Shown here: positions 1 through 34,833 of the stretch, one piece after another | Layout of the letters: each line of letters begins with the position of its first letter | How positions within the stretch are numbered: the first letter of the stretch is position 1 | Assembly: GCA_015061615.1 (NCBI GenBank) | Contig: SUWE01000027.1 | Location: forward strand, 1-34,833 | Length of the DNA: 34,833 bases | Direction: 5' to 3' | From: Lentisphaerota bacterium | GTDB lineage: Bacteria; Verrucomicrobiota; Lentisphaeria; Victivallales; Victivallaceae | Position numbers and translations under genes: made by a program | Notes under the pieces: model-generated | What the model was told of the DNA's origin: nothing | The model's database searches: none | The model's input: the letters and a program-made list of their open reading frames with translations, nothing else

Positions 1-266
1 CAGTTGAAATCAACAAATTGCATTGGTACTTGCAAATTCGCCCAATCTTCCGGCAGAAAATGTCCTTCCCAGTTGCTGCTGTCAATATAACCATTATACA
101 GCGTTTCGGGAATTTGCGTTGTAAACAAACGATGTTTACCGCAATAATTGAGCTGCATAAATCTGATTGCAAAAAGGGAAATATAAACGGCAAGAAATGC
201 AATAACCAATTTCAAACCGTTCTTACACAATTTCTTTTTGTCGAAAACTTTTTCTTTTTCACTCAT
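1..266 (-). CDS. Membrane-anchored protein of unknown function, 5' part only (runs off left edge)
   Basis: Reading the minus strand from the ATG at 264-266 gives an open frame of 88 codons to the window edge. It starts MSEKEKVFDKKKLCKNGLKL, a lysine-rich cytoplasmic head. A hydrophobic segment of about 15 residues (VIAFLAVYISLFAIRF) follows at roughly residues 21-36, then a polar part containing a CGK motif. This is the layout of a single-pass inner-membrane protein with most of its mass outside, but the rest of the gene is missing and I do not recognise a family. A good promoter (300-329) lies about 35 bases upstream, which supports this frame over the plus-strand open frame covering the same bases. 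The ribosome-binding site is weak (GAAGG). Confidence 0.6.
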   Translation of the reverse strand, partial: MSEKEKVFDKKKLCKNGLKLVIAFLAVYISLFAIRFMQLNYCGKHRLFTTQIPETLYNGYIDSSNWEGHFLPEDWANLQVPMQFVDFN

Positions 267-299
267 AAAACATCTTTTGCCTTCGTATCAAAACTGCAT

Positions 300-329
300 A
301 TTATAAAAGGACTTTAAAATACAAACCAA
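300..329 (-). promoter_or_regulatory. Sigma70-type promoter for the left-edge membrane protein gene
   Basis: Minus-strand TTGGTT (324-329) and a perfect TATAAT (300-305) are separated by 18 bases. The -10 box ends about 33 bases before the ATG at 266. Called from consensus match and position only. Confidence 0.5.
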
Positions 330-402
330 TGCCATATCTGCAACATATATGCACCCAAATGTCAGCAATTCACTACATGTAATTCATCTTTTTTATTATG
401 AC

Positions 403-443
403 TACAATTGGTCAAATTGAATTTAACAGTTTGACCAATTGTA
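403..443. repeat. Perfect 14-bp inverted repeat downstream of the His/Pro-rich gene
   Basis: TACAATTGGTCAAA (403-416) and its exact complement (430-443) flank a 13-base loop. It starts 8 bases past the stop of the minus-strand gene ending at 451. No U-run follows on either strand, so it is not a standard intrinsic terminator. It may protect the 3' end of the transcript or bind a dimeric protein. The rest of 330-450 shows nothing else recognisable. Confidence 0.6.
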
Positions 444-450
444 CGATTAG

Positions 451-765
451 TTATCTGCGACGATGATGATGTTGGTGATGAATTCGTCTAGGTGGTGGAG
501 CGTGACGATGAATTATTACTGGAGGAGGTGCAGGAACCACTATTGGAGGCGGAGGTGGTGCTACAACAACGGGGGCAGGAGCAACAACGGGTGGGGCCAC
601 AACAACAGTGGGCTGCGGATTAAGAACTGCACCAACCAAACCAATGATTTCAGCGGCAAGTCTTACACCATCATTTTCTTTGTGATGATGCCCGTGTCCA
701 GCCATTACAGGCAGAGTACAACCACCAACAACAACCAAAGCCAAAGTGAATTTTTTTAAGTTCAT
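451..765 (-). CDS. Small exported His/Pro-rich protein
   Basis: 104 residues. The start is the second of two in-frame ATGs: GAGG sits 7 bases before it, whereas the upstream ATG (777) overlaps that ribosome-binding site. Residues 1-22 form a signal peptide (MNLKKFTLALVVVGGCTLPVMAG) with either signal peptidase I cleavage after VMA or, less likely, lipidation at the GGC cysteine. The mature part begins with a GHGHHHKE cluster, has a short hydrophobic stretch (AAEIIGLVGAVL), then a low-complexity Pro/Val region (APPVVAPAPVVVAPPPPP) and a C-terminal tail very rich in His and Arg (RRIHHQHHHRRR). The His clusters suggest metal (Ni, Zn or Cu) binding and the Pro/Val part a wall-spanning linker; both are inferences from composition. 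No family is recognised. Confidence 0.75.
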   Translation of the reverse strand: MNLKKFTLALVVVGGCTLPVMAGHGHHHKENDGVRLAAEIIGLVGAVLNPQPTVVVAPPVVAPAPVVVAPPPPPIVVPAPPPVIIHRHAPPPRRIHHQHHHRRR

Positions 766-787
766 TTTATACCTCATCTTATTTTAT

Positions 788-1150
788 TCAAAGCGTGAAT
801 TTCCCATGCCCCTTGCACTGCGGACAGGTAGCCGTCCCGCGCAAGTATTCCTTCCCCGAATCATAGCATGTCCAGCATGTCGCTTTCCCACTTCCCAGAC
901 ATGACATACAAGGACTGCTTGTGGCAGGCATTCCAAAAGGTCCAGGACCGGCAGGTGAATAGAATTGTCCACGTCCACGACATGAAGAGCAGACCCTTTT
1001 GACGCCGCCGCAAGAACGACAGCGAATGGTTCGCGAAATTTGTACTCGTCCGTTACCGTCGCATTTATTGCAGTCAAAAACGACATCCGCATAAAGGGCT
1101 CCGCTGGCAAAAAAAGTTGCCAACAACGTGAGGGTAAGAAATTTTTTCAT
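788..1150 (-). CDS. Exported protein of DnaJ-type cysteine knuckles (no J domain)
   Basis: 120 residues. The chosen start (MKKFLTLTLL) follows AAAGGATGTTAAA, giving a good ribosome-binding site; longer versions have no signal peptide. Residues 1-21 are a signal peptide ending SGALYA. The rest is almost wholly built from CxxCxGxG-like knuckles as in the zinc-binding domain of DnaJ: CNKCDGNG, CRSCGGV, CSSCRGRG, CMSCLGSG, CWTCYDSG and CPQCKGHG. Six knuckles could make three zinc sites. In DnaJ this domain binds zinc and helps with unfolded or disulfide-forming proteins. Here it has no J domain and is sent out of the cytoplasm, so it cannot act with DnaK. An extracytoplasmic redox or folding role is a guess. 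It lies between two other minus-strand fragments with no clear operon partner. Confidence 0.85.
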   Translation of the reverse strand: MKKFLTLTLLATFFASGALYADVVFDCNKCDGNGRVQISRTIRCRSCGGVKRVCSSCRGRGQFYSPAGPGPFGMPATSSPCMSCLGSGKATCWTCYDSGKEYLRGTATCPQCKGHGKFTL

Positions 1151-1206
1151 TTTAACATCCTTTCTGATTTTTTGTTTTGCTGCTAAAATACAGCATTTAA
1201 GTTTTT

Positions 1207-1401
1207 TTATTTTATCTTGTCGTAATAACAAGCATACCACAACAGATTGAAAAAGTAGCTACCAAAAGATAAAGCATTGTTGCTATTCCAAACAGACAAA
1301 GTTTGTGTTCCATCAGTTGTTCCTCTCATAATTAAGTTGCTTTCTGTTATATTAGAGTACAACCATTGAGAATCCTGACAGAGTTTTGATAAAATATTCA
1401 A
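1207..1401 (-). pseudogene. Probable 3' remnant of a lost gene
   Basis: A 64-codon frame with no ATG at its head (it opens at a TTG) and a stop codon 9 bases upstream. The text (for example GTTDGTQTLSVWNSNN, then YFFNLLWYACYYDK) looks like the end of a longer protein rather than a complete one, and base composition is AT-rich compared with the neighbours. It abuts the broken GIY-YIG fragment at 1442-1480. I read it as debris, possibly the tail of a gene interrupted when the tRNA-linked repeat units arrived. No family is recognised and it may be non-coding. Confidence 0.3.
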
Positions 1402-1441
1402 AAAAGATGTCTAGCTGGTATATTATCGTATTTGAGAGCAA

Positions 1442-1480
1442 TTATTTTACGAGAATATAAACGTAATGAAAGTTAGACAT
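1442..1480 (-). pseudogene. 5' fragment of a second GIY-YIG nuclease gene
   Basis: The minus-strand frame from the ATG at 1478-1480 reads MSNFHYVYILVK and stops. The first 11 codons encode the same residues as the start of the intact GIY-YIG gene at 1867. Over 32 bases (1449-1480 against 1836-1867) there are three differences, all C-to-T on the coding strand in third codon positions and all silent. Homology then stops abruptly. The fragment follows its own copy of the 90-bp repeat (1531-1620), just as the intact gene follows the copy at 1940-2029. Confidence 0.75.
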
Positions 1481-1530
1481 CGAGCCAGGATCTTTCAGAA
1501 TAATGTTTGAGGTGGTGCTATGCCGTGTTG

Positions 1531-1620
1531 CCCGGCTTCATCTGCTACCGCAGATTACGCCGCGGCAGTCTTCCACTCCGTGTTCGCTCGTCTGCGCCAC
1601 CGGCTTGCCGAGGCGAAATC
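1531..1620. repeat. 90-bp repeat, copy 2 (in front of the GIY-YIG remnant)
   Basis: Closely matches 1940-2029 over its whole length, including GCAGATTACGCCGCGGCAG and GGCTTGCCGAGGCGAAATC. The two copies lie upstream (minus strand) of the remnant and the intact GIY-YIG gene respectively, so the locus is a tandem array of repeat plus nuclease units. The repeat is GC-rich (about 60 percent) against AT-rich surroundings and overlaps the intact nuclease stop codon by two bases. Confidence 0.85.
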
Positions 1621-1867
1621 AAAAATGCCGTTTAATAAATGCTCTGCCGCAATGAGTTTTCAAGTAGGCTTCAAAGGCGTAGGCTTTTTCTCTGTTTTCA
1701 AAAGCAATGGCGTTTTTGATCCGCCATGGTCTGAATTTAGATGTATGCGGCACATCGCCTTTGTTGTGTTTTTCCAAACGGGATTTTAAGTCTTCGGTAC
1801 AGCCGATATAGAAATGGATTCCGGTTGCTTCGTCAACGAGGATGTAAACGTAATGAAAGTTGGACAT
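1619..1867 (-). CDS. Small GIY-YIG endonuclease domain protein (UPF0213/YhbQ-like)
   Basis: 82 residues, the normal size of stand-alone GIY-YIG proteins. The motif set is complete: Y6-V-Y8 stands for GIY, Y20-I-G22 for YIG, R30 is the catalytic arginine (LKSRLEKHN) and E66 (FEAYLKT) is the likely metal-binding glutamate. The C-terminus GRAFIKRHF is typical of the family. GIY-YIG domains nick or cut DNA as single-strand cutters; stand-alone members have poorly known roles. This one lies 185 bases downstream of tRNA-Val on the same strand, inside a tandem array of repeat plus nuclease units, which fits a selfish or homing-like element using the tRNA end as a landing site (inference). There is no clear ribosome-binding site before the ATG; the start is set by homology with the remnant at 1480. 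Confidence 0.88.
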   Translation of the reverse strand: MSNFHYVYILVDEATGIHFYIGCTEDLKSRLEKHNKGDVPHTSKFRPWRIKNAIAFENREKAYAFEAYLKTHCGRAFIKRHF

Positions 1868-1939
1868 TGGAAAAAATCTTGAATAAACAGATTTTGAGAG
1901 TTTGTTGCCTTAACTTGTATTATCTCAAGCTTGCCGAGG

Positions 1940-2029
1940 CCCGGCTCCATCTGCTTCGCAGATTACGCCGCGGCAGTCTTCCCCTGCGGGTTCGCCTCGT
2001 CTGCGCCCATGGCTTGCCGAGGCGAAATC
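1940..2029. repeat. 90-bp repeat, copy 1 (between tRNA-Val and GIY-YIG gene)
   Basis: Partner of 1531-1620. The motif CTTGCCGAGGC appears both just left of this copy (1930-1940) and within it (2013-2023), so the unit has an internal short duplication at its edges. It begins a few bases after the 3' hairpin of the tRNA. Confidence 0.85.
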
Positions 2030-2045
2030 TCGGCTTTGCCGAGAT
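2027..2045 (-). terminator. Hairpin just after tRNA-Val
   Basis: Perfect 8-bp stem ATCTCGGC/GCCGAGAT with a 3-base loop, 6 bases past the tRNA CCA end on the minus strand. Only a short T-run follows, so it may serve as a weak terminator or as a stop for 3' processing. It overlaps the edge of the 90-bp repeat and could equally be part of that element. Confidence 0.45.
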
Positions 2046-2051
2046 GAAGAC

Positions 2052-2128
<77 letters not shown>

Positions 2129-2147
2129 GCAGATATTACAGTTTCTT

Positions 2148-2176
2148 AATATAACCCCGCATTGACAAAATATCAA
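2148..2176 (-). promoter_or_regulatory. Promoter of tRNA-Val
   Basis: Minus-strand TTGATA (2171-2176), 17-base spacer, TATATT (2148-2153); the -10 box ends 19 bases before the mature tRNA 5' end. The spacer lies inside a hairpin (2155-2182). Confidence 0.6.
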
Positions 2177-2182
2177 GCGGGG
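2155..2182 (-). terminator. Hairpin between the large glycosidase-like gene and tRNA-Val, likely terminator
   Basis: Minus-strand CCCCGC-TTGA, loop, TCAA-(T)-GCGGGG then TTATATT. The 10-bp stem has a single bulge and is followed by a T-rich stretch, so it can end the transcript of the 2243-5626 gene. The same bases hold the -35 box and spacer of the tRNA promoter. Confidence 0.5.
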
Positions 2183-2242
2183 AATGAAAACTCTGAGACA
2201 ATTTCTGATGCCGATACCTCTCCGGCAGCTTTTGAACCGGAA

Positions 2243-5200
2243 TCACTGCGGGAATATCTCGCTTATTTCCGGAGCAATGTTCCAAGTCCGAAGCTCAGTT
2301 ATATAGTTGCTGTCGTTCCATGAACGGGTCTTCAGCCAGCTGTCTTGAAACGGACCGATAAACAGATCGTTGAACTTGACATTCGCTATCGGACAATCTC
2401 CTTCAACAAGCAGTTTCCCGTCAAGATAGATTTTGAACTTTCCATCTTTCCACACTGCCGCAACATGATACTCCCTGCCGAACTCCAAAACCTCCTTACC
2501 GGTAACCGCCTTGCCCTTTTTATTGACCGGATGATAAAATCCGGCAGTGATTTTCGGCGTATTCTTTCCGTTGATGATAAAGAACATCGATGCCAGACTT
2601 GCCGGACGCAGATAAAGCAGGTTACGGTCGCCCTTTACGCTTTCATCAACCTTGTCCAGACGGAAACGGAAAGCTGCTGCCCCCTCTTTGCCGACAAGCG
2701 TCTTTGCCGGAAAACGCGCTCCGGTTCCTTCACTGCCGAAGCAGAACGCATCCTTTTCAAACTTGCCTTTAAGCTGAATATATTTTCCGGAAAGCGGAAC
2801 TTTTTTCACATCTTTGAACTTTACATCAAGCGTTTTGCCCGAGGGTTTGATACGGCAGAATGCAACTCCCAGCCACGGAACATTGTTTAACGGACCGTTG
2901 CCTGTATTGGTGATTTTTACGGTATAAGTTCCCGGTTCAAGTTTTTCCACTCCGAGCGGAAACTCCTGAACCGCCCAGCGGTAATCAGGATAGGGCGCTT
3001 TGCCTGTGAAAACAGTTTTTCCGTTAAATTCGATCTTTATCGGCGCACGGCTGTTGATGACATCGTCACACATTGCACCAAGTTCCAGAATCGGCTTATT
3101 CATCGCCTTTTCAACTTTGAGTGTCACGCTCATTTCAGTTTTATTGCTTCTGCTGCCGTAAATGATACGGATAGGTTCGCCGAGGCACCAGTCATTGCGT
3201 TTGACTCCTCCGGAAAATACCGCACTGTCGGAAAATGCAATGACTGCATCCGGATTCTGAGGAGCCGCCAGCGCAGGCAGGATTTCTTTGAGCAGCGGTT
3301 TTGCTTCCGGCAATTCTTTCACGATTTTTCTGCCCGGCAATGCAAATGCTTCATCGCCGCCGCTGCTGCAATAGACCACCAGATGGCGGGCAAGTTCAGG
3401 GATTTCCACCTTTATCCGGTCGCCGTTGCGGACAAACTTCCAATCGACGACATCGTCGAAGTCAAGACTGAAAAGGTAGACTTTTTTCGTTCCGGGCGCG
3501 TAAATATCAAGTGTCATCGGCGCATTTTTATCCGGACGGTTCTGCGCTGCTGACGGGAAATCGTAGTTGCGCAGCTGCGGCTGAACTCCGCCTTTGGGAC
3601 GGTTTGAAGTGAAGTTGAGCAGTGTCAGCATCGTGCCGCTTGTCTCTTTGTTTTTGTGTTTGAGCGCTTCGATAACTACGCCAACAGGGAAATTTTTCGC
3701 TTCAAAAACGACTTTGTCATTGTAAGATTTTGCAATTTTGGTCCAGAGTCTGCTCCATTCGGGGTTGCGCCGGTCTTTCCACTCCTGCCCCGGAGTTATC
3801 CGGTTTATGTTGTAGAAGTAGAAGAAGGTGCTGCGTTCAGGGGAACCGGCAAAGTAAACTATCCTGCCTTTACCCAGTTCTCGCACGAGGATCGCAGGGT
3901 GCGAAGTCCCGTCTTCAGCAATGAATGAACCGTAAACTTTCACGTCGGAAGCGATATTTTTCAGTTTGATTATCCGTTTGTCATAAGCGATTTTGCCTGA
4001 GAAATCACCGGTGACAGGATTTTTTCCGGGAACTTCAAGCGCAGTTGCGGATTTGATTTCACCGTCATAGCTGAATCCGAGCATCTTTGCTGCGGCAAAG
4101 TCGGGAAATTTGTTGTTTTTTTCATCCGCCATGGAAAAATTGCCTGAGGTGATGAATGTCCCGCCGTCGCGGACAAATTTTTCAACCTCTTTCAAAGCAT
4201 TTTTGTTCCAGACAGCGGTATTCATCGCCAGAACGGTATCAGCTTTTTTACGCAGAAGCGCGGCATCTTTGAAGTCATCCTCAACGATCACACGGAAAGG
4301 AACATTTTCATCGGTAAGGGCATTGCCGACACCGGAAAATCCAAGTTCCCACTCCGAACCGCCGAATGGGTTGAGACTGCGGTTGAATGAGGAGAAGTAA
4401 AGGGCGATATTTCCCGCGTTTTCATTGGGAGTGACCAGCGCTTCGTGTTCCTGTTCCCACTGGAGCATCGGACGCCAGACATGTTCCTTTTTGCCGAGGA
4501 GCCACCACCACTGACGGGTTCCGGTGGCAAACGCGGTGAGGCTTGAAACCATTTCGCTGAAGCTGTCCTGCGCGTAGAACAGCACCCACGGAGCATTACC
4601 GGTCTGTTCGGCAACGGCGCGGAGCAGTTTCTGCTCCATTATCACCAGCGGATAGTATTCAGGATAACGCAGTCCGGACGGCATACTTTCCAAACCGAGG
4701 GAATCAGCATATTTGGGCAGATTGATGATGTCATAACCGAAAGCGTAACGGGTGTAGCCGGTGAGGTTGTTGCACAGATATGCGGAAAATACCATGTTGG
4801 TATTGAGGCTTTTTATGAGTTTGCGGCACTCATTCTGACGTTCCAGAAGTTTTTCTATCCTCCACGCTCTCCAGCGGCGGAACGCTTCCGGTTCACGGGT
4901 CGACCATCCGCTGTATTTGCCGTTGGGGGGCATTTCATAACCGGTATCGGCTTTGAATTTGGTGCGGCAGGAATTGCATCCGCAAAGTTCCGGAGCAAAA
5001 AACTGGATCTCGTCGATCATCACGGAGTCACAGGGAGACTCCGTAAGCAATCTTTTCAGGCGGGCAAACCAGATATTCCAGAATTCGTCATTATTGACGC
5101 AGGTATTTCCTGTCCCATAGGTATTTATCTCGGTTTTGCCGCTTTTAAGGTTGACCGCCGCCCATTCCGGATGGAGTTTGAGAAGCTGCATCGGCACCAT

Positions 5201-5626
5201 TGTGCAGGTGACATGGTGCATGGTCTGCATACCCTCTTTTCTTGCGGCATCAAAGAACATTTTGCTGTCGCGGATGGTGTCGTCGATATTGCGACGCGCG
5301 GCACTTCGTGCTGAAGCCGGGAGCAGGTCCATTATCAGAGTACGGCACTTTTCGGCAAGCACCATGTTGAAACCCGCTTCTTTGTACCATTTTGCCTGTT
5401 TCGCCGCCTCTGCAGCGGTAAGGTTCGCCGGAATATAATAGGAAGCCATGCGGTAACTCTGCATCTGTTCGGCAAGAGTCGGCAGAACTTTGTTGGGCAG
5501 AGTGCTTTTATACGGCTGAAAACCGACAACACTGCTGCGGTCGCAGTAGTAAGGATCATCTGCCGCGGCGCATAAGAGCGGGATCGCTGTACAGGCAAAA
5601 AACAGTGTCTTATGGAAAACATTCAT
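2243..5626 (-). CDS. Large secreted glycosidase-like protein (TIM barrel, GATase-like domain, LamG-type C-terminus)
   Basis: 1127 residues with a signal peptide (residues 1-22, ending LLCAAA). Residues about 60-400 look like the TIM barrel of the hypothetical glycoside hydrolase / beta-galactosidase-like group: AGFNMVLAEKC, then SVMIDEIQFF (D205-E206), then CGCNSCRTKF, a cysteine motif often seen after the barrel aspartate in this group. Residues about 415-640 resemble the beta-galactosidase trimerisation (class I glutamine amidotransferase-like) domain, with FVRDGGTFITSGNFSM and LGKGRIVYFAGSPERS. After one or two beta-sandwich segments, residues about 950-1120 form a LamG/concanavalin-like domain (FRFRLDKV, YHVAAVWKDGKFKIYLDGKL). 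It likely cleaves a polysaccharide or host glycan outside the cell; substrate and EC class are unknown. The start has GAGGTGATGAA before the ATG. It lies 12 bases after a prepilin-like gene, in one operon. Confidence 0.8.
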   Translation of the reverse strand: MNVFHKTLFFACTAIPLLCAAADDPYYCDRSSVVGFQPYKSTLPNKVLPTLAEQMQSYRMASYYIPANLTAAEAAKQAKWYKEAGFNMVLAEKCRTLIMDLLPASARSAARRNIDDTIRDSKMFFDAARKEGMQTMHHVTCTMVPMQLLKLHPEWAAVNLKSGKTEINTYGTGNTCVNNDEFWNIWFARLKRLLTESPCDSVMIDEIQFFAPELCGCNSCRTKFKADTGYEMPPNGKYSGWSTREPEAFRRWRAWRIEKLLERQNECRKLIKSLNTNMVFSAYLCNNLTGYTRYAFGYDIINLPKYADSLGLESMPSGLRYPEYYPLVIMEQKLLRAVAEQTGNAPWVLFYAQDSFSEMVSSLTAFATGTRQWWWLLGKKEHVWRPMLQWEQEHEALVTPNENAGNIALYFSSFNRSLNPFGGSEWELGFSGVGNALTDENVPFRVIVEDDFKDAALLRKKADTVLAMNTAVWNKNALKEVEKFVRDGGTFITSGNFSMADEKNNKFPDFAAAKMLGFSYDGEIKSATALEVPGKNPVTGDFSGKIAYDKRIIKLKNIASDVKVYGSFIAEDGTSHPAILVRELGKGRIVYFAGSPERSTFFYFYNINRITPGQEWKDRRNPEWSRLWTKIAKSYNDKVVFEAKNFPVGVVIEALKHKNKETSGTMLTLLNFTSNRPKGGVQPQLRNYDFPSAAQNRPDKNAPMTLDIYAPGTKKVYLFSLDFDDVVDWKFVRNGDRIKVEIPELARHLVVYCSSGGDEAFALPGRKIVKELPEAKPLLKEILPALAAPQNPDAVIAFSDSAVFSGGVKRNDWCLGEPIRIIYGSRSNKTEMSVTLKVEKAMNKPILELGAMCDDVINSRAPIKIEFNGKTVFTGKAPYPDYRWAVQEFPLGVEKLEPGTYTVKITNTGNGPLNNVPWLGVAFCRIKPSGKTLDVKFKDVKKVPLSGKYIQLKGKFEKDAFCFGSEGTGARFPAKTLVGKEGAAAFRFRLDKVDESVKGDRNLLYLRPASLASMFFIINGKNTPKITAGFYHPVNKKGKAVTGKEVLEFGREYHVAAVWKDGKFKIYLDGKLLVEGDCPIANVKFNDLFIGPFQDSWLKTRSWNDSNYITELRTWNIAPEISEIFPQ

Positions 5627-5638
5627 TTCATCACCTCA

Positions 5639-6409
5639 TTACTTTCCAGTCCAGCAACCTGAAAATGAGCTGTACGGACTGTTTGAAGATGTATAGGTCA
5701 TGCGGTCTGCGCTGGCATTGGTTTTTACTGATTCTGCGTGGCCGTCAACGTATGAGCAGTTCACCGAACCGCCGTGACGGCCGTCGAGCTGTCCGTTATA
5801 GGCATTGTCGGAGTACACCTGGGCGACGATATGCCAGCCTGTCTTGCGGCTTGAGCCGCTTTGATAAGTATCTGCAAAAAGAAGTGTTCCAGAAACTTTT
5901 TTCACGCGTGTCATTTTGCCGCCGAGCTTGAGACCGTAAGAGCTGTCATTAAGATACCAGTTGCGCCCCATTTGAGAATAAACAGTTATTGCTGAACCCC
6001 AGTCATCATAACCGGTTTCCCAGTTCTTTCTGAGGGTTGAAGCGCTTGTTATACATGCCCGGCGGTCGCTGTAGTCATTGACAAATGACGGGCATTTGAC
6101 GATTTCCATACCTGTATTATTGGGAACAAGAAGATAACTGAGCCATGCGACAGATTTTCCGTGCGGAGCCATATTGATGCTGTCAGGCGGCAGCTGGTCG
6201 TCATTTTCACCCAGATACATCGAATTCCAGGTGGAAACAGTTTTGTAATTTGAAAGACAGCTGGCTGATCTGCCCCTTTCTCTTGCGCTGTTGAGTGCAG
6301 GCAGCAGAATGGCCGCCAGAATGGCGATGATGGCGATAACCACGAGCAGTTCGATCAGAGTGAAGCCCATGGGCTTCACTTCTGCACGCAGAAGTGAATG
6401 GTTTTTCAT
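5639..6409 (-). CDS. Prepilin-like protein with H-x9-DG motif
   Basis: 256 residues. A short charged leader ends in Gly15, followed by [20 protein letters not shown] with Glu20 at the +5 position: a classic type IV prepilin / type II pseudopilin signal for cutting by PilD-type peptidase and insertion as an N-terminal helix. The ectodomain has four cysteines and the C-terminal H212-x9-D222-G223 motif ([16 protein letters not shown]) that defines the DUF1559-like family, which is greatly expanded in Lentisphaerota and Planctomycetota. Function in this family is unknown; a surface or periplasmic scaffold or presenter of secreted enzymes is my inference from context. AAGGAG lies 8 bases before the ATG. 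It is the first gene of the operon with the 1127-residue glycosidase-like gene. Confidence 0.92.
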
Positions 6410-6460
6410 TGTAAAAACTCCTTACTCAAGTATGTTTATCTTTCGGAGGCACCTTGACAT

Positions 6461-6489
6461 ACAATACACTGCATAAAAGTTAAAGTCAA
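6461..6489 (-). promoter_or_regulatory. Promoter of the prepilin/glycosidase operon
   Basis: Minus-strand TTGACT (6484-6489), 17-base spacer, TATTGT (6461-6466), about 50 bases before the ATG at 6409. Confidence 0.55.
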
Positions 6490-6530
6490 GTATAAGGGAA
6501 TATTTTTTGCCGATATATTTTCTGTCTGAA

Positions 6531-6615
6531 GAGCCAATTTCAAAAGTAATTCAAAAAGAGATTAAAAAATCAGCGATGAATTTTAAGAATTTTTGAGGAC
6601 TTTTGAAATTGGCTC
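6531..6615. repeat. Palindromic intergenic repeat, family A (short form)
   Basis: GAGCCAATTTCAAAAG (6531-6546) and its perfect complement (6600-6615) close an 85-bp element whose interior continues as an imperfect stem (AATTCAAAAA against TTTTTGAGGA). The interior GATTAAAAAATCAGCG...GAATTTT matches the longer copy at 13745-13909. It lies between two divergent promoters. Apart from this and the promoters, nothing else is seen in 6410-6759. Confidence 0.8.
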
Positions 6616-6685
6616 TAAAACAGGCATTTTTGCTATTTTTTCATAGATTTCTTTATATTTTTTTATGTTTTATTTGTATTCGGGC

Positions 6686-6714
6686 TTGTTTTTTAGTTTT
6701 TTGGGGTGTATATT
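6686..6714 (+). promoter_or_regulatory. Promoter of the HTH-SPFH-FHA-lipoprotein operon
   Basis: TTGTTT (6686-6691), 17-base spacer, TATATT (6709-6714), 45 bases before the chosen start of the first gene. No other good promoter is seen until 13958, so genes 6760-13172 are probably one transcript. Confidence 0.55.
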
Positions 6715-6759
6715 AGTGTCGAAGCGTAGAAAAATACCCTAAAAATAAGGATGGAAGAT

Positions 6760-7092
6760 ATGGATATAAAATTTTATTCACTGGAAGAGGTCGCAGAGAT
6801 TCTGGGAATAAACTACCAGCTTGTTTACAAACTGGTGAAATCGGATGTCATGCCCTCGGTGAGAATCGGCAAGTTGTTCAGAATAACCGATGTTCAGCTC
6901 CGGGAGTATGTTGATAAACAAAGTCAGGGTTCTCCTGCTTCGGGCAATATTGAACACATTTGTTCACTTTGCGGCAAAAAATATTTCAGTGCGTTATCCA
7001 TTTCAGGCAGTTGTAAAGAGTGCGGAGCCCCCCTTTGCAAAGCCTGTATAGAAAATGACAACGCAGAATTTTGTGAAGTTCATAAAAATTAA
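6760..7092 (+). CDS. Excisionase-type HTH protein with C-terminal zinc finger
   Basis: 110 residues. AAGGATGGA lies at the right distance for the ATG at 6760, while the upstream ATG at 6751 touches the ribosome-binding site. Residues about 5-52 are a MerR/AlpA-like winged helix-turn-helix of the excisionase family (YSLEEVAEILGINYQLVYKL, then VRIGKLFRITDVQLREYV). The remaining 55 residues hold three cysteine pairs (CSLC, CKEC, CKAC) plus a final C-x-x-H (CEVH), like a treble-clef or B-box-like zinc finger. It could be the regulator of the operon it heads, or a DNA-binding partner of its products. Excisionase-type domains also occur in phage and plasmid proteins, but there is no integrase nearby, so I favour an operon regulator. 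Confidence 0.85.
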   Translation: MDIKFYSLEEVAEILGINYQLVYKLVKSDVMPSVRIGKLFRITDVQLREYVDKQSQGSPASGNIEHICSLCGKKYFSALSISGSCKECGAPLCKACIENDNAEFCEVHKN

Positions 7093-7113
7093 CAATATAC
7101 AGGAGCAGACAAA

Positions 7114-8988
7114 ATGATCGAAAACTGGTTCACCAACAAATGTATGACCCTTATCGGCATCAACGGCAGAGCGCTTGCGGGTGAAGATCTTAAAGTCGCT
7201 GAACGCGCTATCGAAGCCGCCAGAATGGCAAATCACAAACTGTGGACTGACCGTAACGGCAACTTCTATCACAAAGAACGCACGCTTTTTGCTTCTGCCC
7301 GACCGCTTATTGACGGCAACGGCAAACCTGTACGGATTTGCGGCCGTATGGTCAAAATCAAAGCCAAATTCTGCAGCAAATGCGGCGGTTCTGCTCCCGG
7401 CAGCTGGTGGCGTTGCGGCGGATGCGGCAAACTTATCGGCAATGAATCTCAGACTTGTCCCCATTGCGGCAGAACCCAGAATCCGATGATGCGTCTGGAT
7501 ATTTCTGACGGTTCATGGCGTAAGGAGGAAGAAATTTTTGCTGAGCGTTTTGAATTGCAGGATATTGCTCCGCTCATGCAGAAAGGGTTGAATGTTCAGG
7601 AAAGTCAGAATGCTGTTCTGCTTGAAGGCGGCGCTGTTACCGATGTCCTGTCTGCCGGATTTTACAAAACCCCTGATTTTGAAAACAACGAAGGCGGCGA
7701 TAAAAGTCTGGTGATGGTCGATTGCTCTGAATTTTCTCTGCCGGTATGTGTTGAAAGCATTCGTACTGCTGACGATATCGAAGCCGATTTGCATGTTGTT
7801 GCCGTACTCCGTTTCGATCCTGCAAACGCCAAAGAGTTCATGTGCAATCTCATGGGCAGTTCGCTCTATCTCAAGCAGGATGCTCTTACCGCTTCTCTCG
7901 GTTATGATGAAATTGCTCACTGCCTGCTCGGTGATATCGACACCGCCGCCCGTGAAATGTGCAACACCACCACCGTTGCGGAACTTTTCAAAAGTGCCGA
8001 TACCCGTATCAAACTTGAAAATCACATTGCCAATTCTCTTGCCCGCAATCTTTCAGCGATCGGCATGAGTTTTGTCCGTCTCAAAGAAGTTGAGTTTGAA
8101 TCTGAAGTTTTCACCAAACTGCGTGAAATGTCCGGTCAGGTTGAAACCAAACGGCGTGAAATAGAATTTATGCAGAGGGCAGATGAGCTTGCCAACGATG
8201 CCACCCGCCGTGAAGCGATGAGCGAGTATGAGATGGAAGATTTCATGGATCAGCTCGCTCACGAAAAGGGTATCAAAGATGATCTGCGTGTTCAGGAAAT
8301 CGAACGGCTGCGGAAAAACTGGGAAAGATCACAGGAAAAAGATGCACTTTCTCATGAGCATGACCTTGATGATATTCAGCAGATGCGCCAGCTTGAGCGT
8401 GACCGCACCGATGCTGAATTCAAGCAGGAAATGATCGACCTTGAACATAAACGCGATATCGAACGCCGTATCGCGGAACAGAATGCTTCGCTGGAATTTA
8501 CTCAAATCGAAAGCCGGATACAGAACATCAAAATCGAAGTTGCCGCCAAAAAAGCTGCCGCCGAGCAGGACGCTGCCGACAAGTGGCTCGATATCAAGCA
8601 GAAAAAACAGGCATTCAATCAAAATCAGAAAATCGATATGATAAAAGCCGCTCAGGGTGCCGATATTTCAGCCCTGATAATGGCAGAGGATGATCCTGAC
8701 AAAAGACGTGATCTGCTTGAGTTATATGAACAGCAGCAGCAGGCGAAAATGACACCTGAACTTCTGCTTGCCGCCGCCGCCGCCCGTGGAAACGCCGCTG
8801 CCGCCGCCGCTCTTGCAGGTATGAACAAAGATCAGCTTGATGTTATTGAACGCGCCAAAAACGAAAATAAAGAGATTTTTGAAAAGATGCTGCAGATGAA
8901 TGAACGCATGTTCAATCAGGCAACTGAAAATATGGCAAAAAACAACGGCGGTTCCAATACCACCACGACGACCCAGATCATCAAGTGA
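7114..8988 (+). CDS. Zinc-ribbon SPFH (Band 7) protein with long coiled coil
   Basis: 624 residues, no signal peptide or membrane helix visible. Residues 87-118 have three CxxC knuckles (CSKC, CGGC, CPHC), a zinc ribbon. Residues about 145-350 fit an SPFH/Band 7 domain of the soluble 'virion core-like' type (QNAVLLEGGAVTDVLSAGFY, then VAELFKSADTRIKLENHIAN). Residues about 350-545 are a charged coiled coil rich in Glu, Arg, Gln and Lys. An Ala-rich stretch (LLLAAAAARGNAAAAAALAG) and a Thr-rich tail (NTTTTTQIIK) follow. SPFH proteins oligomerise into rings or cages that organise membranes or hold partners. The next gene is an FHA protein 18 bases downstream, so a phospho-dependent assembly is plausible (inference). 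The start follows AGGAGCAGACAAA. Confidence 0.85.
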   Translation: MIENWFTNKCMTLIGINGRALAGEDLKVAERAIEAARMANHKLWTDRNGNFYHKERTLFASARPLIDGNGKPVRICGRMVKIKAKFCSKCGGSAPGSWWRCGGCGKLIGNESQTCPHCGRTQNPMMRLDISDGSWRKEEEIFAERFELQDIAPLMQKGLNVQESQNAVLLEGGAVTDVLSAGFYKTPDFENNEGGDKSLVMVDCSEFSLPVCVESIRTADDIEADLHVVAVLRFDPANAKEFMCNLMGSSLYLKQDALTASLGYDEIAHCLLGDIDTAAREMCNTTTVAELFKSADTRIKLENHIANSLARNLSAIGMSFVRLKEVEFESEVFTKLREMSGQVETKRREIEFMQRADELANDATRREAMSEYEMEDFMDQLAHEKGIKDDLRVQEIERLRKNWERSQEKDALSHEHDLDDIQQMRQLERDRTDAEFKQEMIDLEHKRDIERRIAEQNASLEFTQIESRIQNIKIEVAAKKAAAEQDAADKWLDIKQKKQAFNQNQKIDMIKAAQGADISALIMAEDDPDKRRDLLELYEQQQQAKMTPELLLAAAAARGNAAAAAALAGMNKDQLDVIERAKNENKEIFEKMLQMNERMFNQATENMAKNNGGSNTTTTTQIIK

Positions 8989-9006
8989 AGGTTTGAGGGG
9001 GGGGAA

Positions 9007-10521
9007 ATGGAAATAAAGTGTCCTAATTGTTCCGCTGCTGCGGAATATATCCCGGGGGAAAGCGAGATTTGCTGTGAGTGCGGCAGTGAGTTGAAACCTG
9101 AAGCGGTTTCAGATCCTGCCGCCGCAGAAATCCCTGCGGCAACTCCGGTGGTGACTCCGGTCAAAGAGCCTGCTGCCGGCGGCAAAGGGATTTTTGATAA
9201 CATTGATTTTGCTTCGATTTTCGGTAAAAAAACGACTTTTGCCGACGACAGTGATGATTACGATCTTTCTGATCGTTCACGGATGATTGCCGACAATATC
9301 GAAAATATCGATTTCGGTTTTGATGAACCGTCTTTGGGTGAATGTTCCCACCTCAAAGTTGAGTACAACAGAAATGTATTCTTCCTTACAGGTTCAACTT
9401 CAGTCATCAAGCTGAAACTGACCCCGATGGATAATCAGCTCGAAGATCTGCTGGTTTTTATGGAAACTGACCGCGGTGAAAATCACGTCAGAAGACAGAT
9501 TCCTGTGCGTGCGCTGCTGAAAAAAGACCGTACCGTTTTTCTGCAGCTTCCTGTTGATCCCGAAGAAGTTTCAGGCAGATTGTTCCTTGTTTTTTACATC
9601 GGCTGCAAGGTCAGGGGAGAATTCCGGTATTACCAGTTTGCTGCCGAACACAAAGTTTATGACTCAAGACAGTCAGGCAGTGCGCTGTGCAGTCAGATAA
9701 CGATCAACAATATTCAGGATATCACTTCCACAGGTGCTGCGGATATCAACTACCGCGACTCCATCGGCGATGCGCTGAAAAAGATGGCGGATAAGACCCT
9801 TTCTGTCAATGAGTTGATCGACCGTTTGAATGATTTGCCGCCCGAATATCAGATACAGCAGTTGACAAAAACCAGCTGGAGACCTGAAGATGCACTTGTC
9901 AAAGGCAATCTCTACCCTGCCGAAAAACTTACCCTTGAATACAATGGATTTACCATCCATCTGCTGAACAAACCGTCGGTGAAATTCGGTCGTGACCCGA
10001 TGCAGTGCGATTTGCTCGTCCGCAGCCGTTCGATTCCGTCCGGAGAATATCCCAACTCGACAGTCAGCAGAAAACATGCGGAAATCATTTACTGTGATGA
10101 CACGGTAAAACTTTTTGATTACAGCTCATACGGAACTTACATCAACGGCCGCAAACCTGACCGTTCGGGTATTCCCCTTGATTTGAGCGCGACAGTTGAG
10201 TTCGGTGATATCCACTGGAAGATGAGTATTCAGCAGTGCAATGCACGTCTGCCGCATAACATCTGTCAGACCTGTTCCGCGAACAAGGTCAGATCGGTAA
10301 CTTTTTCCCGAATGGATACTGAGCCTGAATGCTATTTGCTCATCTGGCAGTGCTGTGAGCTTGGCAGGGTGATCGAAAATTTGACCGACTGGACGATTTT
10401 TTCCAGAAACGGTTGTTTCTTCATCCGTACACCCGAGCAGGATTTTTACCATCTGCGCCCCGGACAGACGATCGCTTCAAAAAATAATCAGATAAAAGTT
10501 AAATATTTTGAACAAAATTGA
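9007..10521 (+). CDS. Zinc-ribbon FHA-domain protein
   Basis: 504 residues. An N-terminal zinc ribbon (C5-P-N-C8 and C22-C-E-C25) is followed by an Ala/Pro-rich linker and a region of unknown fold (about 100-300). An FHA domain spans about 315-425 with the key motifs: VKFGRDPMQCDL (GR), NSTVSRKHAEII (S-x-x-H) and SSYGTYINGR (N-G). FHA domains bind phosphothreonine peptides. The C-terminal 80 residues contain CQTC and a WQCC motif and read like a second small beta domain. The ribosome-binding site is GAGGGGGGG. The protein is probably cytoplasmic. Its likely partner is the SPFH protein upstream, whose tail carries a run of threonines (inference). No Ser/Thr kinase is present in the window. Confidence 0.85.
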   Translation: MEIKCPNCSAAAEYIPGESEICCECGSELKPEAVSDPAAAEIPAATPVVTPVKEPAAGGKGIFDNIDFASIFGKKTTFADDSDDYDLSDRSRMIADNIENIDFGFDEPSLGECSHLKVEYNRNVFFLTGSTSVIKLKLTPMDNQLEDLLVFMETDRGENHVRRQIPVRALLKKDRTVFLQLPVDPEEVSGRLFLVFYIGCKVRGEFRYYQFAAEHKVYDSRQSGSALCSQITINNIQDITSTGAADINYRDSIGDALKKMADKTLSVNELIDRLNDLPPEYQIQQLTKTSWRPEDALVKGNLYPAEKLTLEYNGFTIHLLNKPSVKFGRDPMQCDLLVRSRSIPSGEYPNSTVSRKHAEIIYCDDTVKLFDYSSYGTYINGRKPDRSGIPLDLSATVEFGDIHWKMSIQQCNARLPHNICQTCSANKVRSVTFSRMDTEPECYLLIWQCCELGRVIENLTDWTIFSRNGCFFIRTPEQDFYHLRPGQTIASKNNQIKVKYFEQN

Positions 10522-10529
10522 GAAAGGAA

Positions 10530-11297
10530 ATGAAAAAAATGAAAAAAAATCTCTTCACAGTCATGGCAGGCGTTTTGGCACTGCTGATTTTCGCCGGATG
10601 CAGAATGATGACTCCGCCGCCTGAAGTCGATCCCAATCCCCAGTCTGTTCCGGAACCGTTGAGATACTATGGCGATATTGAACTCTATAAAGAACAGCGT
10701 GTTCCGCTTGCCGTTATGATTACTGCATCAACTGCGGCAGATGAAATCTCTTATGTTGATACAATGAAAAATGCGTTGAATGACAGCGATATAAACTGTG
10801 TTGCTCAAGGTGTGCCGTTTGATATACAGATCCGTATGAACTCCATTTACAAAGTGTTGACACCCGCGCCGCAGTGCCGTCTCAATCACTTGCTGGAAAT
10901 TTCCGTTGCCAATGCCGACGGAGTCAAAGTTCTTCCGCTCTGGCAGCACAAAACTGAAGCGCTTAAAAGCTGTGCCACTGCCGCCGATGCCAAAGCTCTG
11001 ATGAAGCCGCAGATCGATGAAAGCATCAGAGAGTGGAACAAAAATTATTTCAGAAAAGAAGCGGGCAGGGTTTTCAAAGTGTCAGTTCTGCAGTTCAGAA
11101 CCTCAAGAAAACTTATCGAATTTGATGACACCCGTTATGAAAAAGATATCAGTCATGTTCTTTATAAACTCCGCCGTCTGCCCGGTGTGGTCAATGTCCG
11201 TATGATTTTCTCGGATAAAGCGAACAGAGTTGCCGCATTCCGTGTGGTATACCGCAGTGACATTAAACTTTATGAACAGATGATAAATCAGAAGTAA
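10530..11297 (+). CDS. Lipoprotein of the SPFH-FHA operon (paralogue of the next gene)
   Basis: 255 residues. Lipobox LIFAGC after an 18-residue hydrophobic segment marks it as a lipoprotein. Start uncertain between ATGs at 10530 and 10539; both share the AAAGG just upstream. The C-terminal 70 residues (VSVLQFRTSR..., YEKDISHVLYKLRRLPGVVN, FRVVYRSDIKLYEQM) align with the end of the lipoprotein at 11321-12142, so the two are paralogues. The middle (VPLAVMITAS, GVPFDIQIRMNSIY) reads as an alpha/beta domain of CsgG/LpoB type but this is weak. It probably sits in the envelope. The gene begins right after the FHA gene stop. Confidence 0.75.
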   Translation: MKKMKKNLFTVMAGVLALLIFAGCRMMTPPPEVDPNPQSVPEPLRYYGDIELYKEQRVPLAVMITASTAADEISYVDTMKNALNDSDINCVAQGVPFDIQIRMNSIYKVLTPAPQCRLNHLLEISVANADGVKVLPLWQHKTEALKSCATAADAKALMKPQIDESIREWNKNYFRKEAGRVFKVSVLQFRTSRKLIEFDDTRYEKDISHVLYKLRRLPGVVNVRMIFSDKANRVAAFRVVYRSDIKLYEQMINQK

Positions 11298-11320
11298 TAT
11301 AAAATAAGGAGATGGATTTT

Positions 11321-12142
11321 ATGAAAAAGTTCAATATGTTTACCGCCGCTGTCTTTGCCGTACTGGCATCAGGATGTGCCTCTGATCTGCCGCCGCAGGC
11401 AGAAGAACGCAAGATGGTTGTTTCCGCACCTGCGGTTCCTGTTCCGCCTGTTAAAGTTGCACCTGCGCCTATCCGCACGGCAACGCAGGCAAATGCGACC
11501 TTTTCTGTGGCAAGTGAAGTGAATACCAAACTGCGTATAGTTTTTACGGCTCACGGTGATGAACGGGTTTTTGCCGCAAAACTTGCCAGACGCCTCGCCG
11601 GAAAAGTCGTTGTCAGCAAAGCGGATATCATCAACAGCGGTGTCTGTGATATGGTGATAAATATCACACCTGAGTTTGAATTGCTCGACAAGACCCGCGA
11701 ATATTACCGCGTGAACTGCAAACAGATCGATGTCAGCATCAGTACAGGTAAAAAAGTTTATGCGGCAATGACCTGCGAGGTTGAAAATCTGCCCCGCAAA
11801 CTCGGTTTGCAGAACGCTAAAGATCAGTATCTGCCGCAGGCGGTCAATGCGATAGCTCCTTTCCTCGGCAAAGAGTTGGAAAGAATCAGCAACGAACAGG
11901 TCGCCGTCAGCGAGGTCAATCTGACTCTGGCAAATTTTCAGACCAAACCTGAAGCGCGTTATGTTTCAGAGCAGGTCAACCGCGTTGCAGAAATTCTCAG
12001 TGCCATGTCAGGTGTCCTCAACTTTACCAATGTCCGTCAGGATGTGAACAAGGCAACCTGCACATTCCGCATTGTCTATCTCAAAGAGCAGTTCCCGCAG
12101 GGGATTGCCAATGTACTCAATGCAAAACTTTCAGGCAAATAA
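11321..12142 (+). CDS. Lipoprotein of the SPFH-FHA operon, second paralogue
   Basis: 273 residues. AAGGAG lies 9 bases before the ATG at 11321 (the ATG at 11312 overlaps it). Lipobox VLASGC at residue about 20 is followed by a Pro/Val/Ala-rich linker (about 25-60) as is usual for tethering a domain away from the membrane. The folded part begins near KLRIVFTAHGDERVF and includes SGVCDMVINITPEFELL. The C-terminal module (RYVSEQVNRVAEILSAMSGV, TCTFRIVYLKEQFPQG) is shared with the preceding lipoprotein. A role as an outer-membrane or periplasmic partner of the CsgG/LpoB-like protein encoded next is an inference from order. Confidence 0.75.
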   Translation: MKKFNMFTAAVFAVLASGCASDLPPQAEERKMVVSAPAVPVPPVKVAPAPIRTATQANATFSVASEVNTKLRIVFTAHGDERVFAAKLARRLAGKVVVSKADIINSGVCDMVINITPEFELLDKTREYYRVNCKQIDVSISTGKKVYAAMTCEVENLPRKLGLQNAKDQYLPQAVNAIAPFLGKELERISNEQVAVSEVNLTLANFQTKPEARYVSEQVNRVAEILSAMSGVLNFTNVRQDVNKATCTFRIVYLKEQFPQGIANVLNAKLSGK

Positions 12143-12164
12143 TTTCAATCAGGAGATATAAAAT

Positions 12165-13172
12165 ATGAAAAAGCTTATTACTGTATTTGTGTTGATGTTT
12201 ACTGTGTTGAGTGCATCGGCAAATTCCTATGCGTTCCTTGCTGATGATGATGCCCGTCAGGCGGTTTACGGAGCGTTGGATAAGGCGATCCCCGCTTTGA
12301 AAAGTGCGCCTTTCGGCAACCGCACCATTGCAATACTGCCGATGAAAGCCGGTCACTCCATTCTCGCCGGCCGTTTGAAAAATATGCTGGTTCAATCAGG
12401 ATTCGTCTGCGTTGAAGGCAAAGAGGATCCGATGTGGGATGAGATCCTCAAAGAGATCGAATGGGATGAGCGTAAAGATGATATCCTTGATCCTGCAACA
12501 GTTGTAAAATTCGGCAAACTCAAAGCCGCCCATATTCTCATGCAGTGTGAGATCCGTGTTATCCACAGGAACTCCGAGCGCATTTATGCGGAAATCGAGC
12601 TGCGCGCCACCGACATTGCCACCAAGCGTGTTATCTGGGGCGGAACTTTCGCCAACCGCTTTTATTTCAGCAAAAAAGTCCGGGGTATCACCGGTCTTGA
12701 TGTTGAACTGTGCGAACTGCTCCGCAAAAATTTTGAAAAAGCCCATAAATCTCTGACTGCTCCTGTTACCGCTGCCAAATTCAACAATATCAAAACAGTT
12801 ACCGTTGTTCCTCTGAGCGGTGATATCGACTCATACATTACCGGACTTGCCAAAGCCATGGTGACCCGTACCAATCTTATGCCGCAGGATCCGCATATCC
12901 CCTCTCTGGCAGAGGTCCGCACTGCGGCAAGAGACGGATTGTTCAACAGTGATGCCATACTTTACGGTTCAGTCCGCGCTCTGCACAAAACCGCCCCCAC
13001 TCAATATACACAGGGAAAGAAAGTGGTTACGGCATGGGAGGTTATTGCAGAAATCGAGATTTCCATTGAAGAAGCAAAAACAGGCAATATCCTCTGGAGT
13101 GAACCTGTGCTGGTAAAAGAAACTCTTACTTCACGAAAAACTTGCCCGTCTGGGTGTTCAGGTCGCCCCTGA
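12165..13172 (+). CDS. Exported CsgG/LpoB-like two-domain protein with a foreign C-terminus
   Basis: 335 residues with a signal peptide (1-23, SASANSYA). Two tandem alpha/beta domains of CsgG/LpoB type can be seen: the first has TIAILPMKAGHSILAGRLKN, AAHILMQCEIRVI and ATDIATKRVIWGGTF; the second has TVTVVPLSGDIDSYITGLAK, SDAILYGSVRAL and EEAKTGNILWSEPV. LpoB activates a penicillin-binding protein and CsgG forms the curli pore; which role applies here is unknown. The first domain goes on for about 35 residues after its IWGGTF strand, but the second ends within about 20 after ILWSEPV. The last residues (RKTCPSGCSGRP) come from reading the following NagD gene in the wrong frame. The native C-terminus is therefore lost. 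AGGAG lies 8 bases before the ATG. Confidence 0.8.
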   Translation: MKKLITVFVLMFTVLSASANSYAFLADDDARQAVYGALDKAIPALKSAPFGNRTIAILPMKAGHSILAGRLKNMLVQSGFVCVEGKEDPMWDEILKEIEWDERKDDILDPATVVKFGKLKAAHILMQCEIRVIHRNSERIYAEIELRATDIATKRVIWGGTFANRFYFSKKVRGITGLDVELCELLRKNFEKAHKSLTAPVTAAKFNNIKTVTVVPLSGDIDSYITGLAKAMVTRTNLMPQDPHIPSLAEVRTAARDGLFNSDAILYGSVRALHKTAPTQYTQGKKVVTAWEVIAEIEISIEEAKTGNILWSEPVLVKETLTSRKTCPSGCSGRP

Positions 13173-13746
13173 ACACTTCTACACCAGCGCGCTGGCAACA
13201 GCCGATTTCCTTGCCCGTCAGAAACCCGGATGCTCCGTTTTTGCCATCGGCGAAGCCGGACTTACCAATGCCCTTTATGAACAGGGCATAACTATGAATG
13301 ACGTTGACCCCGACTATGTTGTCGTCGGCGAAACCCGTTCATACAGCATCGAGCGTCTGGAAAAAGCGGTGCATCTTGTGCTTAAAGGTGCGAAACTTAT
13401 CGGAACCAATCCCGACCTGACCGGTCCTACGGAAAGAGGAATCGTTCCGGCAACAGGCTCACTTATCGCCCCCATTGAACTTGCCACCGGGAAAAAAGCG
13501 TACTTCATCGGCAAACCCAACCCCTTCATGATGCGCCGCGCAGTGAAATATCTCAATGCAATGTCACGCGAAACGGTCATCATCGGCGACCGTATGGATA
13601 CGGATATCATCGCCGGGGTGGAAGCTGAGGTGGATACCGTCCTCGTCCTTTCCGGTGTGACGGCGAAGGAGGATATTTCAACGTTTGCCTACACTCCGAA
13701 ATATGTGATGAGCGGTCTTGCCGAAGTGGTGGAAAAACTTTCCTGA
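13135..13746 (+). pseudogene. NagD-type HAD phosphatase, N-terminus deleted
   Basis: The frame reads EKLARLGVQVAPEHFYTSAL at once, without a start codon, and continues to FAIGEAGL, DYVVVGETRSYS, GAKLIGTNPDLTGPTERG, YFIGKPNPFMMRRAV and VIIGDRMDTDIIAGV. These are the cap and the C-terminal HAD motifs (lysine of motif III, GDxxDTD of motif IV) of the NagD/p-nitrophenylphosphatase family. The first 55-60 residues of a normal 260-residue NagD are absent, including motif I (DxDGV, the nucleophile) and motif II. An in-frame TAA lies at 13114. A shorter start at 13294 exists but would make a protein with no active site. The gene joins directly to the truncated end of the preceding gene. Either a real deletion or an assembly join produced this. 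Confidence 0.88.
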
Positions 13747-13909
13747 GGTAATTTCAAAACTGATTCAAAAAGAGATTGAAAAATCAGCGTTGATGAGATC
13801 AAAGCGGTAGTTTGAGCGTGGCTATTGAATAAATAACCACCGAAAACGCTCCGCTTTGAGATCGCAGCGATGATTTTCAAGAATTTTTGAGGAGTTTTGA
13901 AATTGCCTC
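13745..13909. repeat. Nested palindromic intergenic repeat, family A (long form)
   Basis: GAGGTAATTTCAAAACT (13745-13761) pairs with 13893-13909 (one mismatch). The interior matches the element at 6531-6615 but has an extra 80 bases (13790-13869) between two CAGCG copies (13785-13789 and 13865-13869). That extra part is itself a hairpin: TCAAAGCGG/CCGCTTTGA, then GAGCGT/ACGCTC, then GTGGCTATT/AATAACCAC. It starts at the stop codon of the NagD remnant. Together with the promoter at 13958 it accounts for most of the 13747-14054 gap. Confidence 0.85.
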
Positions 13910-13957
13910 TCCCGACAAAATTTTTCATCAAAGACAATTTTTTGCAGTTGAATGTAA

Positions 13958-13986
13958 TTGACTTTTGCTGTTACTCATGCTACATT
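13958..13986 (+). promoter_or_regulatory. Promoter of the second envelope-protein unit
   Basis: TTGACT (13958-13963), exactly 17 bases, TACATT (13981-13986), 68 bases before the ATG at 14055. Confidence 0.6.
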
Positions 13987-14054
13987 ATGTTGTTCCGTGT
14001 GTAAAAAATCCTCATCAAATTTCAAAAACCTGAAAATATACTAAGGAGGGAAAC

Positions 14055-15083
14055 ATGTTTTTGAAAAAATTGCAAACCGGCATCAAAATGTTTGCTGCCG
14101 CCGCCGCACTCGCCCTTTCCGGCTGTGCAGTCAACTGGTATGAACTTCAGCCTGATATGCAGGAAGCCCCGGTTGAAAACATTCAAAAAGAACAGCAGAC
14201 CTACCAGCAGCGCCTCAAGTTCCGCCGCAGAGCTTACTTTGTCGGTCAGAAGGTGACCCGCACATGGTTTACCCACACATGGTTCCGCAGCTGGGTCACG
14301 ACCGCCTCTTTTGAAACCGCCTTCACCCAGCAGTTCGGCAGTGAACTTCAGAACCGTTTCAGCAATATGCGCGACCTTGAACTTGTCGGTCTGCACCGCG
14401 ATATCATCAATGAACAGTCTTTCGGCAGTGACACTGGTTCACTGCTGAATCAGAAACTTCCCAAACAGGCGGATTACCTTATTCTTTACAAGGTCACCAA
14501 CGTCGCAGTCCGCGAAAGCGCCGCCACCCAGCTCGGCAGAACTACAACAGGTATCGTCAGCGACAGTCTTGCTCTCGGCGGTCAACGCAAAGCCTCTTAC
14601 CGCACCCGTAAGGGCGGCGATATGGTCAGACTCTATTATGCGACTGTTTCCGCACAGATCCAGATGGTGGAAACAAAAACCGGCAAATCCATTTTCTCCT
14701 ACAACATTACCGCCGACAGTATTCCTTCACCGCTTTGTGCGCAGGATAATATCGACGACTGCATCCGCAAACTGGCGGAAAAAGCGTGTGCCAGATACCT
14801 TTATCAGTTCGGACCGCCGATCTACACCACCGAATCACGCAATTTCGGTCAGATGGTCCAGCTGAATATCGGTGCCGACTACGGAGTCGTTCCCGGAATG
14901 AGATTCCGTTTTATCCAGAAAAATCAGGCAGGTCAGGAATTTCAGATCGGAACAGGTTATGTTCAGAATGTCCCCGATGATATCGGTCCCAATTACAGCC
15001 GCGTTGTCGTCAATGGTCAGGGCAAACCTGAAAACTTCCGCGTTATGAAAAACATGCTTGCCAAACCTATGATGATGCGGTAA
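14055..15083 (+). CDS. CsgG/LpoB-like lipoprotein
   Basis: 342 residues. AAGGAGGG lies 5 bases before the ATG. Lipobox ALSGC near residue 24 follows a KK-rich head and an Ala-rich hydrophobic segment. The mature part begins with WYELQPDM and has a charged segment (YQQRLKFRRRAYFVGQKVTR), then an alpha/beta region with QADYLILYKVTNVAVRE and VSAQIQMVETKTGKSIFSYN, the strand pattern seen in CsgG/LpoB proteins. The C-terminal 70 residues (LNIGADYGVVPGMRFRFIQK, FQIGTGYVQNV, YSRVVVNGQG) read like the small beta domain found at the end of FlgT and related proteins, also present in the next gene. It is likely an envelope assembly factor paired with the 15103 gene, 19 bases downstream. Confidence 0.75.
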   Translation: MFLKKLQTGIKMFAAAAALALSGCAVNWYELQPDMQEAPVENIQKEQQTYQQRLKFRRRAYFVGQKVTRTWFTHTWFRSWVTTASFETAFTQQFGSELQNRFSNMRDLELVGLHRDIINEQSFGSDTGSLLNQKLPKQADYLILYKVTNVAVRESAATQLGRTTTGIVSDSLALGGQRKASYRTRKGGDMVRLYYATVSAQIQMVETKTGKSIFSYNITADSIPSPLCAQDNIDDCIRKLAEKACARYLYQFGPPIYTTESRNFGQMVQLNIGADYGVVPGMRFRFIQKNQAGQEFQIGTGYVQNVPDDIGPNYSRVVVNGQGKPENFRVMKNMLAKPMMMR

Positions 15084-15102
15084 AAGTGAGGAGTAAAAAA
15101 TC

Positions 15103-16059
15103 ATGAAAAAAAGCACCCGTATTGCGGCAGTTATTTCCGGCGTGGCAGTTTTTGCAGTTCTGGCAGTTTTTTCTGCCGTGAAACTTTTCGCGGCTCCGGA
15201 AGAAAATATCGTACTCAAACCGCTGGTATATCTGGAAGAAGTCAGCAACAAGTCTGACAACAAGGCTGCAAAAATGGAATCCTTCCCTGCGGCAGTCATG
15301 CACAGACTCATCAATACCCGCAAATTTGATATCTGCCGTTCACTGGACGATCTCAAAAAATTGCAGAAAGAACGTACCGGAAAAAAAGATAAGGGAGCTT
15401 ACCTTATCCGCATGACGGTCATTCAGTACAGTATCGCCGAAAGAAAAACCACCCGCAGAGACCGTACCGATCTTTTGAGCGGCGAAATGGTACTTGAATA
15501 TGAAGCAAAAATCGTTGCCCAGATCGAATATGCCGATGCCATGACCGGAAAAGTTCTGGAAAGCAAACGCGCTCAGGCAGGGAAAAAAAGCTACTTGTCT
15601 TCAGTCGGCGATACTGTTAAAGTGACTCACTCTTTCAGACAGCAAGTTATGGAAGAAGCAGTGCAGAGCATTTCCGATCAGTGCGTAAACGGTTTCATGG
15701 AAATGCTCAACCCGGTCAAAATATTCCGTGCTTCGGGCAAATCCATCTATATCAATGCCGGTCAGGATCGCGTTGTACCCAATGAGCTTTTCAACGTCTA
15801 CAAACTCGGTGAAGCATTTACCGACCCGGATACCGGTGAAAGCCTCGGAGCCGATGAAGAATATGTTGCACAGGTGAAAGTCGTTCAGGCAAAGCAGAAA
15901 TACAGCATCGCCGAAGTCGTTGACGGCACGATCACCGGAAAACTTTCCGACTACATCCTCCGCAAATGTTCCACGGAACAGATCGCCGCTCCGGAAAGTG
16001 AGAGTTCGCAGAACTCCAATGCGGCAGATAACGATCCGCACGGAGCCAATCCTTTCTGA
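15103..16059 (+). CDS. Exported CsgG-like protein with FlgT-type C-terminal module
   Basis: 318 residues. Residues about 8-30 are a hydrophobic signal (AAVISGVAVFAVLAVFSAVK) ending LFAAPEE, so a signal peptide or membrane anchor without a lipobox. The body has a CsgG-like alpha/beta pattern: VLKPLVYLEEVSNKSD, FPAAVMHRLINTRKFDICRS, GAYLIRMTVIQYSIAERK and EYEAKIVAQIEYADAMTGKV. The C-terminal module from about 215 (SIYINAGQDRVVPNELFNVY, then TDPDTGESLG, then VAQVKVVQAKQKYSIAEVVD) is typical of CsgG/FlgT-like proteins and parallels that of the preceding lipoprotein. The last 30 residues are Ser/Asn-rich and disordered. A terminator follows at 16093. Confidence 0.78.
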   Translation: MKKSTRIAAVISGVAVFAVLAVFSAVKLFAAPEENIVLKPLVYLEEVSNKSDNKAAKMESFPAAVMHRLINTRKFDICRSLDDLKKLQKERTGKKDKGAYLIRMTVIQYSIAERKTTRRDRTDLLSGEMVLEYEAKIVAQIEYADAMTGKVLESKRAQAGKKSYLSSVGDTVKVTHSFRQQVMEEAVQSISDQCVNGFMEMLNPVKIFRASGKSIYINAGQDRVVPNELFNVYKLGEAFTDPDTGESLGADEEYVAQVKVVQAKQKYSIAEVVDGTITGKLSDYILRKCSTEQIAAPESESSQNSNAADNDPHGANPF

Positions 16060-16060
16060 T

Positions 16061-16078
16061 AAGAGGTAATTGCCTCTT
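16061..16078. repeat. Short palindrome matching the joined ends of repeat family A
   Basis: AAGAGGTAATTGCCTCTT is a near-perfect palindrome made of the left end (GAGGTAATT) and right end (GCCTC) of the element at 13745-13909 with nothing between. It could be an empty site, a minimal family member, or chance. Confidence 0.5.
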
Positions 16079-16092
16079 AAACTTGAAATCTG

Positions 16093-16131
16093 CCATTGCT
16101 CAAACATCAGTTTTGAGCAATGGATTTTTTT
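16093..16131 (+). terminator. Intrinsic terminator of the 14055-16059 unit
   Basis: CCATTGCTCAAA / TTTGAGCAATGG, a perfect 12-bp stem with a 7-base loop, then ATTTTTTT. It lies 34 bases after the stop codon of the CsgG-like gene. Confidence 0.9.
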
Positions 16132-16181
16132 GCCTGCCAATCCTTCCAAGTGAATTTATTTTACGCTGAAAAGAGACCGCC

Positions 16182-16252
16182 GCAAAACTCAGTCCCGCTT
16201 TTTTTTGCAGGGGTGCTAACGACTTGTCACGGCGCAGTAAAACGAAGACGGA
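16182..16252 (+). repeat. Dispersed repeat family B, copy 1
   Basis: 71 bases nearly identical to 25484-25554: GCAAAACTCAGTCCC, a T-run, CAGGGGTGCTAACGACTTG, TCACGGCG, AACGAAGACGGA. In this copy the left arm that would pair with CTCAGTCC is replaced by GAGACCGCC, so the terminator hairpin is lost. It lies between convergent genes. Confidence 0.85.
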
Positions 16253-16276
16253 CTTCCCTTTGCAATCTGCAAGAAG

Positions 16277-16927
16277 TCAGCGTTCCTTGAAGTCCTGCGG
16301 AGCCCACTGATATTTTTTGCGGTCTTCAGCGGTGATTTTGCGGATGACCCGTGCGGGGTTGCCGGCAACGAGGGTATCGGCAGGAACATCGCGGATAACG
16401 ACTGAACCGGCGGCGACAACGGCATTGTCGCCGATGGTCACTCCGCCGAGGATAGTCACAGAACCGCCGATCCAGACATTGTTGCCGACGGTCACGGGGA
16501 AGGCGTACTCCCAGCCGTCGACACGATCCTGCACATCCAGCGGATGTCCGGCGGCGAGGATGGATACGTTGGTGGCGATCCAGACATTGTCGCCGAACCG
16601 GCAGTAATTACCGTCAAGCACGATAAAATTGTAGTTGGCAAAGAAGTTTTCACCGACTTCGATACGGAATCCGTAATCGCACTTAAAAGGCGGCAGAATG
16701 TTGCAGTTTTTGCCGATCTTGCCGAAGATATTCGCCAGAAAATCACGCCGCTCCTGCACTTGTGAGGGGCGGAATTTGTTGTATTCGTAAATCGCATCCT
16801 GGATTTTGAAACGGTAATCCGCCATTTCGGTGGTGGTATTGGGGTTGTAAAGCAGTCCGGCTTCGGCTTTTTCCTGTTCGGTCATGCCGCCGGGAACCGG
16901 TTTGCAGAGTACGATATTTTCTTTCAT
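16277..16927 (-). CDS. Maltose/galactoside O-acetyltransferase family (LacA/Maa-like) left-handed beta-helix enzyme
   Basis: 216 residues, slightly longer than the usual 185-205. CAGGAGGATAACA precedes the chosen ATG (an upstream in-frame start at 16951 lacks a site). The Mac N-terminal helical region (AEAGLLYNPNTTTEMADYRF) is followed by hexapeptide repeats, for example NFIVLDGNYCRFGDNVWIA and VWIGGSVTILGGVTIGDNAV. His128 in the AAGHPLD motif is the expected general base, and AGNPARVIRK is the standard C-terminal CoA-site motif. It should transfer acetyl from acetyl-CoA to a sugar hydroxyl. It is cytoplasmic and stands alone with its own promoter. Confidence 0.93.
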   Translation of the reverse strand: MKENIVLCKPVPGGMTEQEKAEAGLLYNPNTTTEMADYRFKIQDAIYEYNKFRPSQVQERRDFLANIFGKIGKNCNILPPFKCDYGFRIEVGENFFANYNFIVLDGNYCRFGDNVWIATNVSILAAGHPLDVQDRVDGWEYAFPVTVGNNVWIGGSVTILGGVTIGDNAVVAAGSVVIRDVPADTLVAGNPARVIRKITAEDRKKYQWAPQDFKER

Positions 16928-16957
16928 TGTTATCCTCCTGTTTGAATGCATTGATAA

Positions 16958-16985
16958 AATATACCACAGTAAACTGCGATTGCAA
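16958..16985 (-). promoter_or_regulatory. Promoter of the acetyltransferase gene
   Basis: Minus-strand TTGCAA (16980-16985), 16 bases, TATATT (16958-16963), 30 bases before the ATG. It lies back to back with the promoter at 16997. Confidence 0.45.
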
Positions 16986-16996
16986 GCATAAAAAAC

Positions 16997-17025
16997 TTGA
17001 CAAAGTTACCTATATGGTGCATATT
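16997..17025 (+). promoter_or_regulatory. Promoter of the small membrane-protein pair
   Basis: Perfect TTGACA (16997-17002), 17 bases, CATATT (17020-17025), 33 bases before the ATG at 17059. Confidence 0.5.
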
Positions 17026-17058
17026 AACAATAAGTATCATATAACCGGAGATTTACCG

Positions 17059-17373
17059 ATGGAAGAAAATACCGTACCCGAAGCAGAATATCAGTTGACT
17101 GGCAACGAAGAGTGTTTTACCATGCAGACTCCTCCCGGTACTCAAACGCCGGCAGGGGAACTTGTCAATAAAATTCTGCTGACAGTGACCATCGCAGGCA
17201 TAATTGTTTTCGGATGCCTCTTTCTCAACCGCTGGATAAACCGTGAAGAGTACGATACTGTGGTAAAAGAACAGCTTGAAAGAGAGTATCAGGAACGCGA
17301 ACAGCAGAGAAATGAACGCCGCATGGAAGAACTTCAAAAAGTACAAGCCGCAGAGAAAGGGGTTGAAAAATGA
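17059..17373 (+). CDS. Small single-pass membrane protein with coiled-coil tail
   Basis: 104 residues. GGAG lies 8 bases before this ATG, so it is preferred over the in-frame ATG at 17014. The N-terminal half is acidic and polar, then one membrane helix (LLTVTIAGIIVFGCLFLNRW, about residues 40-59), then a highly charged helix (EEYDTVVKEQLEREYQEREQ and on) to the end. No family is recognised. Its stop overlaps the start of the next gene by four bases (ATGA), so the two are translationally coupled and probably form one complex. Confidence 0.7.
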   Translation: MEENTVPEAEYQLTGNEECFTMQTPPGTQTPAGELVNKILLTVTIAGIIVFGCLFLNRWINREEYDTVVKEQLEREYQEREQQRNERRMEELQKVQAAEKGVEK

Positions 17374-17960
17374 TCGAAATAATGAAACTTTTTCATACTC
17401 TTGCCAGATTGCTGACTCTGGGGCTGGATATGTGGATTTTCAGAAAATTTTATGATGGCTATACAGGAACTCCCCATCTTGCGACACTGCCTTTCTGGGC
17501 AAACGGAATTGCAACGGTAATACTTTTTTGTATGACTGTTATTTTCAGCTACAATCAATCAGCTCTTGAAGTCGGATTGATATATTTCTGGCTGACAATC
17601 ACTTTTATCAATGTTCTTTTGCATATCAGACAGGTTTTCAAAATGCCGACAGTTATGAAGAAACTTATATATTTTGGTTACATGCTGGCATTTTCGGCAT
17701 TGATCGGCTATCTTTCATCGCAGTTTTTTGCAATATTGACAATCATCATGGTGATTTGTCTGCTTATCATGTTTTTCTGCAAAGCGATGGTTTGGAGCGC
17801 TGCAAATGATTTAGCCCGCAGAGTTCCTGTTCAAAACATAAATCCCAGTTATGAGTTATCCAACGGTACTGTTGTCCATCATACTTACGATAACGTTTAT
17901 CACGATGGTTCTGGGGCAAAATATATAAAACGGGACGACCTTTTCTACAAAGTTGATTAA
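17370..17960 (+). CDS. Four-helix membrane protein of unknown function
   Basis: 196 residues. Hydrophobic segments at about residues 45-62 (WANGIATVILFCMTVIF), 68-85 (VGLIYFWLTITFINVLLH), 98-115 (KLIYFGYMLAFSALIGYL) and 119-138 (FFAILTIIMVICLLIMFF), with a weaker amphipathic segment near the N-terminus. The C-terminal 50 residues are soluble (YELSNGTVVHHTYDNVYHDG, YIKRDDLFYKVD). I do not recognise the family. Coupled by ATGA overlap to the preceding single-pass protein. Confidence 0.7.
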   Translation: MIEIMKLFHTLARLLTLGLDMWIFRKFYDGYTGTPHLATLPFWANGIATVILFCMTVIFSYNQSALEVGLIYFWLTITFINVLLHIRQVFKMPTVMKKLIYFGYMLAFSALIGYLSSQFFAILTIIMVICLLIMFFCKAMVWSAANDLARRVPVQNINPSYELSNGTVVHHTYDNVYHDGSGAKYIKRDDLFYKVD

Positions 17961-18105
17961 ACATAAACATATAATATGTACCATGAATAATTCTGTTGAC
18001 GGTTTTGTAACTGAACCGCAGGAAACACAAATCTATTTCGGTTCACTTTGAAAACAGACAAACTTTTTACCGCAGAGATCAGCTTGAACTCCGATACACG
18101 GAAGG

Positions 18106-18642
18106 TCAATTTATATTATTGGCTTTCTTGAACTCAGCCAATCTTCTTTGACATGCTTTGACCGCGTCAGGAGTGTTTGCTCCTGCTTTGTATTCGGCTT
18201 CTTTGAGTTTGCAGATCTCTTCAAGACCGTAAAGGTATTTTGACGTCAATGCTTTCTTTATGTGCGGCGGAGTATCTTTGTTTTCCAGAAGGGTATCCAG
18301 CAAAGACAACTCCGCATTCAAAACGTCTTCCGAAGAAGCTGCACCATAATAACACTGCTCTTTTACCAGTTTCAAAGTATCCGCCTTTTCTTCCAGTTTG
18401 ACAACGTCACATTTTCCCAATTCAGGATAAACCGGGATTTTCAACGAAATCAGGAGCTTTTTCAGCTTGGCAGAAAGTTGCTGATTCTGAAGTACGATAC
18501 TCTCATTTGAAAGAATTTTTTCCGGATGCAGACTTTTCAAATCGTTTCTGAGCCGGCAGTTATCCTTCCATAAAACGATTGCGGCAGTGAGGGAAATCAA
18601 TGTAATTGCCAACAGGATGATCGCAGCAACTTTGCTTTTCAT
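18106..18642 (-). CDS. Membrane-anchored helical protein with TolC-like repeat
   Basis: 178 residues. GGAGG lies 7 bases before the ATG at 18642. Residues 5-25 are a membrane anchor or signal (VAAIILLAITLISLTAAIVL). The rest is predicted all-helical. Two stretches, YGAASSEDVLNAELSLLDTL and YKAGANTPDAVKACQRRLAE, repeat the pattern Y-x-A-G-x-[ST]-x-x-[DE]-[AV]-x-x-A found in the helical hairpins of TolC-type outer-membrane efflux proteins. It is far too short to be TolC, so it is an orphan hairpin protein. Stands alone; function unknown. Confidence 0.65.
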   Translation of the reverse strand: MKSKVAAIILLAITLISLTAAIVLWKDNCRLRNDLKSLHPEKILSNESIVLQNQQLSAKLKKLLISLKIPVYPELGKCDVVKLEEKADTLKLVKEQCYYGAASSEDVLNAELSLLDTLLENKDTPPHIKKALTSKYLYGLEEICKLKEAEYKAGANTPDAVKACQRRLAEFKKANNIN

Positions 18643-18734
18643 ATATTCCTCCATCGTTACAGAAGTTCAAGGGAATTTCTCCCTGTAATAAGATATCACA
18701 CTGTCAGCAATAATTCAAGCAAATTGCAGGCACA

Positions 18735-19535
18735 TCACTCGTCGCCGGCATGTTTGCGCATCCAGTTGCCCAGCGCTCCGGAGGAGGAAAATCCCAGTTC
18801 GGCGGCGATCTCTTTCAGGCGCAGGCCCCGTTTTTTGGCATCGGCAATATACTTTTTCCGCACGGAATTGATAAACTCACCAATGGTCGTTCCCGTCTCT
18901 TTGTGGAACACATGGGCAATATGACAGCGGCTCAAGCCTGCCATCACCGAAAGTTTTTCCAGTGAGCAATCTTTACCGTTGCAGCTGCAAATCATCGACT
19001 TTATCAACTCACTCACCGACGGTTCCGGAATATTCTTTTCGTTGCGCTGGATCATCAGCTCGTTGAAAAGAAAGTTCACCGGCGGCAGCATGAGATTTTC
19101 AACACTCTGTTCATCAGCTGTTTTGCGGGCAAAAAGTTTGTTCCAGCGCTGCATTATCAGCATGGAAAGTTCCTGCGGCAGATGATGAAAATTCTCTTTG
19201 GCACAAATCACTCCGCGTTCACCGACTTCGAGAATGGTGGCGCTCCACTTGCCGTTGATATGGTAGCACCAGCAGTGCAGAAGAGCGCGGTCGGCAGTGG
19301 TATAGCCGAATCCGTGCGGAACCCAGCTGTCTATGAGCATTACCGTTCCGGGAACAAGATGGTAGATCGAACCGTTGAAAAAATAATCCGACTCACCGGA
19401 AAGCACAAAGAGCATCTCTTCATGCGGGTGACCGCTGTTCTGCTGATCGTTCATTTTTACAACTTTTTCCGGAGGGGAAAAACGGGTGATTATCCGTTCT
19501 GCTCCGGCAGAAAGTTTCTTATCAAGTTCATCCAT
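18735..19535 (-). CDS. AraC-family transcription regulator with cupin-type sensor
   Basis: 266 residues. Residues about 20-100 form an AraC-type cupin (SGHPHEEMLFVLSGESDYFF, VPGTVMLIDSWVPHGFGY), expected to bind a sugar or a glycan breakdown product. Residues about 165-262 are the double HTH (CSLEKLSVMAGLSRCHIAHV, then FHKETGTTIGEFINSVRKKY, then LRLKEIAAELGFSSSGALGN). It diverges from the DegT-prepilin-DUF4838 operon with which it shares a -35 region (19589-19595), so it is probably the regulator of that operon. Confidence 0.92.
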   Translation of the reverse strand: MDELDKKLSAGAERIITRFSPPEKVVKMNDQQNSGHPHEEMLFVLSGESDYFFNGSIYHLVPGTVMLIDSWVPHGFGYTTADRALLHCWCYHINGKWSATILEVGERGVICAKENFHHLPQELSMLIMQRWNKLFARKTADEQSVENLMLPPVNFLFNELMIQRNEKNIPEPSVSELIKSMICSCNGKDCSLEKLSVMAGLSRCHIAHVFHKETGTTIGEFINSVRKKYIADAKKRGLRLKEIAAELGFSSSGALGNWMRKHAGDE

Positions 19536-19588
19536 TGTAAATTTTCCTGAAATAGCAAGATTGATGCTAATTTAACAACAATGATATA

Positions 19589-19617
19589 TTGTCAAACCGC
19601 ATGTTTTATGGTATACT
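19589..19617 (+). promoter_or_regulatory. Promoter of the DegT-prepilin-DUF4838 operon, overlapping a minus-strand -35 box
   Basis: TTGTCA (19589-19594), 17 bases, TATACT (19612-19617). On the minus strand the same bases read TTGACA, a perfect -35 box for the AraC-type regulator gene, though the matching -10 is weak. Confidence 0.7.
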
Positions 19618-19671
19618 ATAATAGATTTGATAAATTATTTCAACCTTCAGACAGCAAAAAAAGGAGAAAAA

Positions 19672-20886
19672 ATGAACAATTTAGCTGTAAACGGCGGAAA
19701 AAAGATTTTTGAAACAAAATTGGAGCTTCCGGCATGGCCGCCGGTCTATCCTGAAACTGCTGACAGGATGAAAGAACTTTATCTCAGCCGCCAATGGTCA
19801 TTTTACGCTCCGCGCGAAGTGGAATTCAACCGCGCTTTTGCTGAATACACAAAATCAGGCAACTGCGTTATGATGGCTAACGGAACTGTCACTCTGGAAA
19901 TGGCGCTTCAGGCATACGGCATCGGCGAAGGCGACGAAGTGATCGTTCCCGCTCTGACCTGGCTTGCCACCGGTGAAGCGGTCGTCTACCGCGGTGCAAC
20001 TCCGGTGGTGGTGGATATCGAACCGGATACCCTCTGTATGGATCCTGCCAAATTTGAAGCGGCGATCACCCCGAAAACCAAAGCGGTCATTCCCGTACAC
20101 ATTTTCGGTTCTATCGCCGATATGGAAAAAATCAATGAAATCGCAAGAAAGCACAATCTCAAAGTCATCGAAGATTGCGCCCACGCCCACGGTGGTGAAT
20201 GGGATGGCAAACATGTCGGAACCCTCGGTGATGTCGGTTCATTCAGCTTCCAGCAGAGCAAATTGATGGCTTCCGGCGAAGGCGGCTGCTGTATCACCGA
20301 TGATGATGACCTTGCCGATACTCTGGGCAGACTTTCACATATCGGTTATCAGTACGGTTCAAAGCAGGGTCAGAAAGGTACTCCGCCGCCGGTGGGACTG
20401 CTCTGCCACAACTATCGTGTAACCGATTTTCAGGCGGAAATCCTGCTTTCACAGCTGGCGCACCTGCGTGAAGATACCGTTGCCCGCGCAAAAAATGCGG
20501 AAATCCTGCGTAAACGTCTCAACGCCATTCCCGGTGTTCAGGTTCAGGCGGCGGGCAGAAAAGCCACTTTGCAGAGCTACTACACCTACTGCGTTCTGAT
20601 CGACCACAACAGAATCAAAGAGGGCTTCAGCCGCGCCGATATCCTCAAAGCCATTCAGGCTGAAGGTGTTATGGCATTCGAGGGCTGGGGAGCGCCGATG
20701 TACCGCCAGAATCTCTGGACTGTTCCCGAAAACATGTACCGTACCGACGGCTGTGCTGTTGCTGAAAACATTATCGCCAACGACCTCACTATGATGAACT
20801 TGCAGTATCTCATGCTCAGCGAAGCCGATACTCACAAAGTTGCCGATGCCTATGAAAAAGTGTTGAATGTTTACCTTGAAAAGTAA
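19672..20886 (+). CDS. DegT/DnrJ/EryC1/StrS family PLP aminotransferase
   Basis: 404 residues, the usual size. AAAGGAG lies 5 bases before the ATG at 19672. Fold type I features are all present: the N-terminal LAVNGGKK start typical of the AHBA-synthase/inosamine-aminotransferase branch, GTVTLEMAL for the phosphate, EDCAHAHGG with D168 for the pyridine nitrogen, and the PLP lysine K197 in SFQQSKLMASGEGG. The enzyme moves an amino group from Glu or Gln to a keto-sugar or keto-inositol in sugar nucleotide or cyclitol pathways. It heads an operon with a prepilin-like and two secreted proteins, which is not the usual setting for nucleotide-sugar synthesis; it may act on a product of glycan breakdown (inference). 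Confidence 0.93.
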   Translation: MNNLAVNGGKKIFETKLELPAWPPVYPETADRMKELYLSRQWSFYAPREVEFNRAFAEYTKSGNCVMMANGTVTLEMALQAYGIGEGDEVIVPALTWLATGEAVVYRGATPVVVDIEPDTLCMDPAKFEAAITPKTKAVIPVHIFGSIADMEKINEIARKHNLKVIEDCAHAHGGEWDGKHVGTLGDVGSFSFQQSKLMASGEGGCCITDDDDLADTLGRLSHIGYQYGSKQGQKGTPPPVGLLCHNYRVTDFQAEILLSQLAHLREDTVARAKNAEILRKRLNAIPGVQVQAAGRKATLQSYYTYCVLIDHNRIKEGFSRADILKAIQAEGVMAFEGWGAPMYRQNLWTVPENMYRTDGCAVAENIIANDLTMMNLQYLMLSEADTHKVADAYEKVLNVYLEK

Positions 20887-20920
20887 TATGTAACAACCAA
20901 CAAAAAAAGGAGCCTTGATC

Positions 20921-21727
20921 ATGAGAAAAGCTTCCTGTGAGTCAAAGGAGGGCAGTTCAAAAAGTATCAGTAGAAACACTTTTACTTTGATAGAATTGCT
21001 CGTCGTCATCGCCATCATCGCCATTCTGGCATCAATTCTGCTGCCTGCGCTGAATCAGGCGCGTAAGCAGGGTGAAGTGGCAGCTTGTGTGAACAACCTG
21101 AAACAGATCGGTTCAGGCGTCATCCAGTACGGTATGGAGTATGATGACTTCATGCTGCCGTTTGACGGCAGATACCGCAATATGGGCGGAACAGTCAACA
21201 AAACCTGGCTTTATTACGCCCGTTTCCACCTGGCTATCAATGACCCGTCGCCAAGTACATCCAGTTCTGAAACCCGCAATGTTCCCAAAGATGCCAGTTT
21301 CGGTATCACCCATTGCCCGGCTTCCGGCAATCTCTCAGGCACCTGGAACTATCGCTGGCCGAGCTACGGTATGATGAAATATTTTATAGGCGGTCTGGAT
21401 CCAAACACTGTCAAAACATGGGAAAAAGGCTGGAAGTTCCATCATTATAAATCTCCTTCAAAGAAAGCATGGATAATTGATTCCATATATTCCACCACCA
21501 CTTACCATTTCAAAAAAACAGACTACACCAATATCGAAAATTACGGCAACAGTTATGTGGAAAATACTGGTGAATACGTCAACAGAACCCGTCACGGTCA
21601 GAAGTCAAATATCCTCTTCCCCGACGGTCATGTTCAGACATTTACCGAAGCTGCACTGAAAGCGGAAATCTCAAGCAAAGCCTATTTCAATCAGGTTGAA
21701 ATGTTCGGTTCAGGCAATATCAAATAA
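20921..21727 (+). CDS. Prepilin-like protein with H-x9-DG motif
   Basis: 268 residues. AAGGAG is 9 bases before the ATG at 20921. The leader of 20 residues ends in Asn-Thr rather than Gly, then [20 protein letters not shown] with Glu at +5. The processing site therefore lacks the usual Gly at -1. The body contains [20 protein letters not shown] and ends with [18 protein letters not shown], a correct H-x9-DG. Same family as 5639-6409 and like it directly upstream of secreted glycan-binding genes. Probably anchored through its N-terminal helix and exported by a type II/IV pilus-like machine encoded elsewhere. Confidence 0.9.
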
Positions 21728-21744
21728 TTATTGATGAGGAAAAT

Positions 21745-22443
21745 ATGATGATGAAAAAAGTATTCTCACTTTTGGTTCTTTCAGCAATCATTCCGTCGCT
21801 CATTGCCGCTGATGCTCCAGAGGCGGCAGCCGCTCCCGCCGCCCCTGCCGCAGAAGCTGAAAAACCTGCCGAAGTTGTTGTGCCGGATGTTTTCAAAGAA
21901 GATTTCAACAACAACCGCCGTTATGTCGTTCAGAAAGTCCAGACGCACGATGCCAAGGGAAAGATGTCCAAACAGGTCAATACCGGCTGCCGCAGAGAGT
22001 ACAAAGACGGTGCGATGATACTCTACTACAAGCTCAATGACACCAACAACAAAAAAGATTACGGCTCATTTACTTTCGGTTTGGCAAAACGTCTTGATCT
22101 CAAAGGTTCCAATGTGCTTGAAATGCGTTACCGTGTGCCGAATGTCGGTATCGGCAATACTCTGACTTGGACTTATGCTGATGAAAAAGGCAAACTTCAC
22201 GGCGACTGGATCAATGTCCCCAGCCGTGCCGGTGAAGATTGGAAAACCCTGGCAGTGGAAATGGATAAGAGCGGTTTCAACGGCAAAAAACGCGCAGCAG
22301 CGGGTAAACCGATGCCGAAACCTGTGAAGCTGGTCACATTCCAGATCTACTCCCATGTCCGCATGGATGATGCCGAACACTCCATTGAGATCGACTATTT
22401 CCGTATTCCCGGTGTCGCCGCTGCTGCTGAAAGTGCAAAGTGA
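21745..22443 (+). CDS. Small secreted beta-sandwich protein related to the C-terminus of the neighbouring DUF4838 protein
   Basis: 232 residues. Three ATG codons in a row; GAGG lies just upstream. Signal peptide MMMKKVFSLLVLSAIIPSLIA, then an Ala/Pro/Glu linker. From about residue 50 (DVFKEDFNNNRRYVVQKVQT) it reads as a jelly-roll carbohydrate-binding-like domain. Its end, GDWINVPSRAGEDWKTLAVE through PKPVKLVTFQIYSHVR and EIDYFRIPG, clearly parallels the last 80 residues of the next gene (ADWIYFSRNE, FKPVKLTYFAIYSHPSGG, LLDYVRVTG). It is probably a free copy of a glycan-binding module. Binding target unknown. Confidence 0.75.
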   Translation: MMMKKVFSLLVLSAIIPSLIAADAPEAAAAPAAPAAEAEKPAEVVVPDVFKEDFNNNRRYVVQKVQTHDAKGKMSKQVNTGCRREYKDGAMILYYKLNDTNNKKDYGSFTFGLAKRLDLKGSNVLEMRYRVPNVGIGNTLTWTYADEKGKLHGDWINVPSRAGEDWKTLAVEMDKSGFNGKKRAAAGKPMPKPVKLVTFQIYSHVRMDDAEHSIEIDYFRIPGVAAAAESAK

Positions 22444-22467
22444 AAGTTTGAAAGGAAAAGGTAATAT

Positions 22468-25455
22468 ATGAAAATTTTTCTTAAAAAAATTATATGGGCA
22501 TTTTTATTCTTGCCGGTTTTGCTTTCAGCGGCAGTTGTCGCTGAAAACGGCAAAAGCGATTACGATATTGTTATCCGCAAAGATGCGCCGCGTGTCACAG
22601 TTTATGCCGCCAAAGAGCTTGCCGATTACCTGAAAAAAGTTGCAAATGCCGATGTGAAGATCGTCAATGCCAAAGTTTCCGGCCGCAAAGCGATCTATGT
22701 CGGTTCCCACAGCGAACTGCCGAAAACGGCAGAATTTGATCAGGCGAACTACAACGGCAAAGAGCGTTTCCGTATTGCCGAAACCGCCAATGGTGATATT
22801 TCCATCATGGGGGCGGATTGTAAAGTTGAGCCGCTTTCCAGAAAAAACGGCGACTTCGGTCTGCTTTTCGGTGTTTATGAATTTGTCGAGCGTTTTCTCG
22901 GTGTCCGCTGGTACACCCCCGGTGTATTCGGTGAATGTTTTGAAAAACTTGCCAAAGTTGAAACTGCAAATTTGCCCATCGACCAGACACCTGCTTATTA
23001 CTCACGCGCTTACTGGCCGTGGACATGGAATGAATTCAGCCACAACGATGCACTGGCATTCAACCGCAGATTGCGTGCATTCGGTATTCGCGAAGGCAGT
23101 TCCAACCACTCAATGATGGATTTCCACTTTGCCTATCGTGACAGTAAGCCCGAAATTTTTGCTCTGCGTGCCGACGGCAACAGAGAGTTTGGTGCTTTCC
23201 GCCCCAATACCAAACCTGAACAGCGCAGCTGGGTACGTTATCCGCAGTACTGTCTGACTAATCCCGAATTTGTTAAAATTTACTGTGAATGGATCGATAA
23301 ATGGTACGCTGGCGATCCCCAGGTCAGAAAACTCTGGAAAGGTTATCACCCTGCGGAAAAATTCATCCACGTTTCACCCGACGACTGTTTCAACCTTGCA
23401 GAGTGCCATTGTGACAACTGTCAGGCGATGCATTCTGACAAACCGCGTGCCAGACAGAGCAATCTGGTCTACAGCTTTGTGACAAAAATCGCCAACTATG
23501 TGAAAGAAAAATATCCTGACAAAAAAGTTATCTGTCTTGCATACGAACACTATTACTGGCCGCCCGATTTCAAACTGCCCGACAATGTGGTGATCTCCAT
23601 CTGTGTCGACCCGTATTTCTTCTTCTTCGGCAGCAAGCGTTATCAGGAATCTTTTGAAAAGACTCTGAAAATGTGGAGCGAAAAGGCAAGCGAAATAACT
23701 GTCTGGCAGTATTATATGCCTTACCGCGACACCTATCCGTACTACATGCCCAATATCGCCAACGACTGGTATCGCCGCTATCCCAAAATCAAAGGCTGTT
23801 TCATCGAATTGAACGACACCGCTCTTGCCGGAAGACTTGCAGGCAGAGAAATGAAGATCAACCCCGCCCACAAAGGTCAGAAAACCACCGTTGACCTCGG
23901 TCAGAACCATCTGACACTGATCGCTTCAATGAAGTCGATGTGGGGCGCACCCTATGATGTGAAAGCGGAACTGGAACGCTATTACAAACTTTTCTACGGT
24001 CCTGCGGCTGTTCCGATGAAGAAATTTTTTGAAACTGCCATTTCCAAGTGGGAAAATGTGAAAAATACCACCGGCAATGTCAATGCAAGTTTCGCCAAAT
24101 TCTCCGGAAAGGAACTTTATGAGGATATCTACTCCGCTGAGGTGATGGATATTCTGGAAAACTCTCTGAAAGAAGCGGAAAAACTTGCTCCGGCAGGTTC
24201 GATTTATGCTGAACGCATCGCATGGCTGAGAAAATCCTACTTCAACGACTTCAACAAAGTTGCCAGAGCCTATCAGAAAGAGGCGAAACTTTCCAATGAC
24301 ACCGTGCTTCTGATGTCCAAAGTGAAAGCTCCGGTCATCGACGGCAATCTGGATGATGCCTTCTGGAAAGCTCTGCCGGATTACAATTTCCGCCTTGCCA
24401 ATGCGCCGATGCCGCCGCCGTTCGGCACGACCTTCAAAATGGGTTACCGCAACGATGGCAAACTCTATATCGGTCTGCGTGCCGAAGATCCGCACATCAA
24501 CTCTGCCCGTCTGCTCTGCAAAGAGCGTGACACCAATGTTTACAGCGATGACAGCATGGAGTTCTTCTTCCGCACCGATGATATGAAGCGCCCCAAAGCG
24601 TTCCGTAATATCACCATCAACCAGAATGGCGTCATTCTTGACTATGACACCATCAACGGCGGTATGAATCGCAAGTACAATACCAATGCTGAAATAAAAG
24701 TTTTCAAAGGCAAAGATTTCTACAATATCGAAATGGCTATCGACCTCAAAGAGATCGGTATCGACCCCGCTGTTGAAAACTCCATTCTGCGGATGAATAT
24801 CTGCCGCAACAAACTCAGCGGTGTGCCGCAGATGCACGGAACAAGCTGCTGGATACCGGTTTACGGCAATTTCCACAATGTGTCGCATTTGCCCGCCATC
24901 CGCATGGTCGGTCAGAAAGACCCAAAGAGTGATGAGCTTGCCGGTATTCCGAAAGTTTATCCATCCATTCAGGTCAGGGATAAAAAAGGTAAAGAGACCA
25001 ATGTGAAAAAGGGTGCTTCTCTGGAACGCAAAAACGGTGAAGTGAAAGTTAAATACACTTTCCCCTCCCGCAGAAGCTACGGAAATCTCTTTGTCTCAAG
25101 TTTGAACGGCGCGGATATGACCAACACTCCGTATATCGAGATACGGTTCAAAAATCCGTCAGAGAAACTTGCCTTGCAGGCGGTTTACAGCTACATTGAT
25201 GATACCGGCAAAGAACGCGCCGACTGGATCTACTTCAGCAGGAACGAAAAACATGACGTTTTCGCTGTCAGAGCCATCAATGTCGCCCGCGACGGTTACA
25301 ACGCCCAGAAGCGTATGCAGCAGGGCAAAGCACCGTTCAAGCCGGTCAAACTCACCTACTTTGCGATCTATTCGCACCCATCCGGCGGATTGCTCAACGC
25401 AGAATATCTGCTGGATTATGTCCGCGTGACCGGCAAGCCTGCTTCAGAAAAATAA
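22468..25455 (+). CDS. Secreted DUF4838 glycosidase-like protein with CBM9-like and C-terminal beta-sandwich domains
   Basis: 995 residues with a signal peptide (WAFLFLPVLLSAAVVA). Residues about 30-150 resemble the N-terminal domain of family 67 alpha-glucuronidases (VTVYAAKELADYLKKVANAD, FGLLFGVYEFVERFLGVRWY). Residues about 170-500 are the DUF4838 TIM-barrel domain, with FIHVSPDDCFNLAECHCDNC as its signature. Residues about 618-815 are a CBM9-like domain (KAPVIDGNLDDAFWKALPDY, YSDDSMEFFFRTDD). The last 170 form a beta-sandwich shared with the preceding gene. DUF4838 proteins are abundant in glycan loci of Lentisphaerota and Bacteroidota, usually without a known substrate; a uronic-acid or aminosugar polymer is plausible. 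The operon ends here at a terminator. Confidence 0.9.
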   Translation: MKIFLKKIIWAFLFLPVLLSAAVVAENGKSDYDIVIRKDAPRVTVYAAKELADYLKKVANADVKIVNAKVSGRKAIYVGSHSELPKTAEFDQANYNGKERFRIAETANGDISIMGADCKVEPLSRKNGDFGLLFGVYEFVERFLGVRWYTPGVFGECFEKLAKVETANLPIDQTPAYYSRAYWPWTWNEFSHNDALAFNRRLRAFGIREGSSNHSMMDFHFAYRDSKPEIFALRADGNREFGAFRPNTKPEQRSWVRYPQYCLTNPEFVKIYCEWIDKWYAGDPQVRKLWKGYHPAEKFIHVSPDDCFNLAECHCDNCQAMHSDKPRARQSNLVYSFVTKIANYVKEKYPDKKVICLAYEHYYWPPDFKLPDNVVISICVDPYFFFFGSKRYQESFEKTLKMWSEKASEITVWQYYMPYRDTYPYYMPNIANDWYRRYPKIKGCFIELNDTALAGRLAGREMKINPAHKGQKTTVDLGQNHLTLIASMKSMWGAPYDVKAELERYYKLFYGPAAVPMKKFFETAISKWENVKNTTGNVNASFAKFSGKELYEDIYSAEVMDILENSLKEAEKLAPAGSIYAERIAWLRKSYFNDFNKVARAYQKEAKLSNDTVLLMSKVKAPVIDGNLDDAFWKALPDYNFRLANAPMPPPFGTTFKMGYRNDGKLYIGLRAEDPHINSARLLCKERDTNVYSDDSMEFFFRTDDMKRPKAFRNITINQNGVILDYDTINGGMNRKYNTNAEIKVFKGKDFYNIEMAIDLKEIGIDPAVENSILRMNICRNKLSGVPQMHGTSCWIPVYGNFHNVSHLPAIRMVGQKDPKSDELAGIPKVYPSIQVRDKKGKETNVKKGASLERKNGEVKVKYTFPSRRSYGNLFVSSLNGADMTNTPYIEIRFKNPSEKLALQAVYSYIDDTGKERADWIYFSRNEKHDVFAVRAINVARDGYNAQKRMQQGKAPFKPVKLTYFAIYSHPSGGLLNAEYLLDYVRVTGKPASEK

Positions 25456-25473
25456 CACTCTGAAACAAACACA

Positions 25474-25508
25474 GGGGCTGAGTGCAAAACTCAGTCCCTC
25501 TTTTTTTT
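25474..25508 (+). terminator. Intrinsic terminator of the DUF4838 operon
   Basis: GGGGCTGAG / CTCAGTCCC stem of 9 bp (one G-T pair), 7-base loop, then TCTTTTTTTT. It lies 18 bases past the stop codon and is built into repeat family B. Confidence 0.9.
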
Positions 25509-25554
25509 ACAGGGGTGCTAACGACTTGTCACGGCGTAGTGTAACGAAGACGGA
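25484..25554 (+). repeat. Dispersed repeat family B, copy 2
   Basis: 71 bases matching 16182-16252 with few differences; the part after the T-run (CAGGGGTGCTAACGACTTG to GAAGACGGA) is conserved although a terminator alone would not need it. It lies between convergent genes, as copy 1 does. Confidence 0.87.
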
Positions 25555-25630
25555 TCGCGGCGGCGGTAAAGTGATCGACGGTATAGACGTGATCTATATT
25601 CAACGGGCCGAAATTCAACACCTGCGTGAT

Positions 25631-27991
25631 TCAAAGTTCCGTTTCTTCAAAAAGTTCTGCGGCATTTCTGCCGATGGCAAGTTTGACAAATCCGTTGTTC
25701 CGCAAACGCTCAACGTCATCTGCCGGCAACGGGATTTCCGCAGTGACACTTTTTCCGCTTTTTGCAAAGATTTTCGTAAACGTTGCAAGCTCTTTGACGG
25801 GGCGGGCGCTTCCGTTTTCCCGGAGTGCATAAAGGTGGATGACCTCACTGCCTGAAAATTCAGAATCGTTTTTCAATGGAACTCTGATTTTTATTCCGTC
25901 TTCACGGCAGATTTCCATTTTGTCTGCAACGAATTTTCCATAGCCCAGACCGTAACCGAAGGGATAAAACGGTTCTTTTCCGGTGCGGTCGAAGTGACGG
26001 TAGCCGATGAACTCGCCTTCCAGATAATCGGTATGGGGGTTGTCACCGGTGCGGACACCGGGATAGCATCCGTTGGCGTGGCAGGAGTAATCCATGATAT
26101 CCTTGCCCCAGGTGAAAGGCAGTCTGCCTGCGGGTTCGGCACTGCCGCTCAAAATATCGGCGATCGCATTGCCGCCTTCCATTCCGGGGAACCATGTGAT
26201 GAGAATGGCGCCGATATCATCGTGCCATGAACGCATATCAAACGGTGAACCGGTATTGAACACACCGATAACATTTTTATTGACGGCACAGAGTTTTTTC
26301 AGGAACTCATCCTGACCGTCGGCAAGCTCCCACTGACCGATATCCGCACCGGGAACGTCGCCGCCGCCGATCGCCTCTTTATCCTGAATATGGGTTCTGC
26401 CGCCGAAGTAGAGGACTGCATCATACTTGCTTGCGGAATCGAGGACAGTGCGGGTAAGTCCGCTTGTTTCCTCCATCCAGAGCAAGGTGAGTTCCACGAA
26501 ACGGACATAGGCAAAATCAAATTTCACAGTGAAGCTGAGTTCTCCGCCCGCCTTGATCACAGTAAGGGGGATATCCTGACTCAGACTGTTCACCTGGCAG
26601 CCGTTGTATTCCAGAACCGCGTTGAGACGGCTGTCGAAGACGGCGAACTGCCCTTTCATATCGTTTTTCGCTTTGATTTTTCCGGAGATTTCAGCGCGGA
26701 ACGTTTTGCCGGAAACCGGGTGATCATCGAAAACTCCCCCCGCATTGACATGACCGTAATTGAGTGAAGATAAGGAACTTTTTTCCTCGTAGATCAACTC
26801 TCCGGTGGTGCGGTCAAAGTAGCGGATATCCATTTCCAGAATATCTTCCGGAACAAACTGATCGGCGCGGAATTTGAAACAGGGCAGATAATCGACGGTG
26901 AAATCCTTCAAATTCTCCCTGACTCCGGCAAGCGGAGTAACCTCATACGCAGGATGCACCGCGCCTGAACCGCCCTGACGTTCAAGCGTACCGATGCAGT
27001 GGAAGGTGTCGGCGGCAGGTCCGGTGATGAGGATTTTTTTCACTTTGTCTTTGGTAAAGGGCAGAATATTGTTCCGGTTTTTCAGAAGCACCGTACCGCT
27101 TGCCGCAGCTTTGCGGGCAAACTCAGCGTGGAGAGCATAATTGCACTCTTTGACTGCTTTGTTGGCAGTTCGTTCAGTCAGCAGCAGCATGCGGCTGACT
27201 TTTTCATCAAGGAGTTTTTCATCAAGTTCACCCTTTTCCACCAGAGCGGGGATGATCTCTTTGTAGTAAAGGTCGGCAAGCGCGATATCCAGACCGTTGA
27301 GGTATGCTCCCTTGCCGTCATGAACTGCTCCGGCATCGCTGATGACGACACCGTCAAAACCCCACTCATCCTTGAGTATCTTCTGCTGCAAAGTGCCGCA
27401 CTGCGAAGCAAATTCGCCGTTGATCTTATTGTAACTGGACATGACCGTCCACGGCTTTGCCTCTTTGACGATGATGCGGAACGCTTCAAGATAAAGATTG
27501 CGGATAACCTCCCAGTCACAGTTGGATGAACCGTTGGTGCGGCAGATTTCCTGATTGTTGAGCGCCAGATGTTTCGGACAGGCGGCGACTCCTTCGGACT
27601 GGGAACCGGAAACATAAGCCGCACCGATTTTTCCTGCAAGGACCGGGTCTTCACCCATATATTCAAAACTTCTGCCGTTCATCGGGGTACGCATGAGATT
27701 CAATCCCGGCCCGAAGATGATCTGGAATCCGTTGTCGATACACTCAAGCGCAAGGATTTTGCCGTATTCAAAGGCAAGTTCGCGGTCACACGATGCCGCA
27801 AGCGCCATATTGCAGGGCAGAGCGGTGGTGGTTCTGCCGTCTTCCAGACGGACTCCCTGCGGACCGTCGATACCCTTGACCGGGGGGATACCCAGCCGGG
27901 GAACTCCCGGAAAACTGATACAATCGCTGCTGCAGCACATAGAGCCCTTTTCCCACACGGTCATTGCGGAAATTTTTTCCTGAAAATCCAT
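25631..27991 (-). CDS. Glycoside hydrolase family 3 beta-glycosidase (cytoplasmic)
   Basis: 786 residues, normal for three-domain GH3 beta-glucosidases. No signal peptide. AAAGGGA lies before the ATG. The barrel domain has PPVKGIDGPQGVRLEDGRTT, the KH motif at 140-141 and nucleophile D219 in GVVISDAGAVHDG. The second alpha/beta domain follows (SGTVLLKNRNNILPFTKDKV). An insertion around residues 360-500 looks like a PA14-type domain, which in GH3 enzymes covers the active site and narrows it to short glycans. The C-terminal 90 residues are fibronectin III-like (GSEVIHLYALRENGSARPVK). It likely hydrolyses oligosaccharides after import. It diverges from the GH99-like operon. Confidence 0.95.
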   Translation of the reverse strand: MDFQEKISAMTVWEKGSMCCSSDCISFPGVPRLGIPPVKGIDGPQGVRLEDGRTTTALPCNMALAASCDRELAFEYGKILALECIDNGFQIIFGPGLNLMRTPMNGRSFEYMGEDPVLAGKIGAAYVSGSQSEGVAACPKHLALNNQEICRTNGSSNCDWEVIRNLYLEAFRIIVKEAKPWTVMSSYNKINGEFASQCGTLQQKILKDEWGFDGVVISDAGAVHDGKGAYLNGLDIALADLYYKEIIPALVEKGELDEKLLDEKVSRMLLLTERTANKAVKECNYALHAEFARKAAASGTVLLKNRNNILPFTKDKVKKILITGPAADTFHCIGTLERQGGSGAVHPAYEVTPLAGVRENLKDFTVDYLPCFKFRADQFVPEDILEMDIRYFDRTTGELIYEEKSSLSSLNYGHVNAGGVFDDHPVSGKTFRAEISGKIKAKNDMKGQFAVFDSRLNAVLEYNGCQVNSLSQDIPLTVIKAGGELSFTVKFDFAYVRFVELTLLWMEETSGLTRTVLDSASKYDAVLYFGGRTHIQDKEAIGGGDVPGADIGQWELADGQDEFLKKLCAVNKNVIGVFNTGSPFDMRSWHDDIGAILITWFPGMEGGNAIADILSGSAEPAGRLPFTWGKDIMDYSCHANGCYPGVRTGDNPHTDYLEGEFIGYRHFDRTGKEPFYPFGYGLGYGKFVADKMEICREDGIKIRVPLKNDSEFSGSEVIHLYALRENGSARPVKELATFTKIFAKSGKSVTAEIPLPADDVERLRNNGFVKLAIGRNAAELFEETEL

Positions 27992-28219
27992 AAAAATATC
28001 CCTTTATAATATATACAATTTTTGCCTCTTATAAATTACTGCAAGTACGTTGTTTTGTCAAGCAGAAAACAGGACGAGTTGTATGTATTGTTTGCAAACA
28101 ATCACATTCCCTGCAAGCCGCAAACACCATAAAAAGTGCTTTTTTTGCAACATAATGCTTATTTTTTGCATTACGGTTAAGGTAATTCCAAAAATTTTGA
28201 GTATATTTATTAAAGAGGT

Positions 28220-28255
28220 TCAAAAAAGCAATATCAGCTTCAAAAAAAGCAATAT
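28220..28255 (+). promoter_or_regulatory. Direct repeat, possible operator between GH3 and GH99-like genes
   Basis: TCAAAAAAGCAATAT (28220-28234) recurs as TCAAAAAAAGCAATAT (28240-28255), spaced about 20 bases or two helical turns, just upstream of the promoter at 28262. Spaced direct repeats fit an AraC- or LacI-type regulator site. The rest of 27992-28336 holds a perfect minus-strand TTGACA (28056-28061) with no good -10, and no gene. Confidence 0.4.
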
Positions 28256-28261
28256 TGAGGT

Positions 28262-28289
28262 TTGCATTTGCATTGGTGCAGTGTATATT
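28262..28289 (+). promoter_or_regulatory. Likely promoter of the GH99-like operon
   Basis: TTGCAT (28262-28267), 16 bases, TATATT (28284-28289). A second overlapping pair, TTGCAT (28268) with TATAAC (28290), has the same spacing, so the exact pair is uncertain. Confidence 0.4.
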
Positions 28290-28336
28290 TATAACGTATA
28301 CTGTTTTCGGTATAAAAATACAGGGACGATATTATT

Positions 28337-29473
28337 ATGGAAATTGCAGCTTACTACTTCCCCAATTACCACGTTGACAAACGCAATGAGGAGTTCCACG
28401 GTGCCAACTGGACGGAGTGGGAACTTATGCAGTGTGCGCGTCCGCGTTTTGCCGGACACCGCCAGCCGCGTGTTCCCGTCTGGGGTTACGAAGATGAGTC
28501 AATTCCGGAAGTTATGGGTAAAAAAATCCGTACCGCACAGGAGTACGGCGTCGATGTTTTTGTCTTTGACTGGTACTGGTATGACGGCAGAACTTATTTG
28601 CAGCGCGCTCTGGATGAGGGATTTCTCCCCGCGGTGAAAGGAACAGATTTCAAATTCGCTCTGATGTGGGCGAATCATGACTGGTACGACCGTCATCCGT
28701 GCAGTTTTGAAAATGCCAAAATGGAAAACTGCCGCCGGCTTTACACCTGCGATATCACGATGGATAATATTTCCGGCATCTGGGATCACCTTGTTGAAAA
28801 CTATCTCGGCAATGAAAATTACTGGAAAGTCGACGGCAAACTCTATTATTCCATCTATACTCCGCGCCTTTTCATCAACCGTCTGGGCGGAGCGGATAAT
28901 GCGAAAAAAGCTCTGGAACTTTTCCGCAAAAAGGTGAACGATGCCGGATTGGGCGAACTCCACCTCAACGCCGTGATGTATGACAATCTGGAGTCTTCAG
29001 CACAAAACAGCATGGATCAGCGTCAGGCGTGGTACGATACCGGCTTTGACAGCTTCACCAATTACAACAGCTCCGGAACTTCTCCGGAGTGGACGAAGTT
29101 CCCGGTGGTCGATCCCCGTGTTGCCGCAGAGGAGTTCACCGGAATAGTTGCCCGCAATCTTCAGCTTGATTGCGGAGCATTTTTCCCGGTCATCACCACC
29201 GGATTCGACTCCACGCCGCGCACCATCCAGTCCGATGTTTTCCGCGAAGGCTGCTATCCCTTTGTTCCGGTGCTGGAAAGCGACCCTGAAATCTTTTCCG
29301 AAACCCTTTTCACTTACGCAAAGCTGCTCAAGGACAAGCCGGAAAACGAAAAAATCATCTTCCTCAATGCGTGGAATGAGTGGACCGAAGGCAGTTACCT
29401 TGAGCCGGATACCCATTTCGGTTATGCAATGCTTGAAAAAATAAAAGCATTCAAAAATAGTGTCAAATCATAA
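28337..29473 (+). CDS. GH99-like / WbsX-type protein
   Basis: 378 residues, no signal peptide. The family signature is complete: AAYYFPNYHVDKRNEEFHGA at the start, then WTEWELMQCARPRFAGHRQP, VDVFVFDWYWYDGRTYLQ, FALMWANHDW and the C-terminal IFLNAWNEWTEGSYLEPDTH with the probable catalytic glutamates. The related GH99 enzymes are endo-alpha-mannosidases acting by an epoxide-type mechanism. WbsX-type members also occur in polysaccharide gene clusters. Without a signal peptide it would act in the cytoplasm. It heads the operon 13 bases before a prepilin-like gene. Confidence 0.9.
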   Translation: MEIAAYYFPNYHVDKRNEEFHGANWTEWELMQCARPRFAGHRQPRVPVWGYEDESIPEVMGKKIRTAQEYGVDVFVFDWYWYDGRTYLQRALDEGFLPAVKGTDFKFALMWANHDWYDRHPCSFENAKMENCRRLYTCDITMDNISGIWDHLVENYLGNENYWKVDGKLYYSIYTPRLFINRLGGADNAKKALELFRKKVNDAGLGELHLNAVMYDNLESSAQNSMDQRQAWYDTGFDSFTNYNSSGTSPEWTKFPVVDPRVAAEEFTGIVARNLQLDCGAFFPVITTGFDSTPRTIQSDVFREGCYPFVPVLESDPEIFSETLFTYAKLLKDKPENEKIIFLNAWNEWTEGSYLEPDTHFGYAMLEKIKAFKNSVKS

Positions 29474-29486
29474 AAAGGAGTATTCA

Positions 29487-30122
29487 ATGAAAAAAGCCCG
29501 TCGTTTCAGTTTTTCAATGGTGGAACTTCTGCTTGTTATCGCAGTATTTTCCATACTTTCACTGCTTTTATGTACCGCAGGTGAAGCAGCAAAAAAAGAT
29601 GCCAAACTTGCCATCTGCGCCGCCAATATGAAAGAACTGGTGAATAAAATCCACTTATACGATGCTGAACACGGGCAGCTTCCGCCGGTATGGGTTCCTG
29701 CCAAACCGTTGTGGTATTTCTGGTCGAAACACCTTGACCCTTCGCCGCTGCGGAACAAACTTTTCTGCTGTCCTGCGGATATCCGCAGTGCGCACATGTA
29801 CGAAGAAACCGACCCGTTGAGTGAAGAAATCCGCATGTCGCATGACCACAGTTACGGCATGAATGCCACACTTCACACCTACAATCCCGCCAAACCGCCG
29901 ACCTTCCGCAAAAAACTTGCCCGTCCGGAAAGAACCATCGTCCTCGGCGACGGTATCGGCCCCATCCTTCAGCCGCGCGACAAATTCGGTGTTCCCCGCC
30001 ACGGCAGCCGTTACCACTACGTCACCGTTTCCGGCGCTCAGCGTCTGCTGACCGGAACTGAACTTGGAATCATCAAAAAAGGCATTTTAACAAATCCGAA
30101 AAAGGAGGATTGGTCTTTATGA
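29487..30122 (+). CDS. Prepilin-like protein with degenerate H-x9-DG motif
   Basis: 211 residues. AAGGAG is 7 bases before the ATG. The leader ends in Ser8, followed by FSMVELLLVIAVFSILSLLL with Glu13 at +5; Ser replaces the usual Gly at -1. The body has AICAANMKELVNKIHLYDAE and CCPADIR, as in the other two prepilin-like proteins. At the C-terminus PRHGSRYHYVTVSGAQ keeps the histidine and spacing but has SG in place of DG. The stop codon overlaps the ATG of the next gene (ATGA), so translation is coupled to that of the 927-residue secreted protein. Confidence 0.88.
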   Translation: MKKARRFSFSMVELLLVIAVFSILSLLLCTAGEAAKKDAKLAICAANMKELVNKIHLYDAEHGQLPPVWVPAKPLWYFWSKHLDPSPLRNKLFCCPADIRSAHMYEETDPLSEEIRMSHDHSYGMNATLHTYNPAKPPTFRKKLARPERTIVLGDGIGPILQPRDKFGVPRHGSRYHYVTVSGAQRLLTGTELGIIKKGILTNPKKEDWSL

Positions 30123-32902
30123 AAAAATTTATTGTTTCCCTGCTGCTTCTGGCGGCACTCATCCACCTCGGTGCGAAGGAGATAAAACTCCGTGAATTTT
30201 CCTTTACTCCGCGTAAAAACGGCAAATTTCTGCTGACCCGCGAAGGTGCGGCGGATGCCCGCGGATACTTCTTCATCCACAACGGAAAAACCAAAAAACT
30301 TGAAAAGATAAAGGGGAAGGTCAAGGACGATACCCAGACGCTTACAACTTCAAACTGCGCCATCACCATCCGTTACACTCCGCGCAGCCGCATGATACTT
30401 GCGGAAACCACCATAACCAATACGACCGATAAAGAAATCTGGATCGAACCGGGTATGGGAATGATTTTGCCGCACACCGGCAAAGAGTATTTCTGGAACG
30501 GTGTCGACACCCGCAAGACCGCCGGTAAAGAGATCGCCCGCAAAGGATTGAAAGCGAAACCGGAAAAACACACCGGCGCTTTCGGCTCTCCGCTGGCACT
30601 GACCGTCCTTGCCGCGCCGGAACACAGCTGGTCACTCGGTAACGTGATGTTTGAATTGACAAGCTACAACGCCGCACGTTTCGTTCCCGAAGGGGATAAG
30701 TGCCGCATCGAATACAGCCGCCGTCTGGTGCTTGCTCCGGGGTGCAGTGAAAAATTCAGCTTCGTCATCGGTGCAACGGAGACCGCCTTCGGTAAAGAGG
30801 AAGGCGCTATTCAGGCATATTACGACTCCTTCCCCGAAGTGTGGGTCCCGGCAGTCGGTTACGACAACAAATATATCTGGAACGCTCACGCCATGTACGC
30901 TGTCTGGCGTTACAAACCCGATTACGAAACTGAACGCCGCTTCCATTCGCGCTGGGAGTGGGCGTATGTTCCCTACAAACGGTGCGGTGATATCTTCGGA
31001 CGTCCGGAATTGTGGAACTACAAACCGATGGGACACCCCTTCCGCCCCGGATTCATCTGGTATATGGGCGGTGAGTTCTTCGACTACCGCACATTGAGCT
31101 GTGAGGAGTTCCACAAAAAGAGAAAGAGCGTCTTTGACCGTTACGGCAAAAAGTTCGGTTACGCCTTCTATGCCGATGCTTCCGGAACTTTCTGCGAACT
31201 GGCGCTGGCACGGCAGAAATATCCTGATGCGATCAATACCGACCGCGATGAGGGAACGGTATTTATCTTTCCATCCTGGAGTACCTCACATGACAACGAA
31301 GTGCGCGTTTTCCCCTACAAAACGACCTTTGCCGAACAGTTGAAAAAAGATGTTCTGGATTTGAACAAAGAGCTTGACCTGCCCGGATTCAGCCTCGACT
31401 GCTGCGGCGGCGGAGCAAAATACCGCGGACCTGCGAGCAAAGACCCCTCAATGCCGTTCCGTGCCTATGATGAAAAGGGGGTTTACGTCGATCAGGGTGT
31501 GGCGATCCAGAAATTCATCGACTTTCTGCATAACGATGTCGTTCCCAATGCCGATTACCGCACCAAACCCTTTATCGCCGCCAACGGTTCACTCAAATGC
31601 GACGTCCACATGATCGAAAAAAGCGTACTTGACCCGGTGTTCAATACGATGATGCCCTTGTGGCGCTACATTTACGGTGCATTGCCGGGAGTCATCCACG
31701 GTCAGGGTTACGCGATCGACCGGCTGATCCCGGAGTGGAGACAGCTCAATACGGCTGAGTTCCTCGACCGTTTCACGACCCTTGCCGTGTACAGCGTATT
31801 TTCAGAGTTCCGTTACGGTCTTACCGCCTCACGGTGCATCTACAAAGGCAACGCGCTGGCGCAGTACAGTATGCCGGAATTGCTGGAGTGCATCAAATAC
31901 GGCTGGCAGGCGCAGACTCCGGTAAGTTGTGACAACGGCGGAAAAATCCTCTACAAATCCCGTTTTTCACGCGGTGAAAACACCATACTCTTTTTCGGCA
32001 ACCCCTACCGTTATGATATCGAAACGAAATTCGGTGTCGCCAACCGTCTGCTGGGTACTGCTCAATATATTTTCAACCGCAAAATGCGCGACAATGCCGC
32101 ACTGGAACAGAAGATCGTCAACGGCGAAACTGTGTTCAGCTGCAATCTGCCTTCGCGTTATCCGGTGCTGTTTGAAGCTCTCTGCGGCTTGAGCAATGTC
32201 CCTGAAACTGAGGTCGGTGTCAAAGTCAATAGTGCAAAGGATTTGAATAAAATCCGTCACGAAATTAAATTTCTTGTCAGTGAAGAATTTACAACGAAGA
32301 TCCTTCCCCGGATGATCTTCGACTTCCACCCGGCGGTGATCACCCTTGACGGAGTTGAGGTCAAAGCGGATGAAGAAGTGACAGTCGGTAAAAACTCCAT
32401 ACTGGTCATTGAATACACCTCAAAGGATTTTGCCGCAGGCAGTAAAGAGATAACAGAGTTCCCCTATCTCAACAAAATGATGGAACCTGCGTTCAGCATC
32501 CGGCTGACGGATAAAAACTCTGCGGCGGAAAAGGAACAGGCGCAGAATATCGCAGATTACTTCAAATTCTGCGTCACCCGCAACCTCGTCAATCCGGCAG
32601 AAATCAAAATCAAAAGCGGCAGCGATGCCGTCACCGGAGCGGAGATCGTGCTTGACTTTTCCGCAGAAAAAGAGGGTATTTTCAGAGAAGACAGCGTAAT
32701 TGCCGTCCGCGCAAAAGATGCTTACAACGGCGAAGAACTGGTGCGCAAACTGAGCTTTGCCATGGATAAACGCTTTGAGTTCTTCTTCGGTATCGAGAAT
32801 GCCGACGGCATCCCCGGCGGATTGCCCGATCAGCTCTCGGTACGCGGCAAATATGTTCCGGTGCGGATGAAGCGGTGCTTTGAAAGCCGGGGGGCAAAAT
32901 AA
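30119..32902 (+). CDS. Large secreted protein, glycosidase-like, family not recognised
   Basis: 927 residues. AAGGAGG is 10 bases before the ATG. Signal peptide KKFIVSLLLLAALIHLGA. Residues about 20-250 read as a beta-sandwich (SRMILAETTITNTTDKEIWI), then a probable TIM barrel (about 270-680) with RPGFIWYMGGEFFDYRTLS, GYAFYADASGTFCELALA, LDLPGFSLDCCGGGAKYRGP (D426 is a candidate nucleophile), KPFIAANGSLKCD and LPGVIHGQGYAID. A C-terminal beta domain follows. The plan resembles GH36/GH31-like or GH101-like enzymes but I cannot place it in a family. It lies in an operon with GH99-like, prepilin-like and mutarotase-like genes, so it probably acts on a glycan outside the cell. Confidence 0.7.
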   Translation: MKKFIVSLLLLAALIHLGAKEIKLREFSFTPRKNGKFLLTREGAADARGYFFIHNGKTKKLEKIKGKVKDDTQTLTTSNCAITIRYTPRSRMILAETTITNTTDKEIWIEPGMGMILPHTGKEYFWNGVDTRKTAGKEIARKGLKAKPEKHTGAFGSPLALTVLAAPEHSWSLGNVMFELTSYNAARFVPEGDKCRIEYSRRLVLAPGCSEKFSFVIGATETAFGKEEGAIQAYYDSFPEVWVPAVGYDNKYIWNAHAMYAVWRYKPDYETERRFHSRWEWAYVPYKRCGDIFGRPELWNYKPMGHPFRPGFIWYMGGEFFDYRTLSCEEFHKKRKSVFDRYGKKFGYAFYADASGTFCELALARQKYPDAINTDRDEGTVFIFPSWSTSHDNEVRVFPYKTTFAEQLKKDVLDLNKELDLPGFSLDCCGGGAKYRGPASKDPSMPFRAYDEKGVYVDQGVAIQKFIDFLHNDVVPNADYRTKPFIAANGSLKCDVHMIEKSVLDPVFNTMMPLWRYIYGALPGVIHGQGYAIDRLIPEWRQLNTAEFLDRFTTLAVYSVFSEFRYGLTASRCIYKGNALAQYSMPELLECIKYGWQAQTPVSCDNGGKILYKSRFSRGENTILFFGNPYRYDIETKFGVANRLLGTAQYIFNRKMRDNAALEQKIVNGETVFSCNLPSRYPVLFEALCGLSNVPETEVGVKVNSAKDLNKIRHEIKFLVSEEFTTKILPRMIFDFHPAVITLDGVEVKADEEVTVGKNSILVIEYTSKDFAAGSKEITEFPYLNKMMEPAFSIRLTDKNSAAEKEQAQNIADYFKFCVTRNLVNPAEIKIKSGSDAVTGAEIVLDFSAEKEGIFREDSVIAVRAKDAYNGEELVRKLSFAMDKRFEFFFGIENADGIPGGLPDQLSVRGKYVPVRMKRCFESRGAK

Positions 32903-34116
32903 TGAAACAGCGTCTGTTCATTTCCCTGCTGCTGCTTGTTTCCGGATGCACTGCGGCAAAGAAGCCGGTATCTGCGGTCAAAGATACCGCCATTCCGATG
33001 GAGCATTGCGAAACAACGGAGATAATCCACCCCAGAGTCACACTGGATAACGGTTTATGGAAACTTTCGCTCATCCCTTCGACAATGGGGGGATTCGACC
33101 GCTTTTACAGTGCAAAGCATCCGGAAAACCTCTTTTGGGGCATATCCCACAGCAAAACTGTCACCGGCGGATTGATCGAGCGGAATATCACTCTCGGACA
33201 CATGCTTGTAGAAAGATTCTGGGGCGTAAATGGTATCGACGTATCGCTCATGCCGATGCAGGTGACCGCTTCCGGAAAAAACTTTGTGGAACTGTACGCC
33301 TCACCCTACGGAGCATCGGCAGTGGCTCTGCGCCGCAGAGTGACTCTGCCGGAAGGCGAAAACGCGATTCTGGTCAACGGAAAAGTGACCAATCTTGCAA
33401 ACCGTGAACTGAAAATCCGTCCGTGGATAAATTATGTTCCGCGTGAGGGCAGAACCATCCGTCTTATCCCGGCGAAAGGCAACGTCGGTCAGACCGGGGT
33501 CGGCAGTACCAGCCGGATGGCGGAAGATGGAATTTACAGCTTATCCAAAGAGCGCAACGTTTTTCTGCCGCCGGTAAGAAACTTTATTGCGGTGAATTAC
33601 CAGCCGGAAAATTGTACCGTGGCGATCCTGCCGGAAAACAGCGACCTTGCTGACAGCGCATTTTACATGTATAATGGAACGATCGCCGGAAAAAGAAGCG
33701 GCGGAACCATCGAATATATCATCAAAGGTACGCCGCTTAAAAAGGGTGAATCTCTGGAATACAGTTACCGTATCGCGGTTTATGAAAATATGCCGCGTAT
33801 AAGGGATATCGCCGGAACTGTTGCCGTCGATGCGGCAGTTGAAGGTAAAAAACTGACGGTGAAACTTGCGGTTTTCAGGAGTGAAGAATCACAGAAACTC
33901 CGTGTGCAGCTCAAATCCCCTGCCGGAAAGGTCATCACTCTGCCGGAAAGGGAAACGATAGCGCTTTCACCGGAAAAAACGGTGGAAATCGTTTATGAAC
34001 TGCCCGAAAACGCCGATGACAAATGGGTTATCAGCGGAGATATCGGGGGGAACAAATTTGAATTGCTCAAACTTTTCCTTGATACAAGTGCCGACCTCGG
34101 AGACAATTTCAAGTAA
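32902..34116 (+). CDS. Lipoprotein with probable galactose-mutarotase-like beta-sandwich
   Basis: 404 residues. Starts one base inside the upstream stop codon (TAATG). Lipobox LLVSGC at residue 16. The text resembles the beta-supersandwich of aldose-1-epimerase and GH-associated domains: VTLDNGLWKLSLIPSTMGGF, FWGISHSKTVTGGLIERN, LRRRVTLPEGENAILVNGKV, LKIRPWINYVPREG. The last 100 residues form a separate Ig-like domain (KLTVKLAVFRSEESQKLRVQ). No catalytic residues can be named. It is likely a surface glycan-binding or mutarotase-like partner of the preceding enzyme; an unrelated beta-sandwich cannot be ruled out. Confidence 0.65.
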   Translation: MKQRLFISLLLLVSGCTAAKKPVSAVKDTAIPMEHCETTEIIHPRVTLDNGLWKLSLIPSTMGGFDRFYSAKHPENLFWGISHSKTVTGGLIERNITLGHMLVERFWGVNGIDVSLMPMQVTASGKNFVELYASPYGASAVALRRRVTLPEGENAILVNGKVTNLANRELKIRPWINYVPREGRTIRLIPAKGNVGQTGVGSTSRMAEDGIYSLSKERNVFLPPVRNFIAVNYQPENCTVAILPENSDLADSAFYMYNGTIAGKRSGGTIEYIIKGTPLKKGESLEYSYRIAVYENMPRIRDIAGTVAVDAAVEGKKLTVKLAVFRSEESQKLRVQLKSPAGKVITLPERETIALSPEKTVEIVYELPENADDKWVISGDIGGNKFELLKLFLDTSADLGDNFK

Positions 34117-34149
34117 AACACTCCATTAAACAACGAAAGGAATAAAGAA

Positions 34150-34647
34150 ATGAAAAAAGTATCTGCTGTCATGGCAATTTTTGCCGCATTGCTGCTCTGC
34201 GGAGCTGAAGAAGCAAAAAATCATATCACCGGACAGTTTGAACTGCTCAGAGCAGGGAAAAACACCATCAGCAATAAAGACGGCATCGTGACGATCACGT
34301 TGTTCCAGAAGTTGAACTCCGGCGGAGCAAGAGAGATCTTCCACCTCAATCAGAGTAAGCCCGTTGCCATTGAGTTCGGCGCGGAAAGCAAACTGGATAC
34401 CGGCCTTGACGGCAAAGCCGGCGTGGATTACTGTGTGTATGTCGATCTGGTCTATGCGGATAATTCCCGAACCTATCAGCTCATTGCTCCATTTTCAATA
34501 ACTGCGCATGACTGGGAACTTAAAACCCGCAAATTCGTTCCGCGCAAGCCGATCAAAACCGTGGTATTTTATCTGCTTTACCGCAACCGCGACAAGGGAA
34601 CAGTCCAGTTCCGCAACGCATTTGTCCGCGAAGTTCCGGCAAAGTGA
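34150..34647 (+). CDS. Small secreted carbohydrate-binding-like protein
   Basis: 165 residues. GAAAGGAATAAAGAA precedes the ATG. Signal peptide KKVSAVMAIFAALLLCGA. The rest is one beta-sandwich (REIFHLNQSKPVAIEFGAES, GVDYCVYVDLVYADNSRTYQ, KTRKFVPRKPIKTVVFYLLY) with the spacing of a CBM4/9-type or jelly-roll module and no catalytic domain. It occupies the same role in this operon as the 232-residue protein at 21745 does in the DUF4838 operon. Last gene before the repeats at the right edge. Confidence 0.65.
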   Translation: MKKVSAVMAIFAALLLCGAEEAKNHITGQFELLRAGKNTISNKDGIVTITLFQKLNSGGAREIFHLNQSKPVAIEFGAESKLDTGLDGKAGVDYCVYVDLVYADNSRTYQLIAPFSITAHDWELKTRKFVPRKPIKTVVFYLLYRNRDKGTVQFRNAFVREVPAK

Positions 34648-34672
34648 TTTTGCAGCGATTTGCAACTCCATT

Positions 34673-34833
34673 GAGGTAATTGCAAAAGTCAATCAAAAAA
34701 AGATTGAAAAGAGACCGTTGAGGAGATGAAAGCTGGGGCTGAGCGCAAAACCTGTGTTTTTTTTTGCAGGGGTGCTAACGCCGCCCCCTGCACCCCTGGC
34801 GCCCGCGCATGCGGGATTTTGTACTGGCAAGTG
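34673..34833 (+). repeat. Composite of repeat families A and B at the right edge
   Basis: GAGGTAATT (34673-34681) and a GATTGAAAA-like interior recall family A; GAAAAGAGACCG (34716-34727) is also found before copy 1 of family B; GGGGCTGAG (34735-34743) and GCAGGGGTGCTAACG (34766-34780) are family B, copy 3. The right arm of the hairpin is replaced here. It continues into GC-rich sequence with CAGGGGTG/CACCCCTG and CCCGC-GCAT-GCGGG inverted repeats. No gene is seen. Confidence 0.7.

What the first reader, a model, noticed from the sequence alone, without database searches (positions are those of the whole stretch)
5639..34116. Prepilin-like gene paired with large secreted glycan enzymes three times over
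At 6409-2243, 20921-25455 and 29487-32902 a prepilin-like gene lies directly upstream of a large secreted glycan-active protein (12-bp gap; one small gene between; ATGA overlap). The three enzymes are not related to each other, so the pairing is not simple duplication. This suggests each prepilin-like protein is a dedicated partner of its enzyme: a display, assembly or export helper. The sequence shows the order and coupling; the function is inference. If right, it would be a cell-surface glycan capture system different from SusCD.
Basis: partly seen in the sequence, partly recalled or inferred. Interest (0 to 1): 0.82.

Follow-up and report, generated by a model that had tools for sequence, protein, structure and literature searches.

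The report
Pilin-like genes paired with glycan enzymes
In this bacterium many genes for pilus-type proteins each sit directly in front of a gene for a large secreted protein, often a sugar-degrading one, far more often than chance allows, which suggests that such enzymes have their own pilus-like partner at the cell surface.

Summary
The window's draft genome (2.7 Mb; probably Lentisphaeria, inferred from its nearest named relatives) has 83 mapped prepilin-type genes. Of 72 that share [16 protein letters not shown], 44 of 68 evaluable lie directly, or one small gene, upstream of a large signal-peptide protein; shuffled gene order gives 9.4 +/- 2.8. Named Lentisphaeria loci repeat it (21 of 37 downstream, 4 of 33 upstream); Verrucomicrobia loci do not (3 of 30). 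DUF4838 enzymes have a prepilin directly upstream in 6 of 12 genomes of the order, 0 of 17 elsewhere. The genome has a T2SS operon and one prepilin peptidase gene over cut-off; no SusD was found. One pilin-like family (window 29487-30122) precedes one enzyme family at 16 of its 20 strongest places, 7 of 11 not used to build the profile. Small cassette proteins can copy a domain of their own enzyme (5 of 21). Best reading: PUL-like cassettes whose private pseudopilin, assembled by a shared T2SS, exports, holds or feeds its enzyme. Dedication is supported; contact, export and capture are inferred. Expanded pulG-like pseudopilins are in print, one in an alginate cluster; this pairing was not found in our literature searches.

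The parts
5639..6409 (-). prepilin 1 (256 aa; [21 protein letters not shown]9-DG-type head)
   Evidence: AF2 model with long N-terminal helix 18-68 then strands, pLDDT 69.4
6375..6398 (-). perfect palindrome TTCACTTCTGCGTGCAGAAGTGAA (11-bp arms) inside the leader-coding part of prepilin 1
2243..5626 (-). enzyme 1, 1127 aa, signal peptide, GHL6-like (below cut-off), GH42 trimerisation domain, C-terminal LamG-like (below cut-off)
   Evidence: 69%-identical paralogue at C40:36523-39873 also directly behind a prepilin
18735..19535 (-). AraC-type regulator with cupin domain, divergent from cassette 2
19672..20886 (+). DegT/DnrJ/EryC1-type aminotransferase upstream of prepilin 2
20921..21727 (+). 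prepilin 2 (268 aa; residue before FTLIEL is Thr, not Gly)
21745..22443 (+). small signal-peptide protein, free-standing copy of the C-terminal domain of enzyme 2; beta-sandwich of carbohydrate-binding type in a moderate-confidence model
   Evidence: (28.6% identity, E about 1e-16)
22468..25455 (+). enzyme 2, 995 aa, signal peptide, DUF4838 + CBM9; residues 830-993 match the small protein
28337..29473 (+). WbsX-family protein upstream of prepilin 3
29487..30122 (+). prepilin-like 3 (211 aa), homologous to the second, mostly leaderless pilin of a conserved cassette
30119..32902 (+). enzyme 3, 927 aa, signal peptide, no known family; conserved partner of the pilin-2 family
32902..34116 (+). 404-aa lipoprotein-type protein; genes of similar size (370-394 aa, signal peptide) follow the enzyme in several relatives (homology among them not tested)

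Best explanation
These are PUL-like cassettes in which a secreted glycan-active protein is encoded with its own accessory pseudopilin. Shown by sequence: a shared N-terminal helix joined to divergent heads; position directly upstream of the enzyme; sugar-type regulators often next door; a T2SS operon in the genome. Inferred: the common helix lets these prepilins be processed by one prepilin peptidase and assembled by the shared T2SS platform (GspE, GspF, secretin), while the private head, sometimes with a free-standing carbohydrate-binding-like protein, holds the cognate enzyme or its glycan, so that the enzyme is exported and kept, or fed, at the cell surface. The most likely single step is cassette-specific export or retention of the enzyme through the T2SS pseudopilus.
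For: Pairing: 44 of 68 against 9.4 +/- 2.8 shuffled; directional. Among 68 expanded-family prepilins with a co-directional next gene the median gap is 25 bp, 54 within 50 bp. 72 of 83 prepilins share the same first 16 mature residues (this string defined the group); residues 17-31, not used to pick them, are 79-100% the same while codons vary (synonymous identity 0.24-0.74, expected 0.18-0.61), so selection is on the protein. Whole-sequence identity of 19 others to prepilin 1 is 28-37% except one of 59%, the invariant columns being mostly N-terminal. T2SS operon secretin-E-F-G-H-I-J-K; one Peptidase_A24 gene over cut-off, one weak match below it. In the class T2SSG is found in 54 of 57 genomes with more than 15 prepilin candidates and 2 of 8 with 15 or fewer. 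Prepilin and DUF4838 candidate numbers rise together (Spearman 0.58 in 60 genomes, 0.79 in 17 of the genus). Upstream genes: GntR in 13, AraC HTH in 7, LacI in 4 of 69. Pilin-2 and enzyme 3 linked at 7 of 11 new places. DUF4838 with prepilin directly upstream in 6 of 12 genomes of the order, 0 of 17 elsewhere. Small protein copies a domain of its own enzyme in 5 of 21 cassettes. Elsewhere in Verrucomicrobiota, a pulG-like pseudopilin sits in an alginate cluster reported as upregulated like an operon, its genome holds 67 homologues, and the authors suggest that the T2SS exports the alginases (PMC13274419, section 17 read).
Against: No contact, export or localisation is shown. Head-enzyme co-variation is weak. 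24 of 68 expanded-family prepilins are unpaired by the strict rule. The same enzyme families occur without a prepilin: DUF4838 in 6 of 12 places within the order and 17 of 17 outside, enzyme-1 homologues in 5 of 6. The genome also has two further GspE/PilB-type ATPases and a platform gene, so assembly might be by type IV pilus machinery. Prepilin-rich genomes G061 and G176 lack T2SSG at the threshold used; with a cut at 40 candidates the association is weaker (37 of 39 against 19 of 26). Prepilin-rich G019 and G064 have no DUF4838 match. Of 19 partners scanned one by one (random from 59 outside the window), 7 had a glycan-related family over cut-off, 5 only below it, 5 none, and 2 were plainly cytosolic enzymes.
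Confidence: 0.5

Rival explanations
1. Glycan-capture pilins: the prepilin heads bind the polysaccharide itself, as SusD does for SusC, and present it to a periplasmic or surface enzyme; contact with the enzyme is not needed.
For: Sugar-type regulators and carbohydrate-binding modules in the loci, no SusD match, diverse heads. DUF1559 proteins have been annotated as solute-binding proteins (PMC2754498 passage).
Against: The AF2 model of prepilin 1 is not confident in the head and gave no meaningful PDB match; the carbohydrate-binding-like modules are found in other genes of the cassettes.
Confidence: 0.25
2. Co-regulated attachment pili: each prepilin is a pilin variant expressed with an enzyme set so that cells adhere to the matching substrate; pairing reflects co-regulation only.
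For: Further GspE/PilB-type ATPases and platform gene; regulators upstream; weak head-enzyme co-variation; enzyme families that occur without a prepilin.
Against: Position just upstream of the enzyme with median gap 25 bp and linkage of one pilin family to one enzyme family at 7 of 11 new places are more specific than co-regulation requires.
Confidence: 0.17
3. Abundance only: both families are so common that neighbours arise by chance or by local duplication.
For: 83 mapped prepilins and 114 large signal-peptide genes among 845 genes of the fetched stretches.
Against: Shuffles and upstream control, Verrucomicrobia contrast, unrelated partner families.
Confidence: 0.02

Closest known systems
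H-X9-DG / PulG-like expanded prepilins (TIGR04294, TIGR02532, DUF1559/PF07596)
   Same: N-terminal prepilin motif, head of about 200 aa with a Cys and H..DGH, large copy number
   Different: Here 44 of 68 evaluable expanded-family copies lie upstream of a large secreted protein; residue -1 is seldom Gly or Ala; gene 3 belongs to a subgroup that mostly lacks a leader
Alginate cluster pgaptmp_000046-60 of Verruconatronum alginivorum (PMC13274419, section 17 and passages read)
   Same: pulG-like pseudopilin inside a polysaccharide-lyase cluster reported as upregulated on alginate; 67 homologues in the genome; T2SS export proposed
   Different: One cluster in another lineage, one proteome replicate per treatment; no one-to-one pairing described in the section read
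Type II secretion system (GspG-K pseudopilins)
   Same: Same N-terminal helix type; T2SS operon in the same genome
   Different: Cassette prepilins lie outside the gsp operon, beside their putative cargo
SusCD polysaccharide utilisation loci
   Same: Regulator, binding proteins and glycan enzymes together
   Different: No PF07980 match in the draft genome; a prepilin takes the place; SusC not tested
Fimbriimonas ginsengisoli (Armatimonadetes) PulG expansion (PMC4072686, passages)
   Same: 79 PulG-type genes in one genome
   Different: The passage reads them as pili or T2SS parts; no enzyme pairing mentioned in it

Membership tests
H-X9-DG prepilins (TIGR04294 with N_methyl/TIGR02532) | prepilin N-terminal motif over cut-off | tested here: met
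   Genome scan: all three over the PF07963 cut-off. As proteins only gene 1 passes PF07963; genes 1 and 2 pass TIGR02532, gene 3 is not listed
H-X9-DG prepilins (TIGR04294 with N_methyl/TIGR02532) | C-terminal H-X9-DG domain over 19 bits | tested here: inconclusive
   Gene 1 16.5 and 19.8; gene 2 15.7; gene 3 none
DUF1559 (PF07596) | score over gathering cut-off | tested here: not met
   Gene 2 22.6 against 23.3; genes 1 and 3 no match
Type II secretion pseudopilin | gene within gsp operon | tested here: not met
   gsp operon is on contig C65; cassettes are on many contigs
Type II secretion pseudopilin | similarity to GspG/PilA over the N-terminal helix | tested here: met
   Family profile matches PilA 1.5e-16 and GspG 5.7e-8, N-terminal part only
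Type II secretion pseudopilin | processed and assembled into the pseudopilus | not testable with these tools
   needs experiment
SusCD PUL | SusD lipoprotein | tested here: not met
   No match to PF07980 at E 0.1 in the draft genome, 84.65% complete; other SusD models not searched
SusCD PUL | SusC-type TonB-dependent transporter | not tested
   -
Glycan-active partner enzymes | known glycan-related domain | tested here: inconclusive
   Enzymes 1 and 2 yes, enzyme 3 none; 12 of 19 random partners, 7 of them over cut-off; 6 of 8 named partners, 4 over cut-off

The most novel reading that the evidence does not exclude
One T2SS serves dozens of cargoes through exchangeable, cargo-specific pseudopilins: a constant helix plugs into the common machine and a private head, encoded next to the cargo, selects and displays it. 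This would be a plug-in adaptor solution to T2SS cargo recognition and a surface glycan system without SusCD, with leaderless pilins as a built-in second subunit.
Probability: 0.3. Interest if true: 0.92.

Novelty: new variant of a known kind. Interest (0 to 1): 0.74.

Why it matters
How the T2SS recognises its cargo is an open question (general knowledge, no call). Bacteria that seem to carry a separate pseudopilin for many of their secreted enzymes would give dozens of natural pairs to test. It would also explain part of a very large gene family of unknown function (270-300 loose first-look candidates in some genomes of the family) and suggest a glycan strategy that is not SusCD. Victivallis vadensis DSM 14823, a named strain, has such pairs in loci L139 and L201 (the L201 partner has a GH42 domain over cut-off, the L139 partner no family).

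Tried and rejected
Chance pairing rejected by shuffles. DNA-level 5' cassette swapping as cause of the shared helix: synonymous sites only somewhat more alike than expected, so rejected as the main cause. Strong genome-wide co-variation of heads and enzymes: not found. Foldseek of prepilin 1 against PDB: only chance matches, E above 2. PDB sequence search with enzyme 3's family: one chance-level match; with the C-terminal domain of enzyme 2: none. Plasmid search with prepilin 1: no match. Free-standing domain copies in named loci: only 3 triplets, none matched. A general excess of RNA folding before FTLIEL: not found, mean energy was weaker than in controls (-7.2 against -8.1) and strong hairpins no commoner (14 of 74 against 115 of 643), although perfect palindromes are enriched. 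Conservation of pair 1 outside this genome: 1 of 6 places. Literature: searches listed no paper that I recognised as describing this pairing in Lentisphaerota; the library is open-access PMC only, and most listed papers were seen as listings only.

Limits: own gene caller and own signal-peptide rule; stretches chosen around prepilins plus 15 background stretches; pairing counts drop genes whose neighbour is cut off (4 of 72 expanded-family prepilins, 1 of 11 others, 105 of 762 other genes). Four of 87 N_methyl hits were not mapped to called genes; C7:35220 proved to be another prepilin before a 1182-aa secreted protein and is not in the counts. Correlations use loose first-look candidate numbers; 5 of 65 class genomes without a listed DUF4838 row were dropped. 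Named loci were labelled by their record titles; 5 of 80 were not evaluable downstream and 3 had no called gene at the match. In one search, 8 of 12 prepared named partners were scanned. One search used the 29 DUF4838 places outside this genome that one search had given as loci (best match per genome); some run into contig ends. Family lists were capped at 25 of 50 and 25 of 120 families.

Full report
WHAT IS THERE. The window is contig C52 of a 2.7 Mb draft genome, 84.65% complete. Its class is not named by any tool; the nearest named loci are mostly Lentisphaeria and Victivallales, so Lentisphaeria is an inference. All three prepilin-enzyme arrangements are present as described. The prepilins resemble each other mainly in the N-terminal part; the three large proteins are unrelated to each other. 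Enzyme 1 has weak GH42-type domains, enzyme 2 has DUF4838 and CBM9, enzyme 3 has no known family.

IS IT CHANCE? The genome scan gave 87 N_methyl matches, 78 of them over cut-off; 83 mapped to genes. Among 78 prepilins with an evaluable neighbour, 47 have a signal-peptide protein of 400 aa or more directly downstream, or after one small signal-peptide gene, within 100 bp; among other genes 85 of 657; upstream of prepilins 6 of 81. For the expanded family alone 44 of 68; for the other prepilins (T2SS and similar clusters, and window gene 3) 3 of 10; without any signal-peptide rule 56 of 68 against 214 of 676. Shuffling gene identities inside each stretch 2000 times gave 9.4 +/- 2.8, maximum 20.

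IN OTHER GENOMES. From 80 named loci, Lentisphaeria and Victivallales show the partner downstream in 21 of 37 and upstream in 4 of 33 evaluable cases; Verrucomicrobia 3 of 30 and 2 of 31; unnamed or other phyla 2 of 5 downstream. The loci were picked by likeness to the window's prepilins. Starting from the enzymes instead: of 29 DUF4838 places in other genomes, a prepilin with FTLIEL lies directly upstream in 6 of 12 within the window's order (2 of 4 genus, 3 of 6 family, 1 of 2 order), 0 of 5 elsewhere in the class and 0 of 12 elsewhere in the phylum. Homologues of enzyme 1 in other genomes: 1 of 6, with a 5-bp gap in the called start. So the pairing looks like a trait of the order, and not every enzyme has it.

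PAIR 3 IN DETAIL. Homologues of enzyme 3 occur in 9 of 194 genomes of the phylum sample, own included. In the genus and family a common order is canonical prepilin, second pilin-like protein of about 205-219 aa, enzyme, then a signal-peptide or lipoprotein gene of about 370-395 aa. Window gene 29487-30122 aligns with that second pilin (23-41% identity). The other eight aligned members begin only five residues before the conserved Glu: they keep the Glu and the hydrophobic stretch but have no leader as called; in six of the eight the open frame reaches only 2-7 residues further, in the two of G094 it is longer. The window member has a leader, and the canonical prepilin of its cassette is absent. 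Searching 148 genomes of the class with this family, at the 20 strongest places the next gene is the same enzyme family in 16. Nine of those were the places the profile was built from, chosen because they lay beside the enzyme; of the 11 new places 7 show it, one (C76) is followed by a 924-aa secreted protein that I did not compare, and three in another family of the class do not, although in G191 the enzyme homologue lies about 1.7 kb away on the other strand.

CASSETTE LAYOUT. Genes upstream of prepilins match GntR (13), periplasmic-binding-like sugar domain (13), AraC HTH (7) or LacI (4) among 69 scanned (one gene can count more than once). Partners match DUF4838, GH123, DUF6259, GH106, GH42, CBM4/9, CBM9 and LamG-like families among 62 scanned. 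One-by-one scans of 19 random partners gave 12 glycan-related (7 over cut-off, 5 only below), 5 without family, 2 cytosolic. In 5 of 21 cassettes with a small gene between, that gene is homologous to a domain of its own enzyme and to no other partner at E 1e-3; 2 more matched only other partners. In the window it is the C-terminal domain of enzyme 2; the model (pLDDT 66) matches agarase domains and carbohydrate-binding modules, E from 4e-5, TM-scores about 0.5 or less. Unrelated jelly-roll proteins score similarly, so this means a beta-sandwich of carbohydrate-binding type at best.

MACHINERY. One T2SS operon: secretin, GspE, GspF, GspG-type, three more pseudopilins, GspK. Two further GspE/PilB-type ATPases with a platform gene, four weaker ATPase matches, perhaps PilT-type, one prepilin peptidase over cut-off and one weak match below it, no PF07980 SusD. 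In the class, T2SSG is present in 56 of 65 genomes; the three same-genus genomes with only 8-9 prepilins (G022, G034, G067) lack it and have no DUF4838 match; G061 and G176 are counterexamples, prepilin-rich without T2SSG.

HOW IT MAY WORK. The helix is conserved in protein while its codons vary (the first 16 residues defined the group, residues 17-31 did not); the rest diverges. A constant part that fits a common machine and a variable part encoded beside its partner is what a set of adaptors would look like. I therefore favour export or retention of the enzyme through a shared T2SS by cassette-specific pseudopilins. Against it: weak head-enzyme co-variation, the same enzyme families without prepilins, no structural evidence of contact, and type IV pilus machinery as an alternative platform. 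Capture of glycan by the heads is the main rival.

WHAT IS KNOWN. Expansions of PulG-like or DUF1559 genes are in print: 79 in Fimbriimonas ginsengisoli (PMC4072686, passages), 74 DUF1559 genes in Rhodopirellula baltica (PMC2754498, passages), 67 homologues of one pulG-like gene in Verruconatronum alginivorum, where that gene lies in an alginate cluster reported as upregulated like an operon, another pseudopilin is over-expressed on alginate, and the authors suggest T2SS export of the alginases; one proteome replicate per treatment (PMC13274419, section 17 and passages). I found no description of one-to-one pairing in Lentisphaeria. Hence new variant of a known kind.

SIDE FINDINGS. Residue -1 before Phe is Gly or Ala in 6 of 49 prepilins of named Lentisphaeria loci and in 39 of 39 of Verrucomicrobia loci (several loci share a genome); in the window's genome 11 of 72, and the genuine T2SS pseudopilins share the loss. 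A hairpin-forming repeat of about 151 bp, matched in 25 of 34 genomes of the genus with up to 54 matches in one but none in this genome, lies at prepilin motifs in 26 of 30 inspected copies (best matches, not a random draw). In the window's genome short perfect palindromes precede FTLIEL in 15 of 74 prepilins against 10 of 645 control positions.

The 16-of-20 figure is now given with its selection (7 of 11 new), searches were added, and the number of partners over cut-off is stated. The added DUF4838 result supports a lineage-wide pairing and the enzyme-1 result speaks against universal pairing; I left the odds as they were.

Noticed in passing
L279:202-352 and L288-L317; own example of another such element L064:4423-4570: Hairpin repeat elements sit in frame inside prepilin genes between a first, broken FTLIELLV motif and a second, intact [11 protein letters not shown] motif (6 distinct frames with two motifs). 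The 151-bp query is matched in 25 of 34 genus genomes, up to 54 times in one, none in the window's genome. Of 30 inspected copies (best matches) 26 lie at a prepilin motif and 22 abut it by my reading of the printed list; the script's own tally, which missed 1-2 base overlaps, was 9. Resembles in-frame palindromic elements of Rickettsia (recalled).
   Followed up: partly
window 6375-6398; 15 of 74 own prepilins: Perfect palindromes (arms of 8 bp or more) in the 60 nt before the FTLIEL codons, 15 of 74 against 10 of 645 control positions; the C52 leader differs from those of C55 and C93 by a change in one arm matched by a change in the other.
   Followed up: partly
named loci L135-L214; window 20921, 29487; L081 T2SS pseudopilins: The Gly/Ala before the prepilin cleavage site is mostly lost in Lentisphaeria loci (6 of 49) but kept in Verrucomicrobia loci (39 of 39), and also lost in the genuine T2SS pseudopilins of this genome, hinting at a prepilin peptidase with relaxed specificity.
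   Followed up: partly
L128, L132, L121, L123-L125, L129, L074, L284: Pilin-like proteins without a leader as called that keep Glu and the hydrophobic stretch (MRNYKEL...); 7 in the fetched parts of the window's genome (three further hits of that scan are ordinary prepilins called with a short start).
   Followed up: partly
window 21745-22443 and four other cassettes: Small secreted protein between prepilin and enzyme is a free-standing copy of a domain of that same enzyme, 5 of 21 cassettes; not seen in the 3 triplets of named loci.
   Followed up: yes
window 7114-16059: Co-directional row of genes: large zinc-ribbon/coiled-coil protein, FHA-like protein by eye, several lipoproteins or signal-peptide proteins; looks like one envelope-related system.
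   Followed up: no
window 13294-13746: 150-aa HAD/NagD-like C-terminal part by eye, apparently lacking its N-terminal half; possible remnant.
   Followed up: no
L093 (own contig C12:13364-15773): Three prepilin-type genes before a 1185-aa protein; resembles a Verru_Chthon-type cassette (recalled), separate from the expanded family.
   Followed up: no
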